Positions 1 to 64,000 of a stretch of 64,000 nt of DNA are shown here, in pieces. The notes below the pieces were generated by a model. The model saw only the letters and a program-made list of their open reading frames with translations. It was not told where the DNA came from and made no database searches. How positions within the stretch are numbered: position 1 is the first letter of the stretch; the number at the start of each line of letters is the position of its first letter. The position numbers and the translations under genes are program-made. Source of the DNA: Streptomyces toyocaensis. Lineage in GTDB: Bacteria > Actinomycetota > Actinomycetes > Streptomycetales > Streptomycetaceae. The stretch is taken from assembly GCF_000725125.1 (NCBI RefSeq), contig NZ_JFCB01000001.1, positions 124,001-188,000 of the forward strand, read 5' to 3'.

Positions 1-394
1 GCCGTACGGCCATGCGGCCCACGGCGAGACCGGGCGCGGTGCGGTCGAACGAGACATGCGTCACGGGGTAGCGCGGCACCCTGCGGTGCAGGAACCACGG
101 GACGGTGATCAGCAGGCAGGCGGGCCACGCGTAGCGGTGCAGGCCGAAGCTCGCGATCACGTCCGGGCGGCCCTGCCGGCCGTAGTCCCGCAGTACCTGG
201 GTCTCGTCCCAGGCCAGGAAGGCGTCCAGGCCGGTCCCCGCCTCGGCGAGCTCGGAGGCGGTGACCCAGCCGCCGCCCCGGGGGGCCTCCTCGCCGGTGG
301 CGAGCTCGGTGACGGCCAGCGCGGGAAAGGCCTCCGCCAGACGGGCGTACGCGTCCGCGACGGCCGAACCGGGCACAGGCATGGGACCACCCAT
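1..394 (-). CDS. FhuF-like (2Fe-2S) ferric-siderophore reductase, N-terminal part
   Basis: About 131 N-terminal residues are visible; the C-terminus, where the family carries its cysteine-rich [2Fe-2S] site, lies beyond the left edge. The visible part (MGGPMPVPGSAVADAYARL..., then a conserved GLHRYAWPACLLITVPWFL stretch) resembles the N-terminal half of actinobacterial FhuF/iron-reductase proteins, which release iron from ferric siderophores in the cytoplasm. I chose the ATG at 394 because GAGAAG sits 4 nt upstream; an in-frame ATG at 382 is the alternative. The gene reads away from a good iron box at 419-437, so iron repression is expected, and this context is a main support for the call. 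The cysteine motif itself cannot be checked here. Confidence 0.6.
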   Translation of the reverse strand, partial: MGGPMPVPGSAVADAYARLAEAFPALAVTELATGEEAPRGGGWVTASELAEAGTGLDAFLAWDETQVLRDYGRQGRPDVIASFGLHRYAWPACLLITVPWFLHRRVPRYPVTHVSFDRTAPGLAVGRMAVR

Positions 395-418
395 TCGCTT
401 CTCGTGGATCCGAGCAAT

Positions 419-437
419 AAAGGTAAGGCTCACCTTA
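419..437. promoter_or_regulatory. Iron box (IdeR/DmdR/DtxR-type operator)
   Basis: The 19 bp AAAGGTAAGGCTCACCTTA matches the actinobacterial iron-box consensus TTAGGTTAGGCTCACCTAA at about 15 of 19 positions, with a symmetric AGGTAAG/CTCACCTTA core. It lies 25 bp upstream of the reductase start at 394 and about 110 bp upstream of the divergent GntR gene. The IdeR/DmdR1 family is known to repress siderophore and iron-reductase genes at such sites when iron is sufficient. Confidence 0.8.
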
Positions 438-548
438 CCGAAGATCGCGGATATGGGAACTGGCGTCCGGTGCGCCTATGGTGCTTGACGGACAGGTGAC
501 AACCCGCCGTAATGACCGCAAGTACCGACACGTCCGCAGGAGGACCTT

Positions 549-1367
549 GTGAAGCAGCGCACGCAGGGCCCCGCAGGGGCGGCGGAGGCGGCGGCCACCG
601 CCGCCCCTGGCCGCTGCCGGGTGCCCGCCCAGCCGGCGGCGCAGGGCGCGGCCGACCGGCTGCGCGACCGGGCGGGCGGTACCGAGGGCGACGCCGTGCG
701 CGGCGAGCACACGCACGGCGAAGGGCCCCTTCCCCGGCCCGCCGTCCAGCGGTCCTCCGTGCGCGGACAGATACTCGCCGCGCTGCGCACCGCGCTGGTG
801 ACCGGTGACCTGCGCCCCGGCGAGGTGTACTCCGCACCCGTGCTGGCCGAGCGGTTCGGCGTCTCCGCGACGCCCGTGCGCGAGGCCATGCAGCAGCTCG
901 CCCTCGAGGGCGCGGTCGAGGTCGTGCCCAACCGGGGGTTCCGGGTCGTCGAGCGGGGCGCGCGGGAGCTGGCCGAGCTGGCCGAGGTCCGGGCGCTGAT
1001 CGAGGTGCCGGTGATGCTGCGACTGGCGCGTACGGTGCCCGCCGAGCGGTGGGCCGGGCTGCGCCCGCTCGCCGAGGCCACCGTCCGTGCCGCGTCCTCC
1101 GGGTGCCGGGCCACGTACGCGGAGTCCGACCGCGCGTTCCACGCCGCGGTGCTCGCGCTCACCGGGAACGAGCAGCTCGTCCGGATCGCCGAGGACCTGC
1201 ACCGGCGTGCCCAGTGGCCGCTGGTCGGCGGCGTCTCCGGTACCCGGGGGCGTGCGCAACTGATCGCCGACGCGCACGAACACACGGCGCTGCTCGACGC
1301 GTTGATCGCCGGCGATCTGGACGTGATCCGGTCGCTGGTGGGGGAGCACTTCAACGGGGCGGGCTGA
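549..1367 (+). CDS. GntR family transcriptional regulator (FadR/FCD subfamily)
   Basis: A 272-residue cytoplasmic DNA-binding protein. The GTG start at 549 has a GCAGGAGG Shine-Dalgarno about 6 nt upstream. The first 70 residues are low-complexity and rich in Ala, Arg and Gly. The winged helix-turn-helix follows at roughly residues 75-140 (SVRGQILAALRTALVTGDL, then LAERFGVSATPVREAMQQL), with the PVREA signature of the recognition helix. The rest is an all-helical FCD ligand-binding domain with the D/H positions (ESDRAFHAAVL; DAHEHTALLDAL) that bind metal and organic acid in this family. The ligand cannot be told from sequence. It is divergent from the iron-regulated reductase, with the iron box between them. 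Confidence 0.85.
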   Translation: MKQRTQGPAGAAEAAATAAPGRCRVPAQPAAQGAADRLRDRAGGTEGDAVRGEHTHGEGPLPRPAVQRSSVRGQILAALRTALVTGDLRPGEVYSAPVLAERFGVSATPVREAMQQLALEGAVEVVPNRGFRVVERGARELAELAEVRALIEVPVMLRLARTVPAERWAGLRPLAEATVRAASSGCRATYAESDRAFHAAVLALTGNEQLVRIAEDLHRRAQWPLVGGVSGTRGRAQLIADAHEHTALLDALIAGDLDVIRSLVGEHFNGAG

Positions 1368-1417
1368 CGGGGGAGCTGCCCGTTTCCCCGCCCCCGCCGC
1401 CCCGTCCCATCCCGTTA

Positions 1418-1490
1418 CCGGGGGCTGCGCCCCCGGACCTCCTTCCGGCCCTGAACGGGCCCTGTCCTCGACATCCCCCGGAGGAGGTGG
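1418..1490. repeat. Dispersed GC-rich intergenic repeat, copy A (probable bidirectional terminator)
   Basis: The segment begins with a perfect CCGGGGGC-TGC-GCCCCCGG hairpin (1418-1436). Two further short inverted units follow: GGCCC-TGAAC-GGGCC and CCCCCGGAGG. A closely similar 75 bp segment, in the same order, is at 18317-18392. Both copies lie between converging genes, here GntR and the gene ending at 1521, which suits a two-way terminator. Confidence 0.7.
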
Positions 1491-1520
1491 CCCCGGACGG
1501 GCCGGATGCGGATGAGGTTG

Positions 1521-2297
1521 TCACGCCGTGGCCGCGCCCGGTGGGGCCAGTTGGCCGGCCAGCCAGGTGGGGACGCCGCCCAGGAGGCGGAACAGGCGGC
1601 GGGCCTCCTCCCGCAGGCGGGACGCCTCCGGGCCGGTCTCCGTATCCGCCAGGGACACCAGGGCCGGCGCCGTACCGACGAGATAGCCCAACTCCTCGCG
1701 GATCCGCAGCGACTCCGCGAACCCGTGCCGCGCTTCCGTCAGCTCCCCGTCCCGCAGGGCGAGTCCGGCGAGGTGGCGCCATGTGCCGGACAGCAGCAGC
1801 GGGTCGGCCTGCGCCGTGGCACCCGCGTGGGCGCGGCGGTACGCGGCCCGCGCCGCCTGAGGCGACCGGGTGAGGTTCTCCGCGATCAGCCCGCGCCGGA
1901 AGTCCAGCAGCGCCCGCCCCGCCGCCCCCGGAGCGATCAGCGCCGCCGCCCGGCCGAGCGCGGCCCGCGCCTCGTCCGCCCGGTCGCGCACCCGGAACAG
2001 GGTCGCCGCGTAGGCCAAGTACCCGCGTTCACAAGCGGCCGCCCCCCGCTCGTCGTCGCTGTGCGCCATCGCCTCGGCGGTCCGCAGCGCGTCCTCCGCC
2101 TCCTCCCACCCGGCCTCGGTGTACACGCACCGCTCGACCAGCAGCGACGCCCGCTGCAGGGCCGCGTCCGGGGAGTCGGGTGCGAGCAGCGCGGCGGCGT
2201 CGGCCCAGCAGGCACGGGAGCGCAGCCGCCACACCGCCGTCTGGAGGGGATCGTCTTCGGCGGTCGTTCCGTCACCGGACATGGCGGTATGCGCCAC
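1521..2297 (-). CDS. Alpha-helical repeat (TPR-like) protein of unknown function
   Basis: A 258-residue soluble protein made of helical hairpins rich in Ala, Leu and Arg (for example ALLDFRRGLIAENLTRSPQA and ARHGFAESLRIREELGYL), like the TPR part of tetratricopeptide regulators but without HTH or ATPase domains. I chose the GTG at 2297 because GGGGAGGG ends 4 nt upstream; a GTG at 2315 would add six residues. It lies 142 bp downstream of the pucR-like gene on the same strand and may be read from it. No catalytic motif, signal peptide or membrane segment was seen, and I do not recognise a named family. Confidence 0.6.
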   Translation of the reverse strand: MAHTAMSGDGTTAEDDPLQTAVWRLRSRACWADAAALLAPDSPDAALQRASLLVERCVYTEAGWEEAEDALRTAEAMAHSDDERGAAACERGYLAYAATLFRVRDRADEARAALGRAAALIAPGAAGRALLDFRRGLIAENLTRSPQAARAAYRRAHAGATAQADPLLLSGTWRHLAGLALRDGELTEARHGFAESLRIREELGYLVGTAPALVSLADTETGPEASRLREEARRLFRLLGGVPTWLAGQLAPPGAATA

Positions 2298-2439
2298 GTT
2301 GCCCTCCCCGAGCACGCCATCGAGCTGTTGAGTGGTGGCCGCATCTCAGCACGAACCACGGGGCCCGGCCAAGAGGGTGGGTGAAGGATTTCACAAAGTC
2401 GTGCGCCGCGGGCCCGAACCGGCCGACGGCCGCCCGGGC

Positions 2440-4128
2440 TCAGCTCATGCGCAGGGCCAGGAAGAAGTCGAGCTTGTCCTCCAGACGGGACAGGTCACGG
2501 CCCGTCAGCTGCTCGATGCGGCCGACGCGGTAGCGCAGCGTGTTGACGTGCAGGTGGAGGCGGGAGGCGCAGCGGGTCCAGGAGCCGTCGCACTCGAGGA
2601 ACGCCTCCAGGGTGGGGATCAGCTCGGCCCGGTGGCGGCGGTCGTAGTCCCGCAGCGGGTCGAGGAGACGCGCGGTGAACGCGCGCCGCACGTCGTCGGG
2701 GACGAAGGGGAGCAGCAGCACGTGCGAGGCCAGTTCCTGGTGGCCGGCCGCGCAGACCCGGCCCTGGCGGGCCGCGGCGACGCGCCGGGCGTGGCGCGCC
2801 TCCTCCAGCGCACCGCGCAGCCCCTCCGCCGAGTGCACCGCGGCCGAGACGCCGAGCGTGAGCCGCCCGTCGCCGTCGAGCCCGGCCGAGAGGGGGGCGC
2901 GCACGGCCTCCAGGAGGACGTCGGCGACGACCCCGGCACCGGCGCCGTCGTGGTCGCCGGTCACCGCGGGCAGCGGGACGAGCGCGATCGCCTCGTCACC
3001 GGTGTGCGCCACGGCGATGCGGTCGGAGTGCTCGGGGCCGGCCGACGCGGGGTCGACCAGGATCTCCTCGAGCAGTGCCCGGGCCACCGGCCCGCCGTCG
3101 CCCTCCCCGCCGTCCCAGTCGACACGGGCCACCACGACCTGCCAGTGCGGCGCCGTGCCGAGCCCGGGCAGCAGCACCGGCGCGGCCACCCGCAGCCGCG
3201 CCGCCGTCTCGGCGGGCGCGGCACCCGTCTGCAGCAGCTCCAGCACCTCCTGGGCGAGCCGGCGCCGGACCGCGCGGGCCGCGTCACGGCGGTCCCGTTC
3301 GACGGCGATCAGCTGGGTCACGCCCTGGAGCAGGTCCAGCCGCTCCTCGGCCCAGTCCCCGGCGTCGGCCTCGACGGCCAGCAGCCAGTCCGACAGCACC
3401 GTCTCGCGCACGTCCCGTGCCGTGGAGGCGGAGTGCCCGCTGCCGCGCACCGGGAAGAGGCTGTACGTGATCTGGCCCAGCGTGACCCGGTGCGGTCCCG
3501 GCCGGCCGGTGCGGGCGGCGGTCAGCTGCTCCGCGGCGAGCCGGCCGCACACGTCGGCGGGCAGTGCGGGCTCCGCCCCCCGCGGCCCCGCGACCTTCGG
3601 CCCCGCGATCAGCCGGCCGGTGGGCGACAGCACCCAGGCCCGCAGGTCGAGGTCGGAGCCGAGCAGGTCGAGCACCACGTCGGGACCGCCGCCCGCCGGG
3701 CCCGACGTCATCATCCGCCGGTGCCGGTCCACGACCGCCGCCAGATCCCCGGCCCGCTCGCCGGAGACCTGCCGCACGACGTGCTCGGTGATGGTCGCGA
3801 AGGCCACCGACTCGTGCACGGCGAACAACGGCAGCCGGTGCCGCGCGCAGGCCACGACCAGGTCGTCGGGCACGTCGCCCAGTTCCGCCTCACCGGCCGC
3901 AAGGGCGGCCACCCCGGCCTGCACCAGGATCCGTACGAACGGCTCCGAGTCGGCGGCGCCCCGGCGCCAGGCCAGGCCCGTGAGCACCAGTTCCCCGCCG
4001 GAGAGATAGCGGCTGGGGTCCCGCAGGTCGGTGGTCATCACGCCCCGCACACCGCGGTCCAGCTCGTCCTCCCCGCCGAGCAGCCTCAGGCCCAGCGCGT
4101 CGGTGTCCAGCAGTGCGCGCAACCGCAT
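2440..4128 (-). CDS. PucR family purine-catabolism transcriptional regulator
   Basis: A 562-residue regulator with the PucR architecture. The N-terminal PucR ligand domain is at about residues 1-125 (LLDTDALGLRLLGGEDELDR, DLRDPSRYLSGGELVLTGL). A central helical/GGDEF-like region follows (about 290-420). The C-terminal HTH_30 is at about 495-555 (TLEAFLECDGSWTRCASRLH, then LRYRVGRIEQLTGRDLSRLE). PucR proteins sense purine degradation products and control xanthine dehydrogenase, uricase and permease genes. The gene is divergent from the xdh-type operon across a 344 bp gap, the usual arrangement for a pathway regulator. The second purine operon at 30.3-34.4 kb is another likely target. Activator or repressor role is not shown by sequence. 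Confidence 0.85.
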   Translation of the reverse strand: MRLRALLDTDALGLRLLGGEDELDRGVRGVMTTDLRDPSRYLSGGELVLTGLAWRRGAADSEPFVRILVQAGVAALAAGEAELGDVPDDLVVACARHRLPLFAVHESVAFATITEHVVRQVSGERAGDLAAVVDRHRRMMTSGPAGGGPDVVLDLLGSDLDLRAWVLSPTGRLIAGPKVAGPRGAEPALPADVCGRLAAEQLTAARTGRPGPHRVTLGQITYSLFPVRGSGHSASTARDVRETVLSDWLLAVEADAGDWAEERLDLLQGVTQLIAVERDRRDAARAVRRRLAQEVLELLQTGAAPAETAARLRVAAPVLLPGLGTAPHWQVVVARVDWDGGEGDGGPVARALLEEILVDPASAGPEHSDRIAVAHTGDEAIALVPLPAVTGDHDGAGAGVVADVLLEAVRAPLSAGLDGDGRLTLGVSAAVHSAEGLRGALEEARHARRVAAARQGRVCAAGHQELASHVLLLPFVPDDVRRAFTARLLDPLRDYDRRHRAELIPTLEAFLECDGSWTRCASRLHLHVNTLRYRVGRIEQLTGRDLSRLEDKLDFFLALRMS

Positions 4129-4472
4129 TCTCGTCGCCGCCGTTCTCTGTCTCGGTATCTACGATGGACCGTGAAGGGATCTTCCGGTGCGGGCCCTCGG
4201 GGTGGCTGATCAGCGGTGTCGGCCGTTTCGCGGACGCTGTTCCCCGGTGCCGGAGGAAGATGGGGAGGTAGCAGACGACCTCCGTTCATACGAATCTACA
4301 AGATGCCCTCGTTGGCCAGCCAACTCCTTCGTGCTTTCCGTGACTGACCCGGGTGGATCACGCGGCGGTGTACTGGGCTCACTCCGAGTGAACCGCACAC
4401 CGACGAGCCGGGCCCGCCGCACACGGATTGGCTCAATCTGTACGCCTTACGAGACGAAGAAGAGAGCCGGTC
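4129..4472. promoter_or_regulatory. Divergent promoter region between pucR-like gene and xdh operon
   Basis: A 344 bp non-coding region. It contains AT-rich patches (around 4285-4310), unusual for this genome, and a small perfect palindrome GTTGG-CCAG-CCAAC at 4311-4324. Bacillus PucR boxes have a TTGG core, so the palindrome is a weak candidate operator, but this is inference only. No clear -35/-10 pair could be assigned to either side. Confidence 0.45.
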
Positions 4473-5363
4473 ATGGACTTCCTTCGCCCCGCCAGCTGGG
4501 AGGAGGCGCTCGCCGCGAAGGCCGAGCACCCCACCGCTGTGCCGATCGCGGGCGGCACCGACGTGATGGTCGAGATCAACTTCGACCACCGCCGGCCCGA
4601 GTACCTCATGGACCTGAACCGCATCGCCGACCTCGAGGAATGGGAGGTCGGCGAGAAGAGCGTCCGGCTCGGCGCCTCCGTCCCCTACGCGAAGATCATG
4701 GAGCACCTGCGCGCCGAGCTGCCGGGTCTCGCCCTCGCCTCCCACACGGTCGCCTCCCCGCAGATCCGCAACCGCGGCGGTGTCGGCGGCAACCTCGGCA
4801 CCGCCTCCCCGGCCGGCGACGCCCACCCGGCACTGCTCGCGGCGGGCGCCGAGGTCGAGGCCGAGTCGGTGCGCGGATCGCGCCGCATCCCGATCGACGA
4901 CTTCTACACCGGTGTGAAGCGCAACGCGCTGGCGCCCGACGAGCTGATCCGCGCCGTCCACATCAAGAAGGCCGACGGCCCGCAGCAGTACTCCAAGGTC
5001 GGCACCCGCAACGCCATGGTCATCGCCGTGTGCGCCTTCGGGCTCGCCCTGCACCCCGCCACGCGGACGGTGCGGACCGGCATCGGCTCCGCCGCCCCGA
5101 CGCCCGTCCGGGCCGGGACCGCGGAGGAGTTCCTGAACGCGGCGCTGGAGGAGGGCGGCTTCTGGGACAACGGGAAGATCATCACCCCTTCCGTCGCCAA
5201 GCGGTTCGCGGATCTGTGCGCCGCCGCCTGCAACCCGATCGACGACGTGCGCGGTACCGCGAGCTACCGCCGTCACGCGGTCGGCGTCATGGCCCGCCGC
5301 ACCCTGACCTGGACCTGGGAGTCGTACCGCGGCGCCCACCGCACCACGGAGGGAGCCGCGTAA
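4473..5363 (+). CDS. Xanthine dehydrogenase-type FAD-binding subunit
   Basis: A 296-residue medium subunit of a molybdenum hydroxylase (xanthine dehydrogenase/CO-dehydrogenase family). It carries electrons from the iron-sulfur subunit to FAD. The FAD pyrophosphate-binding loops are visible: PIAGGTDVMVE near residue 25 and QIRNRGGVGGNLGTASPAGD near residue 100. The C-terminal CO-deh-type domain ends with FADLCAAACNPIDDVRGTA. The ATG at 4473 gives the canonical start MDFLRPASWEEALA with a GAAGAAGAGAG Shine-Dalgarno upstream. Its stop overlaps the next start by one base (TAATG). It is the first gene of a three-subunit operon opposite the PucR regulator, so purine oxidation is the likely role, although substrate is not provable from this subunit. 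Confidence 0.9.
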   Translation: MDFLRPASWEEALAAKAEHPTAVPIAGGTDVMVEINFDHRRPEYLMDLNRIADLEEWEVGEKSVRLGASVPYAKIMEHLRAELPGLALASHTVASPQIRNRGGVGGNLGTASPAGDAHPALLAAGAEVEAESVRGSRRIPIDDFYTGVKRNALAPDELIRAVHIKKADGPQQYSKVGTRNAMVIAVCAFGLALHPATRTVRTGIGSAAPTPVRAGTAEEFLNAALEEGGFWDNGKIITPSVAKRFADLCAAACNPIDDVRGTASYRRHAVGVMARRTLTWTWESYRGAHRTTEGAA

Positions 5364-5935
5364 TGCGACTCAACGTCACCGTCAACGGACGCCCCCAGGA
5401 AGCCGACGACGTCTGGGAGGGCGAGTCCCTGCTGTACGTGCTGCGCGAGCGGCTCGGCCTGCCCGGTTCCAAGAACGCCTGTGAGCAGGGCGAGTGCGGC
5501 TCGTGCACGGTCCGCCTGGACGGCGTGCCCGTGTGCTCCTGTCTCGTCGCGGCCGGACAGGCCGAGGGCCGCGAGGTCGTCACCGTGGAGGGCCTGGCGG
5601 ACCACGCCGAGCAGCGTTCCCACGCCGGCGGCGCCCACGGCACCTCCCTGGACGAGGCCCGGCAGTGGCAGGCCCGGGGCACCGACTCGCAGACCGGCGA
5701 GGGCACCCGGCTGTCCCCCGTGCAGCAGGCGTTCATCGACGCCGGCGCCGTCCAGTGCGGCTTCTGCACCCCCGGTCTGCTGGTCGCCGCCGACGAGATG
5801 CTGGAGCGCAACCCGAACCCGAGCGACGCGGACATCCGGGAGGCCCTGTCGGGCAACCTGTGCCGCTGCACCGGCTACGAGAAGATCATGGACGCGGTCC
5901 GCCTGGCGGCAGCCCGCCAGCCCGAGGGGGTCTGA
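5363..5935 (+). CDS. Xanthine dehydrogenase-type [2Fe-2S] iron-sulfur subunit
   Basis: A 190-residue small subunit with two [2Fe-2S] clusters. The plant-ferredoxin-like N-terminal cluster has cysteines in ACEQGECGSCTVRLDG followed by the CSC pair (about residues 40-62). The C-terminal helical cluster domain has CGFCTPG and NLCRCTGYEKI (about 130-175). Between the two domains is a hydrophilic stretch of about 35-40 residues (DHAEQRSHAGGAHG... to TGEGTRLSPVQ), making the linker longer than in many homologues. It overlaps the FAD-subunit stop by one base and ends 2 bp before the large subunit, so the three proteins are probably made in equal amounts. Confidence 0.92.
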   Translation: MRLNVTVNGRPQEADDVWEGESLLYVLRERLGLPGSKNACEQGECGSCTVRLDGVPVCSCLVAAGQAEGREVVTVEGLADHAEQRSHAGGAHGTSLDEARQWQARGTDSQTGEGTRLSPVQQAFIDAGAVQCGFCTPGLLVAADEMLERNPNPSDADIREALSGNLCRCTGYEKIMDAVRLAAARQPEGV

Positions 5936-5937
5936 GC

Positions 5938-8322
5938 ATGCCCACGAACGGTGTTCCCACCACGCTCACCCAGGGCTCGGGGACCAGGGGCGGCATCGGC
6001 GAGTCCACCCTCCGCCCGGACGGCACCCTGAAGGTCACCGGCGAGTTCGCGTACTCCTCCGACATGTGGCACGAGGACATGCTCTGGGGCCAGATCCTGC
6101 GCTCCACCGTCGCGCACGCCGAGATCGTGTCGATCGACACGAGCGAGGCGCTGGCCACCCCCGGCGTGTACGCGGTGATGACGTACGACGACCTGCCGGC
6201 CGACGTGAGGCACTACGGGCTGGAGATCCAGGACACCCCGGTCCTCGCCCACGGCAAGGTCCGCCACCACGGCGAACCGGTCGCGATCGTCGCCGCCGAC
6301 CACCCGGAGACGGCCCGCCGCGCCGCAGCGAAGATCAGGGTCGAGTACCGCGAGCTCCCCGTGATCACCGACGAGGCCTCCGCCCTCGCCCCGGACGCGG
6401 TCCTCGTCCACGAGCACCGCGACGACCACCACATCGGCCACGTCCCGCACCCCAACGTCGTCCACCGCCAGCCCATCGTGCGCGGCGACGTGGCGTCCGC
6501 TCGGGAGCGCGCGGACGTGATCGTCGAGGGCGAGTACACCTTCGGCATGCAGGACCAGGCCTTCCTCGGCCCCGAGTCCGGACTCGCCGTCCCCGAGGAG
6601 GACGGCGGCGTCCACCTCTACATCGCCACCCAGTGGCTCCACTCCGACCTGCGCCAGATGGCACCCGTGCTCGGCCTGCCCGAGGACAAGGTGCGGATGA
6701 CCCTGGCCGGCGTCGGCGGCGCCTTCGGGGGTCGCGAGGACCTGTCGATGCAGATCCACGCCTGCCTGCTCGCCCTGCGCACCGGGAAGCCGGTCAAGAT
6801 CGTCTACAACCGGTTCGAGTCGTTCTTCGGCCATGTCCACCGCCATCCGGCCAAGCTGTTCTACGAGCACGGCGCCACCGCGGACGGCAAACTGACCCAC
6901 ATCGCCTGCCGCATCGTCCTCGACGGCGGCGCGTACGCCTCCGCCTCCCCGGCCGTGGTCGGCAACGCCTCCTCGCTCGGCGTCGGACCGTACGTCGTGG
7001 ACGACGTCGACATCGAGGCGATCGCCCTCTACACCAACAACCCGCCGTGCGGCGCCATGCGTGGCTTCGGCGCGGTCCAGGCCTGCTTCGCCTACGAGGC
7101 CCAGATGGACAAGCTGGCGGCCCGGCTCGGCATGGACCCGGTGGAGCTGAGGCAGCTCAACGCCATGGAGCAGGGCGCGCTCCTGCCCACCGGGCAGCCG
7201 GTCGACTCGCCGGCGCCGGTCGCCGAACTCCTGCGCCGCGTCAAGGCGATGCCCATGCCGCCGGAGCGCCAGTGGGAGTCCAGCGAGGGCGCCGACGTGC
7301 GCCAGCTCCCGGGCGGCCTGTCCAACACCACGCACGGCGAGGGAGTCGTCCGCGGGGTCGGCTACGCGGTCGGCATCAAGAACGTCGGCTTCTCCGAGGG
7401 CTTCGACGACTACTCCACCGCACGGGTCCGGATGGAGGTCGTCGGCGGCGAGCCGGTCGCCACCGTGCACACCGCGATGGCGGAGGTCGGCCAGGGCGGC
7501 GTCACCGTCCACGCGCAGATCGCCCGCACCGAGCTGGGCGTCGGCCGGGTGACCATCCACCCGGCCGACACCCGGGTCGGCTCGGCGGGCTCGACCTCCG
7601 CCTCCCGGCAGACGTACGTCACCGGGGGTGCCGTCAAGAACGCCTGCGAGCTGGTCCGCGAGAAGGTGCTGGAACTCGGCCGGCGCAGGTTCGGCCCGTA
7701 CCACCCGGCCTGGGCCACCGCCGAGCTCCTGCTGGAGGGCGGCAAGGTCGTCACCGACGGCGGCGAGGTGCTCGCCGACCTGGTGGACGTCCTCGGCGAC
7801 GAGGCCGTCGAGGTCGAGGAGGAGTGGCGGCACCGGCCGACCGAGCCCTTCGACCTGCGCACCGGTCAGGGCAACGGCCACGTGCAGTACTCCTTCGCCG
7901 CGCACCGCGCCGTCGTCGAGGTCGACACCGAACTCGGCCTGGTGAAGGTGATCGAACTGGCCTGCGCCCAGGACGTCGGCAAGGCGCTCAACCCGCTGTC
8001 CGTCATCGGCCAGATCCAGGGAGGGACCACCCAGGGCCTGGGCGTGGCGGTCATGGAGGAGGTCCTCGTCGACCCGAAGACCGCGAAGGTGCGCAACCCG
8101 TCCTTCACGGACTACCTCATCCCCACCATCCTCGACACGCCGACCATCCCCGTCGACGTGCTCGAACTCGCCGACGACCACGCCCCCTACGGGCTGCGCG
8201 GCGTCGGCGAGGCCCCCACCCTGTCCTCCACACCGGCGGTCCTGGCAGCCATCCGCGACGCCACGGGCCTGGAACTCGACAGGACACCGGTCCGCCCGGA
8301 ACACCTCACGGGCACGGCGTAA
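5938..8322 (+). CDS. Xanthine dehydrogenase-type molybdenum-binding large subunit
   Basis: A 794-residue catalytic subunit that binds the molybdopterin cofactor. Family motifs are present in order: the entry domain GKVRHHGEPVAIVAADH, the Moco-contacting GVGGAFGGREDLS, the arginine loop CGAMRGFG, the SAGSTSASRQTYVTGGAV loop, and the active-site glutamate in GVGEAPTLS (E758), which abstracts the proton during hydroxylation. It follows the iron-sulfur subunit after 2 bp. The PucR neighbour, the nucleobase permease and xdhC downstream, and the uricase operon 22 kb away together favour hypoxanthine/xanthine to urate. Aldehyde- and CO-oxidising relatives share this fold, and the CO-dehydrogenase cysteine loop AYXCSFR was not seen. 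Confidence 0.9.
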   Translation: MPTNGVPTTLTQGSGTRGGIGESTLRPDGTLKVTGEFAYSSDMWHEDMLWGQILRSTVAHAEIVSIDTSEALATPGVYAVMTYDDLPADVRHYGLEIQDTPVLAHGKVRHHGEPVAIVAADHPETARRAAAKIRVEYRELPVITDEASALAPDAVLVHEHRDDHHIGHVPHPNVVHRQPIVRGDVASARERADVIVEGEYTFGMQDQAFLGPESGLAVPEEDGGVHLYIATQWLHSDLRQMAPVLGLPEDKVRMTLAGVGGAFGGREDLSMQIHACLLALRTGKPVKIVYNRFESFFGHVHRHPAKLFYEHGATADGKLTHIACRIVLDGGAYASASPAVVGNASSLGVGPYVVDDVDIEAIALYTNNPPCGAMRGFGAVQACFAYEAQMDKLAARLGMDPVELRQLNAMEQGALLPTGQPVDSPAPVAELLRRVKAMPMPPERQWESSEGADVRQLPGGLSNTTHGEGVVRGVGYAVGIKNVGFSEGFDDYSTARVRMEVVGGEPVATVHTAMAEVGQGGVTVHAQIARTELGVGRVTIHPADTRVGSAGSTSASRQTYVTGGAVKNACELVREKVLELGRRRFGPYHPAWATAELLLEGGKVVTDGGEVLADLVDVLGDEAVEVEEEWRHRPTEPFDLRTGQGNGHVQYSFAAHRAVVEVDTELGLVKVIELACAQDVGKALNPLSVIGQIQGGTTQGLGVAVMEEVLVDPKTAKVRNPSFTDYLIPTILDTPTIPVDVLELADDHAPYGLRGVGEAPTLSSTPAVLAAIRDATGLELDRTPVRPEHLTGTA

Positions 8323-8479
8323 GACCGTCGCCGGGGAACCCGACACACCCCACGGCGACCCCGGCGCCGTCCACCTTGTTCGTCTCGGGCCGTCCCCCGG
8401 GTCGTGCACCTCCCCAAATCCCGTGCGGGCGCGCAAGCGCGGCGCCGGGTGTCCCTATGAACCTTGGGAGCAGGCCCAC

Positions 8480-9937
8480 ATGACCCAGCAGTCACTCACC
8501 CCGGCGACCACCGCCGAGGACGCGGCCACGGGAACCCGCGTCCCGGCCGGCCGGTCCTGGCTCGACCGGTACTTCCACATCACGCACCGGGGGTCCACCG
8601 TCGCCCGCGAGGTGCGCGGCGGCGTCACCACCTTCATGGCGATGGCGTACATCCTCCTGCTCAACCCCCTGATCCTGTCCGGGCAGGACGCCGCGGGGAA
8701 CACCCTCGGCCGCACCGCCCTGATCACGGCGACCGCCTTCGCCGCGGCCCTCACCACCCTGCTGATGGGCTTCGTCGGGAAGGTGCCGCTCGCCCTCGCC
8801 GCCGGACTCTCCGTCTCCGGCGTCCTCGCCTCGCAGGTCGTGCCCGAGATGACCTGGCCGCAGGCCATGGGCATGTGCGTGATGTACGGCGTGGTCATCA
8901 TGCTGCTGGTCGTCACCGGTCTGCGCGAGATGATCATGAACGCGATCCCGCTCGCACTCAAACACGCGATCACCATGGGCATCGGCCTGTTCATCGCCCT
9001 GATCGGCTTCTACAAGGCCGGCTTCGTGCACCGGGGCGAGGCGACCCCGGTCACCCTAGGTCCCGCGGGGGAACTGGCCGGCTGGCCGGTGCTGTTGTTC
9101 GCCGTCACCCTGCTCGCCGTCTTCATGCTCCAGGCGCGAGGCGTCCCCGGTGCCATCCTCATCGGTATCGGCGGCGGCACCGTGCTCGCCGTCGCGCTCA
9201 ACGCGTTCGGCGTCGTCGACCCGGAGCAGTGGGCGGGCGGCGCCCCCGAGCTGAGCGGCGGCGCGGTGTCGATGCCCGACTTCTCGGCCTTCGGGGACGT
9301 CGAGTTCGGCGGCTGGGGGGAGGCCGGCGCGATGACGGTGGGGCTGATCGTCTTCACGCTCGTCCTCGCCGGCTTCTTCGACGCGATGGCGACGATCATC
9401 GGCGTGGGCACCGAGGCGAAGCTCGCCGACGGAGAGGGCCGGATGCCGGGCCTGTCCAAGGCGCTGTTCATCGACGGTGCCGGCGGCGCCATCGGCGGTG
9501 TGTCCGGCGCCTCCGGCCAGACGGTGTTCGTCGAATCGGCGACCGGTGTCGGTGAGGGGGCCCGCACCGGCCTGTCCTCCGTTGTCACCGGACTCCTCTT
9601 CGCGGCCTGCCTCTTCTTCACCCCGCTGACGGCGATCGTGCCGGGCGAGGTCGCCGCCGCGGCCCTGGTGGTGATCGGCGGAATGATGATGATGAACGCC
9701 CGCCATGTCGACTGGGCCGACCGCGCCACCGCGATCCCGGTGTTCCTGACCGTGGTGATCATGCCGTTCACCTACTCCATCACCGCGGGCGTGGCGGCCG
9801 GAGTCATCTCCCACACCGCCGTCAAGGCGGCCGAGGGCAGGGCGCGGGAGATCGGCGCCTTCATGTGGGGGCTGACACTGGTCTTCGTCGTCTACTTCGC
9901 CCTCGCCCCGATCGAGAGCTGGCTGGGCGTGCACTAG
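8480..9937 (+). CDS. AzgA-like nucleobase permease (NCS2, adenine/guanine/hypoxanthine type)
   Basis: A 485-residue integral membrane transporter with about 12 hydrophobic segments. The signature near the N-terminus, GGVTTFMAMAYILLLNPLILS, is characteristic of the AzgA/GhxP/PbuO branch of nucleobase:cation symporters, not the UraA/UacT branch. A second conserved site is the GFFDAMATIIGVGTEAKL region. The GGASGQTVFVESATGV-like loop (here SGASGQTVFVESATGVGEGA) corresponds to the substrate/cation pore. The ATG at 8480 is preceded by GGGAGCAGG. It sits 157 bp after the xdh large subunit and 46 bp before xdhC, so it probably imports purines for the dehydrogenase. Confidence 0.85.
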   Translation: MTQQSLTPATTAEDAATGTRVPAGRSWLDRYFHITHRGSTVAREVRGGVTTFMAMAYILLLNPLILSGQDAAGNTLGRTALITATAFAAALTTLLMGFVGKVPLALAAGLSVSGVLASQVVPEMTWPQAMGMCVMYGVVIMLLVVTGLREMIMNAIPLALKHAITMGIGLFIALIGFYKAGFVHRGEATPVTLGPAGELAGWPVLLFAVTLLAVFMLQARGVPGAILIGIGGGTVLAVALNAFGVVDPEQWAGGAPELSGGAVSMPDFSAFGDVEFGGWGEAGAMTVGLIVFTLVLAGFFDAMATIIGVGTEAKLADGEGRMPGLSKALFIDGAGGAIGGVSGASGQTVFVESATGVGEGARTGLSSVVTGLLFAACLFFTPLTAIVPGEVAAAALVVIGGMMMMNARHVDWADRATAIPVFLTVVIMPFTYSITAGVAAGVISHTAVKAAEGRAREIGAFMWGLTLVFVVYFALAPIESWLGVH

Positions 9938-9983
9938 CCGCCGCACCGACCGTCCACGCAATCGCAGCTGAGGAGACCGAGAC

Positions 9984-11135
9984 ATGCTGGACATCGCCGA
10001 GGAACTGAACCGGTGGGTCGAGCAGGGCCGAGACTTCGCGGTCGCCACCGTGGTGGCGGTCGCGGGCAGCGCGCCCCGCGAGCCCGGCGCCGCGCTCGCG
10101 GTGGACGCCGACGGCACGGCCGTCGGCTCGGTCTCCGGCGGGTGCGTGGAGGGCGCGGTGTACGCGCTGTGCGAGCAGGCACTGCGGGACGGCGAAACCG
10201 TCCTGGAGCGTTTCGGCTACAGCGACGAGGATGCCTTCGCCGTGGGTCTGACCTGCGGCGGGACCATCGACGTCCTGGTCACCCCGGTACGGGCGGCCGA
10301 CCCCGCCCGTCCGGTCCTCGCGTCCGCGCTCACCGCCGCCGCGCGGGGCGGGGCGGCGGCGTTGGCCCGGATCGTGAGCGGCCCGGCCGGGCTGACGGGC
10401 CGCGCGCTGACGGTCCGCCCGGACGGCTCGTACGAGGGCGGGTTCGGCGCCCACCCGGAACTGGACCGCACGGTCGCCGCCGAGGCGGGCGCCTTCCTGG
10501 ATGCCGGCCGCACCGGCACGCTGGAAATCGGTGAGCAGGGCTCGCGTTGCGGAGCACCGCTCACCCTTCTGGTCGAGTCCTCGGTCCCTCCGCCCCGGAT
10601 GATCGTCTTCGGCGCCGTCGACTTCGCGTCGGCACTGGTACGCGTCGGCAAGTTCCTCGGCCACCACGTCACCGTGTGCGACGCACGCCCCGTCTTCGCC
10701 ACCCGGGCCCGCTTCCCCGAGGCCGACGAGATCGTCGTCGAGTGGCCCCACGAATACCTCGAGCGCACGACCGTCGACGCCCGTACGGTGCTGTGCGTCC
10801 TGACCCACGACGCCAAGTTCGACGTGCCGCTGCTGCGGCTCGCGCTGCGTCTGCCGGTGGCCTACGTCGGCGCGATGGGCTCCCGCCGCACCCACCTGGA
10901 CCGCAACGCCCGCCTGCGCGAAGCCGGCGTGACCGACCTCGAACTGGCCCGCCTGAGGTCCCCCATCGGCCTGGACCTGGGCGCCCGCACGCCGGAGGAG
11001 ACGGCCCTGTCCATCGCGGCGGAGATCGTCGCCGACCGCCGCGGCGGCACCGGGGTGTCCCTCACCGGCGCCCACACCCCGATCCACCACGACACCACGA
11101 CGCCACCGACGGGCCGCATCGGGTCCGTGGCCTAG
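9984..11135 (+). CDS. xdhC: XdhC-type molybdenum cofactor maturation factor
   Basis: A 383-residue soluble protein with two domains. The N-terminal XdhC/CoxI segment has VVAVAGSAPREPGAALAV and VGSVSGGCVEGAVYAL, with the conserved GGC.E signature, and LTCGGTIDVLVTP. The C-terminal Rossmann-like XdhC_C domain has MIVFGAVDFASALVRVGKFL and the terminal AYVGAMGSRRTHLDR... RLRSPIGLDLGARTPEE. XdhC binds sulfurated Moco and inserts it into xanthine dehydrogenase. AGGAGACCGAG precedes the ATG. Being last in the operon agrees with the assembly role; the alternative, a CoxI-like protein, is chemically equivalent. Confidence 0.93.
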   Translation: MLDIAEELNRWVEQGRDFAVATVVAVAGSAPREPGAALAVDADGTAVGSVSGGCVEGAVYALCEQALRDGETVLERFGYSDEDAFAVGLTCGGTIDVLVTPVRAADPARPVLASALTAAARGGAAALARIVSGPAGLTGRALTVRPDGSYEGGFGAHPELDRTVAAEAGAFLDAGRTGTLEIGEQGSRCGAPLTLLVESSVPPPRMIVFGAVDFASALVRVGKFLGHHVTVCDARPVFATRARFPEADEIVVEWPHEYLERTTVDARTVLCVLTHDAKFDVPLLRLALRLPVAYVGAMGSRRTHLDRNARLREAGVTDLELARLRSPIGLDLGARTPEETALSIAAEIVADRRGGTGVSLTGAHTPIHHDTTTPPTGRIGSVA

Positions 11136-11168
11136 GGCTTGCCGGACACCCCCAGGGCCCCCGGGGCG

Positions 11169-11609
11169 TCACGGCTGCCGGAGCAGGCGGTTCACCGCCC
11201 GCCCGAACATCAGGCGGCCCGCCCGCGCCAGTGCCGCGTCGAACACGGCCGGGACGGCGCGGACGCGCACTTCCTCCCGCCAGATCACCCGCGCCCGGCC
11301 GCCGGGTCCCGGGCGGACCTCGATCTCCGCCCAGCCGCGCACGGCCCGGCCCCGCTTCTCCAGCCGGCAGAGGCCGGGGGAGTCGCCCGCGGGCGGCCGC
11401 CACACCGTCACTTCCATCGGGTCGTCGAAGGAGAGCGGGCCCAGTCCCGTGCGGGCGACGAAGGCGGTGCCCTCGCCCGCGGGCGGGGGAGTGGTCACCG
11501 TGATCCGGGTCAGCGGCACCACGTCGCCGTGGCGGGGCCATGTGGTGAGCCGCCGCCAGGCCTCGTCGAGGGGGAGGGGAACCGTGCGCTGGAGCTGGAA
11601 GGTGGCCAC
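11169..11609 (-). CDS. SRPBCC superfamily (START/Bet v1-like) protein
   Basis: A 146-residue protein beginning MATFQLQRTVPLPLDEAWRRLTTW, the typical first strand and helix of polyketide-cyclase/dehydrase-like SRPBCC folds. The C-terminal long helix FDAALARAGRLMFGRAVNRL is also typical. These small proteins form a hydrophobic pocket; roles range from lipid transfer to cyclisation, and nothing in the sequence or context decides which. It starts at a GTG and converges with xdhC, leaving only 33 bp between the stops. Its upstream neighbour on the same strand, a deacetylase, is 97 bp away. Confidence 0.75.
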   Translation of the reverse strand: MATFQLQRTVPLPLDEAWRRLTTWPRHGDVVPLTRITVTTPPPAGEGTAFVARTGLGPLSFDDPMEVTVWRPPAGDSPGLCRLEKRGRAVRGWAEIEVRPGPGGRARVIWREEVRVRAVPAVFDAALARAGRLMFGRAVNRLLRQP

Positions 11610-11706
11610 GGGGGAATCCTAGGAAACCCGGGCCGCCCGGCGGCGCATCCGGGTGCGGGTCACCCGGTCGGCCCAGTGACCGGCCTCGGTGACCGCCCCC
11701 GGCCGC

Positions 11707-12483
11707 TCACCGGTACACCGTGCCCGGCTCCGCCCTCCCCGGGGCGAGGAGCTGGGGAACCGTGACGAACACGTAGCCCCGTTTCTTCAGCGCGTCGATG
11801 ACGCCGGGCACGGCGGGGACGGTCCCGTCGTAGATGTCGTGGAGCAGGATGATGCCGTCGCGGGAGGCCTGGGCGAGCACGCGGCGGGTGATGAGGGCGG
11901 AGTCGGTGGTCGAGTAGTCCTTCGCCGTCACGCTCCAGAGGATCTCCGAGAGGCCCAGTTCGCGGCTGATGCCGTGCACGGTGTCGTCCGTGCGGCCCTG
12001 CGGCGGGCGCATCAGGGTGGGGCGGCGGCCGGTGAGGCGTTCTATCGCCTCGTTGGTGCGCCGCAGCTCCTCGCGTATCTCCTCCGGCTCCAGCTCCGTC
12101 AGGATGCGGTGGGTCCAGGTGTGGCTCGCCACCTCGTGGCCCTCGTCGGCCATCCGCCGCACGAGCTCCGGATACGTGTCGATGTGCCCCTTGCCCAGCA
12201 GGAAGAACGTCGCCGGGACCTGCTGCTCCTCCAGGATGTCCAGCAGTCGCGCGGAGTTCTCGCCGGGGCCGGCGTCGAAGGTGAGCGCGATGCACTTGGC
12301 CACGCGGCAGTCGACGGTGCCGAAGCGGGCCTGGACGTCGGTGGTCCGGACGGCGCTGGGAGCGGTCGTCTCCAGTCGTGTGCACCCGCTCAGGGCCGGC
12401 GTCAGCGCCACGGTCACGGCCAGGGCCGCCGCCGCACGGAACGCGGTCCCCCGTCTTTTCATCTTCTTGGTCGGAGAAGGCAT
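11707..12483 (-). CDS. Polysaccharide deacetylase (NodB/CE4) lipoprotein with altered metal-site motif
   Basis: A 258-residue exported protein. A positively charged N-terminus and hydrophobic helix end in the lipobox LSGC (Cys34), so it should be a membrane-anchored lipoprotein acting on cell-wall glycans. NodB-domain motifs are recognisable: motif 1 TFDAGP (D70), motif 2 SHTWTH, motif 3 MRPPQGR and motif 5 IILLHD. In motif 1 the usual TFDDGP second aspartate, a metal ligand, is alanine (A71). I chose ATG 12483 because a TATAGT -10 lies exactly 6 nt upstream, fitting a leaderless message; ATG 12498 lies inside a palindrome and has no Shine-Dalgarno. The following gene is the SRPBCC protein. 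Confidence 0.8.
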   Translation of the reverse strand: MPSPTKKMKRRGTAFRAAAALAVTVALTPALSGCTRLETTAPSAVRTTDVQARFGTVDCRVAKCIALTFDAGPGENSARLLDILEEQQVPATFFLLGKGHIDTYPELVRRMADEGHEVASHTWTHRILTELEPEEIREELRRTNEAIERLTGRRPTLMRPPQGRTDDTVHGISRELGLSEILWSVTAKDYSTTDSALITRRVLAQASRDGIILLHDIYDGTVPAVPGVIDALKKRGYVFVTVPQLLAPGRAEPGTVYR

Positions 12484-12486
12484 GCG

Positions 12487-12526
12487 CGGACTATACATAG
12501 CGTATATACACGAGATGTATAGTCCG
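12487..12526. promoter_or_regulatory. AT-rich palindrome over the promoter of the deacetylase gene (candidate operator)
   Basis: Perfect 12 bp arms CGGACTATACAT / ATGTATAGTCCG are separated by 16 bp that contain the self-complementary GTATATAC. Read on the minus strand, the left arm supplies a TATAGT hexamer ending 6 nt before the ATG at 12483. A protein bound here would cover the -10 region, so autoregulation or repression of the deacetylase is plausible. The same arm also places a TATAGT on the plus strand, but the next plus-strand gene is 240 bp away. Confidence 0.6.
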
Positions 12527-12765
12527 TTTCGCGTGCCTCCGTCGGCGTGAACGCCGGGGTGTGAGGGTCGTCACTCGCCGGCGGGCGATGCCCGGCTCGA
12601 TGCCCAGACGTGCTCAACTCGCCCGTATGGGACAAGCTGTGTCCAAGTGTTTGAGACAACCGCGAATGCGGCACCCGCGTCCCGGTAACAGCACCGAGCC
12701 ACTCAGGGACGGAGCACAGCCCCGATGCGCCTCCTCGTGACCAGAGCCCGGAAAAGGGCGTGCGG

Positions 12766-13770
12766 ATGACGTCGTACGCCGTCGTGATCCCCACCCTGGT
12801 GCGGGACACCCTCGCCGACTGCCTCGCCGCGCTCGCCGCGGCGACCGGGCCGCGTCCCGACGGCATCGTCCTCGTCGACGACCGCCCCGGGGCGGTGCAC
12901 GCCCCCGACGCGCTGGGCCACGCGCTGAGCGTCCTGGGCGACCTGCGCGCACGCACCACCGTCCTGGCCGGCGGCGGACACGGGCCCGCCGCCGCGCGCA
13001 ACACCGGCCTGCGCGCCGTCACGGCGCCCTGGGTGGCCTTCCTCGACGACGACGTCCAGGTGGGGCCGCACTGGTGCGCGCAGCTCGTGCGGGACCTGTC
13101 AGAGGCGTCCCCCGACACGGCCGGCGTCCAGGGCGTCATCACCGTGCCGCTGCCCGAGGGACGCCGCCCCACCGACTGGGAACGCCGCACGGCCGGGCTC
13201 GCCCGGGCCCGCTGGATCACCGCGGACATGGCCTACCGCACCGATGCCCTGAAGCAGGCCGGCGGTTTCGACGAACGCTTCCGCCGCGCCTTCCGCGAGG
13301 ACGCCGACCTCGCGCTGCGCCTTCTCGACGCGGGCTGGCGCATCCGCCGGGGCCACCGCACCACCCTGCACCCCGTGCGCCCCGCCTCCCGCTGGGCGTC
13401 GGTGGGACAGCAGCGCGGCAACGCCGACGACGCCCTGATGCGCCGGCTGCACGGCCCCGACTGGTGGGACAAGGCGGTCGCGCCGCGCGGCCGGATCCGC
13501 CGGCACACCGCGATCACCGCCGCCGGGACCGCCGCCTGCGTCCTCGGGGCCACCGGGCACCGCCGCGCGGCGGCCGTCTGCGCCCTCGGCTGGGCCGCCG
13601 GTACGGCCGAGTTCGCCCGTGCCCGCATCGCCCCGGGACCGCGCACCCGCGACGAGGTGACGACCATGCTGGCCACCAGCGTGGTCGTCCCGCCCGCCGC
13701 GACCTGGTACCGGCTGGCCGGGGCCTGGCGCCACCGCAACGCCCACGCCTGGCGGGAGGTGCCCCGATGA
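12766..13770 (+). CDS. Family 2 glycosyltransferase
   Basis: A 334-residue GT2 (GT-A fold) enzyme. The first strand AVVIPTLVRDTLADCL and the nucleotide-site VDDRPG are followed by GGGHGPAAARNTGLRAV and the metal-binding FLDDDVQVG (DxD-like). GGFDERFRRAFREDADLALRL marks the acceptor and catalytic ED region. The C-terminus contains a hydrophobic Ala-rich segment (about 250-280) that may associate with the membrane. ATG 12766 has AAGGG 7 nt upstream; GTG 12760 is too close to it. It opens a six-gene operon in which every junction is a 4 bp stop-start overlap, beginning with ATGA into the phosphatase. Donor and acceptor are not known. Confidence 0.85.
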   Translation: MTSYAVVIPTLVRDTLADCLAALAAATGPRPDGIVLVDDRPGAVHAPDALGHALSVLGDLRARTTVLAGGGHGPAAARNTGLRAVTAPWVAFLDDDVQVGPHWCAQLVRDLSEASPDTAGVQGVITVPLPEGRRPTDWERRTAGLARARWITADMAYRTDALKQAGGFDERFRRAFREDADLALRLLDAGWRIRRGHRTTLHPVRPASRWASVGQQRGNADDALMRRLHGPDWWDKAVAPRGRIRRHTAITAAGTAACVLGATGHRRAAAVCALGWAAGTAEFARARIAPGPRTRDEVTTMLATSVVVPPAATWYRLAGAWRHRNAHAWREVPR

Positions 13771-14438
13771 GCCCCGTGCGGGCGGTGCTGTTCGACCGCG
13801 ACGGCACCCTGGTCCACGACGTCCCTTACAACGCCGACCCCGGCCGCGTACGGCCCGTCGAGGGCGCCCGCGAGGCGCTGGACGAGCTGCGCGCACGCGG
13901 CATCCGCACGGGCGTCGTCACCAACCAGTCCGGCATCGCGCGCGGACTGCTCACCGAGGCCGACGCCCGCCGCGTCAACCGGCGCGTGGAGGAACTCCTC
14001 GGACCCTTCGACGTGTGGGCCCTGTGCCCGCACGGGCCCGACGACGGCTGCCCGTGCCGCAAGCCCCGGCCGGGCATGATCCTGTGGGCCGCCGGCCGCG
14101 TCCGCGCCGACCCCGCCGACTGCGTGGTCGTCGGTGACATCGGCGCCGACGTGGAGGCCGCCCGCCGTGCCGGCGCCCACGGCATCCTGGTCCCCACCCC
14201 CGAGACCCGCCCTGAGGAGACGGCCGCGGCCCCCCACGTGGCCCCGGATCTCCCGGCCGCGGTGCGCCTGCTCCTCGGCACCCCGCCGTGGGACCGCCCC
14301 GCGGGCCCACCGGCCCGCCACCCGGACCCGCGGCCGGGGCCCGGTCTGTGCGCGAGCGGCCCGACGGCGCACTCCGCGGCGGGCGGGACCGGGCGGCCGT
14401 ACGACGCCGGCCGGTCCCCGCAGAGGAGGCGCGTGTGA
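13767..14438 (+). CDS. gmhB: GmhB-like D-glycero-heptose bisphosphate phosphatase (HAD family)
   Basis: A 223-residue HAD-IIIA phosphatase. The nucleophile and acid motif is LFDRDGTL (D8, D10), the second motif is TNQSGIARG, and the third is VVGDIGADVEAARRAGA. The zinc-binding loop CPHGPDDGCPCRKPRPGM (C-x-H...C-x-C) is the signature that separates GmhB heptose-1,7-bisphosphate phosphatases from histidinol phosphatases. About 45 low-complexity C-terminal residues (rich in Pro, Gly and Arg) extend past the domain. It removes the C7 phosphate during ADP- or GDP-heptose synthesis. The two GT9 genes that follow support a heptose, though GmhA and HldE partners are not in the window. Confidence 0.8.
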   Translation: MSPVRAVLFDRDGTLVHDVPYNADPGRVRPVEGAREALDELRARGIRTGVVTNQSGIARGLLTEADARRVNRRVEELLGPFDVWALCPHGPDDGCPCRKPRPGMILWAAGRVRADPADCVVVGDIGADVEAARRAGAHGILVPTPETRPEETAAAPHVAPDLPAAVRLLLGTPPWDRPAGPPARHPDPRPGPGLCASGPTAHSAAGGTGRPYDAGRSPQRRRV

Positions 14439-15427
14439 AGGCCCTCGTCACCCGCCTCGACAGCTTCGGCGACGTTCTCCTCGCCGGGCCCGCCGTGCGC
14501 GCCGTAGCCGCCCGGGCCGACCGCGTCACCCTTCTGTGCGGGCCGCACGGCGCACCCGCCGCGGGACTGCTGCCCGGGGTGGACGAGGTGCTCGTCTGGG
14601 ACTCGCCCTGGACCGGGTTCCAGCCGCCCGAGGTCAGCCGGGAGGAGATCGACCGCGTCGTCGGCGCCGTCGACGCCGACACCGCGCTGATCCTCACCTC
14701 CTTCCACCAGTCGCCCCTGCCCACCGCGCTGCTGCTGCGCCTGGCCGGGGTCCGCTTCATCGCCGCCGACAGCGAGGACTACCCCGGCTCCCTCCTCGAC
14801 GTACGCCACCACCGCGCCCCGCACGCCCACGAGGCCGAGGCCGCGCTCGACCTCGCCGAGGCCGCCGGGTTCCCCCGGCCCGACGACGGACGGCTGCGGG
14901 TGCTGCCGCCGCCCGCGACCGAGGCGCTGACCGGCCCCGGCCCCTACGTCGTCGTCCACCCGGGCGCCAGCGTGCCCGCCCGCGCCTGGAGCCCCGGCCG
15001 GTGCGCCCAGGCGGCCCGCGAACTCGCCGCCGCCGGGCGCCGGGTCGTGGTCACCGGCGGCGCGGGGGAGCGGGACCTGACCGCGTACGTCGCCGGCGGC
15101 CACGCCCTCGACCTCGGCGGCCGCACCGGTGCCGCCGAACTCTCCGGAGTCCTCGCCGGCGCCGACTGCGTGGTCACCGGCAACACCGGCCCCGCCCATC
15201 TCGCCGCCGCCGTGGGCACCCCGGTGGTCTCCCTGTTCGCGCCGGTGGTACCCGCCGAACGGTGGCGCCCCTACGGGGTGCCGTACGTGCTGCTCGGCGA
15301 CCAGCGGGCACCGTGCGCCGGCACCAGGGCCCGGCGGTGTCCCGTACCCGGCCACCCGTGTCTGGAGGAGATCACCGCGTACGACGTCGTCGCCGCCGTC
15401 GACAAACTCGTGGAGGTGATCCGGTGA
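14435..15427 (+). CDS. GT9 (ADP-heptose:LPS heptosyltransferase-like) glycosyltransferase
   Basis: A 330-residue GT-B fold enzyme of CAZy family 9. Start GTG 14435 overlaps the phosphatase stop (GTGA) and has GAGGAGG upstream. Family features are the N-terminal VTRLDSFGDVLLAGPAVRAV (the conserved D just after RL), the VVHPGASVPARAW strand, and the donor-binding ADCVVTGNTGPAHLAAAVGTPVVSLF motif. C-terminal CAGTRARRCPVPGHPCLEEI carries the cysteine-rich tail common in this family. LPS is absent from Streptomyces, so the acceptor must be another cell-envelope or secreted glycan. The product heptosyl identity rests on family and on the neighbouring GmhB. Confidence 0.85.
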   Translation: MKALVTRLDSFGDVLLAGPAVRAVAARADRVTLLCGPHGAPAAGLLPGVDEVLVWDSPWTGFQPPEVSREEIDRVVGAVDADTALILTSFHQSPLPTALLLRLAGVRFIAADSEDYPGSLLDVRHHRAPHAHEAEAALDLAEAAGFPRPDDGRLRVLPPPATEALTGPGPYVVVHPGASVPARAWSPGRCAQAARELAAAGRRVVVTGGAGERDLTAYVAGGHALDLGGRTGAAELSGVLAGADCVVTGNTGPAHLAAAVGTPVVSLFAPVVPAERWRPYGVPYVLLGDQRAPCAGTRARRCPVPGHPCLEEITAYDVVAAVDKLVEVIR

Positions 15428-16434
15428 GCCCGCGGCGCACCCCCGACGCCCCGCGGGGGCGGCTGCTCGTGCTGCGCGCCCTCGGCCTCGGGGACCTGCT
15501 CGCCGGGGTCCCCGCACTGCGGGCCCTGCGGCGGGCCTTCCCCGGGTACGAGCTCGTGCTGGCCGCGCCCGCCGGACTCGCGCCGGTCGCCGCGGCCACC
15601 GGAGCCGTCGACCGGCTGCTGCCCGCGTCCGCGCCCTCCCGCGCGGTGCCGCGCGCCCTGCACTGGACCGGTCCGCCCCCGGACGTCGCGGTGGACCTGC
15701 ACGGCAACGGTCCCCCCAGCCACCGCCTGCTGCAGTCCCTGCACCCCCGGCGCCTGCTGGCGTTCGCGCACCCCGGGACCCCGGAGATCGAGGGCCCGCC
15801 GTGGTACGCGGAGGAACACGAACGGGACCGCTGGTGCCGGCTGCTCCGCTGGTACGGCCTTGACGCCGACCCCGCCGACCTGCTGCTGCCCCGCCCGCGG
15901 ACTCCGTCCCCCGCCCCCGGCGCCGTCGTACTGCACCCCGGCGCCGGAGCCCCCGCCCGCCGCTGGCCGGCCGAACGGTACGCGGCCGTCGCGACCGCCC
16001 TGCGCGAGCGCGGCCTGCGGGTCGTGGTCACGGGCGGCGCGGACGAGGAGGACCTGGTGGCGCGCCTGGCCGCACTGGCCGGACTGCCCGGCGACGACGT
16101 CTTCCCCGGGGGCCTGCCCTTCGGCCGGCTCGCCGGACTCGTCGCGGGCTGCCGGGCCGTCGTCAGCGGCGACACCGGCATCGCCCACCTGGCGGTGGCC
16201 CACGCCGCCCCGACCGTCACACTCTTCGGCCCGGTCCCGCCCGCCCTGTGGGGCCCGCCCCGGCACCCGCGCCACGTCGCCCTCTGGCACGGCCCGCCGG
16301 GCGACCCCCACGGGCCGCGCCCCGACCCGGCGCTCCTGCGCATCACCCCCGCCGAGGTCCTGCGCGCGCTGGACCGCCTGCCCGTCACGCCGGCGGGCCC
16401 CCACGCACCACCGGAAGAGGTGACCACACGATGA
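15424..16434 (+). CDS. Second GT9 heptosyltransferase-like glycosyltransferase
   Basis: A 336-residue GT-B enzyme, paralogous to the preceding gene. Key regions are LLVLRALGLGDLLAGVPALRAL, DVAVDLHGNGPPSHRLL, VVLHPGAGAPARRWP and AVVSGDTGIAHLAVAHAAPTVTLFGP, the last being the nucleotide-sugar binding loop. The GTG start overlaps the previous stop by 4 bp and its stop overlaps the next ATG by 4 bp. Two consecutive GT9 enzymes suggest at least two heptose-like units are added in turn. The segment GPPWYAEEHERDRWCRLLRWYG looks like the acceptor-side helix of the family. Confidence 0.85.
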   Translation: MSPRRTPDAPRGRLLVLRALGLGDLLAGVPALRALRRAFPGYELVLAAPAGLAPVAAATGAVDRLLPASAPSRAVPRALHWTGPPPDVAVDLHGNGPPSHRLLQSLHPRRLLAFAHPGTPEIEGPPWYAEEHERDRWCRLLRWYGLDADPADLLLPRPRTPSPAPGAVVLHPGAGAPARRWPAERYAAVATALRERGLRVVVTGGADEEDLVARLAALAGLPGDDVFPGGLPFGRLAGLVAGCRAVVSGDTGIAHLAVAHAAPTVTLFGPVPPALWGPPRHPRHVALWHGPPGDPHGPRPDPALLRITPAEVLRALDRLPVTPAGPHAPPEEVTTR

Positions 16435-17312
16435 CCGTCCCGCCCGCGGACCACCGCCCCCTCGGTGTCGTCATCGCCACCCGGAACCGGTGCGACCGGC
16501 TCGCCGTGACCCTGCGCCATCTGCGGAAGCTGCCCGAGAGGCCAGAGATCCTCGTCGCGGACAACGCCTCCACCGACGGCACCCGCGCCATGGTCGCCCG
16601 CGACTTCCCCGCCGTACGCGTGCTGGCGCTCCCCGTCAATCACGGCGCCCTCGCCCGCAACCACGGCGCCCTCGCCCTCGGCACCCCGTACGTGGCGTTC
16701 AGCGACGACGACTCCTGGTGGGCGCCCGGCGCCCTCGGCCGGGCCGCCGAGCTGTTCGACGCCCATCCCCGGCTCGGCCTGATCGCCGCCCGCACCCTCG
16801 TCGGCCCGGCCGCGGACCCCGACCCGCTCAACGACGTCCTCGCCGGCTCCCCGCTCGGCCCGGCCACCGACCTGCCCGGCACCCAGGTGCTGGGCTTCCT
16901 CGCCTGCGGCGCCGTCGTGCGACGCAGCGCCTACCTCGACGCCGGGGGATTCCACCGGCTGCTGTTCTTCGGGGGCGAGGAGACCCTGCTCGCCTACGAC
17001 CTCGCCGCGCGCGGCTGGGGGGTCAGCCACTGCCCCGACGTCGTCGCCCACCACCACCCGGCCCCCGCCCCCCGCGCCGGCCGCCCGGCGCTCCAGCACC
17101 GCAACGCGCTCCTGACCGCGTGGCTGCGCCGTCCCGTCCCGTACGCCCTCGCCCGTACCTGGGCCCTCGCCGCCGAGGCGCGCGGCGACCGCCACGCGCG
17201 GCGCGCCCTGCGCGAGGCCCTCGTCCGGCTGCCGGGCGCCCTGCGCGAGCGCCGGCCCCTGCCCCCGTGGGTGGAGAGGGCAGCCCGGCTGCTGGAGGGG
17301 ACGGCCGCATGA
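16431..17312 (+). CDS. Family 2 glycosyltransferase
   Basis: A 293-residue GT2 enzyme: GVVIATRNRCDRLAVTLRHL, VADNASTDGTRAMV and the metal-site FSDDDSWWAPGAL, followed by AGGFHRLLFFGGEETLLAYDL, the ED-containing catalytic region. The C-terminal 70 residues are Arg/Leu-rich amphipathic helices (RRPVPYALARTWALAAEARG), which could dock to the membrane. It is about 45% similar by eye to the next gene, so the two look like a tandem duplication. Coupled on both sides by ATGA. Confidence 0.85.
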   Translation: MTVPPADHRPLGVVIATRNRCDRLAVTLRHLRKLPERPEILVADNASTDGTRAMVARDFPAVRVLALPVNHGALARNHGALALGTPYVAFSDDDSWWAPGALGRAAELFDAHPRLGLIAARTLVGPAADPDPLNDVLAGSPLGPATDLPGTQVLGFLACGAVVRRSAYLDAGGFHRLLFFGGEETLLAYDLAARGWGVSHCPDVVAHHHPAPAPRAGRPALQHRNALLTAWLRRPVPYALARTWALAAEARGDRHARRALREALVRLPGALRERRPLPPWVERAARLLEGTAA

Positions 17313-18205
17313 CCGACCCCCGCACCACCGTCGTCGTCATCACGTACAACCGGCGCCCCGAACTCCTGCGCACCCTGGGCCGCCTCGCCGCACTCCCGGA
17401 GCGGCCGCGGGTGATCGTCACCGACAACGGCTCCACCGACGGCACCGCGGAGGCCGTCGCCCGCCACCACCCCGACGTCCGGCTGCTGCGCCCCGGCCGC
17501 AACCTCGGCGCCGTGGGCCGCAACCTCGCCGTGCGCGAGGTCCGCACGCCCTACGTCGCGTTCTGCGACGACGACTCCTGGTGGGCCCCCGGCTCCCTGG
17601 CCGGCGCAGCCGACCTGCTCGACCGGAACCCGGCGCTCGGATCGGTCACGGCGCGGATCGTCGTCGAGCCCGGCGGCACCGAGGACCCGATCGTCCGCGA
17701 GCTGCGCGACTCCCCGGTGCCGGGCCCGTCCTGGCTGCCCGGGCCGGCCCTCGGCTCTTTCCTGGCCGCCGCGACCGTGCTGCGCACCGACGCCTTCCGC
17801 ACCGCCGGCGGCTTCCACCCGCGGCTCTGGCTCGGCGGCGAGGAGGAACTCCTGGCCGCCGACCTCGCGGCCGACGGCTGGTGGCTCACCTACGCGGACC
17901 ACCTGACGGTCCACCACCAGGCCTCGGCGGTCCGGGACGTGACCCTGCGCCGCCGGCACGGCATCCGCAACACCCTGTGGTTCACCTGGCTGCGCCGCCC
18001 GGCCGGCCCCGCCCTGCGCCGCACCCTGAACCTCGCCCGTACCGTCCCACGGGACACGGCGTCACTGCTCGCCTTCGCCGAGGCGGCGGCCGCCCTGCCC
18101 TGGATCCTGCGCGAACGCCGGGTCCTGCCCCGCGAGGTGGAGTCCCGGCTGCGTCTGCTGGAACCCGCCCAGCGCACCTCCACCGCGCGCCGCTACACCG
18201 GCTGA
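17309..18205 (+). CDS. Family 2 glycosyltransferase (tandem paralogue)
   Basis: A 298-residue GT2 enzyme with VVVITYNRRPELLRTLGRL, VTDNGSTDGTAEAV, the shared FCDDDSWWAPGSL metal motif and GGFHPRLWLGGEEELLAADL. The last 70 residues again form Arg-rich helices (RHGIRNTLWFTWLRRPAGPA). It is the last gene of the glycan operon; copy B of the dispersed repeat follows about 110 bp downstream and is the likely terminator. Sugar and acceptor are unknown. Confidence 0.85.
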   Translation: MTDPRTTVVVITYNRRPELLRTLGRLAALPERPRVIVTDNGSTDGTAEAVARHHPDVRLLRPGRNLGAVGRNLAVREVRTPYVAFCDDDSWWAPGSLAGAADLLDRNPALGSVTARIVVEPGGTEDPIVRELRDSPVPGPSWLPGPALGSFLAAATVLRTDAFRTAGGFHPRLWLGGEEELLAADLAADGWWLTYADHLTVHHQASAVRDVTLRRRHGIRNTLWFTWLRRPAGPALRRTLNLARTVPRDTASLLAFAEAAAALPWILRERRVLPREVESRLRLLEPAQRTSTARRYTG

Positions 18206-18316
18206 GGACCTGCCTTCCACGTCCCGGCACGCGCACCCGGCCCTCACCGCCCGGGCGTCCGCCCGTGGACCGGCACCCGCGCGCGGTGCGCGGCCGGGAC
18301 CGGGCCGGTCCGGCCT

Positions 18317-18392
18317 CCCCGGGGGGCTGTGCCCCCGGACCCCCTTCGGCCCTGCACGGGCCTCGTCCTCGAACTCCCCCGGAGGGGGTACC
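18317..18392. repeat. Dispersed GC-rich intergenic repeat, copy B
   Basis: The sequence reads CCCCGGGGGGCTGTGCCCCC, then GGACCCCCTTCGGCCCTGCA and CGGGCCTCGTCCTCGAACTC, ending in CCCCCGGAGGGGG. It matches copy A at 1418-1490 module for module with scattered substitutions. It lies in the 269 bp between the converging glycosyltransferase and DUF3040 genes, and nothing else was recognised in that gap. Confidence 0.7.
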
Positions 18393-18474
18393 CGCAGGAC
18401 GGGCTGCCGGAAGCGCCGCGGATCGGGTGGCGTGGCGGAGTGTGGTGCGGCGGTGAAGGCCGGGAGGAGACCGC

Positions 18475-18795
18475 TCAGCCGCCGGACCAACGGCACAGCA
18501 GGCGGAACGCCGCGAAGAGGGTGAGGGGCCACAGCGCGGCGAACGCCCAGATCGCCCAGGGGGTCGAGGTGACGATGCCGGTCACCATCAGGGTGACCGA
18601 CACCGCGAGGAGCCCGGCCACCGTCCACCCGCGCGGGCGGTAGGACGCGACGCGCGCGAGGAGGCGCGTGACGTCGGGCCCCCGGCGGACCCTCAGCGTG
18701 CGCAGCCGCCGGTCGAGCCGGCGGTCGCGGCGCAGTGTCCGCTCGATCTCGTCGAGGATGCGCTGTTCGTGCTCGGGAAGCCGGTTGATGGACAC
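18475..18795 (-). CDS. DUF3040-like small membrane protein
   Basis: A 106-residue protein. GTG 18795 is chosen because GGAGGAGAC directly precedes it and gives the family start MSINRLPEHEQRILDEIERT, a helical cytoplasmic region. After an Arg-rich segment, two hydrophobic segments follow: WTVAGLLAVSVTLMVTGIV and WAIWAFAALWPLTLFAAF. This is the layout of actinobacterial DUF3040 proteins, whose function is unknown. It lies 70 bp downstream of the pyruvyltransferase on the same strand and may share its transcript. Confidence 0.8.
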   Translation of the reverse strand: MSINRLPEHEQRILDEIERTLRRDRRLDRRLRTLRVRRGPDVTRLLARVASYRPRGWTVAGLLAVSVTLMVTGIVTSTPWAIWAFAALWPLTLFAAFRLLCRWSGG

Positions 18796-18865
18796 GTCTC
18801 CTCCAGGGACCACCGTGAGGACCGGGACGACCGCGAGGCACCCGGGTGCCCGGACGGCCGCCGCG

Positions 18866-19795
18866 CTAACCGGCGGTGGCACGGGGCGCGAGCACCTCCA
18901 TCAGCCGGTCCGCGCCGTCCGGCACCCGGCCGTCCCGGAACGCGTCGCGCACCTGCCGTGCGGCCACCCGGCCCGAGGTCAGGCACCAGTCCCACCACCG
19001 CTCCAGCCGGCGCTCGTCGAGCTGCTCGGCGCCCAGCAGCGCGGGCCAGCCGCACGCGCGTGCCTGCGCGGTCACCTTGGCGCCGCCGATCACCGGGTCC
19101 ACGGCCAGCACCGGGGTGCCGACCCGCAGGGCGAGCACCAGCCCGTGCAGCCGGTCGGTGACGACGAGGTCGAGGCGGGCCAGCACCGACTGCACCTGCG
19201 CGGGTGTCGCGCTCAGATGCCAGTCACGGGTGTCCAGGCGGGTCTCCAGCTCCAGCCGGGCGCAGTCCTTGCCGGCCAGCCAGCGGGTCACCCGGTCGGC
19301 GACCTGCCCGTGCCGCCGCTGCTCCCCGTACTCCTGCTGGCCGTGGGTGAGGATCACCCCGACCACGGGCCGCGCGGGCACCGCCGGCGCCCGTGCCGCC
19401 AGGTCCTCGGTCGGCTCGCTGCCGGGGGCGTCCCGTGCCAGCACGCGGTGGAAGCCCGTCGCGGCGGCGTCCGCCGGGTCGATCACCGAGGTCCCCACGG
19501 CGATCCGCACGCAGTGCGCGAAGCGCCGGTGCAGCTCCTCGACCTGCGGTCCGTGCAGGGGCCCGCACACGAACACCAGATGCGAGTAGTCACCGGGCCG
19601 CAGGCCGTCGAGGTGCAGGGCGTCCGGCAGGAAACCGGGGCTCCACGCGACGTCGTACGGCGTCCCGGAGGCCCGCAGCACCTCCTCCACCCGGCGCAGC
19701 GCCAGTACGTCCCCGGCGGTCGCCTCCCCGTCGCGGAAGCTGAACCACCCGGTCAGCAGGACCCTTCGGGGTCCGGAGGTCTCTTGTCCGTACAC
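18866..19795 (-). CDS. Polysaccharide pyruvyl transferase family protein
   Basis: A 309-residue cytoplasmic enzyme resembling polysaccharide pyruvyl transferases, which add ketal pyruvate to surface glycans. Recognisable elements are the N-terminal VLLTGWFSFRDGEATAGDVL strand-loop, HLVFVCGPLHG, and the C-terminal LDLVVTDRLHGLVLALRVGT followed by PVLAVDPVIGGAKVTAQA, which matches the family RxHG...P..a..y..K pattern. It lies close to, but on the other strand from, the heptose-type glycan operon, so both may modify one envelope polymer. Function is from family only. Confidence 0.75.
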   Translation of the reverse strand: MYGQETSGPRRVLLTGWFSFRDGEATAGDVLALRRVEEVLRASGTPYDVAWSPGFLPDALHLDGLRPGDYSHLVFVCGPLHGPQVEELHRRFAHCVRIAVGTSVIDPADAAATGFHRVLARDAPGSEPTEDLAARAPAVPARPVVGVILTHGQQEYGEQRRHGQVADRVTRWLAGKDCARLELETRLDTRDWHLSATPAQVQSVLARLDLVVTDRLHGLVLALRVGTPVLAVDPVIGGAKVTAQARACGWPALLGAEQLDERRLERWWDWCLTSGRVAARQVRDAFRDGRVPDGADRLMEVLAPRATAG

Positions 19796-19913
19796 AGTGC
19801 CACCGAGTGCCCCGCTCCGGGGTGAGCCAATCGGCCCGGAGCGCGCTCACCCCGTCGCGCCGGTGCGGGCATCGAGGACAGATCCTGACCTCGATGGCCG
19901 GTAGCGTGACGGT

Positions 19914-21038
19914 ATGACGAAGACGACGAAGCGGAGCGCCGCGCTCTCGCCGGCCGCCGTGCTCGGCCCGCGGGCCCTCAACCGGGCCACGCTCGAACGG
20001 CAGCTGCTGCTGCGCCGCTCGCCGATGTCGGCCGTGGACGCGGTCGGGCACCTGCTCGGTCTCCAGGCGCAGAACGTCAAGCCGCCCTACTACGCGCTCG
20101 CCGCCCGCCTCGACGGCTTCACGCCCGAGGCGCTGTCCCGGCCGATGGCCGACCGCGAGGTCGTCCGCATCGTCACCATGCGCTCGACCATCCACACGCA
20201 CACCGTCCGCGACTGCCTCACCCTGCGGCCCCTGGTGCAGCCCGCCCGCGACCGGGAGCTCAACCAGTTCCGCGACGGGCTCACCGGCGTCGACCTGGAC
20301 CGGCTCGCCGCCCTCGCCCGCGACCTCGTCGAGGCCGAGCCGCGCACGATGAAGGAGCTGCGCGAGGCCCTGCTGCAGGAGTGGCCCGGCGCCGACCCCG
20401 GAGCCCTCTCCATCGCCGCCCGCTGCAAGCTCCCCCTCGTGCAGGTCACCCCGCGCGGACTGTGGGGCCGCAGCGGACAGGTCCGGCTCACCACCGCCGG
20501 GCACTGGCTGGGACGCCCCGCCGAGCCGTCCCCCACGACGCCCGACGAGACGGTGCTGCGCTACCTGGCCGCCTTCGGCCCCGCCTCCGTCAAGGACATG
20601 CAGACCTGGGCCGGACTGACCCGGCTGCGCGAGGCCTTCGAGCGGCTGCGCCCCCGGCTCGTCACCTTCCGGGACGCGTCCGGAGCCGAGCTCTTCGACC
20701 TCCCCGAAGCGCCCCGCCCCGACCCCGGGACCCCGGCCCCGCCCCGCTTCCTCCCCGAGTTCGACAACCTGCTGCTCTCCCACGCCGACCGCACCCGCGT
20801 CGTGCCGCCGGAGTACCGGGGCCGCAGCTGGCAGGGGAACGTCGCGCACCGCACCCTGCTCGTCGACGGTTTCCTCGCCGGGCTGTGGCGGCTCGACGAG
20901 GACGCCCTCGTCGTCGAGCCGTTCGGCCGGCTCGACGCGGCGCGGCGGGAGGAGGTCGCCGCGGAGGGGGAGCGGATGCTCGCGGTGATGCACCCGGAGA
21001 GGGCGTACGACATCCGCTTCGGAACGGTGCGCGGGTGA
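19914..21038 (+). CDS. Winged-helix DNA-binding domain protein (HTH_42/YcaQ-like)
   Basis: A 374-residue protein of the HTH_42 family. ALNRATLERQLLLRRSPMSA and AVGHLLGLQAQNVKPPYYAL match the family N-terminus, which includes the conserved LGLQAQ. MRSTIHTHTVRDC and the C-terminal LPEFDNLLLSHADRTRVVPP are further hallmarks. The family includes YcaQ/AlkX-type interstrand-crosslink DNA glycosylases and many uncharacterised Streptomyces members; the QxQ-type catalytic motif (here QAQN) is present. It is divergent from the pyruvyltransferase by 118 bp and ends at a strong terminator. DNA repair or toxin self-protection is possible but not shown. Confidence 0.75.
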   Translation: MTKTTKRSAALSPAAVLGPRALNRATLERQLLLRRSPMSAVDAVGHLLGLQAQNVKPPYYALAARLDGFTPEALSRPMADREVVRIVTMRSTIHTHTVRDCLTLRPLVQPARDRELNQFRDGLTGVDLDRLAALARDLVEAEPRTMKELREALLQEWPGADPGALSIAARCKLPLVQVTPRGLWGRSGQVRLTTAGHWLGRPAEPSPTTPDETVLRYLAAFGPASVKDMQTWAGLTRLREAFERLRPRLVTFRDASGAELFDLPEAPRPDPGTPAPPRFLPEFDNLLLSHADRTRVVPPEYRGRSWQGNVAHRTLLVDGFLAGLWRLDEDALVVEPFGRLDAARREEVAAEGERMLAVMHPERAYDIRFGTVRG

Positions 21039-21052
21039 GCCCGGACATGGAG

Positions 21053-21095
21053 AGGGGGCGCTGCGGGCTGCTCGTGGAAGCCCGCAGCGCCCCCT
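21053..21095 (+). terminator. Strong intrinsic-type terminator hairpin
   Basis: A perfect 17 bp stem AGGGGGCGCTGCGGGCT / AGCCCGCAGCGCCCCCT with a 9 nt loop, starting 14 bp after the stop of the winged-helix gene. There is no U-tract, as usual in Streptomyces. Confidence 0.85.
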
Positions 21096-21112
21096 GGTTC
21101 ACTGCCTGAGGG

Positions 21113-21301
21113 TCACTCAGGGAATCCGCGGTCCGTCACGCACGGACCCGCGCCGTCATGGACGGGTACGCGGACGTCGTGGTGGTCGTCCCGTCGGCGA
21201 CGGGCTGCGGCGGAGGAGGCGGTGAGCAGCGCCGTCGTGGCTGCGGCGGCGGTCGCCGCAGGTACGGCGGCGGCCCGTCTGGCGCGGGTGAGCCCGGACA
21301 T
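21113..21301 (-). CDS. Small possible secreted peptide, doubtful
   Basis: A 62-residue reading frame with a good GAGGAG Shine-Dalgarno 5 nt before ATG 21301. It starts MSGLTRARRAAAVPAATAAA and continues as a hydrophobic Ala/Thr stretch ending SSAAA, a convincing signal peptide. After that the frame becomes RRRRDDHHDVRV, whereas the +1 frame reads PVADGTTTTTSAYPSMTARV, which looks more like a secreted mature region. A frameshift or decay of a small exported protein is therefore possible. The remaining part of the 21096-21491 gap shows nothing else recognisable. Confidence 0.35.
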   Translation of the reverse strand: MSGLTRARRAAAVPAATAAAATTALLTASSAAARRRRDDHHDVRVPVHDGAGPCVTDRGFPE

Positions 21302-21491
21302 GGGTCTCCTCGGGGTTGCCGGTGGGGGTCGCGCGGAGCGGGGGCCGAACCTGAGGGCTCGGCCTCCGTGTGACCGGCGAGCGGCACGCGTATCACGCTA
21401 CGACCCGGCGCGCGACCGGCCCAATGAGGGAACCCCCTAAGCGAGTTGGGGCAGGGAAAACCCTCGGTCGAACCCCCTGCGCCCCCGGGCG

Positions 21492-24302
21492 CTACGTCGT
21501 GCGGCGCCCCGCCGCCAGGCGGACGATGTCGACCCGCGAGCGGATGCCCAGCTTGCGGTAGACCCGGGTGAGCGTCGCCTCCACCGTCTTCACGCTGATG
21601 AACAGCCGGCCGGCGATCTCCCGGTTGGTGGCGCCCTCCATGACCAGCGCGGCGACCTGGCGCTCCATCGAGGCGAGTCCGTCCAGCACCGCCGGGGCGG
21701 TGGCGGGCACCGGCTCCGTCTCCGCGGGACCGGCGGCCACCGCCGCGTCCACCTGCCGCAGCCACGGCAGCGCGCGGCAGCGCCGGAACAGCCGCGCGGC
21801 CTCCTCGTACCCGCCCGGACCCTGCCCCCGGGCACGCAGCCGGGCCAGCGTGAAGGCCGCCCGCGCCTCCTCGAGGCCGAACCCCAGCCTGGCCAGTCGT
21901 TCCTGCGCCGACGTCAACTGCGCCACCGCCGCCTGGTGCTCACCGCGCGCCGCGCGTACCAGCGCCTCCGCCCGGTCGAGCACCGCCAGCACACTCGCGC
22001 GGTTCAGCCGCAGCGCGTGCACCCGGGTGTGGTTGATGAGTTCCTGCGCCTCGCCGGGTTCACCGATCCGTACCAGCGCCTCAGCGAGGTCGCCCTGCCA
22101 GCGGCCCCGCGCCGGGTCGTGGACGCCCATGCCGTGCTCCAGCTCCCGCACCCGGCGCAGCGAGCGGACCGCGGCCTGCGCGTCCCCGGCCACCAGCTGG
22201 GCGTAACCGAGGGCGGCCAGGGCCAGGGAGAGGTACAGCTGGTCGCCGTCGACCTCGGCGTGGTCCGCGGACTCCCGGGCCAGCGCCAGGGCCCGGTCCA
22301 CGTCCCCGCCCGACGCCTCCGCGAGCGAGGCCTGCATGGCCGAGGCGCTCTCGCCGATCCCGGAGTCCCGGGCCAGCCGCAGGCTCTCGCCGGCCAGGTC
22401 CAGGGCCCGGCCGCAGTGCCCGAAACGCAGCTCGGTGTCGGCGAGCAGCCGCGAGAAGTGCACCTCGCTCTCGACCATGCCGCGCCGCCGCGCCTCCCGC
22501 AGCAGTGCGGTGATGGCCGTACGGGCCTCCGGCAGCTGGTCGCTCATGAGCAGCCACCGGAACCTCGCCATCGCGGCGCCGTTGTGGTGGCTGGCGACGT
22601 CCGGGTCCTGCGGCTCCTGGAGCGCCCGCCGGATCGTGGCGGGAGCGTCCGGGTGGCCCATCAGGGTCTCGGTGGACGACTGGAAGGCCAGCGCCATCAG
22701 CTCGGTGCGGCGGTCCCCGCCCCGGGCGGCCAGTTCCGCCGCGTGGGCGGCCTCCTTGCGGGACTCGGCGAAGTCGCCGTCCACCACCACCTCGCGCCAG
22801 GCCAGCTGGTAGTGGACCAGCGCCAGGAGCCGGGGGTCGTCACCGGCGTCGGCCAGCACCTGCGGGAACACCGCGTCGACCTCGCCGAGCGCCTGCCCGG
22901 CCGCCTCGATGACCACCATCCAGGCCCGCACCCGCTCCGCCGGCACCGTCGCCCGGGTGAGCACCTCGCGCGCTATGTCCCGGGCCAGGTCGGCCTCACC
23001 CGCGGTGATCGCGTCCTCGGCGGCCTGGAGCCGCCGCTCGTCCGGTCCCGGCACGCCGTCGGCCGGGGTGTGCCGGGCGGCGAGCAGCCCGAGGGAGGCG
23101 GCGACCGAGGGCGCCCCGCGGTCCCGGGCCAGCGCGGCGGCCTCGGCGAGCCGGGCCGCGACCTCCGGGTCGGCGCCGGTGGCGGCCAGCGCCAGGTGCC
23201 GGGCCCGCTCGATGGGATCGGAGGCCGCCGTGGACAGCGCCGTGTGCACGGCCCGCCGCTCCTGCGCGGGCGCCTCCGCGTACAGGGCTGCCGAGATCAG
23301 CGGGTGCGCGAAGCGCAGGGCCGGTTCCTCCGGGTCCGTCGCCAGCAGCCCCAGGGCGGCGGCCTGGGCCGTCTCGGCCTCGGCGTTGTCCCGGCCGGCC
23401 GCGTGCAGGAGGGCCAGGGTGGGACGGGCGCCGGCGCTGGCCACCAGGAGGGTACGGCGGGCCTCGTCCGAGAGCATCTCCAGACGGCTGAGGACCAGCG
23501 CCCGCAGCGACGTCGGCACCGGCAGCGGCTCACCCGGACGGGGCCGGGCGGGGCTCTCCGCGAGGGCGCGGCCCAGCTCCAGCGCGAACAGCGGGTTGCC
23601 CGCGCTGGTGCGGTGGATGTCGCGGACCGTGGAGCGGGACAGGCCCGTGTAGCCGCGGTGGTCCAGCAGGGCGGACACCTCGGAGCGGGTGAACGGACCC
23701 AGCCGCACCTCTAGCGTGTCCGGCGGGCAGGCGCGCAGATGACGGTCGTACTCCTCGCCCTCCGTGCGCACCGCGCACAGCATCCGCACCGGGCTGTCGC
23801 CGAGCCGCCGGGCGGCGAACCCGAGGAGCTCGGCGCTGGCCGGGTCCAGCCACTGCAGATCGTCGGCGACGACGAGGACCGGGCCGTCGGCGGCCAGCGC
23901 GCGCAGCGTCGACAGCACCGCGAGCCGCAGCGCGAGCCCGTCCCGCTGGAGCGTGGACTCGCCCCGCCCGGTCAGCGCCGACTCCAGGGCGGTGCGCTGG
24001 GCGGCGGGCAGCCGGGGGGCGACCTCGTCGAGGACCAGGCCGAACAGATCGGCCAGCGCCAGGAACGGCAGGTGGGATTCGGACTCCGTGGCCGAGCAGC
24101 GCAGCACCGTCCGGGCCGCACCGGCGTTTTCCGCCGCAAGTGCCCGCAGCACGGTCGACTTTCCTATTCCGGCGGGCCCGTGCAGCAGCACGCTGCCGCC
24201 TCCGGCGAGCTGCTCCCGCGCGTCGGAGAACAGCGCCTCCCGGCCGATGACCAGGTCGGGGCGGTACCTGGCAGGCTCCTTGAAGTCCCGTCGCACGGTC
24301 AC
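21492..24302 (-). CDS. LAL-type LuxR family regulator (STAND ATPase, TPR-like, HTH)
   Basis: A 936-residue large ATP-binding LuxR regulator. Walker A is HGPAGIGKST at about residues 41-50; the Walker B-like strand is VLVVADDLQWLDPASAELLG. A long helical TPR-like middle follows, then the C-terminal LuxR HTH (LASMERQVAALVMEGATNRE, IAGRLFISVKTVEATLTRVY, RKLGIRSRVDIVRLAAG). LALs couple nucleotide and effector binding to activation of nearby genes. The neighbour upstream is another LuxR regulator, followed by two acyl-CoA synthetases, so lipid or aromatic-acid use is a possible target; this is inference. No TTA codon was seen. Confidence 0.88.
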   Translation of the reverse strand: MTVRRDFKEPARYRPDLVIGREALFSDAREQLAGGGSVLLHGPAGIGKSTVLRALAAENAGAARTVLRCSATESESHLPFLALADLFGLVLDEVAPRLPAAQRTALESALTGRGESTLQRDGLALRLAVLSTLRALAADGPVLVVADDLQWLDPASAELLGFAARRLGDSPVRMLCAVRTEGEEYDRHLRACPPDTLEVRLGPFTRSEVSALLDHRGYTGLSRSTVRDIHRTSAGNPLFALELGRALAESPARPRPGEPLPVPTSLRALVLSRLEMLSDEARRTLLVASAGARPTLALLHAAGRDNAEAETAQAAALGLLATDPEEPALRFAHPLISAALYAEAPAQERRAVHTALSTAASDPIERARHLALAATGADPEVAARLAEAAALARDRGAPSVAASLGLLAARHTPADGVPGPDERRLQAAEDAITAGEADLARDIAREVLTRATVPAERVRAWMVVIEAAGQALGEVDAVFPQVLADAGDDPRLLALVHYQLAWREVVVDGDFAESRKEAAHAAELAARGGDRRTELMALAFQSSTETLMGHPDAPATIRRALQEPQDPDVASHHNGAAMARFRWLLMSDQLPEARTAITALLREARRRGMVESEVHFSRLLADTELRFGHCGRALDLAGESLRLARDSGIGESASAMQASLAEASGGDVDRALALARESADHAEVDGDQLYLSLALAALGYAQLVAGDAQAAVRSLRRVRELEHGMGVHDPARGRWQGDLAEALVRIGEPGEAQELINHTRVHALRLNRASVLAVLDRAEALVRAARGEHQAAVAQLTSAQERLARLGFGLEEARAAFTLARLRARGQGPGGYEEAARLFRRCRALPWLRQVDAAVAAGPAETEPVPATAPAVLDGLASMERQVAALVMEGATNREIAGRLFISVKTVEATLTRVYRKLGIRSRVDIVRLAAGRRTT

Positions 24303-24456
24303 CGCTCCCCTCCGTGTGGCGTGTCCTGGCCAATATTAGGCAACAGGCTCCTTAATTCGGGCGGACGGTGTAGTGAGGCAAATTACAGCGGGCGGAGCAA
24401 CGGTAAATGCAAAGTCGAACCGGTGGTAATGCACCTCACGGCCAATCATCACAAAT

Positions 24457-25302
24457 CTAGGGCAACCACCCCGCCCGGCGGGCCGCGACCACCGCCTGAC
24501 CGCGGGTCCGCACCCCCAGTTTCCGCATCGCCGACCTCAGGTACGCCTTGACCGTCTCGGCCGTCACCCCCAGCCGCTCGGCGGCCACCGCGTTGGTCGC
24601 CCCGGCCGCCACACAGGCGAGCACGTCCACCTCCCGGGGCGCCAGCCGCACCGCCGCGGCCGGGGCGGTCCGGGAGGTGAGCAGGGCACACGCCGCGAGC
24701 AGCTCGGCCCGCAGCACCGGGTCCGCGATCCGCGGGGCGAGCGCCCGCAGCGCCGCGTGCGCCTCCCGCACCTGCTCCCAGTCCGCGCCGGACGCCCTCC
24801 CCGGCTCCGGCCGCGGGTGGGCGGCCGTGAGCAGGTCCGCCGCCTGCTCCCGCACCACCAGCGCCTGTTCCACGTCCCGCGCCGTCTGCACCGCCTCGCC
24901 GAGGGTGCGGTCGCCGAGCGGCTGGGCGGCGCGCAGGGCGCCGTAGAGCACCGCCCGCACCCGTCGCCGCACCACCACCGGCACGGCGACGACGGCGCGC
25001 AGGCCCTCGGCGGCGACCGGGACGTCGTACTCGTGGCTGATCTGCCGTGACACCGAGTAGTCCGTCACCGCGCACGGCCGGGCGAGCGCCACCGCCTTTC
25101 CCCCCAGACCGCTGCCCCGGGTGACCGCGAGCGAGCTGAGCGAGGGTGTGGCGGTGCCGCTCAGCTCGCTGATGCGCACGTGCCGCCGCCCGGGCTCCAT
25201 CAGGCCGCCGAAGGCCACCGGCAGCCCGGTCGCGCGCCGCAGCCGGGCCAGCGCCCCGCGGATCTCCACCGCGTCGCCCGCCCTCATCGGGTCAGCTGTC
25301 AC
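24457..25302 (-). CDS. GAF domain-containing LuxR family regulator
   Basis: A 281-residue regulator. GTG 25302 has GGAGGGG 8 nt upstream; an ATG at 25287 is also in frame. The N-terminal 150 residues form a GAF domain (LRRATGLPVAFGGLMEPGRR, RGSGLGGKAVALARPCAVTD, GLRAVVAVPVVVRRRVRAVL). The C-terminus is a LuxR/GerE HTH (LAPREVDVLACVAAGATNAV, AERLGVTAETVKAYLRSAMR, KLGVRTRGQAVVAARRAGWL). This GAF-HTH type commonly sits opposite acyl-CoA ligase or catabolic operons and senses a small ligand. Here it is divergent from two acyl-CoA synthetase genes with 123 bp between, so it probably controls them. Confidence 0.85.
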   Translation of the reverse strand: MTADPMRAGDAVEIRGALARLRRATGLPVAFGGLMEPGRRHVRISELSGTATPSLSSLAVTRGSGLGGKAVALARPCAVTDYSVSRQISHEYDVPVAAEGLRAVVAVPVVVRRRVRAVLYGALRAAQPLGDRTLGEAVQTARDVEQALVVREQAADLLTAAHPRPEPGRASGADWEQVREAHAALRALAPRIADPVLRAELLAACALLTSRTAPAAAVRLAPREVDVLACVAAGATNAVAAERLGVTAETVKAYLRSAMRKLGVRTRGQAVVAARRAGWLP

Positions 25303-25425
25303 CTGTTCGCCCCTCCACCGCGGCTCCTGTGCGGGCGCACACCCCCGTTCGGGGGTAGTGAGACCTGCATCACGGATTACACGATGGCGGGGAGCCGCGG
25401 CAATGGTCCGGCACGAGGAGGAAAC

Positions 25426-27099
25426 ATGACAACGGGGACGGACGCGTTCCGCAGGGCCAGGGACTTCCTGCTGGAACACCGCGAGGACTACGACACCGCC
25501 TACCGGGACTTCGCCTGGCCCCGGCCCGAGCGGTTCAACTGGGCGCTCGACTGGTTCGACGTGATCGCGGACGGGAACGACCGCACCGCCCTGCACCTCG
25601 TCGAGGAGAACGGCGACGAGACCCGGCTGTCCTTCGCCGCGCTCGCCCGCCGCTCCGACCAGGTCGCCACCTGGCTGCGGCAGCGGGGCGTGGGCGCCGA
25701 GGACCGGGTGCTGGTCATGCTCGGCAACCAGGCCGAACTGTGGGAGACCGCCCTCGCCGCGATGAAGCTGCGCGCCGTCGTCATCCCCGCCACCCCGCTG
25801 CTCGGCCCCGCCGACCTGCGCGACCGGGTCGACCGGGGCCGCGTCCGCCATGTGATCGTCCGCGCCGCGGACACGGCGAAGTTCGACGAGGTGCCCGGCG
25901 ACTACACCCGGATCGCCGTGGGGGAGGGGGCCGGCGGGAGCTGGGTGCCGTACGCCGACGCGTACGGCGCGGACGGGCACTTCGCGCCCGACGGGCCCAC
26001 CCTCGCCGACGACCCGCTGATGCTGTACTTCACCTCGGGCACCACCGCCCGGCCCAAGCTGGTCGAGCACACCCACACCTCCTACCCGATCGGCCACCTG
26101 GCGACGATGTACTGGATCGGGCTGAAACCCGGCGACGTGCACCTCAACATCTCCTCGCCCGGCTGGGCCAAGCACGCCTGGTCCAACCTCTTCGCCCCGT
26201 GGAACGCCGAGGCGACCGTCTTCCTGCACAACTACACGCGCTTCGACGCGCCCCGCCTGATGACCGAGATGGACAAGGCCGGCGTCACCACCTTCTGCGC
26301 CCCGCCGACCGTGTGGCGCATGCTCATCCAGGCCGACCTCACCCAGCTGCGCACCCCGCCCCGTGAGGTCGTCGCCGCCGGGGAACCCCTCAACCCCGAG
26401 GTCATCGAGCAGGTCCGGCGCGCCTGGGGCGTCACCATCCGGGACGGCTTCGGGCAGACCGAGACCGCCGTGCAGGTCTCCAACAGCCCCGGCCAGGTAC
26501 TCAAGACCGGCTCCATGGGACGCCCCAGCCCCGGTTACCGCGTCGAACTCCTCGACCCGGTCTCCGGTGCCCCCGGCGCCGCCGAGGGCGAGATCGCGCT
26601 CGACCTGGCCGCCCGCCCGGTGGGCCTGATGGCCGGCTACCACGGCGACCCGGACCGCACCGCCGAGGCGATGGCCGGCGGTTACTACCGCACCGGCGAC
26701 ATCGGCTCCCGCGACGACGACGGGTACATCACCTACGTCGGGCGGGCCGACGACGTCTTCAAGGCGTCCGACTACAAGATCAGCCCCTTCGAGCTGGAAA
26801 GCGCCCTGCTGGAGCACGAGGCGGTTGCCGAGGCGGCCGTGGTGCCCGCGCCGGACGAACTGCGGCTGGCCGTACCGAAGGCGTACGTCGTGCTCGCGGA
26901 GGGCTGGGAGCCAGGCCCCGACGCCGCGAAGGTGCTGTTCGAGCACTCCCGCCGGGTGCTCGCCCCGTACAAGCGGATCCGCCGCCTGGAGTTCGGCGAG
27001 CTGCCCAAGACCGTCTCCGGCAAGATCCGCCGCATCGCACTGCGCGAGGCCACGGCGGCCGGCTCCGCCGGCGAGTACCGCGAGGAGGACTTCCGGTGA
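25426..27099 (+). CDS. AMP-forming acyl-CoA synthetase (MACS/acetyl-CoA synthetase-like)
   Basis: A 557-residue adenylating enzyme. The P-loop core is [20 protein letters not shown]; further ANL motifs are RDGFGQTET, the adenine-site [20 protein letters not shown], and the C-terminal [17 protein letters not shown] with the thioesterification lysine. The N-terminal [20 protein letters not shown] and [13 protein letters not shown] match medium-chain acyl-CoA synthetases and acetoacetyl/benzoate-CoA ligase relatives. GAGGAGGAAAC precedes ATG 25426. It overlaps the next ligase by 4 bp (GTGA), so the pair is co-translated. Acid substrate is not evident. Confidence 0.88.
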
Positions 27100-28709
27100 C
27101 CGCACCCCTGTCGTACGCCCACGGCACCAGCACGACGCCCCTGCTCGGCGACACCATCGGCGCCAACCTGCTACGCGCGGTCGCCGCCTGGCCCGAGCGG
27201 GAGGCACTGGTCGACGTGCCCTCCGGGCGGCGCTGGACCTACGCCGAATTCGGCGCCGCCGTCGACGAGGTGGCGCGCGGACTGCTGGCGAAGGGCATCG
27301 CCACGGGCGACCGGGTCGGCATCTGGGCGGTCAACTGCCCCGAGTGGGTCCTCGTGCAGTACGCCACGGCCCGCATCGGCGCGGTCATGGTGAACATCAA
27401 CCCGGCCTACCGGGCGCACGAGCTGGAGTACGTGCTGGGGCAGTCCGGCGTGGCGCTGCTGGTCTCCTCGCTCGCCCACAAGGGCAGCGACTACCGGGCG
27501 CTGGTGGACCAGGTCCGCGGATCCTGCCCCGGGCTGCGGGAGACCGTGTACATCGGCGACCCGTCGTGGGACGCGCTGACCGCGGGCGCAGCCGCCGTGC
27601 CGGCCGAGCGGCTCGACGCGGTCGCCGCGGGGCTGAGCTGCGACGACCCGGTCAACATCCAGTACACCTCGGGCACCACGGGCTTCCCCAAGGGGGCCAC
27701 GCTCTCCCACCACAGCATCCTCAACAACGGCTACTGGGTGGGCCGCACCATCGGTTACACCGAGCAGGACCGGGTCTGCCTGCCGGTGCCCTTCTACCAC
27801 TGCTTCGGCATGGTCATGGGCAACCTGGCGGCCACCTCGCACGGCGCCTGCATCGTCATCCCTGCCCCCTCCTTCGAGCCGGGGGCCACGCTGGAGGCCG
27901 TCCAGCGGGAGCGCTGCACCTCCCTCTACGGCGTGCCCACCATGTTCATCGCCGAGCTGAACCTGCCCGGCTTCGCGTCCTACGACCTCACCTCGCTGCG
28001 CACCGGCATCATGGCGGGCTCACCGTGCCCGGTGGAGGTGATGAAGCGCGTGGTCACCGAGATGCACATGGAGCAGGTCTCCATCTGCTACGGCATGACC
28101 GAGACCTCCCCGGTCTCCCTGCAGACCCGCATGGACGACGACCTGGAGCACCGCACCGGCACCGTCGGCCGGGTGCTGCCCCACATCGAGGTCAAGGTCG
28201 TCGACCCGGCCACCGGGGTGACGCAGCCGCGCGGCACCTCCGGTGAGCTCTGCACCCGGGGCTACAGCGTGATGCTCGGCTACTGGGACGAGCCCGCGAA
28301 GACCGCCGAGGCCGTCGACGCGGGCCGCTGGATGCACACCGGGGACCTCGCGGTGATGCGGGACGACGGGTACGTGGAGATCGTCGGCCGTATCAAGGAC
28401 ATGATCATCAGGGGCGGGGAGAACATCTACCCGCGCGAGATCGAGGAGTTCCTCCACGCCCATCCGAAGATCGCGGACGTCCAGGTCGTCGGCGTGCCGC
28501 ACGAGCGCTGGGGCGAGGAGGTGCTCGCCTGCGTCGTCCCCCGCGACGCCGCCGATCCGCTCACCCTGGAGGAACTGCGCGCCTTCTGCGACGGGCGCCT
28601 CGCGCACTACAAGGTGCCCAGCCGTCTGCAGCTACTGGAGTCCTTCCCGATGACCGTCTCCGGGAAGGTGCGCAAGGTGGAGCTGCGGGAGCGGTACGCG
28701 GCCGGTTAG
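27096..28709 (+). CDS. AMP-forming acyl-CoA synthetase (FadD-like)
   Basis: A 537-residue ANL enzyme beginning at GTG 27096. Motifs: [20 protein letters not shown] (P-loop), [51 protein letters not shown] and the C-terminal [16 protein letters not shown]. The overall sequence follows medium/long-chain fatty acyl-CoA ligases. Coupled to the preceding ligase, it may act on a different chain length in the same pathway, activating fatty or aryl acids to CoA thioesters in the cytoplasm. Its stop overlaps the end of a convergent GNAT remnant. Confidence 0.88.
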
Positions 28710-28981
28710 GGCGCGGCGAGTGTCCCACCGGTGCGCGGCACGTCGGCGCGCAGGCACTCGCGCGGCCACCGGTCGAGCCCGTGCGCGGCCTCCTCGGCGC
28801 GCATCCGGCGCAGCCCGGGGGTGAGTTCGGGTTCGCCCAGCGTGCGGAAGCCCAGGCGCCTGTAGTACGGGGCGTTCCACGGGACGTCGAACGTGGTCGG
28901 CGTCAGCGCCGTCAGCCCCTCCTCGCGCGCCCGGTCCGCCGCATGGGCGAGCAGGGCCCGGCCACCTGACCACCCACGTTG
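28706..28981 (-). pseudogene. C-terminal remnant of a GNAT N-acetyltransferase
   Basis: About 91 codons encode the second half of a GNAT fold: the acetyl-CoA loop QRGWSGGRALLAHAADRARE (family Q/RxxGxG/A), then NAPYYRRLGFRTLGEPEL. The N-terminal half of the domain is missing, the frame runs upstream into the antisense-like Gly-rich end of the TIGR04222 gene, and no start codon with a Shine-Dalgarno is present. I read it as a truncated gene left after a deletion. Confidence 0.65.
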
Positions 28982-28995
28982 GGCGCGGGGGAGGT

Positions 28996-29682
28996 TCAGT
29001 CCGAGCCGCCCCCGCCTCCGCAGCCTCCTCCGCCACCGCCCCCGCAGAAGAGGTGACCGCCTCCGCCGCCGTAGCTTCCGCCGCGCGGCGAGTGGCGGAG
29101 CGGGCGCTCGTCCCTCAGGCTCACCCGCTCGGTCAGCCCCGCCCGGAGGGCGAAGCGCGGGACGAAGACGCGCAGGGCGTCCGTGCCGTGCAGGGCGACG
29201 GCCAGCAGTTTCTCCTGGTCCGGCCGGCCGTGCCGGCTCGACGGCAGCGGAAACGCCTTCCGCAGGACCTGCACCCGTCGCCGGGCGGCCCTGGTGCGCC
29301 TGAGCAGCGGATGTCCCAGCATCCCCGCCTCCGCGAGCCCGACCCGCAGCTCGGCCAGCGCCCAGCGGACGTCCGGGTGCCGCAGCAACTCCCCGACGTC
29401 CGAGGGCTCTTCCAGGCAGTGGTACACCGCGCTCTCCAGGTAAGGCGCCCGCATGCCGGCCGGGACGACCCCCTCCTGCTCCAGGTACTGCTCGGGCGTC
29501 GGCAGTGGCGGCAGGGCCCGCCCCGCCTCCCCGTCGACGGCCCGTACCGTGCCCGGCGCGCCCGCCTCGACCGCGCCCCGCAGATGCAGGGCGACGACGG
29601 CCACCGTGACCGCGGCGCGTGGGCCGCCGGCCAGCAGGGCGAGCTCGTGCGGCGTTCCCCGGACGTTCCCCACGGTGGTCAT
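28996..29682 (-). CDS. TIGR04222 domain-containing protein with Gly/Cys-rich tail
   Basis: A 228-residue protein. HELALLAGGPRAAVTVAVVA at the N-terminus is the TIGR04222 signature (family LAGG.R...alaaL). Three helical blocks follow, including VYHCLEEPSDVGELL and LRRTRAARRRVQVLRKAFP. The C-terminus is almost pure glycine with two cysteines (HLFCGGGGGGGCGGGGGSD), a hallmark of this family. Unlike many members there is no long transmembrane pair. GAGGGGG precedes the ATG by 8 nt. Function is unknown. The tail ends right at the GNAT remnant, so the deletion may have reached close to its 3' end. Confidence 0.75.
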   Translation of the reverse strand: MTTVGNVRGTPHELALLAGGPRAAVTVAVVALHLRGAVEAGAPGTVRAVDGEAGRALPPLPTPEQYLEQEGVVPAGMRAPYLESAVYHCLEEPSDVGELLRHPDVRWALAELRVGLAEAGMLGHPLLRRTRAARRRVQVLRKAFPLPSSRHGRPDQEKLLAVALHGTDALRVFVPRFALRAGLTERVSLRDERPLRHSPRGGSYGGGGGHLFCGGGGGGGCGGGGGSD

Positions 29683-29843
29683 GCCACGGCACCCCCTCGG
29701 CCGGGGCCCGCCGCCCCCGTGCCGGCGGGCCCCGTGTGCCAGGAGTGTGCCCGCCGGCGGGGGTGGCCGAAGCCTCCCGGGCCGTCTTCAGAGGTTCATT
29801 TGAGGGTGACGTAGCCGGTGTACGGCCGATGCCGTAGCGGCGC

Positions 29844-30083
29844 TCAGGGTGTCTCGTGGTGCTCGGACAGTCCCGGCCAGTCGTCGGGGCCGCCGCCCTG
29901 CCACTCGATGAGGTCGGTCTCCTCGACGTCGGTGACGTACAGGTCGGCCAGCCGTAGGATCTCGCCCACGTCGTCGACGTGCGTGGCGATGCCCAGCGTC
30001 TCGTCGTCCGAGGTGACCCGCCGGGAACCGTCAAGGGCCGGGGAGTGCACCACGATGTGCGGATGCTCCGTCGGATGTGCCAT
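29844..30083 (-). CDS. Small conserved hypothetical protein
   Basis: A 79-residue acidic protein starting MAHPTEHPHIVVHSPALDGS with GGGGG just upstream of ATG 30083. It then contains DETLGIATHVDDVGEILRLA and a Trp/Asp-rich end (EWQGGGPDDWPGLSEH). Composition and third-codon GC bias support coding. It has no signal peptide or membrane segment and I do not recognise a family. It is divergent from the thiamine-binding-like gene by 219 bp. Confidence 0.65.
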   Translation of the reverse strand: MAHPTEHPHIVVHSPALDGSRRVTSDDETLGIATHVDDVGEILRLADLYVTDVEETDLIEWQGGGPDDWPGLSEHHETP

Positions 30084-30302
30084 GCCCCCAGGCTGCTGCG
30101 CGCCGGACGGATCCGCACCCCCGCACGCCGGGCTCCTCCCCTCACCTCGAAGGCGGCGGGGCGGAGGGGAGTCCGTTAAGGTCGTGCCGGAGCGACTGGG
30201 GCGCACTGACGCCGCGATCACCCCGGACGTCTGCAGTCGTCTCTTCCCCGAGTCGGACGGCCGAGGGGCCGTGCAGGTCGGAGCCGATGCCATGGGGGCA
30301 CA

Positions 30303-30554
30303 GTGCGATTGAGAGTGGAGTTCACGACAGAGCCCTTCGACCTCGACGAGGCGCCCACGCACGCCGTGGTGGCGCGGGAGGTCGTCGAGGGGGCCGAGCT
30401 CGACGCGGTGGACGTCGGCCCGTTCGGCAACACCGCCGAGGGCGGCGCCGAGGCGGTGCTCACCGCCGTGGACGCGCTGCTGCGCCGCACCCTGACGGCC
30501 GGCGCCACCCGTGTCTCGCTCCAGATCAACGTGGTCGAGGAGGGCGACCGGTGA
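30303..30554 (+). CDS. Thiamine-binding protein-like (MTH1187/PF01910 type) small protein
   Basis: An 83-residue alpha/beta protein, GTG start, GGGGGC upstream. The central VDVGPFGNTAEGGAEAVLTA and the end AGATRVSLQINVVEEGDR match the MTH1187/YqgV family pattern (GP.GT..EG...V, GA.RV). Members form ferredoxin-like folds that bind thiamine-type ligands. The gene overlaps the following HTH gene by 4 bp (GTGA), so the pair functions together; a ligand-sensing partner of the regulator is a reasonable guess but is inference. Confidence 0.6.
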   Translation: MRLRVEFTTEPFDLDEAPTHAVVAREVVEGAELDAVDVGPFGNTAEGGAEAVLTAVDALLRRTLTAGATRVSLQINVVEEGDR

Positions 30555-30919
30555 GCGGTTCCGGCGAGGACGCCTTCATCGCGGCGGTCAAGCCGCTGGT
30601 CGACGCCATGGGCGGCGAGATGGTCCCGCCGGACGAGGCGGGGGCCGACGACGTCGTGCTGTCCTGGGAGGGCAGCGCCGCCGTCGCCGTGCGCCTGCCG
30701 CAGCTCGCGGACTCCCTCGACCACATCCTCGCCGCCCTGGAGCGCCGGAAGGGCGTGCCGCTCGCGGAACTGGACCGCCGGGCGAAGCAGGAGATCGTAC
30801 GCAGTCTGGAGGCGCGCGGCGCCTTCGCCGTGCGGCACGGTGTGGAGACCGTGGCGAGTGCGCTCGGGGTCAGCCGTTTCACCGTCTACAACTACCTCAA
30901 TCGCGAGAAGGGCGCCTGA
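30551..30919 (+). CDS. YheO-type helix-turn-helix regulator
   Basis: A 122-residue protein. The C-terminal 50 residues, RAKQEIVRSLEARGAFAVRH, GVETVASALGVSRFTVYNYL, are a YheO-like (HTH_22) DNA-binding domain. The N-terminal half (FIAAVKPLVDAMGGEMVPPD, DDVVLSWEGSAAVAVRLPQL) is a short alpha/beta domain unlike the PAS-like domain of full-length YheO. It sits 134 bp upstream of the ureide/urate operon, so it is the closest candidate for its regulator, possibly acting at the palindrome at 30963-30977. Confidence 0.7.
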   Translation: MSGSGEDAFIAAVKPLVDAMGGEMVPPDEAGADDVVLSWEGSAAVAVRLPQLADSLDHILAALERRKGVPLAELDRRAKQEIVRSLEARGAFAVRHGVETVASALGVSRFTVYNYLNREKGA

Positions 30920-30962
30920 CCCTCCGCCTGGCGGGTGCTTCTCCAGCGGCCCGCCCGAATTT

Positions 30963-31002
30963 TCAACAAACTGTTGACGCGAAGTCCGCGGCGGCGTTCA
31001 CT
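30963..31002 (+). promoter_or_regulatory. Candidate promoter and operator of the urate operon
   Basis: A perfect palindrome TCAACA-AAC-TGTTGA (30963-30977) overlaps a -35-like TTGACG (30974-30979); after 17 bp there is a weak -10, TTCACT (30997-31002). The first gene starts at 31054 behind GGAGG. A repressor bound at the palindrome would block the -35. Palindrome is seen directly; promoter assignment is inferred. Confidence 0.55.
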
Positions 31003-31053
31003 GTCGGCACGCCCGTTCGCAGCACTAGGCCGTTCGCGGCCACGGAGGCTCCC

Positions 31054-31569
31054 GTGACGTCGACACCCACGCCCCCGGGCCTGGCCCGTTTCAACGCCCT
31101 GGCAGAGCACGCGGCGCTCGCCGCACTCCACGAGGCCTGCGCCTCCACCACCTGGGCCCGGCGCCTGCTCGCCGGCCGCCCGTACGCCACCGCCGACGAG
31201 CTGCACGCCGCCGGCGACGCCGCCACGGCGGAACTGACCGCGGCGGACCTGGACGAGGCGATGGCGGGGCACCCGCCGATCGGCCGCCCCCGGCCCGGTG
31301 ACCCGGCCTCCGCGCGGGAACAGAGCGGGATGACCGGCGCCCCGGACGCACTCAAGGCCGAGATGCTCGAACTCAACCTGGCCTACCAGGAGAAGTTCGG
31401 CCACGTGTTCCTCATCTGTGCCACCGGCCGGACCGGCGAGCAGATGCGGGACGCCGTCAGGGAACGCCTCGGCAACGCGCCGGAGCGGGAGCGGGAGATC
31501 GTCCGCACCGAACTGGGGAAGATCAACCGCATCCGGCTGGCCCGTCTCGTCGACGTCGAAGGGGACTGA
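31054..31569 (+). CDS. uraD: 2-oxo-4-hydroxy-4-carboxy-5-ureidoimidazoline (OHCU) decarboxylase
   Basis: A 171-residue enzyme of the final step of uricolysis, giving S-allantoin. The catalytic histidine lies in the HPPIGRP motif (H73); SAREQSGM and LNLAYQEKFGHVFLICATGR are the other conserved blocks. GTG 31054 has GGAGGCTCCC before it. It is followed 5 bp later by HIU hydrolase and then urate oxidase, completing the urate to allantoin route. Confidence 0.93.
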   Translation: MTSTPTPPGLARFNALAEHAALAALHEACASTTWARRLLAGRPYATADELHAAGDAATAELTAADLDEAMAGHPPIGRPRPGDPASAREQSGMTGAPDALKAEMLELNLAYQEKFGHVFLICATGRTGEQMRDAVRERLGNAPEREREIVRTELGKINRIRLARLVDVEGD

Positions 31570-31574
31570 CGCAC

Positions 31575-31982
31575 ATGAGCACCGACACCACCGCCTCCGT
31601 GTCCACGCACATCCTGGACACCAGTGTCGGCCGCCCCGCCCAGGGCGTCGCCGTCCACCTCTCCGCCCGCACCGGCCGCCGGTCCGACTGGCGGCCGCTC
31701 GGCGGCGGCACGACCGACGCGGACGGGCGGTGCACGGACCTGCCGGCCCTGCCGGAGGGAACCACCCACGTACGGCTCGACTTCGCCGTGGAGCCGTACT
31801 TCGAGGAGAAGGACGCCAAGAAGCGAGCCGATGCGCAGCAGGACGCCCCCGCGAACCGGGACAGCGGCGCCGCAGTGTTCTTCCCCGAGGTGGCGATCAC
31901 GTTCGCCGTCGTAGCGGGCGAGCACTACCACGTGCCGCTGCTGCTCAACCCGTTCGGCTACTCCGTTTACCGAGGGAGCTAG
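31575..31982 (+). CDS. uraH: 5-hydroxyisourate hydrolase (transthyretin-like)
   Basis: A 135-residue enzyme that opens the ring of 5-hydroxyisourate. It has the transthyretin-family N-terminal block STHILDTSVGRPAQGVAVHL with the active-site His, and ends in the diagnostic tetrapeptide YRGS. Between EPYFEE and FFPEVAITF is a charged insertion (KDAKKRADAQQDAPANRDSG) of about 15 residues compared with the usual family length near 110-115. It lies 5 bp after uraD and 6 bp before urate oxidase. Confidence 0.93.
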   Translation: MSTDTTASVSTHILDTSVGRPAQGVAVHLSARTGRRSDWRPLGGGTTDADGRCTDLPALPEGTTHVRLDFAVEPYFEEKDAKKRADAQQDAPANRDSGAAVFFPEVAITFAVVAGEHYHVPLLLNPFGYSVYRGS

Positions 31983-31988
31983 CACACC

Positions 31989-32894
31989 ATGCCCACGATC
32001 CTGGGACAGAACCAGTACGGCAAGGCCGAGAACCGAGTCGTAAAGATCACGCGGGACGGCGCCACCCACCACATCAAGGACCTGAACGTCTCCGTCGCCC
32101 TGTCCGGCGACATGGAGGAGGTCCACTACTCCGGATCGAACGCGAACGTCCTGCCGACCGACACCACCAAGAACACGGTGTTCGCCTTCGCCAAGGAACA
32201 CGGCATCGAGTCGGCCGAACAGTTCGGCATCCACCTCGCCCGGCACTTCGTCACCTCGCAGGAGCCCATCCGCCGGGCGCGCATCCGCGTCGAGGAGTAC
32301 GCCTGGGAGCGCATCGAGGTCTCCGGCGAGGCCGAGCACTCCTTCGTCCGCAAGGGCCAGGAGACCCGGCTGACCCAGGTCACCTACGACGGTGACACCT
32401 GGGAGGTCGTCTCAGGACTGAAGGACCTTACGGTGCTCAACACCACGGACTCCGAGTTCTGGGGCTACGTCAAGGACACGTACACGACGCTCAAGGAGGC
32501 CTACGACCGTATCCTCGCCACCTCGGTCTCCGCCCGCTGGCGTTTCAACTGGACCACCGACGAGCAGTCGATGCCCGACTGGGAGACGTCCTACGAACAG
32601 GTCAAGAGGCACATGCTCCAGGCCTTCGCCGAGACCTACTCCCTGTCGCTGCAGCAGACGCTCTACCAGATGGGCGCGCGGGTCGTCGAACACCTCGGCG
32701 AGATCGACGAGATCCGCTTCTCCCTCCCCAACAGCCACCACTTCCTGGTGGACCTGGAGCCGTTCGGGCTGAAGAACGACACCGCCGACGGAGCGGTGTA
32801 CTTCGCCGCCGACCGCCCCTACGGCCTGATCGAGGGCACCGTGCTGCGGGACGGCTGCGAGGCGCGGATACCGGTGGACCTCACCAACCTCTGA
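31989..32894 (+). CDS. uox: Urate oxidase (uricase)
   Basis: A 301-residue cofactor-free oxidase converting urate to 5-hydroxyisourate and H2O2. Conserved regions: GQNQYGKAENRVVKITRDG with the catalytic lysine, PTDTTKNTVFAFAKEH with the catalytic threonine, ARHFVTSQEPIRRARIRVEE, and the C-terminal RFSLPNSHHFLVDLEPFGL with the substrate-binding and catalytic His positions. Length matches the family (about 300). It is the third gene of a compact operon and receives urate from the xdh-type enzyme encoded at 4.5-8.3 kb. Confidence 0.95.
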   Translation: MPTILGQNQYGKAENRVVKITRDGATHHIKDLNVSVALSGDMEEVHYSGSNANVLPTDTTKNTVFAFAKEHGIESAEQFGIHLARHFVTSQEPIRRARIRVEEYAWERIEVSGEAEHSFVRKGQETRLTQVTYDGDTWEVVSGLKDLTVLNTTDSEFWGYVKDTYTTLKEAYDRILATSVSARWRFNWTTDEQSMPDWETSYEQVKRHMLQAFAETYSLSLQQTLYQMGARVVEHLGEIDEIRFSLPNSHHFLVDLEPFGLKNDTADGAVYFAADRPYGLIEGTVLRDGCEARIPVDLTNL

Positions 32895-33034
32895 CCGCCC
32901 CCCCCATGTCGGCACCCGTGGCCGGGGAACGCGGGGGAAGGCATACGAACGCACGGGCACCCCCGCCCCGGCCACGGCACTCGAACACCCTGGGTCCTGC
33001 CGTGCCCTCAACCCGTAGGCGAAAAGGACGCACC

Positions 33035-34414
33035 ATGGCAGCAGACCGGCGCATCGTCATCGAGAACTGCGCGATCGCGACCGTCGACGCGAAGGACACC
33101 GAGTACGCCTCCGGGTACCTCGTCCTCGCCGGCAACCGCATCGAATCGCTCGGCGCGGGCACGGCCCCCGAAGGGCTCGGGAACGTGGTACGCCGGATCG
33201 ACGCGAGCGGGCACCTGGCGACCCCCGGCCTGGTCAACACCCACCACCACTTCTACCAGTGGATCACCCGGGGCCTGGCCACCGACCACAACCTGTTCGA
33301 CTGGCTCGTCGCCCTCTACCCGACCTGGGCCCGCATCGACGAGCCGATGGTGCGGGCGGCGGCCGAGGGCTCGCTGGCGATGATGGCCCGCGGCGGCGTC
33401 ACCACCGCCATGGACCACCACTACGTCTTCCCGCGGGACGCCGGCGACCTGTCCGGCACCATCATCCGCGCCGCCCGGGACATGGGCGTCCGCTTCACCC
33501 TCGCCCGTGGCTCGATGGACCGCGGCGAGAAGGATGGCGGACTGCCCCCGGACTTCGCCGTCGAGACCCTCGACGACGCGCTCGCCGCCACCGAGGAGAC
33601 GGTGCGCCGGCACCACGACGCCTCCTTCGACGCCATGACGCAGATCGCCGTCGCCCCCTGCTCGCCCTTCTCCGTCTCCACCGAACTCCTGCGTCAGGCA
33701 GGCGAGCTGGCACGCCGACTCGGAGTGCGCCTGCACACCCACGGTTCGGAGACCGTGGAGGAGGAGAAGTTCTGCCACGAGCTGTTCGGCATGGGCCCGA
33801 CCGACTACTTCGAGTCCACCGGCTGGCTCGGCGAGGACGTCTGGATGGCGCACTGCGTCCACATGAACGACTCCGACATCGCCGCCTTCGCCCGTACGGG
33901 GACCGGCGTCGCCCACTGCCCGTCCTCCAACGCCCGGCTCGCGGCCGGCATCGCCCGTGTCCCCGACATGCTGGCGGCCGGCGTCCCGGTCGGCCTCGGC
34001 GTGGACGGCACCGCCTCCAACGAATCCGGCGAACTCCACACCGAACTGCGCAACGCCCTGCTCGTCAACCGCCTGGGCGCCCACCGCGAGGCCGCCCTGA
34101 ACGCCCGGCAGGCCCTGCGCCTCGGCACCCACGGCGGCGCCCGGGTGCTCGGCCGGGCGGCCGAGATCGGCTCCCTGGAGCCGGGCAAGCTCGCCGACGT
34201 GGTGCTGTGGCGGATGGACACCCTCGCCCACGCCTCCATCGCCGATCCGGTGGCCGCGCTGGTCCTGGGCGCGGCGGCCCCGGTCACCGCGTCCTTCGTG
34301 AACGGCCGGCAGATCGTCGAGAACGGTCGGCTGCTCACCGCCGACGAGGACGCGATCGCCCGCTCCACCCGCGCCGAGGCGCGGCGGCTGGCCCGGATCG
34401 CCGCGCGGGGCTGA
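33035..34414 (+). CDS. 8-oxoguanine deaminase / amidohydrolase (TrzN/ATZ-like)
   Basis: A 459-residue amidohydrolase of the cytosine-deaminase-like (subtype III) branch. Metal ligands and catalytic residues are visible: NTHHHFYQWITRGL (HxH), HTHGSETVEEEKF (third His and Glu), WMAHCVHMNDSD and GLGVDGTASNESGELHTE (Asp). The N-terminal IVIENCAIATVDAKDTEYAS and the catalytic context match bacterial 8-oxoguanine deaminases, which convert 8-oxoguanine to urate, exactly the substrate of the preceding uricase. ATG 33035 has AAAAGGACG upstream. A guanine or triazine deaminase activity remains possible. Confidence 0.85.
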   Translation: MAADRRIVIENCAIATVDAKDTEYASGYLVLAGNRIESLGAGTAPEGLGNVVRRIDASGHLATPGLVNTHHHFYQWITRGLATDHNLFDWLVALYPTWARIDEPMVRAAAEGSLAMMARGGVTTAMDHHYVFPRDAGDLSGTIIRAARDMGVRFTLARGSMDRGEKDGGLPPDFAVETLDDALAATEETVRRHHDASFDAMTQIAVAPCSPFSVSTELLRQAGELARRLGVRLHTHGSETVEEEKFCHELFGMGPTDYFESTGWLGEDVWMAHCVHMNDSDIAAFARTGTGVAHCPSSNARLAAGIARVPDMLAAGVPVGLGVDGTASNESGELHTELRNALLVNRLGAHREAALNARQALRLGTHGGARVLGRAAEIGSLEPGKLADVVLWRMDTLAHASIADPVAALVLGAAAPVTASFVNGRQIVENGRLLTADEDAIARSTRAEARRLARIAARG

Positions 34415-34426
34415 GCCCCACCGACG

Positions 34427-34460
34427 TCTCCGGCCGGGAGGGACGGCTCCCGGCCGGAGA
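34427..34460 (+). terminator. Terminator hairpin 1 after the urate operon
   Basis: A perfect 14 bp stem TCTCCGGCCGGGAG / CTCCCGGCCGGAGA with a 6 nt loop, 13 bp after the deaminase stop. Confidence 0.85.
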
Positions 34461-34489
34461 CCGCGGACCCCGACCTCGGGGCCCGCGGC

Positions 34490-34533
34490 GGCCGTCTCCG
34501 GGGCGCGCGTCAACGCGCGCCCCGGAGACGGCC
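34490..34533. terminator. Terminator hairpin 2: perfect 20 bp stem, TCAA loop
   Basis: Arms GGCCGTCTCCGGGGCGCGCG and CGCGCGCCCCGGAGACGGCC are fully complementary with a 4 nt loop. The structure sits between hairpin 1 and a permease remnant. Such length and perfection are far above random expectation. Confidence 0.88.
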
Positions 34534-34534
34534 C

Positions 34535-34956
34535 CCCGTCCTGGGGGAGATCGTCGACCGCCCGGCGGACGAGCGGACGACCGCGGCCGGCCTGCGCGCC
34601 GACACGCTCGGCTCCACGGTCGGCCCGCTGTTCAACGGCTTCATGTGCGGTGCGTTCGCCCAGAACATCGGCCTGGTCGCGATGACGAGGATCCGCAGCC
34701 GGTACGTCGTCGCCACCGGTGGCGGCTTCCTCGTGCTGATGGGGCTGTGCCCGGTGGCCGCCTCGCTGATCACCGTCGTACCGCGCCCGCCCGGATCGTC
34801 CTGGACTCCGGCATCCCCACGGGCTGCGTGGTGGCGGTCCTGCTGAACGTCGTCTCCAGCCACCTCGGCACCGGCCGCCGGGAGGCGTCCGAGGTCACCC
34901 ATCCGAGGGAACCGGGCGAGGAGCTCACGGGCGCGAAGGCCCCGGCCACGCCATGA
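34535..34956 (+). pseudogene. Decayed NCS2 xanthine/uracil permease fragment
   Basis: The first part reads VLGEIVDRPADERTTAAGLR, ADTLGSTVGPLFNGFMCGAF, AQNIGLVAMTRIRSRYVVAT, which is the conserved middle of xanthine/uracil permeases (UraA/UacT branch). The N-terminal half is absent. After LITVVPRP the frame breaks and, in another frame, the family's last helix resumes (ARIVLDSGIPTGCVVAVLLN). So both the N-terminus and an internal portion are deleted. It lies just after the purine operon, where an intact permease would belong. Its 3' end overlaps the end of the convergent exonuclease gene. Confidence 0.75.
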
Positions 34957-35533
34957 GGTTGGCGAACAACTCGGCCTGCTCGACGGCGTCGTCGAGGGCA
35001 TGGTGCGTGTGCCGGCGCCGGGAGAGCAGCTCGCGCGGCATGGTGCCCTTCGCGACCGCCCGCAGCGGCAGCCCCGCCTTCGCGGCGTACAGGGTCTTCA
35101 TGTCCAGACAGCCCGAGTGCCCGAAGGGACTCGAACCGGTGAAGCGGATCAGGTACCAGTACAGGAACGTCCAGTCGTACGAGGCCGGGTAACCGCACAT
35201 CACCGGCTGGGCGCCGTCGGCCGCCTCGCGCACCCAGTCGGTGAACTCGCCCATCGCCAGGACCGGTTCGGTGCCTTCCGAACCGAGCCGGTCCCGGTCG
35301 AGTCCGCTGACCGCCAGGGCTTCGGGAACGAACTCCTCGCTGATCGGCCTCAGTTCCCGGTAGAACGTGCGCTCCTCGGGGTCGGCCGCCCGGAACCCCT
35401 CGGCGTCCTGCACGCCGGCCACCGAGGCGCCCAGGCTCAGCATGGAGTAAGGCCCGGGGATGGGCCCGTCGGCCTCGATGTCGACGGAGATGTACAGGCT
35501 GGGTCTGACGCGTCGTGGGGCCATGGGACGCAA
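34925..35533 (-). CDS. DEDDh-type 3'-5' exonuclease
   Basis: A 202-residue nuclease. The first acidic motif is SVDIEADGPIPGPYSMLSLG (D..E), the middle contains MCGYPASYDWTFLYWYLIRF (second Asp) and the last is HTHHALDDAVEQAELFANL (H and D of DEDDh). The protein has no polymerase or RecQ partner and is of the small RNase T/oligoribonuclease-like type; nucleic-acid target unknown. The first ATG (35533) or a second one three codons on could be used. Unusually, its 3' end overlaps the antisense permease remnant. Confidence 0.82.
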   Translation of the reverse strand: MRPMAPRRVRPSLYISVDIEADGPIPGPYSMLSLGASVAGVQDAEGFRAADPEERTFYRELRPISEEFVPEALAVSGLDRDRLGSEGTEPVLAMGEFTDWVREAADGAQPVMCGYPASYDWTFLYWYLIRFTGSSPFGHSGCLDMKTLYAAKAGLPLRAVAKGTMPRELLSRRRHTHHALDDAVEQAELFANLMAWPGPSRP

Positions 35534-35579
35534 GGATCGCAGGCGGGGGCGTGCTCCCGCATCCGGATTCCGCCGCCGG

Positions 35580-36239
35580 TCAGGAGGCGCGGGCCGCCGC
35601 CACTTCCTGGCGCAGGCGCGGGAGCATGTCGTGGTACACGCCCGGGCAGAGGGTCTCGCCGTAGTCCTTGTGGCCGTAGAGCTGCGCCGAGGGGATGCCG
35701 TACCGCGTGCACACGTACGCGCACAGGGTCACCAGGACCTCCCACTGGGCGTCGGGCGGCACCGCGCCCGCGTGGTAGGCGCCCTCGCACGCGATGCCGA
35801 TGGCCTGGTTGTTCTGCCCGGAGGTGTGGGAGCCGAGGACGAAGGTCCGCCCGCCGGTGAGGGCCTGGAGGCTGCCGTGCCGGCCCTCGGTGATCCAGCC
35901 GCCCCGGCTGACCAGGAAGTGGTAGCCGGTGTCGACCCAGCCGTTCTTGTCCAGGTGCAGGTCCTGGACCCAGTGGGCGTGGGCGTGCGCCTGGGCGCGG
36001 GAGAAGTCGGAGGTGTTGGCGCTCACCGTGTGGTGGACGACGATCTTGCTCGGCCGGTACTGCAGGACGCTGATGTTCCCCTGGGGGGACCGGGCGTCCC
36101 AGTCCGCGGTGCTGTCGATGTCCGGCTCGACGACCTCGGCGTCCCGCGCGTGGGCGGTGCCCGGCAGGGCCGCGGCGGCGGCCAGGGAGGCCGCGCCGGA
36201 GAGCAGCAGACGGCGCCTCAGGGCGTTCTCGGGATGCAC
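35580..36239 (-). CDS. Secreted N-acetylmuramoyl-L-alanine amidase (PGRP/amidase_2 type)
   Basis: A 219-residue exported cell-wall hydrolase. GTG 36239 has GAGGAG 5 nt upstream. The N-terminus RRRLLLSGAASLAAAAALPG with twin arginines and an AHA cleavage site suggests Tat or Sec export. The zinc amidase domain has VVHHTVSANTSDF (first His), GWVDTGYHFLVSRGG, the second His in IACEGAYHAGAVP region and LYGHKDYGETLCPGVYHDML (His and Cys). It cleaves the bond between MurNAc and the stem peptide. The muramidase gene just upstream suggests joint wall turnover; a terminator hairpin and G-rich tract separate them. Confidence 0.85.
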   Translation of the reverse strand: MHPENALRRRLLLSGAASLAAAAALPGTAHARDAEVVEPDIDSTADWDARSPQGNISVLQYRPSKIVVHHTVSANTSDFSRAQAHAHAHWVQDLHLDKNGWVDTGYHFLVSRGGWITEGRHGSLQALTGGRTFVLGSHTSGQNNQAIGIACEGAYHAGAVPPDAQWEVLVTLCAYVCTRYGIPSAQLYGHKDYGETLCPGVYHDMLPRLRQEVAAARAS

Positions 36240-36250
36240 GGTCACTCCTC

Positions 36251-36277
36251 GGGGAGGGAGGGGGTGGGGGGAGGGGG
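36251..36277 (+). other. G-rich tract with G-quadruplex potential
   Basis: Five guanine runs (4, 3, 5, 6 and 5 G) separated by single bases on the plus strand, immediately upstream of the Shine-Dalgarno of the minus-strand amidase. The G-rich strand is the template strand for that gene. Confidence 0.6.
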
Positions 36278-36310
36278 TGGAGCCGGCGACGGACGGCCGC
36301 CGGCTCCACC
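36276..36310 (-). terminator. Terminator hairpin after the muramidase gene
   Basis: A perfect 13 bp stem GGTGGAGCCGGCG / CGCCGGCTCCACC with a 9 nt loop, 31 bp beyond the muramidase stop and upstream of the amidase start. Confidence 0.75.
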
Positions 36311-36341
36311 GGGTGATCGCCACGCGCCGGGGTCTACACGG

Positions 36342-37226
36342 TCACGTGTTGTTGGCGAGCGCCAGGAGCCGGTCGCGGGAGCCGTTGAACTGGTTGCGGT
36401 CCACGTTGCCGGAGACACCGCTGACCGAACCGGTGCTGGTGTACTGCCACACCGTCCAGGTGGGGAATCCGCTGGGGATGGTCGGCGACGACGCGGTGGT
36501 CCAGTGCGCCACCCACAGCGGGCTCTTGCTGTACATGCCGGTCCAGTTGCCGGTGCAGGTGTTCCACCAGCCCGCCGTCGTGTAGATGACCACGTCACGG
36601 CTGGTGCGCGACTTGTAGGTGTTGTAGAAGTCGCTGATCCAGCTGCGCATCTGCGTGGTGGACAGGCCGTAGCACATCGCCCCGTACGGGTTGTGCTCGA
36701 TGTCCAGGACGCCGGGCAGGGTCAGGTTGTCGCGCGACCAGCCGCCACCGCTGTTGACGAAGTAGTTCGCCTGGGTGGCTCCGCTGGAGACGTTGGGGCG
36801 CGCGAAGTGGTACGCCCCGCGGATCACGCCGGCGTTGTAGGCGGCCGGGTAGTTCGTGTTGAAGCTCGGGTCCTTGTACGTGGTGCCCTCGGTCGCCTTC
36901 ATCCAGGCGAACTGGATCCCGGAGTTGCGTACCGAGGTCCAGTTGATGGCGCCCTGCCAGTGCGAGACGTCGATGCCCTGGACGCCGTCGGTCGGGGCCA
37001 TGACGCCCATCGACGGCTCACCGGCGGGCACGCCTTCGTGGATGCGGGTGCCCACCCCCATGTACGCCTGGCCGGGCTTGATGGTGACGCGGTCCCGGTC
37101 GGGCTGGGGTGCGGCGGTCGCGCCGCCGACGGCGGTCGCCGTCAGGGAGAGGGCGGCGCCGAGGACGCCGAGTGCCGTGGCGATCCGTCTGCGGGGGCCG
37201 ACGAAGGGTCTGGGGAGAGAGAACAT
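36342..37226 (-). CDS. Secreted GH25 muramidase (lysozyme)
   Basis: A 294-residue exported lysozyme, probably cleaving the MurNAc-GlcNAc bond. ATG 37226 has AGGAGG 9 nt upstream. The N-terminal signal peptide (RRRIATALGVLGAALSLTAT ... ATAAPQP) is followed by a short linker and a GH25 domain: GVQGIDVSHWQGAINWTSVR (catalytic-site Asp), MKATEGTTYKD, GVIRGAYHFARP, VLDIEHNPYGAMCYG (the D-x-E pair) and WQYTSTGSVSGVSGNVDRNQ. The domain is of the cellosyl/M1 Streptomyces type. A DasR-like element lies 148 bp upstream of the start, suggesting GlcNAc-responsive control. Confidence 0.9.
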   Translation of the reverse strand: MFSLPRPFVGPRRRIATALGVLGAALSLTATAVGGATAAPQPDRDRVTIKPGQAYMGVGTRIHEGVPAGEPSMGVMAPTDGVQGIDVSHWQGAINWTSVRNSGIQFAWMKATEGTTYKDPSFNTNYPAAYNAGVIRGAYHFARPNVSSGATQANYFVNSGGGWSRDNLTLPGVLDIEHNPYGAMCYGLSTTQMRSWISDFYNTYKSRTSRDVVIYTTAGWWNTCTGNWTGMYSKSPLWVAHWTTASSPTIPSGFPTWTVWQYTSTGSVSGVSGNVDRNQFNGSRDRLLALANNT

Positions 37227-37373
37227 GGGGGACTGCCTCCTGACACACGTGGGGATGAGCGAAGGAGGTGACGTCGGCCGCTGCCACCTGGGCAGATAGT
37301 TGCTGTTTGACGTGCGCGCGTCATTAGTTACGCACGTAGATTCCAGGCCTGTAAAGAGCCTTCGTTCCTCTCT

Positions 37374-37389
37374 GGTGGTCTGGACCACT
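37374..37389. promoter_or_regulatory. DasR-like responsive element (dre) upstream of the muramidase
   Basis: GGTGGTCTGGACCACT matches the known 16 bp dre consensus AGTGGTCTAGACCACT at 14 positions, with both half-sites TGGTCT/GACCA intact. DasR (GntR family) represses GlcNAc and chitin-related genes until glucosamine-6-phosphate accumulates. It lies between the muramidase start and the 3' end of the thioesterase gene. Confidence 0.72.
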
Positions 37390-37455
37390 GTAGGGGGGGA
37401 TGGCCTGGAAACTTGGGAACCCGGCGGCGGAAACTTTCAGCGTGTGAAACCCCGG

Positions 37456-37878
37456 CTACAGCCCGAACAGGCCGGGATCCGTCGCCAGGTCCCGGAAGAC
37501 GTCCTGCGGATGCGGCAGGAGCTTGCGCTGCTTCAGGTCCATCAGTCCGCCGGCTCCGGTGAGTTCGGCCGCCACGGTGCCGTCCGCCCTGGTGATCGTC
37601 TGCTCCATGGTGAAGATCTTGCCGCCGCTCCAGACGAAGGAGCAGCTCACGTCGGCCTCGTCACCGGCGAGCAGTTCCCGCTTGTAGCGGATGGTGGTCT
37701 CCAGGGCGACCGGTCCCACCCCCTGGGCGATCAGGCGGGACTGGGTGATTCCCGCCGCCTGGAGCAACGACCAGCGCGCGTGCTCCGCGTAGTTGAGGTA
37801 CACGGCCTGGTTGAGGTGGCCCTGTACGTCGGTCTCGTATCCGCGCACGGTCACCCGGACGGAGAACGGCTCGCTCAC
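37456..37878 (-). CDS. Hotdog-fold acyl-CoA thioesterase
   Basis: A 140-residue protein of the 4-hydroxybenzoyl-CoA thioesterase/YbgC-like family. VTVRGYETDVQGHLNQAVYL, with Asp and the HxN pair, is the diagnostic catalytic loop; YLNYAEHARWSLLQAAGIT and TTIRYKRELLAGDEADVSC complete the fold. GTG 37878 is preceded by AGGGGACAG. It hydrolyses acyl- or aryl-CoA esters; substrate unknown. A different hypothetical gene begins 65 bp upstream on the same strand. Confidence 0.82.
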   Translation of the reverse strand: MSEPFSVRVTVRGYETDVQGHLNQAVYLNYAEHARWSLLQAAGITQSRLIAQGVGPVALETTIRYKRELLAGDEADVSCSFVWSGGKIFTMEQTITRADGTVAAELTGAGGLMDLKQRKLLPHPQDVFRDLATDPGLFGL

Positions 37879-37943
37879 TGGGTCTGTCCCCTCTTCACGC
37901 CTGCTCGGTTGGCTGCCCGACCCCACCGATCTTGGCATGCCCC

Positions 37944-38573
37944 TCAGACCCGGCGCGGGGAGGCCAGGAGATAGCGCGCCCGCGTCCTCGGCTCCGTGTA
38001 CTCCCCGGCCTGCCAGCCGGCCCGCTCCAGCGTGACCGCGCAGGCCCGCAGCGCCGTACCGTCCGGCTCGTACACGGCGACCGCCTCCGGCTGCGGAGTC
38101 TCCCGTACCCGGTAGCCGCCCGCTTCGGGGTCCGCGCCGGCCGGACGGTGTCCGGCGGCCTCCAGGGCGAGCGCCGCGGCCCGCACCAGGTGCGCGCGTT
38201 CCCATCCGCAGGGCCGGTCCGTCGCGCCGTCGGGGTTGGTCATCCGGCGCAGCTCCAGCATGCCCTGCCAGGCGCTCCGCACCTCCCGGAGCCGGGCGGC
38301 GCCGTCCGCGGGAGGTGACTCCTCGCCGCCCGTCCGCGCCGCGAACCCGCCGGTCGTGGCCGGCTGCTCCACCGGCTCGGGTGCGGGCTCCGCCTCCCGC
38401 AGCCGGTGGCCCGCCGGAGTCAGGAAGTGATCGTGCGGCGGCCTCGGATGCCGGAAGGCGAGCCCGCGCCTCACCAGCGCGGCGAGCTGTGCCGGCGTGC
38501 CCGTCAGCCGCCCGGTGCCGGGATCGGCGGCCTCGACGACGCGGCGCTGCGCGGCGGTGAGCGGTCGGGTCAT
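37944..38573 (-). CDS. Conserved hypothetical protein with winged-helix-like N-terminus
   Basis: A 209-residue protein starting MTRPLTAAQRRVVEAADPGT behind AGGACGCCG. The first 65 residues look like a small winged helix (TPAQLAALVRRGLAFRHPRP, then FLTPAGHRLR). The rest contains a helical block (LVRAAALALEAAGHRPAGAD) and an Arg-rich end TRARYLLASPRRV. I do not recognise a named family. It may share a transcript with the thioesterase. Confidence 0.6.
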   Translation of the reverse strand: MTRPLTAAQRRVVEAADPGTGRLTGTPAQLAALVRRGLAFRHPRPPHDHFLTPAGHRLREAEPAPEPVEQPATTGGFAARTGGEESPPADGAARLREVRSAWQGMLELRRMTNPDGATDRPCGWERAHLVRAAALALEAAGHRPAGADPEAGGYRVRETPQPEAVAVYEPDGTALRACAVTLERAGWQAGEYTEPRTRARYLLASPRRV

Positions 38574-38926
38574 CGGCGTCCTGAGGCGTAGGGGAGGAAG
38601 GCGGCCCACTGCTCGCGGGCCAAGGTCAGGCTCATGTCTCTCCCGGCAGTTTCTCGCCATAGGTCAGTGATGCGCGAGGCGCGAGGGCCTGAGCCCGGAT
38701 GATCCCATAGCGCAGTTCGAGAATCTGGATCTCTCTCCGGTCCGAGGTCAAGCGACTGACGAGTGGGATGTCGCTGTGTGCTCGGCCGCCGCAGCGGCGC
38801 CCGCCGACGCCCGGTGCGCTGACCCCCGCCGGACCCGACACGGAGTCCGGCCGCGGGGGACGTGTACACCAGGACGGTGTGGTGTGAGGTCGCCCCGGGG
38901 GTGAACCCTGGGGTGAGCCGCCTCGC
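38574..38926. other. Intergenic region with possible decayed XRE/DUF397-type remnants
   Basis: 353 bp without a convincing gene. On the minus strand, one frame ends SLTLAREQWAAFLPYASGRR, which resembles the C-terminus of DUF397 proteins, and an overlapping frame holds REIQILELRYGIIRAQALAP. GC content is lower around 38690-38770. Neither has a good start. A worn pair of short regulator/effector genes is possible, but weak. Confidence 0.3.
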
Positions 38927-40135
38927 CTACTGCCGGTATCCGCTCAGGAAACGGCCGATCCGGCCGATCGCCGTCTCCAGGACGTCCGCGTGGGGGAGCG
39001 TGAGAATGCGGAAGTGGTCGGGGGAAGGCCAGTTGAAGCCGGTTCCCTGGACGACCTGGATCTTCTCGCGGAGCAGCAGGTCGAGGACGAACCTCTCGTC
39101 GTCGTGGATCCGGTGCACCGTGGGATCGATGCGCGGGAAGGCGTACAGCGCCCCCTTCGGCTTCACGCAGCTCACGCCGGGGATCTCGTTCAGCTTCTCC
39201 CAGGCCACGTCCCGCTGTTCGCGCAGCCGTCCGCCCGGCGCGGTCAGCTCGCGGATGGACTGCCGGCCGCCGAGCGCGGCCTGGATGCCGTACTGCGCGG
39301 GCGCGTTGGCGCACAGCCGCATGGAGGCCAGCATGGTCAGGCCCTCGAGGTAGTCCTTCGCGTGCTGCTTCGGGCCGGTGACCACCAGCCAGCCGGAGCG
39401 GAAGCCGGCCACGCGGTAGGTCTTGGACAGGCCGCAGAAGGTGAGGACGACCAGGTCGGGGGCGAGCGCGGCGGCCGAGTGGTGCACGGCGTCGTCGTAG
39501 AGGATCTGGTCGTAGATCTCGTCGGCGAACACCATCAGTCCGTGCCGGCGGGCGAGGTCGAGGATGCCCTCGACGATCTCCTTCGGGTACACCGCGCCGG
39601 TGGGGTTGTTGGGGTTGATGACGACCAGGGCCTTCGTGCGGTCCGTGATCTTCGCGGCCATGTCGTCCAGGTCCGGGTACCACTCGGCCTGCTCGTCGCA
39701 CAGGTAGTGCACGGCCTTGCCGCCGGCGAGGTGGGTCACCGCCGTCCACAGGGGGAAGTCGGGCGCGGGGATCAGGATCTCGTCGCCGTCCTCCAGCAGC
39801 GCCTGTACGGCCATCGACACCAGCTCGGACACGCCGTTGCCGAGGAAGACGTCGTCCACGTCGACCTCGAGGCCCAGCGTCTGGTAGCGCTGGGCGACCG
39901 CGCGGCGGGCGGAGAGGACGCCGCGGGAGTCGGTGTAGCCGTGCGCCCGGGGGAGCATCCGGATCATGTCCTGGAGGATCTCCTCCGGCGCCTCGAACCC
40001 GAACAGGGCCGGATTGCCGGTGTTCAGGCGCAGCACGCTGTGCCCCGCCTCCTCCAGCGCGTTGGCGTGCTCGATCACCGGGCCGCGGATCTCGTAACAG
40101 ACCTCGCTGAGCTTGCTCGACTGCCGGAACTCCAT
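38927..40135 (-). CDS. alaA: Alanine-type PLP aminotransferase (AlaA-like)
   Basis: A 402-residue class I/II aminotransferase, nearly colinear with E. coli AlaA (pyruvate/alanine transaminase): QSSKLSEVCYEIRGPVIEHA, LNTGNPALFGFEAPEEILQD, LVVINPNNPTGAVYPKEIVE, VFADEIYDQILYDDAVHHS and the PLP lysine in FCGLSKTYRVAGFRSGW. MLASMRLCANAPAQYGIQAA is also family-specific. GGAGGGGCGC precedes ATG 40135. It is divergent from an HxlR regulator, with two TTGG-N5-CCAA operators between the genes, so it is probably controlled by that regulator. Confidence 0.9.
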   Translation of the reverse strand: MEFRQSSKLSEVCYEIRGPVIEHANALEEAGHSVLRLNTGNPALFGFEAPEEILQDMIRMLPRAHGYTDSRGVLSARRAVAQRYQTLGLEVDVDDVFLGNGVSELVSMAVQALLEDGDEILIPAPDFPLWTAVTHLAGGKAVHYLCDEQAEWYPDLDDMAAKITDRTKALVVINPNNPTGAVYPKEIVEGILDLARRHGLMVFADEIYDQILYDDAVHHSAAALAPDLVVLTFCGLSKTYRVAGFRSGWLVVTGPKQHAKDYLEGLTMLASMRLCANAPAQYGIQAALGGRQSIRELTAPGGRLREQRDVAWEKLNEIPGVSCVKPKGALYAFPRIDPTVHRIHDDERFVLDLLLREKIQVVQGTGFNWPSPDHFRILTLPHADVLETAIGRIGRFLSGYRQ

Positions 40136-40160
40136 GCGCCCCTCCGGATTGTGATGTTGC

Positions 40161-40194
40161 TTGGTTTTACCAAGTAGACGCTTGGAAAGTCCAA
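40161..40194. promoter_or_regulatory. Twin TTGG-N5-CCAA operators between alaA and hxlR
   Basis: Two palindromes, TTGG-TTTTA-CCAA (40161-40173) and TTGG-AAAGT-CCAA (40182-40194), have centres 21 bp apart, two helical turns. They occupy the divergent promoter region of the aminotransferase and HxlR genes and are typical of a dimer-of-dimers operator. Confidence 0.75.
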
Positions 40195-40209
40195 CGACAT
40201 GTCTAGACT
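40182..40209 (+). promoter_or_regulatory. Promoter of the HxlR gene, leaderless transcript likely
   Basis: -35 TTGGAA (40182-40187), 16 bp spacer, -10 TAGACT (40204-40209), then 7 nt to ATG 40217. No Shine-Dalgarno is present. The -35 overlaps the second TTGG-N5-CCAA operator, pointing to autoregulation. Confidence 0.6.
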
Positions 40210-40216
40210 GCGTCGC

Positions 40217-40846
40217 ATGCCACCACGCCGAAGCTACGACCAGTACTGCTCCGCAGCCCGTGCGCTCGACACCGTCGGCGACCGCTGGACCCTGCTGATC
40301 GTCCGGGAACTCCTCGCGGGACCGCGTCGCTACACCGACCTGCACGCGGACCTGCCGGGTGTCAGCACGGACGTACTGGCCTCACGGCTGAAGGACATGG
40401 AGCGCGACGGCCTCACCACCCGCCGCAGGCTCGCCCCGCCCGGCGCGGCCTACGTCTACGAACTCACCCCGCGGGGTGAAGCGTTGCTGCCCGTCCTCCA
40501 GGCCCTCGGCGCCTGGGGCGAGACCGAACTGGGCGAGCGGCGCCCCACCGACGCGGTGCGGGCCCACTGGTTCGCTCTGCCTCTGCTGCGCGCACTGGAC
40601 GGCGGGACGGGCCTGGTCGAAGTCCACCTGGAGGAGGGGCGGTTCCACCTGCACGCCGGCGCCGAGGCCGGCCCCGTCTACGGCGACGGACCCGCCCCGG
40701 GAGAGCCCGACGCCCTTCTCTCCCTGGACACCGCCACCTGCACGGCCATCAGCCGTGGCGAACTGCCCCTGGCCGACGCGATCCGCGCGGGCCGGGTCGA
40801 GGTGAAGGGCGACGGCACGCTCGCCGAGGCCCTGCGGGAGGGGTGA
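40217..40846 (+). CDS. HxlR family transcriptional regulator with SCP2-like C-terminal domain
   Basis: A 209-residue regulator. The winged helix at residues 1-105 has the HxlR pattern: YDQYCSAARALDTVGDRWTL, LIVRELLAGPRRYTDLHADL, PGVSTDVLASRLKDMERDGL, then VYELTPRGEALLPVLQALG. The C-terminal part (HLEEGRFHLHAGAEAGPVYG, AISRGELPLADAIRAGRVEV) resembles an SCP2 sterol-binding domain and may bind a hydrophobic ligand. ATG 40217 is preferred over ATG 40199 because the -10 hexamer lies between them. Confidence 0.85.
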   Translation: MPPRRSYDQYCSAARALDTVGDRWTLLIVRELLAGPRRYTDLHADLPGVSTDVLASRLKDMERDGLTTRRRLAPPGAAYVYELTPRGEALLPVLQALGAWGETELGERRPTDAVRAHWFALPLLRALDGGTGLVEVHLEEGRFHLHAGAEAGPVYGDGPAPGEPDALLSLDTATCTAISRGELPLADAIRAGRVEVKGDGTLAEALREG

Positions 40847-40933
40847 GCTCAACGACGGGCTGACGGCGAGCAGGCTCGGGTCGAGGGCACCGCGCGGAAG
40901 GACCCATCTGCTCACGAACCGAAGGCACCCCCG

Positions 40934-41491
40934 TCAGGTTGCCGCCGCATAACACCGGACGGCCACCTTCTGCTCCGGGCTCCACTGCTGTTCGACTGTG
41001 GCCAGCAACTGCCAGCCGAGCCGCTCGTACAAAGCTGCCGCCGCCGTGTCAGAAGCCACCACGTCGAGCACCGGATGCAAGCCGCGACCCTGTGCTTCCG
41101 TGACGGCCCGCGCCATCAGCAGCGCACCGATCCCGTGGCCGCGAGCCCACGGGGCGACGAACAGCCGGCTGACCACGGCGGTCGCGTCGATGCTCACCCC
41201 TGCACGAGCGCTCCACAGCCCAGGTGCGGCGTCTCCTGCGTCGCTCCGGGACAGGCCGACATGGCCGGCAACGCGGCCGTCCAGTTCCGCCACCCACGAG
41301 GCAACGAGCGAGGGCGGCGTGAGCCATGTCCCGGGCAGGTCGGGCCAGTTCACCGGATAGCCGTCGTGCTCATGGACCTCTCTCAGCACCCGCACACAGT
41401 CACTGAGGTCACGATCATCCCGCTGCCGGGCACTCGGGGGTACGTCCGCGCCGGACACGCTCTCGCTCTTCACCGCGGCATGGAAACACAC
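40934..41491 (-). CDS. GNAT family N-acetyltransferase
   Basis: A 185-residue acetyltransferase. WVAELDGRVAGHVGLSRSDA is motif D/C, VVSRLFVAPWARGHGIGALL holds the acetyl-CoA loop (R-G-H-G-I-G/A) of motif A, and AAALYERLGWQLLATVEQQW is motif B. The GTG at 41491 lacks a clear Shine-Dalgarno; another GTG at 41473 is possible. Substrate unknown. The gene stands alone, 190 bp from the secreted pair upstream. Confidence 0.8.
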   Translation of the reverse strand: MCFHAAVKSESVSGADVPPSARQRDDRDLSDCVRVLREVHEHDGYPVNWPDLPGTWLTPPSLVASWVAELDGRVAGHVGLSRSDAGDAAPGLWSARAGVSIDATAVVSRLFVAPWARGHGIGALLMARAVTEAQGRGLHPVLDVVASDTAAAALYERLGWQLLATVEQQWSPEQKVAVRCYAAAT

Positions 41492-41527
41492 CCCGAAGGC
41501 CCGTGACCAGCGACTGAAGTTCCCTGA

Positions 41528-41561
41528 TCCGCGAGCGGAAGGTCTGTCTCCCGCTCGCGGA
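41528..41561 (-). terminator. Inverted repeat, probable terminator of the VWA operon
   Basis: Perfect 11 bp arms TCCGCGAGCGG / CCGCTCGCGGA with a 12 nt loop, about 120 bp downstream of the last codon of the gene ending at 41681 and upstream of the GNAT gene. Confidence 0.6.
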
Positions 41562-41680
41562 CCGACTTCTCACGCCCAGGGGCCGTCGATCCGCCCGAAC
41601 CCCGAAGCCCTCGCGTTCCCCGAGCTGGGGTGTCGCGAGGACCATGGGAACTCGAGCGGGGCGGGCCTTCCGGGAGTGCG

Positions 41681-42481
41681 TCAGGCGGTCGGTGGTACCC
41701 CGGGCGGGCGGCCCGATCCGCGGGTCAGGCGGTAGCCGGCGACGCCCGCCAGGGCGGCGAGCGCACCGCCCACCGCGGTCCAGATCCAGCGGTCGGACCA
41801 CCAGCCGGAGGTCCAGCCGTCCTCGGGCTCCAGGCCGGCCAGCACGGCCGCGTCGTCCTTCTCCTCGTCCGCCTCGGCACGTGTGGCGATGCCCGGCACC
41901 AGCGGCTCGGACAGCGCGCCGTCCACCGCCACCGCGCCGCCCATGTCCTTGGACCCGACGCGCAGTTCGGCGTCCACCGGCTGGCCCAGATCGGCCGTGG
42001 ACAGCCGCAGCGCCGTGAGGCGGACGTAGTACGTGCCCGGCAGCGGGTCGTTGGCCCACGGCTCCGACCAGGCGCGGACGGTGCGCAGCACGCACTCCAG
42101 TTCCACGGAGGCCGCGTCCGCCCCGGCCGTGCGGGTCTGTGCGCCGTACTGGCAGGCCTGGCGGCGGCGCAGTCCGTCGTACACGTCGATCTGCCAGGTC
42201 TCCGCCGCGTGGCTCTCGGGCAGCTTCACCGTCGCCGTCACGGTCGGGCGCTGCCCGGCGTCCGCCGGGAACGACCAGTACAGGTAGTCACCCGTGGAGG
42301 CGCGGGCGGTGGCGGTCTGCCCCTGCTCGACCTCCGCCGCGGTGCGGAACGAGGTGCCCGCGCGGGTGGGTCCCCGGCCGTCGCCGGACGCCTCCGGGGA
42401 GGGCGAGTCGTCGGCCGCGGCGGGGGCCGCGGCCAGGCCGAGCGTCAGCAGGGCGACGCCCAGGACACGTATGGCGCGCAT
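41681..42481 (-). CDS. Secreted membrane-anchored protein paired with a VWA protein
   Basis: A 266-residue exported protein: signal peptide MRAIRVLGVALLTLGLAAAPAA, a beta-rich extracellular domain (TASTGDYLYWSFPADAGQRP, TWQIDVYDGLRRRQACQYGA), an acidic linker (RAEADEEKDDAAVLAG) and a C-terminal membrane segment (WIWTAVGGALAALAGVAGY) with a short cytoplasmic tail. ATG 42481 shares one base with the stop of the upstream VWA gene (TGATG), so the two are co-translated and probably form an extracellular pair. Its ectodomain resembles the second half of the VWA protein. Function unknown. Confidence 0.75.
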   Translation of the reverse strand: MRAIRVLGVALLTLGLAAAPAAADDSPSPEASGDGRGPTRAGTSFRTAAEVEQGQTATARASTGDYLYWSFPADAGQRPTVTATVKLPESHAAETWQIDVYDGLRRRQACQYGAQTRTAGADAASVELECVLRTVRAWSEPWANDPLPGTYYVRLTALRLSTADLGQPVDAELRVGSKDMGGAVAVDGALSEPLVPGIATRAEADEEKDDAAVLAGLEPEDGWTSGWWSDRWIWTAVGGALAALAGVAGYRLTRGSGRPPGVPPTA

Positions 42482-43755
42482 CAGTGGGTCCTCCAGACAG
42501 CGAACCGCCAGCGGGACAGCCAGCCCCAGAGCAGACCGGCGACGAAGCCGGTGAGGATCAGTGCGCCGAGGAGCCACCAGCCCCGGCCCAGACCGAAGGA
42601 GGCCACGTCGTCCGCCCCGTGCGGACCGTCCACGACGTCGACGGTCAGCTCCAGCGGAAGGCCGGGTGTGGTCTTCACCCCGGATTCCGCCGAGAAGGAG
42701 TGGGTCACCGCCAGGCACACGGTCTCTGCGGCCGGCTTGCCGCTGTCGTCGTCGTCCCGCTCGGGCTTCGGGTGGCGCAGACCGGTGGAGAGGACATCGG
42801 TACGGCCGGTGCCCGCGGCCTCGCCGCGCACGATCTCCCGGCCGTGCAGCGTGACGGCCCGCAGCAGCACACCGTGGTCCGGACGCACGGCCCGGTCCGC
42901 CGCCACGCTCACCGAGGCGCGCAGCTCCTGCCCCGGCAGCAGCTCCACGCGGTACCAGCGCTGCTGCCCGAACTCCTCGCGGTCGGTGTAGAGACCGGAC
43001 CGCAGTGTCGGGGCCTTCGCGCACGTGTCGGCGCCCTGCGTGGCCACCGGCGTCACCACCGGTTCGGCCGCCCGGTCCACCAGCTCGTTCACGCGGTCGG
43101 TGAGTTCGTCCTGGTGCTCGACGGAGGTGTAGGTGCCTCCGGTCGCCTCGGCGATGCAGCTGAGCTGCCGGCTGAGCTTGGCGTTCGGCACCAGGCCCAG
43201 GGTGTCGACGGTCAGGCCGATGCCCTTGGCCGCGATCTCCCGGGCCACCTCGCACGGGTCGAGCGGCGCACAGGTGTCCTCGCCGTCACTGATCAGCACG
43301 ATGCGCTTGGAGCCGTCACCGCCCTCGAGATCGTCGGCCGCCTTCAGCAGCGCGGGACCGATCGGGGTCCAGCCGGTCGGGACGAGCGTGGCCACCGCCG
43401 TCTTGGCCTCGGTGCGGTCCAGCGGGCCGACCGGGTAGAGCTGCGCGGTGTCCTTGCAGCCCTCCTTGCGGTCGTCGCCGGCGTAGTCGGCTCCCAGGGT
43501 GCGGATGCCGAGCTCCACCTCCTCCGGCGTCGCGTCCAGCACCTCGTTGAACGCCTGCTTCGCCGCCGCCATCCGGGACTGGCCGTCGATGTCCTTGGCG
43601 CGCATGGAGCCGCTCACGTCGAGGAGCAGGTTCACCTTGGGTGCGTCCTGGCCCGCGGGTTCATCGGCGGCTGCCCCGGCCGGGAGGGCGAGCCCGGCCG
43701 TCAGTGCGGCGAGCAGGACGCAGACGCCTGCCACCGGCCGTTTTCTTCTGATCAT
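42481..43755 (-). CDS. Secreted von Willebrand factor A (VWA) domain membrane protein
   Basis: A 424-residue protein with a signal peptide (RRKRPVAGVCVLLAALTAGL ... AAADEP), a VWA domain whose MIDAS motif is NLLLDVSGSMRAKD (DxSxS), continued by TPIGPALLKAADDL and RIVLISDGEDTCAPLDPCEV, a beta-rich domain, and a C-terminal transmembrane helix (GWWLLGALILTGFVAGLLWG) with a basic tail. VWA domains bind protein ligands through a metal. It probably works outside the membrane together with the next gene. No operon partner such as a MoxR ATPase is present. Confidence 0.85.
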   Translation of the reverse strand: MIRRKRPVAGVCVLLAALTAGLALPAGAAADEPAGQDAPKVNLLLDVSGSMRAKDIDGQSRMAAAKQAFNEVLDATPEEVELGIRTLGADYAGDDRKEGCKDTAQLYPVGPLDRTEAKTAVATLVPTGWTPIGPALLKAADDLEGGDGSKRIVLISDGEDTCAPLDPCEVAREIAAKGIGLTVDTLGLVPNAKLSRQLSCIAEATGGTYTSVEHQDELTDRVNELVDRAAEPVVTPVATQGADTCAKAPTLRSGLYTDREEFGQQRWYRVELLPGQELRASVSVAADRAVRPDHGVLLRAVTLHGREIVRGEAAGTGRTDVLSTGLRHPKPERDDDDSGKPAAETVCLAVTHSFSAESGVKTTPGLPLELTVDVVDGPHGADDVASFGLGRGWWLLGALILTGFVAGLLWGWLSRWRFAVWRTH

Positions 43756-43800
43756 CGGCGGATCCTATTGATGGGGAGTGCCGCGCTCCAAAACGGAGTG

Positions 43801-45315
43801 TCACCGGCCCTCGACCCGGAAGGGATTGGGCAGCTCGGCCCACTGGTCACCGGCCGTCCGCGGTGACAGCCGCATCAGCGTCAGCGCCTTCGCCGGCAGC
43901 GGCTCGTGCAGCAGCGCGGCCAGGTCCGGGGTGCGCGGCAGATCCCGTACGGCACTCTCCAGGGCCGCGCGCAGGACGGGACCGGAACCGGCCGTACCCG
44001 CCAGCGCGCCCGCGACGAGGGAACCGAACAGCTTGCGGCGCAGCGCGCGTTCGTCGTCCGTGACCATGCGTGCGGGCAACTCGGGGAGCGGCAGGCCGTG
44101 CCGGGCCAGCCGGGCGGGCCCCACCCGCAGATCGGCCAGGTCGCGATAGACCAGCCGCACCGGATTCCCGTCCGGCGTCAGCACCACCAGCAGGTTCTGG
44201 CCGTGCGCCTCCAGCGCCACCCCCATCTCCAGCAGCCGCAGTCCGACGGTGAGGGCGAGCCCCGCGAACCGCGCCAGCCACGCCTCGGAGCAGGGCAGTC
44301 CGGTGGTCGCCAGCGCCGCCACCGGGACGACCCGCTCCCCGGGCCGGGCGTACTCCTCGGGCGACTCGCGCAGCACCGCGGCGAGATCGGGTGATCCCGC
44401 CGCGACCGCGCCCAGCGTGCGGGTGACGTGCAGCAGTCCGTCCGTCCGGGCGGCCACCGCCTGCCCGAAGTCCGACAGCACCGCGGACGCGGCGACAGAC
44501 CCGAGCGAGATGTCCCGCACCGAGGACGTCAGCCGGGCGCTCAGCGCCGTTTTGACGTGCGGCCCGTCCGGCAGCGCCAGTGTGCGCAGTGCCATCAGCG
44601 GATGCGCCGCGAGCCGCCGCCCGCCCGTCCGTTTCAGCACGTGCGCCGCCTGCCAGGGATGCACCGGGACCACCACCCGCCCCGCCTCCCGCAGCCACCC
44701 CGGCCACACCCCCGTCACCAGGCACTCCCCGGCCGGCACCGGTACCAGCACCAGCTCCACCAGGGGCCCGTGCTCGGGACCGTAGGCCAGTTGCTCGGCC
44801 GCCGAGAACCCCGGCCGGGAACGGCAGCCGGGATGGAAGGGATGCCCGTCGACCACCCGCTGCTCCCACTCCCAGTCCCGCGCCGGCCACTCCCGCGGGT
44901 GATTCCCCTGATCCCCCCGCCCCGCCCGCGACAGCGCCAACGACGCGACGCTGTGCCCGAGTTCGGCGGCGAAGAGCGCCGAGTGCGGCACGGCGAGATC
45001 CGTCATCAGCCGCGCCGGATCGTCGTACGCCGTCCCGTCCAGCCACACCTGCGTGACGTAGGCGTCCGTCGCGTACGGATCCGCCCGCGGACCGCGCAGC
45101 CGCCGCCCGTCCGCCAGCCACAGGGCGAGCCCGCCGCCTCCCGCGTCCCGGCGGACGATCCATGGCAGCGGCTCGTGCGCGAGACCACGCCACAGCCGGG
45201 TCAGCACGGCCGCGCGGGCACCGGGCAGCTCGCCCGTGTACCCGGCCACGAGACCGGGCCGTACGGCGGTCAGCTCGTCGGCGATCTCGGCCTCGGCGGC
45301 GGGGGGACGGTGCAC
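43801..45315 (-). CDS. IucA/IucC family NIS siderophore synthetase
   Basis: A 504-residue NRPS-independent siderophore synthetase. GTG 45315 has GAGGAG 8 nt upstream. ATP-grasp-like conserved parts are seen: VDGHPFHPGCRSRPGFSAAE (HP...K/R region), VVPVHPWQAAHVL, LKTALSA-like HVKTALSARLTSSVRDISLG, and the C-terminal LEMGVALEAHGQNLLVVLTP (E-A-H-x-Q-N active-site motif). It adenylates a carboxylate and joins it to an amine or alcohol. It is divergent from a second NIS synthetase with 100 bp between. No transporter or decarboxylase accompanies the pair in the window. Confidence 0.88.
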   Translation of the reverse strand: MHRPPAAEAEIADELTAVRPGLVAGYTGELPGARAAVLTRLWRGLAHEPLPWIVRRDAGGGGLALWLADGRRLRGPRADPYATDAYVTQVWLDGTAYDDPARLMTDLAVPHSALFAAELGHSVASLALSRAGRGDQGNHPREWPARDWEWEQRVVDGHPFHPGCRSRPGFSAAEQLAYGPEHGPLVELVLVPVPAGECLVTGVWPGWLREAGRVVVPVHPWQAAHVLKRTGGRRLAAHPLMALRTLALPDGPHVKTALSARLTSSVRDISLGSVAASAVLSDFGQAVAARTDGLLHVTRTLGAVAAGSPDLAAVLRESPEEYARPGERVVPVAALATTGLPCSEAWLARFAGLALTVGLRLLEMGVALEAHGQNLLVVLTPDGNPVRLVYRDLADLRVGPARLARHGLPLPELPARMVTDDERALRRKLFGSLVAGALAGTAGSGPVLRAALESAVRDLPRTPDLAALLHEPLPAKALTLMRLSPRTAGDQWAELPNPFRVEGR

Positions 45316-45415
45316 GGGCGGACTCCTCGGGGTACGCGCGGGGCGGAACGTCCGGGGGGACGATGACAGACATACTGATCGTCTCCGCCGGACAGACCGT
45401 AGGGAACCAGAACGC

Positions 45416-47005
45416 GTGGACCTCACCCCTCCGCCCGCAGACGGCGACGCGGCGCACCGTGCCGCCCTCGCCCGGCGTGCCGACGCGTACGCGGCCGTTC
45501 CGCTGCTGAACTGTCTGCTGCGCGAGGTGGCCCGGCCCCTGCCCGGCCCGGAGGGCGCGCGGGACGGCGGCACCCACCGGACGTACCGGCTCCCCGGGGT
45601 GAACCGGCTGCTGCGGGTGCGCGGCACCCATCGCCCCGCCGCCCCCGAGGTGCGCACGGCGGGTGCCTGGCACCGCGTGGGCCACATGGAGCTGGTGAAG
45701 CTGGTCGCCGAGGAACTGCGCCGGAGCACCGGCCTGTCCAATCACGAACTGCCCGCGGAGATGCTCGACAGCAGGGACGCCGTGGCCGCCCTGCTCGACG
45801 CCCGCGCCCGGGCCGCACCGCCCGACGACCCGTATCTGCGCTCCGAGCAGTCCCTGCTCACCGGCCACACCCACCATCCCGCGCCCAAGGCGAGGGGCGG
45901 CGGACCCGCGGCCGCCTGGCTGCCGTACGCACCCGAGGCGTACGCCCGCTTCCCGCTGACGCTGCTGGGCGTGCGCGAGGACACGGTGGTGGAGGAGGGC
46001 GACACCGTGGCCCTGGACCGCCTGGGCACCCCTCCGCCCGGTTACCGCCTGCTGCCCGCCCACCCCTGGCAACTGGACCTCGCGGCCCGCGACCTCGCCC
46101 CCGCCTTCGCCGACGGCCGCCTGGTCCGGCTGGGCACGACCCCCTTCCCGGTGTGGCCCACCGCGGCGATCCGCACCGTGTACGCCCCCGGCGAGGACCT
46201 GTTCCTGAAGTTCAGCCTGGACGTGCGCATCACCAACGACATCCGCCGGCTGTGGCGCCACGACCTGTCGCGACTGCGCGCGACGGACACGGCCGCGCGG
46301 TCCGCCTTCGCCGGGTACGAGGGCCCGGCGGCCCCGGCCTGGCTGAGCGACCGCGGCCACCGCACCGCGGACTTCGCCTTCGAGCAGCTGGCCGTCGTGG
46401 TGCGCGACGGACTGCGCGGGCACCTGGCGCCCGGCGCCACGTGCTACCTGGCGGCCGCGCTGGCCGAGGGCTTCGCCGGCGACCCCCTCGCCGGCACGTC
46501 CCGCCCTCACGTGTGGTGGGAGGCGTACCTGTCCCGCGTGGTGCCCCCGGTCCTGACGGCCTTCGCCCGGCACGGCGTCGTCCTGGAGGCCCACCTGCAG
46601 AACACGCTGATCGCCGTGGACGGTGACGGCACACCCGTCCAGGCCCTGTTCCGGGACGCCGAGGGCGTGAAGCTCCTCCCGCGGGCGGCCGCCGGGGCAC
46701 CCGTGCCCACGGTGACCCGGGAGGCCGGCTGGGAACGTCTGGTGTACTGCCTGGTCGTCAACCACCTGATGGAGATCGCCGCCACCCTGTCCGGCCACCA
46801 CCCCGGCCTCGACCCCTGGCCCGCCGTCCGCCGTGAACTGGCGCGCCACGACCTGCCCGAGATCCCCGCCCTCCTCACCGCCCCGGCCCTCCCGGCCAAG
46901 ACCAACCTCCTCCTGCGCTGGACCGCGGCGGACGGCGCCGACGCGCGGTATCTCCCGCTGCCCAGCCCGCTGACCGGCGACCGATCGCGTCAGTCGAAAA
47001 AGTAA
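45416..47005 (+). CDS. IucA/IucC family NIS siderophore synthetase, second paralogue
   Basis: A 529-residue NIS synthetase. GTG 45416 has AGGGAA upstream. Motifs: SLLTGHTHHPAPKARGG, LLPAHPWQLDLAARDL, FLKFSLDVRITNDIRRLWRH and the C-terminal HGVVLEAHLQNTLIAVDG. It differs from the divergent partner in the KFSLDVRITNDIRR block, so the two may use different carboxylates or perform successive condensations. The intergenic region does not contain a recognisable iron box. About 440 bp of non-coding DNA follow. Confidence 0.88.
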   Translation: MDLTPPPADGDAAHRAALARRADAYAAVPLLNCLLREVARPLPGPEGARDGGTHRTYRLPGVNRLLRVRGTHRPAAPEVRTAGAWHRVGHMELVKLVAEELRRSTGLSNHELPAEMLDSRDAVAALLDARARAAPPDDPYLRSEQSLLTGHTHHPAPKARGGGPAAAWLPYAPEAYARFPLTLLGVREDTVVEEGDTVALDRLGTPPPGYRLLPAHPWQLDLAARDLAPAFADGRLVRLGTTPFPVWPTAAIRTVYAPGEDLFLKFSLDVRITNDIRRLWRHDLSRLRATDTAARSAFAGYEGPAAPAWLSDRGHRTADFAFEQLAVVVRDGLRGHLAPGATCYLAAALAEGFAGDPLAGTSRPHVWWEAYLSRVVPPVLTAFARHGVVLEAHLQNTLIAVDGDGTPVQALFRDAEGVKLLPRAAAGAPVPTVTREAGWERLVYCLVVNHLMEIAATLSGHHPGLDPWPAVRRELARHDLPEIPALLTAPALPAKTNLLLRWTAADGADARYLPLPSPLTGDRSRQSKK

Positions 47006-47448
47006 TGGAGAAGGCTTTGGTAACCACGGGTTACCCCGCCTCGGGGAAACTGCTGAAGCGTCTCGAAGTGAGCAGGTGATCGTGACGAAGCGACTGGCCG
47101 AAACGTTGCACCGTGCTATAGTGGGGCAGCTGTGGATAGTCGCAAATGCCCGCTTTGGTCAGAAGGGTGCAGGCTTCTGCCTGTCGCTGCTGACGTCCAG
47201 TCGAATAGTACTGCTGAGTAAGAGCCGGCTGTGCCAGATGATCCGGTCCTCAGGGGCCGGACGGTATACGGGGGTGAGTCATGGCAGGCGATGGCATACC
47301 TTGAACCGGTCCGACGCTGATCGCGTCCTCGCCATCAATTGATGAACTCCACGTTTGAAATCGGAAATCCGTGCCGCGCTTGATGCGCTGTGGCCGATCG
47401 ATTTCAACATGTTCTTTTCAGTTGCACGAGTGTGATCGGGTGGGGGTA
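47006..47448. promoter_or_regulatory. Long upstream region of the ATPase-less LAL regulator
   Basis: 443 bp of relatively AT-rich sequence without a convincing gene. It holds one -10-like TATAGT at 47117-47122, but no matching -35 at 17-18 bp. A small frame at 47076-47342 lacks codon bias. It marks the border between the siderophore genes and the terpenoid region. Confidence 0.4.
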
Positions 47449-49491
47449 ATGTCGGTGAGGCCTACAACTGTGCACCGAGAGTCCGACGAGATATCTGACG
47501 TCGCAATCGGGCGGTGGGCTCGGGGGACACTGAACGAAGCATCCCGGAGGGACGCGTTATCCGATATTCTCGGGGCTGATGTCAGTCACGAACTGGTCGA
47601 CTTCGCCGCGGGTGCCGGTGGAGACGTCCACCTGCTGGCCGAGTTCGCGCTCGGCCTCGCCGAGGAGGGGCTGACCGAACGGCGCAACGGTGTGGTCCGG
47701 CTCACCGTGCGGCGGATCCCGCGCCGTGTGCTGACCGCGGTGAGCAGCCAGTTGAGCGAACTGAGTGCGTCGTGCCAGCAGTTCCTCAAAGTCGCGGCGG
47801 TGCTGGGCAGGACCTTCATGCTGGAGGACGTGTCCAGAATGCTGGACCGGTCCTCGGCCAGTCTGCTCGCCCCTCTGGACGAGGCCCTGCTCTCCGGATT
47901 CGTCGTCGAAGCCGAACACCGACTGGCGTTCCAGAGCGATTTCCACTTCCGGGGGGTGTTCGAGTCCATTCCCGCGCCTGCGCGCGGCGCGTTGCAGCGT
48001 GAGGCAATGGGCACCTCCGCGCAACGCACCCGTGAGAACGCCGTGCGCGGCGGAACGGCCGGGCGGCCGGCCGCTTCACGCCGTGCGGCCGGAGAGGGAT
48101 CCGGTGGCCCGTGTTCCAGGGCCCACAGTCTCATCATGAAGGGCGACGCGGTCGCCGGCGTACGCGTCGCGGAAAGCCTTCTCGCCGATCCGGGAACATC
48201 GCATGCGGACCGGGTCGATGCGGAGGCGTCAGTGATTCTGGGATGCTTCCTGCTCGGGCAGGAAAGAGCCGTCACCCTTTCCGAGCGCATTCTTCGGGAG
48301 CGCGGCACCCGGCCGGGGGACGTCGCCGCATTGATGGCGCTCGCCACTCTGTCCAATGTGCGCTGGCGGGCCGGAGAACTGGCCGAAGGGCTAAGTCTCG
48401 GGCGCACCGCCGTACGCCACGGCGAGGATGCCGATCCCGTGTGGCGGCTGCATTTCCAGCTCGCCCTTGCGGGAAAGTTCGCCAACCTCCGGGAATTCGA
48501 CACGGCGGAATCGCTGATCGATGCCGCGGAGGCTGGTCTGCGGGACATGGTCTCACCGGTCTGGACGGCTGCGCCCGCGGCCATGCGGGCCCGGGTGTAT
48601 CTCCAGTCCAAGCGTCTGGGCGACGCGCGGCAGCAGGCGGAGGCGGCGACCGCCGCGTGGGAGCAGGAGGCTGTCCCCGTGCTCCGGCCGCTGGCGTCCT
48701 CCGTGCTCGGCACCATCTCGCTGTACCTGGGGGACCTGCCCGCGGCGATCGAGCACGTGGAGCGGATGCACACCGACCTGACGAGGTGTCAGGGAGTGCT
48801 GCTGTCCGCCCAGTACGCCTGGACGGACATACTGGTCACGGCCAAGAAGGACGGGCCCCGGGCGGCCGTCGAGTTGCTGTCCGGCACATACGGTCACCTG
48901 CCGACGCAGCGGTCTCTCTACATCGAGGACCCGAGTTCCGCCGCCTTTCTCGTCCGTCTGGCGCGCGATGTCGGTGACAGCGAGCTCAAGCGCAGCGTCC
49001 TCGACACCGTGGACGGTCTCGCGGGCGACAATCCCGGTTTCCAGATCGTCGGCCTCACGGCCATGCATGCCAACGCATTGGCCGACAGTGACACGGCCGC
49101 CCTGGCACACATCATCGTGGAGTCGCCGGATCCCGTTTCCGTCGCCCTGGCGACGGAGGAACTCGCCACGCTGTACGCGGCCCAGGCCCCGGCGCGGTGG
49201 CGGAAGACGATTTCCCCGCCGTCCGAGGACACCTCGTCACTCCGGAATCTCACCTGCTGGTCGCGCCTTACGGAGATGGAGCAGCGCATCTCCTATCTGG
49301 TGAGCGTGGGACTGACGAACCGCCAGATCGCGAGGCGCGTGCACCTGTCGGCCCACACGGTCAACTACCACCTCCGGAAGATCTACCGGAAACTGGGGAT
49401 CAACACGCGCGTCGAACTGGCGCGCCAGGCGGCTACCTATTCGAGTGGGGCCGCCGTCTACTCGATGGAGGGGGAGGAGAACAGCCTCTGA
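47449..49491 (+). CDS. LAL-like LuxR regulator lacking the ATPase domain, with a TTA codon
   Basis: A 680-residue regulator. It starts in what corresponds to the region after the nucleotide-binding core of LAL proteins (DFAAGAGGDVHLLAEFALGL, QFLKVAAVLGRTFMLEDVSR), continues as TPR-like helices (RAGELAEGLSLGRTAVRHGE) and ends in a LuxR HTH (LTEMEQRISYLVSVGLTNRQ, IARRVHLSAHTVNYHLRKIY, RKLGINTRVELARQAA). No Walker A or B motif is present. Codon 37 is TTA (47557-47559), so translation should depend on the bldA tRNA. GGGGGTA precedes ATG 47449. It converges with a full LAL gene and sits at the edge of the mevalonate operon, so it is probably a cluster-specific activator. Confidence 0.85.
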   Translation: MSVRPTTVHRESDEISDVAIGRWARGTLNEASRRDALSDILGADVSHELVDFAAGAGGDVHLLAEFALGLAEEGLTERRNGVVRLTVRRIPRRVLTAVSSQLSELSASCQQFLKVAAVLGRTFMLEDVSRMLDRSSASLLAPLDEALLSGFVVEAEHRLAFQSDFHFRGVFESIPAPARGALQREAMGTSAQRTRENAVRGGTAGRPAASRRAAGEGSGGPCSRAHSLIMKGDAVAGVRVAESLLADPGTSHADRVDAEASVILGCFLLGQERAVTLSERILRERGTRPGDVAALMALATLSNVRWRAGELAEGLSLGRTAVRHGEDADPVWRLHFQLALAGKFANLREFDTAESLIDAAEAGLRDMVSPVWTAAPAAMRARVYLQSKRLGDARQQAEAATAAWEQEAVPVLRPLASSVLGTISLYLGDLPAAIEHVERMHTDLTRCQGVLLSAQYAWTDILVTAKKDGPRAAVELLSGTYGHLPTQRSLYIEDPSSAAFLVRLARDVGDSELKRSVLDTVDGLAGDNPGFQIVGLTAMHANALADSDTAALAHIIVESPDPVSVALATEELATLYAAQAPARWRKTISPPSEDTSSLRNLTCWSRLTEMEQRISYLVSVGLTNRQIARRVHLSAHTVNYHLRKIYRKLGINTRVELARQAATYSSGAAVYSMEGEENSL

Positions 49492-49577
49492 GCCACCCCT
49501 TGGCATGTCATGTTCATTACCGAATCATGGGCATGACGGGCAGGGGGTGGCCCGGCCGGCGTCGCGTGGCGGACGGA

Positions 49578-52184
49578 TCAGCTCGTGGATCCGGACCGGG
49601 AGGCGCCGGCCGGCACCGGGGCAGGTGCCTCGTGAGCGAAGAAGTGCCGGGTGAGCTCGACGCGACTGTTGATGTCCAGCTTCGAGAACACCCGGCGCAG
49701 GTGGCTGTCGACGGTGTGGGGCGACAGGAACAGGACGCTCGCCGCCTCACGGTTGGTCCTGCCGTCGACGATCGCCCGTACCACGCGCAACTCGGCACTC
49801 GTGAGGCTCTCCCAGCCCGACTTGGGCCGGCCGGCGCCGAGTCGGCGCACGTGGTGCACGCCGAGACGGCGCAGCTTCTTCTGCGCGCGTGCCGTGTCAC
49901 GCGACGCCCCGCACTCCAGATAGAGGTCCAGGGCGGACTCGAGGAGCTGGACCGCCCGGCTTCTGTCACCCATGCCCTGATCCACCCGCGCCGCGTCCTC
50001 CAGGGCGTTGCCCGCCGCGAGCGGACGTCCGGCGAGCCGGTGGAGCTCCGCGGCGCGGTGCAGTGCGGTCGCGTCGTCGCGCAGCACGCCCTCCGCGTGT
50101 TCGGCTCCACCCCTCAGCGACCGCACCCCCGGGTTGCGCTCGGCGACGTGCCGCGCGAACGCGGCCGCCTGTTCGGCTTCCGCGTCGAGACCCGCCTGCC
50201 TGGCCTGGCGGACGAGCGTCGCGGCGGCGGTGGGGGCCTCGGAGAACAGCAACGGGTCGGGCGAGGCCTGTGCCTCGACGTCGATCAGGGTGCGGACCAT
50301 CATCGCAGGGCGCCCACTGGCCGCGTGGAACTGTGCGAGCGCCCAGTCCAGGCGGGTCCTGTCGGCTGCCGGGGCTCGGGGCACCAGGTGTTCGGCCAGG
50401 CGCAGCTGTTCACTGGCGGTCGCCAGATCATCGCACTGCGTACTGACGCGGGCCAGGACCAGGCGGGCCGGCACCGCGTGCCCGGACGGCGACCGCTCCA
50501 CCAGCCGGAGCGCGCTCTCGGCTTCGGCGCGGGCTTCCTCGAGCCGGCCCGTCGCCGCCAGCAGCTCGGCCCGGTGCCCGTGCCACAGGGACTCGGGCCA
50601 GGCCCCGCCGGCCCTGTCCGCCTCCTCCATGACGGCAGTGAGGACGGCGTCCGCTTCCTCGCACTGGTCGACCGCGACGAGGGCCCGGACCAGCCATGTC
50701 CACAGCGGGCTGTCGCACGGGACGGAGTCAGGCGTGGCCGCGGGCCGTCCGTCCCACACCGACGCCGCGCCCGGCCCGCACCCGTCCTGCCGGGCGGGCG
50801 TCCGGCGCGGCAGGACGGCGGACAGGTCGTGGCAGCCGGCCTCCCGCAGCCCCTGCCCCAGCTCCAGCACGAGCCGCGTCTCCGCCACCGCGTCAGGGCC
50901 GGGACGTACGGCGAGGTCCAGGAGACGGGAGGCCTCGGCATGCCGGCCCACCGTGACGAGCAGGCGCAGGGCCCGCGCCAGTGCCCCCGGCCCGTCGTCG
51001 CCGTGACACGCCAGTGCCGAGACGGCTCGGGCCGTCAGGGCGTCGTTCCTGTCACCCGCCGGTGACGGCTGCCCCGGCACGGCCGGAGTGACGGCAGACG
51101 ATGCGGAGGCCGGCGGAGCGGGGCGGACGTCCCGCGCGCCGGGCCTGGGAGGCTCCACGGCAAGAGCGGGCCCGGCGGTCGCGCCTTCCGCCGGGGCGCC
51201 GTGCCGAAGCGCCTCGGCGATCACCTCGTGGGTGAACGCGAGCTCCGCGCCCTCCCTGCGCAGCAGACCCGCCTGCACCGCCTCCCCGGCGGCGGCGGAC
51301 AGCGCGCCGGCCGGCTCGCCCAGCAGGTCCGCCACGTGCTCGGCCGTGAACGGACGGCCGGACCGCCCGCCGTGTTCCAGGAGCCGCCGGACCACGGGCG
51401 ACATGCCGGCCAGCAGCCGGTCGATCGCCGTACGGACGCCGACGGGCACGCGTTCGGTCAGCACCGAGGCCGTGCCGTCCAGGACCACGACCTGCCCGGC
51501 CTTCATGAGCGCGCGGAAGACGTTCTTCAGCAACCAGGGGTTGCCCTGGCAGCGCTCCGCCCACCGGAGCACGGACGCGTCGGGCTTGGCGCCGAGGACG
51601 CCGGTGCACAGCTCGGCCACCGCCTCGTCGTCCAGCGTCCCCACATGAAGCCGGACCGCGGCGTGGTCGATCAGCCAGTCGAGGGCGTGCTGGGCGAGCA
51701 CCGACGAGGGAACCGGCCGGCGGGCCAGCAGCCAGAGCACCGGCGACGAGGCGAGCGAGCGGACGAGTTCGCGCAGGGCCAGCGCGCTGACGTCGTCGAT
51801 CCGGTGGGCGTCGTCCAGCACGATCACCAGGGGGTGTCTGCGCGCCGCGTCCTCGACCAGGGAGCCGATCCGGTCCACGAGCCAGAAGGGGTTGCTGTCC
51901 GGGCGTGCCAGTTCGTCGAGTCCGTCCGCGCCGGGCAGGGCCCGCCGCAGGAAGTTGATCAGCAGATGCACGGGAGTGGTCGGCTGGTCGACGCCCCCCG
52001 TCCGCCCCACGACCGCCGTCAGGCCGCGGTCGGCCGCCTCCAGCGCCGCGGCCTGCAACAGCTGCGTCTTGCCCACCCCGAACGGGCCCTCGACGACGAC
52101 GCAGCTCCCGGACCCACGCGTCGTGGCGTCCAGGTGGGAGCCCAGGACGGACAGGATCCGCTCACGCCCGGCCAATGGATTCAT
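49578..52184 (-). CDS. LAL-type LuxR family regulator, terpenoid-cluster situated
   Basis: An 868-residue regulator. Walker A is GPFGVGKT at residues 33-40 and Walker B is PLVIVLDDAHRIDDVSA. A winged-helix-like sensor and TPR-like repeats follow, interrupted by a Pro/Ala-rich low-complexity linker around residues 340-385 (GARDVRPAPPASASSAVTPA). The C-terminal HTH is WESLTSAELRVVRAIVDGRT, NREAASVLFLSPHTVDSHLR, RVFSKLDINSRVELTRHFFA. It is divergent from the mevalonate operon across 438 bp that contain two strong palindromes, so direct control of that operon is likely. Confidence 0.88.
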   Translation of the reverse strand: MNPLAGRERILSVLGSHLDATTRGSGSCVVVEGPFGVGKTQLLQAAALEAADRGLTAVVGRTGGVDQPTTPVHLLINFLRRALPGADGLDELARPDSNPFWLVDRIGSLVEDAARRHPLVIVLDDAHRIDDVSALALRELVRSLASSPVLWLLARRPVPSSVLAQHALDWLIDHAAVRLHVGTLDDEAVAELCTGVLGAKPDASVLRWAERCQGNPWLLKNVFRALMKAGQVVVLDGTASVLTERVPVGVRTAIDRLLAGMSPVVRRLLEHGGRSGRPFTAEHVADLLGEPAGALSAAAGEAVQAGLLRREGAELAFTHEVIAEALRHGAPAEGATAGPALAVEPPRPGARDVRPAPPASASSAVTPAVPGQPSPAGDRNDALTARAVSALACHGDDGPGALARALRLLVTVGRHAEASRLLDLAVRPGPDAVAETRLVLELGQGLREAGCHDLSAVLPRRTPARQDGCGPGAASVWDGRPAATPDSVPCDSPLWTWLVRALVAVDQCEEADAVLTAVMEEADRAGGAWPESLWHGHRAELLAATGRLEEARAEAESALRLVERSPSGHAVPARLVLARVSTQCDDLATASEQLRLAEHLVPRAPAADRTRLDWALAQFHAASGRPAMMVRTLIDVEAQASPDPLLFSEAPTAAATLVRQARQAGLDAEAEQAAAFARHVAERNPGVRSLRGGAEHAEGVLRDDATALHRAAELHRLAGRPLAAGNALEDAARVDQGMGDRSRAVQLLESALDLYLECGASRDTARAQKKLRRLGVHHVRRLGAGRPKSGWESLTSAELRVVRAIVDGRTNREAASVLFLSPHTVDSHLRRVFSKLDINSRVELTRHFFAHEAPAPVPAGASRSGSTS

Positions 52185-52243
52185 GATTCCCCCCGTGTTG
52201 CTCTGCAGAGCCGTCCAAGCAGCTTTCCGTCAGGCGCAACGCG

Positions 52244-52276
52244 GTGTGCAACTGTCCGGAGCGGCCAGTTGCACAC
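52244..52276. promoter_or_regulatory. Palindrome 1 upstream of the mevalonate operon
   Basis: Perfect 11 bp arms GTGTGCAACTG / CAGTTGCACAC separated by 11 bp. Centre-to-centre spacing of the half-sites is about two helical turns, as for a dimeric activator or repressor. It is 60-92 bp from the LAL start codon. Confidence 0.7.
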
Positions 52277-52370
52277 CTGTCGTCCACCCGTGATCGAGTC
52301 GAGCGATCAGCGTGGCCGCTTCAGTTATACGGGATGCCCGCCGGGGTGGGGGAATGCCCGGTCGCATTCG

Positions 52371-52390
52371 CACTACTCGCCCGAGTAGTG
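52371..52390. promoter_or_regulatory. Palindrome 2 upstream of the mevalonate operon
   Basis: A 20 bp near-continuous perfect palindrome, CACTACTCG-CC-CGAGTAGTG, different in sequence from palindrome 1. Compact AT-containing dyads of this type are typical HTH-dimer operators. Confidence 0.7.
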
Positions 52391-52622
52391 GGCAGCGCAG
52401 ACGGTTCGTCATTACCGTTCGTGTCGTTGCGATTCGCTGGCGAGCAGAGCAGCGACTTTGACGAACTCTTTCCAAGGTTTCCTTGTTTTCGTGCGGGATG
52501 ACGTGCATTCGGAATGGGCCGGGCGCCGCTCCGCGTTCGACGTGACTGTTCTCGGCGAATTCACGGAAGTCCGGGACGCATGAGTGCGAGAGTGACCGCC
52601 GCCTCGACCGGGAGATGAAAGC

Positions 52623-53711
52623 ATGACCGTGAGTTATCTCGGAACAGCCGTGGAGCCGGCCGCCATTGATGCCGCGATCAGTGACTTCTTCGCGGAACGC
52701 CGAGCCGAGGCCGCTTCGCTCGGTGAGGACTTCGCGGCGACCGTCAAGGAGTTGGAGAACTACGTCCTGCGCGGCGGCAAGCGCGTCCGGCCGACGTTCG
52801 CCTGGCTGGGCTGGATCGGTGCCGGGGGTGACCCGGACGACCCGGTGGCCCCTGCCGTGCTTCGCGCCTGCGCGGGATTCGAGCTGCTGCACGCGTCGGG
52901 GCTGATCCACGACGACATCATCGACGCGTCCCAGACCCGTCGGGGCCATCCCGCCGCGCACGTGGTCTTCGCCGAGCGGCACCGGATGCGGCGCTTCTCC
53001 GGTGACCCGGGCGCCTTCGGCGCGGGCGCCGCCATCCTCGTCGGGGACCTCGCCCTGGTGTGGTCCGACGTCATGGTGCGTGCCTCCGGGCTGCCGGCGG
53101 ACGCGCAGACCCGGCTCGGACCGGTGTGGTCCGCGGTGCGGTACGAGGTGATGTACGGCCAGCTGCTCGACCTGATCAGCCAGGCCGGCGACGAGGAGGA
53201 CGTCGACGCGGCACTGCTCGTCGACCAGTACAAGACGGCCTCGTACACGGTGGAACGGCCCCTGCAGTTCGGTGCCGCGATCGCCGGCGCCGACTCCGGG
53301 CTCGTGGCGGCCTACCGGGCGTTCGGCGCCGACATCGGCATCGCCTTCCAGTTGCGCGACGACCTGCTGGGCGTGTTCGGCGACCCGGCGGTGACGGGCA
53401 AGCCGTCGGGGGACGACCTGCGCGAGGGCAAGCGGACGGTGCTGCTCGCGACGGCACTGCAGCGCGCGGACGCGCGCGATCCGCGGGCGGCGGCGTTCCT
53501 CAGGGCGACGATCGGGACCGACCTCGGGGACGACGACCTCGCCCGGGTCCGCGCCGTCCTCACCGATGTCGGCGCCGTGCGGCACATCGAACGGGAGATC
53601 GAACGCCGCACCGACCGGGCCATGGCGGTGCTGGAGGCGAGCAGCGCCACCGGTCTCGCGAAACAACAGCTCGCCGCGATGGCGACCAAGGCGACGCAGC
53701 GGGCCCACTGA
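52623..53711 (+). CDS. Polyprenyl diphosphate synthase (probable geranylgeranyl diphosphate synthase)
   Basis: A 362-residue trans-isoprenyl diphosphate synthase. The first Asp-rich motif is GLIHDDIIDASQTRRG (D97, D98, D101) and the second is AFQLRDDLLGVFGDPAVTGK (D246, D247). LRGGKRVRPTFAWLG holds the conserved IPP-binding GKR. The residue five before the first Asp is Ser and the fourth is Gly, leaving room for a chain longer than C15; GGPP is likely, a longer chain cannot be excluded. It opens the mevalonate operon and overlaps the mevalonate kinase start by one base, as in mevalonate clusters of terpenoid-producing Streptomyces. Confidence 0.9.
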   Translation: MTVSYLGTAVEPAAIDAAISDFFAERRAEAASLGEDFAATVKELENYVLRGGKRVRPTFAWLGWIGAGGDPDDPVAPAVLRACAGFELLHASGLIHDDIIDASQTRRGHPAAHVVFAERHRMRRFSGDPGAFGAGAAILVGDLALVWSDVMVRASGLPADAQTRLGPVWSAVRYEVMYGQLLDLISQAGDEEDVDAALLVDQYKTASYTVERPLQFGAAIAGADSGLVAAYRAFGADIGIAFQLRDDLLGVFGDPAVTGKPSGDDLREGKRTVLLATALQRADARDPRAAAFLRATIGTDLGDDDLARVRAVLTDVGAVRHIEREIERRTDRAMAVLEASSATGLAKQQLAAMATKATQRAH

Positions 53712-54811
53712 TGGCGACGACACCACAGCGCACCGTCGGCGGCCGCGCGGACCTCGTGGACGAGCCGGACTCCGGGCACCGGTCCTCCGGTGTCGGACGC
53801 GCCCACGGCAAGGCCATCCTGCTCGGTGAGCACGCCGTCGTGTACGGCGCCCCGGCGCTGGCCGTTCCGGTGCCCCAGCTGCCGGTCACCGCGAGCGCGA
53901 CGCGGCGCCCCGGGGACGACGGCGCGGACGAGGTGACCTTCGAGCTGGCCGGTCCCGGGTCCACGTCACGGATACCGTCGTCCTCGAGCGGACTGCAGCG
54001 CCTGGTCGCAGAGTTCAGGAAGTGGGCCGGCGCCGTGGACGGCCTGCGTGCGGACGTGCTCATCGACTGCTCGATCCCGCAGGGGCGTGGGCTCGGCTCC
54101 AGCGCCGCCTGCGCCCGGGCGGCGGTCCTGGCCCTCGCGGACCTCCTCGGCCGCCGCCTCGACGCCAGGACGACGTTCGACCTCGTACAGGCCTCCGAGA
54201 AGGTGACGCACGGGAGGGCGAGCGGCATCGACGCGCTCGCCACCGGCGCGACCTCCCCCCTGCTGTTCCGCTCCGGCACCGCCCGGGAGCTGCCGATGCC
54301 GATGCCCGGGGACGCCCCCGCGCCTCCCCGGGAGCGGGCCGCGGAGCGCGCCGCCCCCGACGGGTACCGCGGCCCCGGCGGAGTGTTCGTCATCGCGGAC
54401 AGCGGGATGAGCGGCGGCACCAGGGAGGCGGTGGAGCTGCTGCGGCGCAGGTTCGCGCGCGAACCGCGGACCCGGGAGGCGTTCGTCGGCCAGGTCTCGG
54501 ACCTGACGGACGAGGCCGTGCGCGACCTCGCCCACGGCCGGTGGGACGACTTCGGCACGCGGATGACCGAGAACCACCGGCTGCTCCGCGAGATCGGGAT
54601 CAGCACGGCCCGCATCGACGCCCTGGTCGAGGCCGCGCTGGCCGCGGGCGGCCTGGGCGCCAAGCTCAGTGGCGGCGGCCTGGGGGGCTGCATGATCGCG
54701 CTCGCCGACGAACCCGGCCGGACGGCGGCGGTCGTGAGCGGCCTCCGAGAAGCCGGTGCCGTCCGGACCTGGATCGTGCCGGCAGGAAGGTATGCGCACC
54801 ATGCGGACTGA
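53711..54811 (+). CDS. mvk: Mevalonate kinase
   Basis: A 366-residue GHMP kinase phosphorylating mevalonate. Conserved elements are GRAHGKAILLGEHAVVYGAP (motif 1), SIPQGRGLGSSAACARAAVL (phosphate-binding motif 2), THGRASGIDALAT (catalytic Asp region) and AKLSGGGLGGCMIALAD (motif 3). The N-terminal 30 residues before motif 1 are a family-variable extension. The ATG shares a base with the previous stop, and the stop overlaps the next gene by 11 bp. Confidence 0.93.
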   Translation: MATTPQRTVGGRADLVDEPDSGHRSSGVGRAHGKAILLGEHAVVYGAPALAVPVPQLPVTASATRRPGDDGADEVTFELAGPGSTSRIPSSSSGLQRLVAEFRKWAGAVDGLRADVLIDCSIPQGRGLGSSAACARAAVLALADLLGRRLDARTTFDLVQASEKVTHGRASGIDALATGATSPLLFRSGTARELPMPMPGDAPAPPRERAAERAAPDGYRGPGGVFVIADSGMSGGTREAVELLRRRFAREPRTREAFVGQVSDLTDEAVRDLAHGRWDDFGTRMTENHRLLREIGISTARIDALVEAALAAGGLGAKLSGGGLGGCMIALADEPGRTAAVVSGLREAGAVRTWIVPAGRYAHHAD

Positions 54812-55850
54812 CCATCGGGCGGGGCCGGTCGCGCCGGCCGTCGACGCCCCGGGCCACGGAGTGACGGCTGTGGCCCACCCCAACATCGCGTTGATCAAGT
54901 ACTGGGGCAAGCGCGACGAGCGGCTCATGATCCCGTACGTCGACAGCCTGTCGATGACGCTGGACATCTTCCCGACGACCACCACGGTCCGGCTGGACCC
55001 CGGGGCGCCGGCCGACAGTTTCACCCTCGACGGCTCCCCCGCCGAGGGCGAGGTGCGCCGGCGCGTCGTCGGCTTCCTCGACCTGCTGCGGGAGAGGTCC
55101 GGACGCTGCGAGCCGGCCGTCGTCGACACCCGCAACTCCGTGCCCACCGGGGCCGGACTGGCGTCCTCGGCGAGCGGTTTCGCAGCCCTGGCCCTGGCCG
55201 GCGCGGCCGCCTACGGGCTCGACCTCGATCGCACCGCGCTGTCCCGGCTGGCCCGCCGGGGGTCCGCGTCGGCCTCCCGGTCGATGTTCGGCGGCTTCGC
55301 GGTCTGTCATGCGGGCCGCGGCACCGGTGCGGCCGCGGACCTCGGCTCCTACGCGGAACCGGTGCCGGTTGCGGACTTCGATCCCGCGCTGGTGATCGCG
55401 GTGGTCGACGCGGGGGCCAAGGCCGTGTCCAGCCGGGCCGCCATGCGGCGGACCGTCGAGACCTCGCCGCTCTACCGCGCGTGGGCGACCTCCGGCAAGG
55501 CCGATCTGGCCGAGATGCGGGCGGCGTTGCGGCGGGGAGATCTCGACGCGGTCGGGGAGATCGCCGAGCGCAACGCCCTCGGCATGCACGCGACGATGCT
55601 GGCGGCACGGCCGGCGGTGCGCTATCTGTCGCCGGCCACGGTGTCCGTGCTCGACGGCGTGCTGCGGCTGCGTTCGGACGGCGTGCCGGCCTACGCGACG
55701 ATGGACGCCGGACCCAACGTCAAGGTGTTCTGCCACCCCGCGGACGCCGACCGGGTGGCCGAGGCGGTGCGCGGCGCCGCCCCGGGCTGCACGGTGTTCA
55801 CCGCGCGGCGCGGGCCGGGCGCCCGGCTGACGACGGAGGCCGAGCGGTGA
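54801..55850 (+). CDS. mvaD: Diphosphomevalonate decarboxylase
   Basis: A 349-residue GHMP-family decarboxylase producing isopentenyl diphosphate. VAHPNIALIKYWGKRDERLM is the family start signature; PYVDSLSMTLDIFPTTTTVR, NSVPTGAGLASSASGFAALA (phosphate loop and catalytic Ser region) and AYATMDAGPNVKVFCHPAD (catalytic Asp) follow. I prefer ATG 54801, 10 nt after GGAAGG; ATG 54792 is also in frame. It is coupled on both sides, the downstream junction being GTGA. Confidence 0.93.
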   Translation: MRTDHRAGPVAPAVDAPGHGVTAVAHPNIALIKYWGKRDERLMIPYVDSLSMTLDIFPTTTTVRLDPGAPADSFTLDGSPAEGEVRRRVVGFLDLLRERSGRCEPAVVDTRNSVPTGAGLASSASGFAALALAGAAAYGLDLDRTALSRLARRGSASASRSMFGGFAVCHAGRGTGAAADLGSYAEPVPVADFDPALVIAVVDAGAKAVSSRAAMRRTVETSPLYRAWATSGKADLAEMRAALRRGDLDAVGEIAERNALGMHATMLAARPAVRYLSPATVSVLDGVLRLRSDGVPAYATMDAGPNVKVFCHPADADRVAEAVRGAAPGCTVFTARRGPGARLTTEAER

Positions 55851-56956
55851 GCGCGGCGGTCACCCGGCACGCCCCGGGCAAGCTGTTCGTCCTCGGCGAG
55901 TACGCCGTGCTGGAACCGGGCCACCCGGCGGTCCTGGTGGCGGTCGACCGCCACGTCGGCGTCACCGTGTCGGCGGCCGACGGGGCAGAGGTCGTGATCG
56001 AGTCGGACCTCTCCCCGCGAGCGGCGTGCCTGCGGCGCGGTGCCGCCGGGCTCGGCGCCGACGCCGGTGCCGAGCCTCGGGTCCTGGACCGCCTCGGCCA
56101 CGTCGTGTCGGCGATCGACGTGGTCGACGGACTGCTGGCCGAGCGCGGACGGCGCGCGCCGCCGATCCGCGTCTCGGTCACCAGCCGCCTGCACCGTGAC
56201 GGAACGAAGTTCGGGCTGGGATCGAGCGGCGCGGTGACGGTCGCCACGGTGACTGCCCTGGCCGCGTACTACGGCATGGAACTGTCACCGGACGACCGGT
56301 TCCGGCTCGCGCTGCTGGCCACGGCGCGGCGCGACCCCCGCTCCTCCGGCGGCGATCTCGCCGCGAGCGTCTGGGGCGGCTGGGTCGCCTACCGTGCGCC
56401 CGACCGGGCAGCCGTGCTGGCCCTGGCGCGGCGCGGGGGTGTCGAGCACGCCCTCCGGGAGCCGTGGCCCGGGTTCTCGGTGCGCCGGCTGCCGCCGCCG
56501 CGCGGACTCGCGCTGGAGGTGGGCTGGACGGGACAACCGGCCAGCACCGCCTCGTTGACGGGCCGCCTGGAGACGGGGGAGTGGCGGGGCAGCACGGCCC
56601 AGCGGGACTTCGTCCGTCGCAGCGACGCCTGTGTGGAGGCCGCGATCCGCGCGCTCGAGCGGGGGGACGACGACGAGCTGCTGCACCGGATCCGCGGCGC
56701 GCGCCGGATGCTCGCCGATCTCGACGGCGCCGTCCGTCTCGGCATCTTCACCCCGGTGCTGACGGCCCTGTGCGACGTCGCCGAGGCCGTCGGCGGCGCC
56801 GCCAAGCCCTCGGGCGCCGGAGGCGGCGACTGCGGCATCGCGTTCCTGGAGGCCGCCGAGGCGTCGCGGGTGTCGCGACTGCGGGAGCGGTGGTCCGCCG
56901 CGGGGGTGCTCCCCCTGCCGATTCACATCCAGCCGACGAAAGGGAGCCCAGCATGA
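55847..56956 (+). CDS. Phosphomevalonate kinase
   Basis: A 369-residue GHMP kinase that makes diphosphomevalonate. APGKLFVLGEYAVLEPGHPA is the typical N-terminus (GKLF..GEY). KFGLGSSGAVTVATVTALAA is the phosphate loop, SSGGDLAASVWGGWVAYRAP the substrate region, and AAKPSGAGGGDCGIAFLEA the C-terminal GHMP motif. It overlaps the preceding and following genes by 4 bp each. Acts in the cytosol between mevalonate kinase and the decarboxylase. Confidence 0.92.
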   Translation: MSAAVTRHAPGKLFVLGEYAVLEPGHPAVLVAVDRHVGVTVSAADGAEVVIESDLSPRAACLRRGAAGLGADAGAEPRVLDRLGHVVSAIDVVDGLLAERGRRAPPIRVSVTSRLHRDGTKFGLGSSGAVTVATVTALAAYYGMELSPDDRFRLALLATARRDPRSSGGDLAASVWGGWVAYRAPDRAAVLALARRGGVEHALREPWPGFSVRRLPPPRGLALEVGWTGQPASTASLTGRLETGEWRGSTAQRDFVRRSDACVEAAIRALERGDDDELLHRIRGARRMLADLDGAVRLGIFTPVLTALCDVAEAVGGAAKPSGAGGGDCGIAFLEAAEASRVSRLRERWSAAGVLPLPIHIQPTKGSPA

Positions 56957-58059
56957 TCGCTGAGCGCAAGGACGCCCACGTGCGGTTCGCCACCGAGCAG
57001 CATCGCCGGCGCGGCGGGCACAACCAGTTCGACGACGTGTCCTTCGTGCATCACGCGCTGGCCGGCATCGACCGCTCCGACGTCTCGACGGTCACCCGCT
57101 TCGGCGGCATGGAGTGGCAGGTTCCGCTGTACATCAACGCGATGACCGGCGGCAGCCCCAAGACCGGGGAGATCAACCGCGATCTGGCGATCGCCGCCCG
57201 CGAGACCGGGGTCGCCGTCGCCACGGGATCCATCAGCCCGTACTTCGCCGACGCGTCGGTGGCGGACACCTTCAGCGTGATGCGCGAGGAGAACCCCGGT
57301 GGTTTCATCCTGGCGAACATCAACGCCAACGCCACCGTCGAGAAGGCACGCCGCGCCGTGGACCTGCTGCAGGCCGACGCCCTCCAGATCCACCTCAACG
57401 TGATCCAGGAGACGGTGATGCCGGAGGGCGACCGGTCGTTCGCCTCCTGGGGCCCGCGGATCGAGGAGATCGCGGCAGCCGTCGACGTCCCGCTGATCGT
57501 GAAGGAGGTCGGCTTCGGGCTCAGCCGCGAGACCCTGTTGCGGCTCCAGGAGATGGGCGTACGGGTCGCCGATGTCTCCGGCAGCGGCGGCACGGACTTC
57601 GCACGGATCGAGAACGACCGGCGTGACCGGCCCGACTACTCGTACCTCAACGGCTGGGGACAGTCCACCCCGGCCTGCCTCCTGGACGCCCACGGCGTCG
57701 GCCTCCCGGTGCTCGCCTCCGGCGGTGTCCGTCATCCGCTCGACGTGGCGCGCGCACTGGCACTCGGCGCCTCCGCCGTCGGGGCGTCCGGCCTGTTCCT
57801 CAAGACCGTGCTCGACGGCGGCGCCCCGGCCCTGATCTCGCTGCTGTCCTCGTGGATCGACCAGCTCACAGCCCTGATGACCGCGCTGGGCGCGCCCACC
57901 CCCGCCGACCTCGCCCGGTGCGACGTGCTCGTCCAGGGCGACCTGCGCGCGTTCTGCGCCGACCGGGGGATCGAGACCCGGTGGCTGGCGACCCGCTCCC
58001 GTTCCTACCGCACCAACTCCTCCAGCACGCACCACGAGACGATCGGAGGTTCCCGATGA
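56953..58059 (+). CDS. fni: Type 2 isopentenyl-diphosphate delta-isomerase (FMN/NADPH)
   Basis: A 368-residue TIM-barrel flavoenzyme interconverting IPP and DMAPP. The N-terminal RKDAHVRFATEQHRRR and FDDVSFVHHALAGIDRSDVS, the MTGGSPKTGEINRDLA loop, LQIHLNVIQETVMPEGDRSF, VKEVGFGLSRE and the FMN-phosphate motif VSGSGGTDFARIE are all present. SGGVRHPLDVARALALGASA completes the flavin site. ATGA coupling with phosphomevalonate kinase and with HMG-CoA reductase. Confidence 0.94.
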   Translation: MIAERKDAHVRFATEQHRRRGGHNQFDDVSFVHHALAGIDRSDVSTVTRFGGMEWQVPLYINAMTGGSPKTGEINRDLAIAARETGVAVATGSISPYFADASVADTFSVMREENPGGFILANINANATVEKARRAVDLLQADALQIHLNVIQETVMPEGDRSFASWGPRIEEIAAAVDVPLIVKEVGFGLSRETLLRLQEMGVRVADVSGSGGTDFARIENDRRDRPDYSYLNGWGQSTPACLLDAHGVGLPVLASGGVRHPLDVARALALGASAVGASGLFLKTVLDGGAPALISLLSSWIDQLTALMTALGAPTPADLARCDVLVQGDLRAFCADRGIETRWLATRSRSYRTNSSSTHHETIGGSR

Positions 58060-59120
58060 CCGAGTCCCATGCGGTCGCCGGCGTTCCCATGAAATGGGTG
58101 GGTCCCCTGCGCATGTCGGGGAACGTCGCCGAGCTCGAGACCCACGTGCCGCTCGCCACCTACGAGTCACCGCTGTGGCCCTCCGTCGGGCGCGGCGCAC
58201 GGCTGTCCACCATGGTCGAACAGGGCATCGTCACCACACTGGTCGACGAGCGGATGACGCGCTCGGTCTTCGTGAGGGCCGAGGACGCCCAGGCCGCCCA
58301 CATGGCCGCCCTGGAGGTCGACGCCCGCCTCGACGAACTCCGTGACGTCGTGCGCACCTGCGGCCGGTTCGTCGAACTCATCGGATTCCACCACGAGATC
58401 GCGGCCAACCTGCTGTTCCTCCGGTTCGAGTTCACCACGGGCGACGCGTCCGGGCACAACATGGCGACGCTGGCCGCCGACGCGCTCCTCAGCCACATCC
58501 TGCAGGCCATCCCCGGAATCACCTACGGCTCGATCTCGGGGAACTACTGCACGGACAAGAAGGCGACCGCGGTCAACGGCATCCTCGGGCGGGGCAAGAG
58601 GGTCGTCGCCGAACTCCTGCTGCCCCGTGACATCGTCCACAAGTCGCTGCGCACGACGGCCGCCGCGATGGCCGACCTGAACATCGGCAAGAACATGATC
58701 GGCACCCTGCTCGCGGGCGGGATCCGCTCGGCCAACGCCCACTACGCGAACATGCTGCTCGGCTTCTACCTGGCGACGGGCCAGGACGCGGCGAACATCG
58801 TGGAGGGCTCCCAGGGCGTGACCGTGGCCGAGGACCGGGACGGCGACCTGTACTTCTCCTGCACCCTGCCCAACCTGATCGTGGGGACGGTCGGCAACGG
58901 CAAGGGACTCGACTTCGTCGAAGAGAACCTTGAGCGGCTCGGCTGCCGCGCGGCGCGCGAGCCCGGCGACAACGCCCGGCGTCTCGCGGTCATCGCGGCC
59001 GCGACGGTGCTGTGCGGAGAACTCTCCCTGATGGCGGCCCAGACGAACCCCGGTGAGCTGATGCGGGCGCACGTCCGGCTGGAGCGCAGGAACGCGACGA
59101 CCAGGATCGGAGGCAAGTGA
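58056..59120 (+). CDS. mvaA: 3-hydroxy-3-methylglutaryl-CoA reductase
   Basis: A 354-residue soluble reductase forming mevalonate, without N-terminal membrane segments. Motifs of the family: PLATYESPLWPSVGRGARLS (catalytic Glu region), FEFTTGDASGHNMATLAADA (the cofactor DAMG-like helix), SGNYCTDKKATAVNGILGRG (catalytic Lys in DKK) and QDAANIVEGSQGVTVAE (Asp). The sequence follows class I enzymes of Streptomyces mevalonate clusters and probably uses NADPH. Coupled to fni by ATGA and to HMG-CoA synthase by a one-base overlap. Confidence 0.94.
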   Translation: MTESHAVAGVPMKWVGPLRMSGNVAELETHVPLATYESPLWPSVGRGARLSTMVEQGIVTTLVDERMTRSVFVRAEDAQAAHMAALEVDARLDELRDVVRTCGRFVELIGFHHEIAANLLFLRFEFTTGDASGHNMATLAADALLSHILQAIPGITYGSISGNYCTDKKATAVNGILGRGKRVVAELLLPRDIVHKSLRTTAAAMADLNIGKNMIGTLLAGGIRSANAHYANMLLGFYLATGQDAANIVEGSQGVTVAEDRDGDLYFSCTLPNLIVGTVGNGKGLDFVEENLERLGCRAAREPGDNARRLAVIAAATVLCGELSLMAAQTNPGELMRAHVRLERRNATTRIGGK

Positions 59121-60295
59121 TGCCCGGGGACCTCACCGTGGGAATCCACGACCTGTCCGTCGCGACGACGCAGTACGTCCTGACGCACGAGACGCTGGCC
59201 GGCCACAACGGCACGGGTGTCGCCAAGTACCACCGGGGCATCGGCCAGCGCGCGATGAGCGTGCCGGCCGCCGACGAGGACATCGTGACGATGGCCGCCG
59301 ACGCCGCCGCGCCCGTCGTCGCCCGGCACGGCGCCGACCGGATCAGGACGGTGGTCTTCGCGACCGAGACGTCCGTCGACCAGTCGAAGGCGGCGGGGGT
59401 CTACGTCCACTCGCTGCTGGGGCTGCCGTCCGCCGCCCGCGTCGTGGAGCTCAAGCAGGCCTGCTACAGCGGGACGGCGGCCCTGCAGTTCGCCATGGGA
59501 CTCGTGCACCGGGACCCCTCGGAGCAGGTCCTCGTGATCGCCAGTGACGTCTCCAGGTACGAGCTGGGCAGTCCGGGCGAGGCGACGCAGGGCGCCGCGG
59601 CGGTGGCCATGCTGGTCGGCGCGGATCCGGCACTGGTGCGCCTGGAGGACCGGTCAGGGATGTTCACCGCCGACATCATGGACTTCTGGCGGCCGAACTA
59701 CCTCACCACCGCCCTGGTCGACGGCCGGGAGTCCATCTCCGCCTACCTGCAGGCGGTGGAAGGCGCGTGGAAGGACTACACCGAGCGCGGCGGCCGGAAG
59801 CTCGGCGAGTTCAGCGCCTTCTGCTACCACCAGCCGTTCACGAAGATGGCCCACAAGGCGCACCGGCACCTGCTCCAGCACAACGGTCACGCCGCCGACG
59901 AGGAGGAGATCACCCGCGCCATAGGCCACACGACGGCCTACAACGTCGAGATCGGCAACAGCTACACCGCGTCGATGTACGTCGGGCTGGCCTCGCTGCT
60001 CGACCACGCCGACGACCTGAGCGGTGAGGTCATCGGCTTCCTGAGCTACGGGTCCGGCAGCGTCGCGGAGTTCTTCGCCGGCACCGTCGTCCCGGGATAC
60101 CGCGCGCGGTTGCGCTCCGACGCGCACCGCGAGGCGATAGGCCGCCGGCAGCAGATCGACTACGCCAGGTACCGCGAGCTCCACGAGCGGTCCTTCCCGG
60201 CCGACGGCGGGGACCATCCCACGCCGCGGGAGACCACGGGGCCGTACCGGCTCGTCGGGCTCTCCGGCCACAAGCGCATCTACGCGGCGCGGTAA
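59120..60295 (+). CDS. mvaS: 3-hydroxy-3-methylglutaryl-CoA synthase
   Basis: A 391-residue thiolase-fold enzyme condensing acetyl-CoA with acetoacetyl-CoA. The catalytic triad is visible: Glu in VVFATETSVDQSKA (E83), Cys in VELKQACYSGTAALQ (C115) and His in FCYHQPFTKMAHKAH (H237). IGHTTAYNVEIGNSYTASMY and LSYGSGSVAEFFAGTV are further signatures. ATG 59120 is 6 nt after GGAGG. It is the last of the pathway genes; the prenyltransferase starts 65 bp later. Confidence 0.95.
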   Translation: MPGDLTVGIHDLSVATTQYVLTHETLAGHNGTGVAKYHRGIGQRAMSVPAADEDIVTMAADAAAPVVARHGADRIRTVVFATETSVDQSKAAGVYVHSLLGLPSAARVVELKQACYSGTAALQFAMGLVHRDPSEQVLVIASDVSRYELGSPGEATQGAAAVAMLVGADPALVRLEDRSGMFTADIMDFWRPNYLTTALVDGRESISAYLQAVEGAWKDYTERGGRKLGEFSAFCYHQPFTKMAHKAHRHLLQHNGHAADEEEITRAIGHTTAYNVEIGNSYTASMYVGLASLLDHADDLSGEVIGFLSYGSGSVAEFFAGTVVPGYRARLRSDAHREAIGRRQQIDYARYRELHERSFPADGGDHPTPRETTGPYRLVGLSGHKRIYAAR

Positions 60296-60360
60296 GGACC
60301 CACCGCGCCCATCAGCTGTCTGCGCATGCGACCGCATGCCTCAATCGCTTGGAGTCGTAC

Positions 60361-61248
60361 ATGTCCACAACCTCCGAGGCGGACGAGATCTATTCCGCCG
60401 TCACGGAAACAGCAGGACGGCTGGGCATAGCCTTTTCGCGCGACAAGGTCCGTCCCATTCTTTCGGCGTACGGGGACGCCTTCGCGCATGCCATGCCATT
60501 GGCCTTCAGGATGGCGACCGGTCCGCGGCACGCGGGTGATGTCGACTGCCGTTTCATCACGCACCCGAAGGACCGGAACCCGTATCCGCTGGCCGTGTCC
60601 AAAGGGCTCACCCCGAGGACGAGCCACCCCGTCGGAGCCTTGCTCCCGGACATCGAGGAACGCTTTCCGGTCGACGGGTTCGGTATCGACTTCGGAGTGG
60701 TGAGCGGCTTCACGAAGGTCTATGCGGGCTTCGCTCCGAAGGACCTGCAGAAGGTGTCGGAGCTCGTCGGGACACCGGCCATGCCGGACAGCCTCGCCCA
60801 CAACTTCGACTTCTTCGTCCGTAACGGCCTGGACGACAAGGTCGCGTTCGTTGCGGTCGACTACCTGCACAGAACCGTGAACGTGTACTTCAACGACGTG
60901 CCCGCGGCATGCTTCGAGGCCGACGGAATCCGGCGGATGCTCCGTGACATCGGACTGCCGGAGCCGAGCGAGCGCATGCTCGGGATCGGCAGCCGGGCCT
61001 TCGGGCTCTACATCACCCTGAACTGGGACTCTCCGGCGATCGAGCGGTTCTGCTTCGGTGTGACGACCACGGACCTGTCGAGCCTTCCCGTTCCCGTCGA
61101 GCCACAGCTCGAGAAATTCGCAGAGAGCGTTCCCTACGGCGGCGCGGACCGAAAATTCGTGTACGGCGTCGCCGCGGCCGCCGAAGGGGAGTACTACAAA
61201 CTCGAGACGCACTACAAGTGGAATCCCGGGACCGTGGCCTTCATCTGA
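60361..61248 (+). CDS. ABBA aromatic prenyltransferase (NphB/CloQ family)
   Basis: A 295-residue soluble enzyme that transfers a prenyl group to an aromatic carbon. It aligns along its length with NphB: EIYSAVTETAGRLGIAFSRD near the start, AVSKGLTPRTSHPVGALLPD, FGVVSGFTKVYAGFAPKDLQ, VAVDYLHRTVNVYFNDVP, LYITLNWDSPAIERFCFGVT and EYYKLETHYKWNPGTVAFI at the end. The DDxxD motif is absent, as in this family. ATG 60361 has GGAG 6 nt upstream; a TTG at 60349 is less likely. It lies behind a complete mevalonate pathway and GGPP synthase, so its donor may be GPP, FPP or GGPP; the acceptor is not encoded in the visible part. Confidence 0.9.
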   Translation: MSTTSEADEIYSAVTETAGRLGIAFSRDKVRPILSAYGDAFAHAMPLAFRMATGPRHAGDVDCRFITHPKDRNPYPLAVSKGLTPRTSHPVGALLPDIEERFPVDGFGIDFGVVSGFTKVYAGFAPKDLQKVSELVGTPAMPDSLAHNFDFFVRNGLDDKVAFVAVDYLHRTVNVYFNDVPAACFEADGIRRMLRDIGLPEPSERMLGIGSRAFGLYITLNWDSPAIERFCFGVTTTDLSSLPVPVEPQLEKFAESVPYGGADRKFVYGVAAAAEGEYYKLETHYKWNPGTVAFI

Positions 61249-61395
61249 TCGAAAAGCCGGTATGCGCGCAGCTCCTGGCGCCGTGAACATGCACCGCCGG
61301 GAACTGCGCGCGGTCGGCCATGCCCGAAAACGGCCGGCGCACAGGTTTTTCTCCAGTCCCTCACCGACCACCAGGCATCCAGACAGGAGTGCGCC

Positions 61396-63045
61396 ATGAG
61401 ACCAGTGAACACATTGCACAGGGCCCTCATTCCGTGGCCCGCGGAAGTCGACCCGGAGCACCTGCGCGAGGCCACATCGCGGTTGGTCACACATGTCAGC
61501 GGTCAGGTCGACGACGGGGGCGCGATACGCGGGGAGTGCCACAGCCGGGTGCTGGAATCCGCGCTCGCGCTGTCGCTGATGACGCGCACCGGTGCCGCCT
61601 CGCCGGCCCGGGACCGGGTACTCGCCTTCCTCCGGGAACACCTCGACTCCCCGCATGAGTTCGACCGGGTCCTCGCCACGCTGGCAGTCGGGCGCGCCAC
61701 CGACCGGGCATCCGCCGCGGACGCCGACATCGTCGGCAAGCTCACCGAGGCGCTGCTCGGCGCCGCACCGGCGTTCATCTCCGGCCGCCGGCGCAGGATG
61801 CTGTACGCCGTGCTGTCGCTGTTCGGATGCCCGGTGCCGCCCGACGCCGCCCCGGAAGCCGACGAGAAGGCCCCCACGGATTCCGTCCACTCCTGGGCCG
61901 CCGTCCAGCAGGCCGCGGTCACGCTGGTCCTCTCCAACGCCTCGGGCGTCAGCAACGGAGCCACGTCCGCCGCACTGCGGACGCTGAACGCCGTGCGTCC
62001 GGCGACGACGGTGTGGGAGGGCTACGTACTGCTGCACCTGCTGTCGCTGCACGGGCTCGCCGGCGTACCCGGGCAGGAGGAGACCGTCCGCAGCGGCCTG
62101 CGGACCCTGCTGCGGTACCAGCGTGACGACGGCGGCTTCCCGTTCGTGGTGGACCTCCAGCACTGGTGCACGTCGACCGCCGGCATCGCGCTCGCCGCAG
62201 CCGGTTCGCGCCCCGGCGTGCTGCGGGCCATGGCGGAGGCGCTGGTCGCCCACGAGGTCGACGAGTCGCAGCGCTCCCTGTGCCTCTCCCTCTCCCGCGG
62301 TGAGCCGCTGGCGGACGGCTGGTCCTTCGGTCCCCGTGTGGCGCAGAACGACGTCGACTGCACCTCGTGCATCCTGGAGTTCCTGCACGGCGTCGACCCC
62401 GTCGGCCACGGCGGCGCCGTGCGGCGCGGCGTGGACGCGCTGCTCGCCGTCCAGGGCGCCGACGGAGGGTTCCCCACCTATGTCGCCGGCGCCGCCTCCG
62501 AGCCGTGCATGACCGCCGCGGCCGTCAACGCGCTCGCCCCGCACCCCTCCACCCGGCCGGCCCGGCAGCGTGCTCTGGCGTTCCTGGCCGGCAGCCAGCT
62601 CCCGGACGGCGGATTCGAACCGGGGTGGAGCCGCAGCCGGCTGCACGCGATGTTCCGTGCGCGCCTCGCGGCCTGCACGGCCGGCCCGGACGACCACCGT
62701 GCGGCCCGCATGGCCGAACGGATCGACCACTCGGTGCGTGAGACGCAGAACCCCGACGGCGGCTGGGGGATGCAGCCGGGCGATCCCAGCGACCCCATCA
62801 GCACCGCCTACGGGCTGATCATCCTGTGCTACGGGACCGCGTCGCCGCCCGTCGGGCGCGCCCTGTCCTGGCTGCTCGCCCACCAGAACGCGGACGGCGG
62901 CTACAGCGGCCCGCCCGACATGGTCGGCCCCCGCCCGTTCCCGTACCACATCCCGGTCCTGACCGACGCCCCCGTGCTCCTCGCGCTGGGGCACGTGCGC
63001 CACCGGGTGCAGGGCACGGCGACCCTGCTCAGAGACGTGGCATAG
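61396..63045 (+). CDS. Class II terpene cyclase-like protein with variant DxDD (DVDC)
   Basis: A 549-residue protein of the prenyltransferase/squalene-oxidase-repeat fold, the length of bacterial beta-gamma class II diterpene cyclases. Several QW-like repeats are present: YQRDDGGFPFVVDL, VQGADGGFPTYV, SQLPDGGFEPGW, TQNPDGGWGMQPG and HQNADGGYSGPP. At the position of the catalytic DxDD acid motif the sequence is QNDVDCTSCILEFL (D319, D321, C322), so the last Asp is Cys. No class I DDxxD was seen. ACAGGAG precedes ATG 61396. It could start cyclisation of GGPP or of a prenylated aromatic product by protonation. Loss of one Asp may change or abolish that activity. Confidence 0.8.
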   Translation: MRPVNTLHRALIPWPAEVDPEHLREATSRLVTHVSGQVDDGGAIRGECHSRVLESALALSLMTRTGAASPARDRVLAFLREHLDSPHEFDRVLATLAVGRATDRASAADADIVGKLTEALLGAAPAFISGRRRRMLYAVLSLFGCPVPPDAAPEADEKAPTDSVHSWAAVQQAAVTLVLSNASGVSNGATSAALRTLNAVRPATTVWEGYVLLHLLSLHGLAGVPGQEETVRSGLRTLLRYQRDDGGFPFVVDLQHWCTSTAGIALAAAGSRPGVLRAMAEALVAHEVDESQRSLCLSLSRGEPLADGWSFGPRVAQNDVDCTSCILEFLHGVDPVGHGGAVRRGVDALLAVQGADGGFPTYVAGAASEPCMTAAAVNALAPHPSTRPARQRALAFLAGSQLPDGGFEPGWSRSRLHAMFRARLAACTAGPDDHRAARMAERIDHSVRETQNPDGGWGMQPGDPSDPISTAYGLIILCYGTASPPVGRALSWLLAHQNADGGYSGPPDMVGPRPFPYHIPVLTDAPVLLALGHVRHRVQGTATLLRDVA

Positions 63046-63077
63046 CGGCGGTACCACTCGCCGACAGGACACGACAT

Positions 63078-63119
63078 GCCGACTGCCGGCGAAGCCATCG
63101 GGCTTCGCCGGCAGTCGGC
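63078..63119. terminator. Bidirectional terminator: perfect 19 bp stem, ATCG loop
   Basis: Arms GCCGACTGCCGGCGAAGCC / GGCTTCGCCGGCAGTCGGC separated by 4 nt, centred between the converging cyclase and haloperoxidase-like genes. Confidence 0.88.
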
Positions 63120-63137
63120 TGTGGACGGTGAGGAGGG

Positions 63138-64000
63138 TCAGCCGCCGTTCACCTTGCGCTGAACGTACTCGTAGGCGAGGTCGCCGATCTGCGGAGCGTA
63201 CTGGGACGCCGCCTCGATGGAGGCGCGGAAGTTCTGACCGCCCCAGAGACGGCTCTCACCGCATTCCCGGGCGAAGTCCGTCAGGCTGCTCCAGCGCAGC
63301 GTCATGTCCTCGGCCGGGGTGACTCCCGGCTCGACGAAGGAGGAGCCCTTGGCGACGGAGTGGGCGATGTTGAGCGTGTCCGTGCCGGTGAAACGCCGTG
63401 TCAGGTGGGCGAAGGCCAGGCACTCCGCGGCTTCCGCGGAGGGGTACTCGGGGTGGTCGGGAGCCTTGACCGGGTGGTCGGCGGGCCAGGCGTCCAGATA
63501 AGCCCGCCACTCGTCGCCCCTGAGGTCGTTGACGGTCCCCTCTCCGGGGCCGCCCCACGCCGTCACCTTCTTCTTCCCGTACAGGTGGCGGATGGCGCTG
63601 AACGGCCGGACCGAGTCGTACTTCCGCTTCAGGTGCCAGGTGGCGATGGAGAGATCGTAGAACCCGATGTCGCGCACGACGGTGTAGTGAATGGTCTTCT
63701 CGACGTCGTACCTTCCCCCGACGATGACCGGCACCGTACCGACGAGTCCGAAGGTGTCGAAGTTGCTGTTGAAGAGTTCAGCGGCCATCTTCCGGCGGTC
63801 GTCCAGGAGCGCCGATGCCCTGAGAACCTCGTCGGCCTGTCGTTTGTAGGCCGTGTGGTGGTGGTGGTTGCTCTTCCACGGGGGAGACACCTTGAACCGG
63901 GTGGGACTGTCGTACGTGAACGGTTTGACCCGGCCGAAGTGCGGAGTGGCGAACTTCTGGACGGTGAAGACACCGTTCTTCTCGAACGTGTTCGGCTGCC
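63138..64000 (-). CDS. Vanadium-dependent haloperoxidase-like protein lacking the axial histidine, partial
   Basis: 287 C-terminal residues are visible; the frame is open to the right edge with ATPHFGRVKPFTYDSPTRF, so the start lies outside. The acid-phosphatase/haloperoxidase fold is recognised by WHLKRKYDSVRPFSAIRHLY (Lys and Arg of motif 1), HPEYPSAEAAECLAFAHLTR (motif 2, PSA-E in place of PSGH) and GESRLWGGQNFRASIEAA (motif 3). In motif 3 the vanadate-coordinating His of the usual SRxxxGxHF is Asn. Genuine halogenation is therefore doubtful; meroterpenoid clusters are known to contain haloperoxidase relatives that do rearrangements without halogenation. It converges with the cyclase across a terminator. 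Confidence 0.75.
   Translation of the reverse strand, partial: QPNTFEKNGVFTVQKFATPHFGRVKPFTYDSPTRFKVSPPWKSNHHHHTAYKRQADEVLRASALLDDRRKMAAELFNSNFDTFGLVGTVPVIVGGRYDVEKTIHYTVVRDIGFYDLSIATWHLKRKYDSVRPFSAIRHLYGKKKVTAWGGPGEGTVNDLRGDEWRAYLDAWPADHPVKAPDHPEYPSAEAAECLAFAHLTRRFTGTDTLNIAHSVAKGSSFVEPGVTPAEDMTLRWSSLTDFARECGESRLWGGQNFRASIEAASQYAPQIGDLAYEYVQRKVNGG

Follow-up and report, generated by a model that had tools for sequence, protein, structure and literature searches.

What is made by the cluster at the right end of this window (the whole 64,000-nucleotide stretch of Streptomyces toyocaensis DNA analyzed here), in which a mevalonate operon, an aromatic prenyltransferase and a class II cyclase are encoded side by side? 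The original prediction took it for a mevalonate-fed cluster of meroterpenoid type, with aromatic-core genes past the right edge, and recognized no described compound. We read the sequence to the right and found the core genes; among the polyketide, phenazine or aminobenzoate genes proposed for the search, those for aminobenzoates are present. We consider it likely that this is a diazepinomicin-type cluster with one added cyclase step, which would cyclize an N-farnesyl dibenzodiazepinone to drimane-like rings.

Gene identities at 47 to 64 kb were obtained from Pfam and NCBIfam profile searches (Table 1). The coupled operon is as predicted, with a prenyl diphosphate synthase and all six mevalonate and isomerase genes. 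Five of the six joints among these seven genes are overlaps of 1 or 4 bases, and the sole non-overlapping joint, between mevalonate kinase and the decarboxylase, is a gap of 58 bases. The two cluster regulators expected on the left are both LuxR-type. The outer one has counterparts at 56 to 69% identity in 10 of 19 related stretches and one more at 29%, while the remaining stretches have no counterpart or end before reaching the locus. The LAL-type regulator is present in most related stretches.

Table 1. Cluster genes at and just past the right end of the window, in window coordinates.
Feature	Position	Strand	Profile match
LuxR-type cluster regulator (GerE domain, MalT-like TPR)	47371..49491	+	PF00196 3e-12
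LAL-type regulator (AAA_16 + LuxR)	49578..52184	-	PF13191 4.2e-17; PF00196 4.4e-13
Polyprenyl diphosphate synthase, probably FPP synthase	52623..53711	+	PF00348 9.5e-46
Mevalonate kinase	53711..54811	+	TIGR00549, over cut-off
Diphosphomevalonate decarboxylase	54870..55850	+	TIGR01240, over cut-off
Phosphomevalonate kinase	55847..56956	+	TIGR01220, over cut-off
Type 2 isopentenyl diphosphate isomerase	56953..58059	+	TIGR02151, over cut-off
HMG-CoA reductase	58056..59120	+	PF00368 4.8e-80, over cut-off
HMG-CoA synthase	59120..60295	+	TIGR01835, over cut-off
ABBA aromatic prenyltransferase, DzmP/Ssrg_00986-like (295 aa from ATG at 60361)	60361..61248	+	PF11468 9.8e-59
Class II terpene cyclase, aromatic-prenyltransferase-linked clade (549 aa)	61396..63045	+	PF13243, SQHop_cyclase_C 4.4e-12
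Haloperoxidase-like protein (cut by window edge at 64000)	63138..64553	-	DUF6851 + VCPO_2nd (PF21167 + PF22778)
Sensor kinase	64915..66150		

The cluster continues beyond the window and ends near 95 kb in window coordinates, for a total of about 48 kb (47.4 to 95.0 kb). By homology, the right-flank genes would make 3-hydroxyanthranilate and 3-amino-4-hydroxybenzoate and couple the two. PhzE-, PhzD- and dehydrogenase-type genes for 3-hydroxyanthranilate are present, at 75 to 85% identity to those of a Micromonosporaceae genome (G901). Further genes encode a DAHP synthase, an aspartokinase, GriI and GriH types and a KAS III-like protein, and two flavin hydroxylases and a DzmP-type prenyltransferase accompany the core across the related stretches. 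In a diazepinomicin-type cluster, a sensor kinase gene is expected next to the prenyltransferase gene. The sensor kinase gene here, separated from the prenyltransferase gene by the cyclase and haloperoxidase-like genes, is 35% identical to the G901 kinase and 66 to 69% to the kinases of two other genomes (G911 and G912). The mevalonate operon and prenyltransferase of A. pelletieri and A. spongiicola directly adjoin PhzE and the core; therefore, the mevalonate half and the core half are one unit. The gene set is far beyond chance, because the same set recurs in other genera.

Judged by its sequence matches, this set is that of diazepinomicin, a farnesyl dibenzodiazepinone. Diazepinomicin, also named ECO-4601, TLN-4601 and BU-4664L, is an antitumor compound that reached a phase II cancer trial. 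In G901, three published dzmP/orf10 primer sites are found exactly, with a spacing that fits a 296-aa gene, and the match to the cluster of Micromonospora 046Eco-11 / RV115 was made through this genome and the published dzmP primer sites. Counterparts at 55% or more in G901 exist for 32 of the 39 window cluster genes, taking the best piece per gene with no coverage limit and comparing 80 kb of G901. The window cluster differs in its extra class II cyclase and in DUF6223, DoxX, DegT and g61 genes that are absent from those 80 kb. The same arrangement is seen in seven Micromonosporaceae genomes, some of which lack one gene of the mevalonate pathway. In common with the 046Eco-11 / RV115 cluster, the HMG-CoA synthase gene adjoins a DzmP-type prenyltransferase gene, and 3-hydroxyanthranilate comes by the PhzE/PhzD/dehydrogenase route (PMC3871700).

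In 2013, a sister cluster of S. griseoflavus Tu4000 (ssrg_00986) was described as a putative diazepinomicin cluster; the strain produced no diazepinomicin in two media (PMC3871700). The word "cyclase" has no occurrence in the main text of that paper. The Ssrg_00986 protein and the window prenyltransferase are equal in length, at 295 aa. Among six loci compared, window included, the window flanks match the ssrg_00986 primers best (15 of 15 bases upstream and 13 of 14 downstream, counted outside the engineered sites); the match is not complete, with differences at two bases following the start codon and one base missing from the stop-side primer as printed. The exact primer parts had no match in 181 loci, and the start-side part had none in 392 Streptomyces genomes. 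The diazepinomicin core is also reported from a cave Streptomyces with a cluster described as little similar to the Micromonospora one (PMC6524458). Thus, the earlier statement that no compound is described holds in one respect and not in another: the core set is diazepinomicin's and a sister cluster was already in print, but no description of a cyclized dibenzodiazepinone was found in the open-access literature searched.

Other cores were weighed against these genes. The ligase is NatL2-type, with 611 bits to NatL2 (6siw, an entry named PaaK-like ligase) and 602 bits to AjiA1 (6wuq). Together with the 3-hydroxyanthranilate genes, an amidohydrolase-family gene and the nearby KAS III-like gene, it would suit a prenylated benzoxazole of the nataxazole/A33853 kind, and a plain benzoxazole was our early reading of the right flank. 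That reading was dropped on the diazepinomicin match and on the amidohydrolase-like protein, which is not NatAM-type: it has 253 aa (PF04909) and 3cjp as its only solved relative by sequence (0.00038), against at least 494 residues for NatAM, which has been traced to residue 494 (PMC7204872). In alignment, it has HxR in place of the usual HxH, and Glu in place of the last Asp. As two flavin hydroxylases and a DzmP-type prenyltransferase accompany the core, and the set matches a genome with dzmP primer sites, we regard a benzoxazole as quite unlikely.

A naphterpin-type naphthoquinone meroterpenoid is far less plausible still. The prenyltransferase is NphB-like (206 bits to NphB, 1zb6), the mevalonate gene order is that of naphterpin-type clusters, and related cyclases are also found in a type III PKS cluster (L030). 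However, chalcone and stilbene synthase models revealed no type III PKS among the called genes between 38.9 and 100 kb, and this core was rejected on that basis. The sole PF00195 match, at 36.6 bits, is the HMG-CoA synthase, whose own models score far higher.

The prenyltransferase is of ABBA type, in line with the NphB/CloQ assignment in the original prediction, and follows the HMG-CoA synthase gene directly. It is 63% identical to the protein encoded between the dzmP primer sites in G901. Its Arg50 and Arg64 align with arginines in that protein and correspond to the published two-arginine feature (DzmP positions 51 and 64) of the Mg-independent ABBA kind. DzmP prefers FPP, which is linear, and Ssrg_00986 is at least 10 times slower than DzmP on dibenzodiazepinone, without clear FPP preference (PMC3871700). 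Because the gene set is the diazepinomicin set, the prenyl chain is probably farnesyl, not geranylgeranyl. A "GGPP-type" synthase, as first proposed, finds no support, and we abandoned it: the first Asp-rich region is that of G901, the genome with the dzmP primer sites, over the 22 alignment columns shown. The best solved relatives of the synthase, one FPP and one GGPP synthase, are almost equal at 306 and 304 bits.

The new element relative to the diazepinomicin set is the class II cyclase, which probably folds the terpene tail into rings. Its motif is DVDCTS at residues 319-324, with DxDC instead of a complete DxDD, and 11 further close rows share it. Of the 24 DxDD rows in the motif alignment, five are genomes entered twice. 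No dedicated epoxidase was identified to accompany the DxDC motif. The best solved relative is SsDMS, the drimenyl diphosphate synthase of Streptomyces showdoensis, at 36-37% identity; the class II fold matches along the full protein, with Z 37.9 and an rmsd of 4.5-4.6 across 477-479 residues. From rank 26 onward, the fold comparison listed mainly toroid enzymes that act on sugars, and these rows were set aside. The catalytic Asp321 aligns with SsDMS Asp303. The cyclase model is moderate, with a mean pLDDT of 80.6 and values below 50 at residues 288-309 and 312-317, which immediately precede the motif.

Since SsDMS takes FPP, the cyclase could act first, turning FPP into a drimenyl-type diphosphate that the prenyltransferase then attaches. 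We think this order unlikely. In 13 of 13 rows of the drimenyl-synthase-like group (36-38% identity), and in SsDMS, window protein positions 27, 409 and 506 are Arg and position 176 is Lys, but in the prenyltransferase-linked clade Arg27, Arg409, Arg506 and Lys176 are replaced in 37, 37, 36 and 37 of 37 rows. Taking positions from the alignment, the loss of these four basic residues fits a substrate without a diphosphate. The DxDC motif, where SsDMS has DxDD, and the use of linear FPP by a DzmP-type prenyltransferase (PMC3871700) argue in the same direction. Five identical rows were removed (from 56 to 51), and the tree and group counts do not include one S. speibonae cyclase fragment. Cyclization of a chain already attached has a precedent in MstE, a merosterolic acid synthase solved with prenylated dihydroxybenzoates, which works after a prenyltransferase. 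MstE has a related fold (Z about 30), although at about 350 residues it is shorter than the 549-residue window cyclase, with 17-18% identity.

The cyclase is absent from 14 of 20 related stretches and present in six. This distribution, and the reading of the Tu4000 cluster as diazepinomicin (PMC3871700), would agree with a cluster that makes diazepinomicin itself, the cyclase being a passenger or part of another pathway. We find this improbable given how the gene is kept. Five Streptomyces clusters (the window, S. malachitofuscus, S. speibonae, S. carminius and NK15101) retain it at 85-94% identity, with the same motif and directly after the prenyltransferase; in S. speibonae the genes are broken at several points, and their identities were taken from the pieces. 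It is found a further time in A. alba, within the core genes, where the mevalonate operon and prenyltransferase lie about 50 kb past the core on the same contig. Furthermore, 25 of 27 cyclase relatives have an aromatic prenyltransferase in the same fetched locus, so the two genes belong together, as supposed at the outset, and not to unrelated pathways. The cyclase entered the diazepinomicin-type pathway on two or more occasions, or else once, followed by a switch. Its clade is tied to aromatic prenyltransferases in clusters of dibenzodiazepinone-, phenazine- and naphthoquinone-like kinds.

From the gene set, its homologies and recurrence, and the cyclase-prenyltransferase linkage, we infer the chemical steps, the order of prenylation and cyclization, and the product. 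For ring A, a synthase of PhzE type, an isochorismatase of PhzD type and a dehydrogenase of DhbA type would convert chorismate to 3-hydroxyanthranilate, with the cluster DAHP synthase feeding the route. For ring B, GriI/GriH-type enzymes would convert aspartate semialdehyde, supplied by the cluster aspartokinase, to 3-amino-4-hydroxybenzoate. This would be taken on, probably to 2-amino-6-hydroxybenzoquinone, through oxidative decarboxylation by a salicylate-monooxygenase-like flavoprotein and the action of a second ring hydroxylase. The NatL2-type ligase would couple the two units, and the amidohydrolase-like protein is a candidate for closure of the seven-membered ring. The mevalonate operon would provide FPP, and the DzmP-type prenyltransferase would place the farnesyl group on the amide nitrogen. 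Asp321 of the cyclase may then protonate the end of the attached chain (the terminal olefin, or an epoxide if made first) to give drimane-like rings. The predicted product is a ring-closed, drimane-like N-farnesyl dibenzodiazepinone.

According to the 2013 paper, individual diazepinomicin genes and enzymes were without experimental investigation (PMC3871700). Our comparison yields a gene-by-gene hypothesis for diazepinomicin, a short list of conserved enzymes for assay, and a group of strains likely to make cyclized relatives. In this hypothesis ring B comes from 3-amino-4-hydroxybenzoate, unlike the proposal of 3-amino-5-hydroxybenzoate by McAlpine et al., as cited in PMC3871700 and PMC6524458. 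That alternative for ring B may still apply; the G901 stretch contains genes of the aspartokinase, GriI and GriH types but no DegT gene.

The last gene of the window encodes the predicted haloperoxidase-like protein, and its domains are in place, but haloperoxidase activity is unsupported: GGQNF replaces GGxHF, and the axial vanadate His is lost to Asn. Halogenation or halonium-driven cyclization by this protein was dropped for that reason. Across 24 rows, the axial position is Asn or Gln in 18 and His in six, and the counterparts in 17 other clusters lack the His as the window protein does. For the group without the axial His, annotation as haloperoxidase should await an assay. The axial His is retained in G848 and in second, more distant copies within the same stretch of five related genomes, and halogenation may occur in those five. 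Somewhat speculatively, at least two actinobacterial additions of a meroterpenoid cyclase to the diazepinomicin pathway may have led to undescribed polycyclic (drimane-like) terpenyl dibenzodiazepinones, with the haloperoxidase relative lacking the vanadate ligand perhaps serving as a metal-free catalyst, e.g., in closing or rearranging the dibenzodiazepinone ring. NapH1 and NapH3 of the napyradiomycin pathway, which match the window protein at 340 and 376 bits over most of its length, both keep the axial His where the window protein has Asn.

The window cluster is real, complete and conserved: a biosynthetic gene cluster that belongs to the diazepinomicin kind and carries a class II cyclase as an addition. 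All genes named in the original prediction are present by Pfam and NCBIfam. A prenyl diphosphate synthase gene is followed, in order, by those for the kinase, decarboxylase, phosphokinase, isomerase, reductase and synthase of the mevalonate operon, with 1- or 4-base overlaps at five of the six joints among these seven genes. After HMG-CoA synthase come genes for an aromatic prenyltransferase (PF11468), a protein resembling squalene-hopene cyclases and, crossing the window edge, a protein with a VCPO domain; the left flank of the operon holds two genes for LuxR-type regulators. The IucA/IucC genes further left gave zero matches in the related stretches queried with them.

The next 36 kb were added to the window (G000:C1:124001-188000), genes were called by a simple script, and every called gene from 38.9 to 100 kb was scanned with Pfam. 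The aromatic-core genes that had been predicted beyond the right edge are there, as genes for aminobenzoate-type building blocks.

Genes of the right extension and the left flank, numbered as in the window
Feature	Position	Strand	Part
Siderophore-type locus: divergent pair of IucA/IucC-FhuF genes plus a gene for a VWA-domain protein	42481-47005		just left of cluster
Sensor kinase	64915-66150
MMPL transporter	66380-68563
DUF6223, glyoxalase-like, DUF485, sodium:solute symporter	after MMPL transporter, up to 71839
Response regulator	71929
Multicopper oxidase	73283-75277
PhzE-type chorismate enzyme	75710-77713	-	core
Aspartokinase	77932		core
GriI-type aldolase	79234		core
GriH-type enzyme	80110		core
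Amidohydrolase-like	81246-82007 (= L004:1246-2007)		core
NatL2/BagE-type ligase	82001		core
Flavin monooxygenase	83331		core
DhbA-type dehydrogenase	84518		core
PhzD-type isochorismatase	85337		core
SDR	86032		core
DUF6081	86726		core
Second flavin hydroxylase	87763		core
Class II DAHP synthase	89504		core
DegT	90715		core
KAS III-like	92117		core
g61 and g62, regulator-like	up to 94971		core end

The mevalonate/prenyltransferase half and the core half form one cluster, not two, because they directly adjoin in some relatives and recur together in others. A. pelletieri and A. spongiicola have PhzE and the core immediately beside the prenyltransferase and mevalonate operon, a layout also seen in seven Micromonosporaceae genomes (G912, G901, G671, G686, G911, G702 and G726), two of which lack HMG-CoA synthase and three the isomerase gene. 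Across nine Micromonosporaceae and Actinomadura stretches with a mevalonate operon, HMG-CoA synthase is missing in four and the IPP isomerase gene in three. The window's own arrangement was found in S. carminius, S. speibonae, S. malachitofuscus and NK15101, all Streptomyces. In A. alba the halves lie ~50 kb apart on the same contig, with the sole PF11468 gene in the second half. In NK08204, G074 and G132 the stretch read contains the core and a prenyltransferase and no mevalonate genes. An eighth Micromonosporaceae genome, G848, has the core without any PF11468 gene, and G645 has only a more distant core. Other Streptomyces and G419 carry a dibenzodiazepinone-like core module with no prenyltransferase in the 31-40 kb covered (loci L116-L135; G101, G275, G341, G337, G545, G580, G443 and G419), which suggests related unprenylated products.

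PMC3871700 reports that diazepinomicin ring A derives from 3-hydroxyanthranilate, that the HMG-CoA synthase gene adjoins the prenyltransferase gene, and that DzmP farnesylates the amide nitrogen of the dibenzodiazepinone. G901 contains exact matches to that paper's orf10 primer and to the gene-derived portions of its two dzmP primers, with a spacing that fits a 296-aa protein. Of 39 window cluster genes compared, 32 have G901 counterparts at ≥55% (best piece). The kinase (35%) and KAS III (36%) counterparts are doubtful, and the cyclase, DUF6223, DoxX, DegT and g61 were not found in the 80 kb of G901 fetched. For the second cluster of PMC3871700, from S. griseoflavus Tu4000, the ssrg_00986 primers match the window flanks at 15/15 and 13/14 positions outside the engineered sites, better than at five other loci tried. 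Judged by these matches, the Tu4000 cluster is close to the window's, so the cluster type was noticed in 2013 (PMC3871700). The words "cyclase" and "haloperoxidase" are absent from the main text of that paper.

McAlpine et al. proposed 3-amino-5-hydroxybenzoate for ring B, according to PMC3871700 and PMC6524458. The aspartokinase, GriI and GriH types, present in G901 too, point to 3-amino-4-hydroxybenzoate instead. On chemical grounds, oxidative decarboxylation and one further hydroxylation would convert this to 2-amino-6-hydroxybenzoquinone, a compound named in PMC6524458.

The cluster kind is already known; the added cyclase step and the predicted ring-closed product appear new within the literature searched. 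The best solved relative of the cyclase is SsDMS, a drimenyl diphosphate synthase (36-37% identity, Z 37.9; the cyclase model is moderate). Its motif, DVDCTS, retains the catalytic Asp and has Cys for the following Asp. Oxidosqualene cyclases likewise have Cys at that position. Among 37 close rows, 12 have DxDC (window included), 24 DxDD (five of these rows come from genomes fetched twice) and one DxDS; more distant rows have DxDC in five cases at 40-44% and DxDD in all others. In a survey of 392 Streptomyces genomes, the host's included, 11 have a relative at ≥60%, and 200 some match at 0.001, mostly weak.

An aromatic prenyltransferase lies beside close cyclase relatives in 25 of 27 loci, the exceptions being A. 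alba, where it sits in the other half ~50 kb off, and a contig ending at the cyclase gene. In L008, G371 and G381 the neighbours include PhzE, PhzD and DAHP synthase genes, and these loci (L008, L141 and L140) look like cyclised phenazine meroterpenoids. Their cyclase (75-76%) adjoins a prenyltransferase at 40-41%. L030, with type III PKS, BBE-type flavoprotein, cupin, DegT and methyltransferase genes, and similar loci look like naphthoquinone meroterpenoids. DxDD-type (one DxDS) relatives with an aromatic prenyltransferase occur in L016, L018 and L020-L031 except L027, a group in which L030 alone was scanned for neighbours.

In a 51-row cyclase tree, the cyclases of the five Streptomyces clusters group in a single clade whose sister is a group with phenazine-linked cyclases; A. 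alba lies outside. Supported branches force two label changes, that is, two cyclase recruitments, or one plus a later switch. No relative at 1e-20 was found in nine of 19 genomes searched, all eight Micromonosporaceae among them. In A. pelletieri, A. spongiicola and NK08204 the relative is on another contig than the diazepinomicin-type cluster.

All vanadium haloperoxidases known so far bind vanadate to an axial His, according to PMC11871015. NapH1, NapH3, 9l8x and 9ptr retain it, unlike the window's haloperoxidase-like protein. This His is replaced in 18 of 24 rows compared (Asn in 17, Gln in A. alba), one each from 18 clusters, window included. Among the called genes of the window cluster, the His-less one is the sole haloperoxidase-like gene, and from its sequence we expect no halogenation by this protein. 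The six His-retaining rows are the sole copy of G848, the genome without a prenyltransferase, and second copies, more distant at 42-49%, from A. alba, NK08204, A. paucisporea, G686 and G702. Given these second copies, some sister clusters may still halogenate.

The amidohydrolase-like core protein has an unusual metal site, with HxR replacing HxH and Glu the last Asp. This pattern is common to nearly all close rows, with HxH or Asp in some rows at 46-57%; a relative at 1e-30 occurs in 12 of the 392 Streptomyces genomes.
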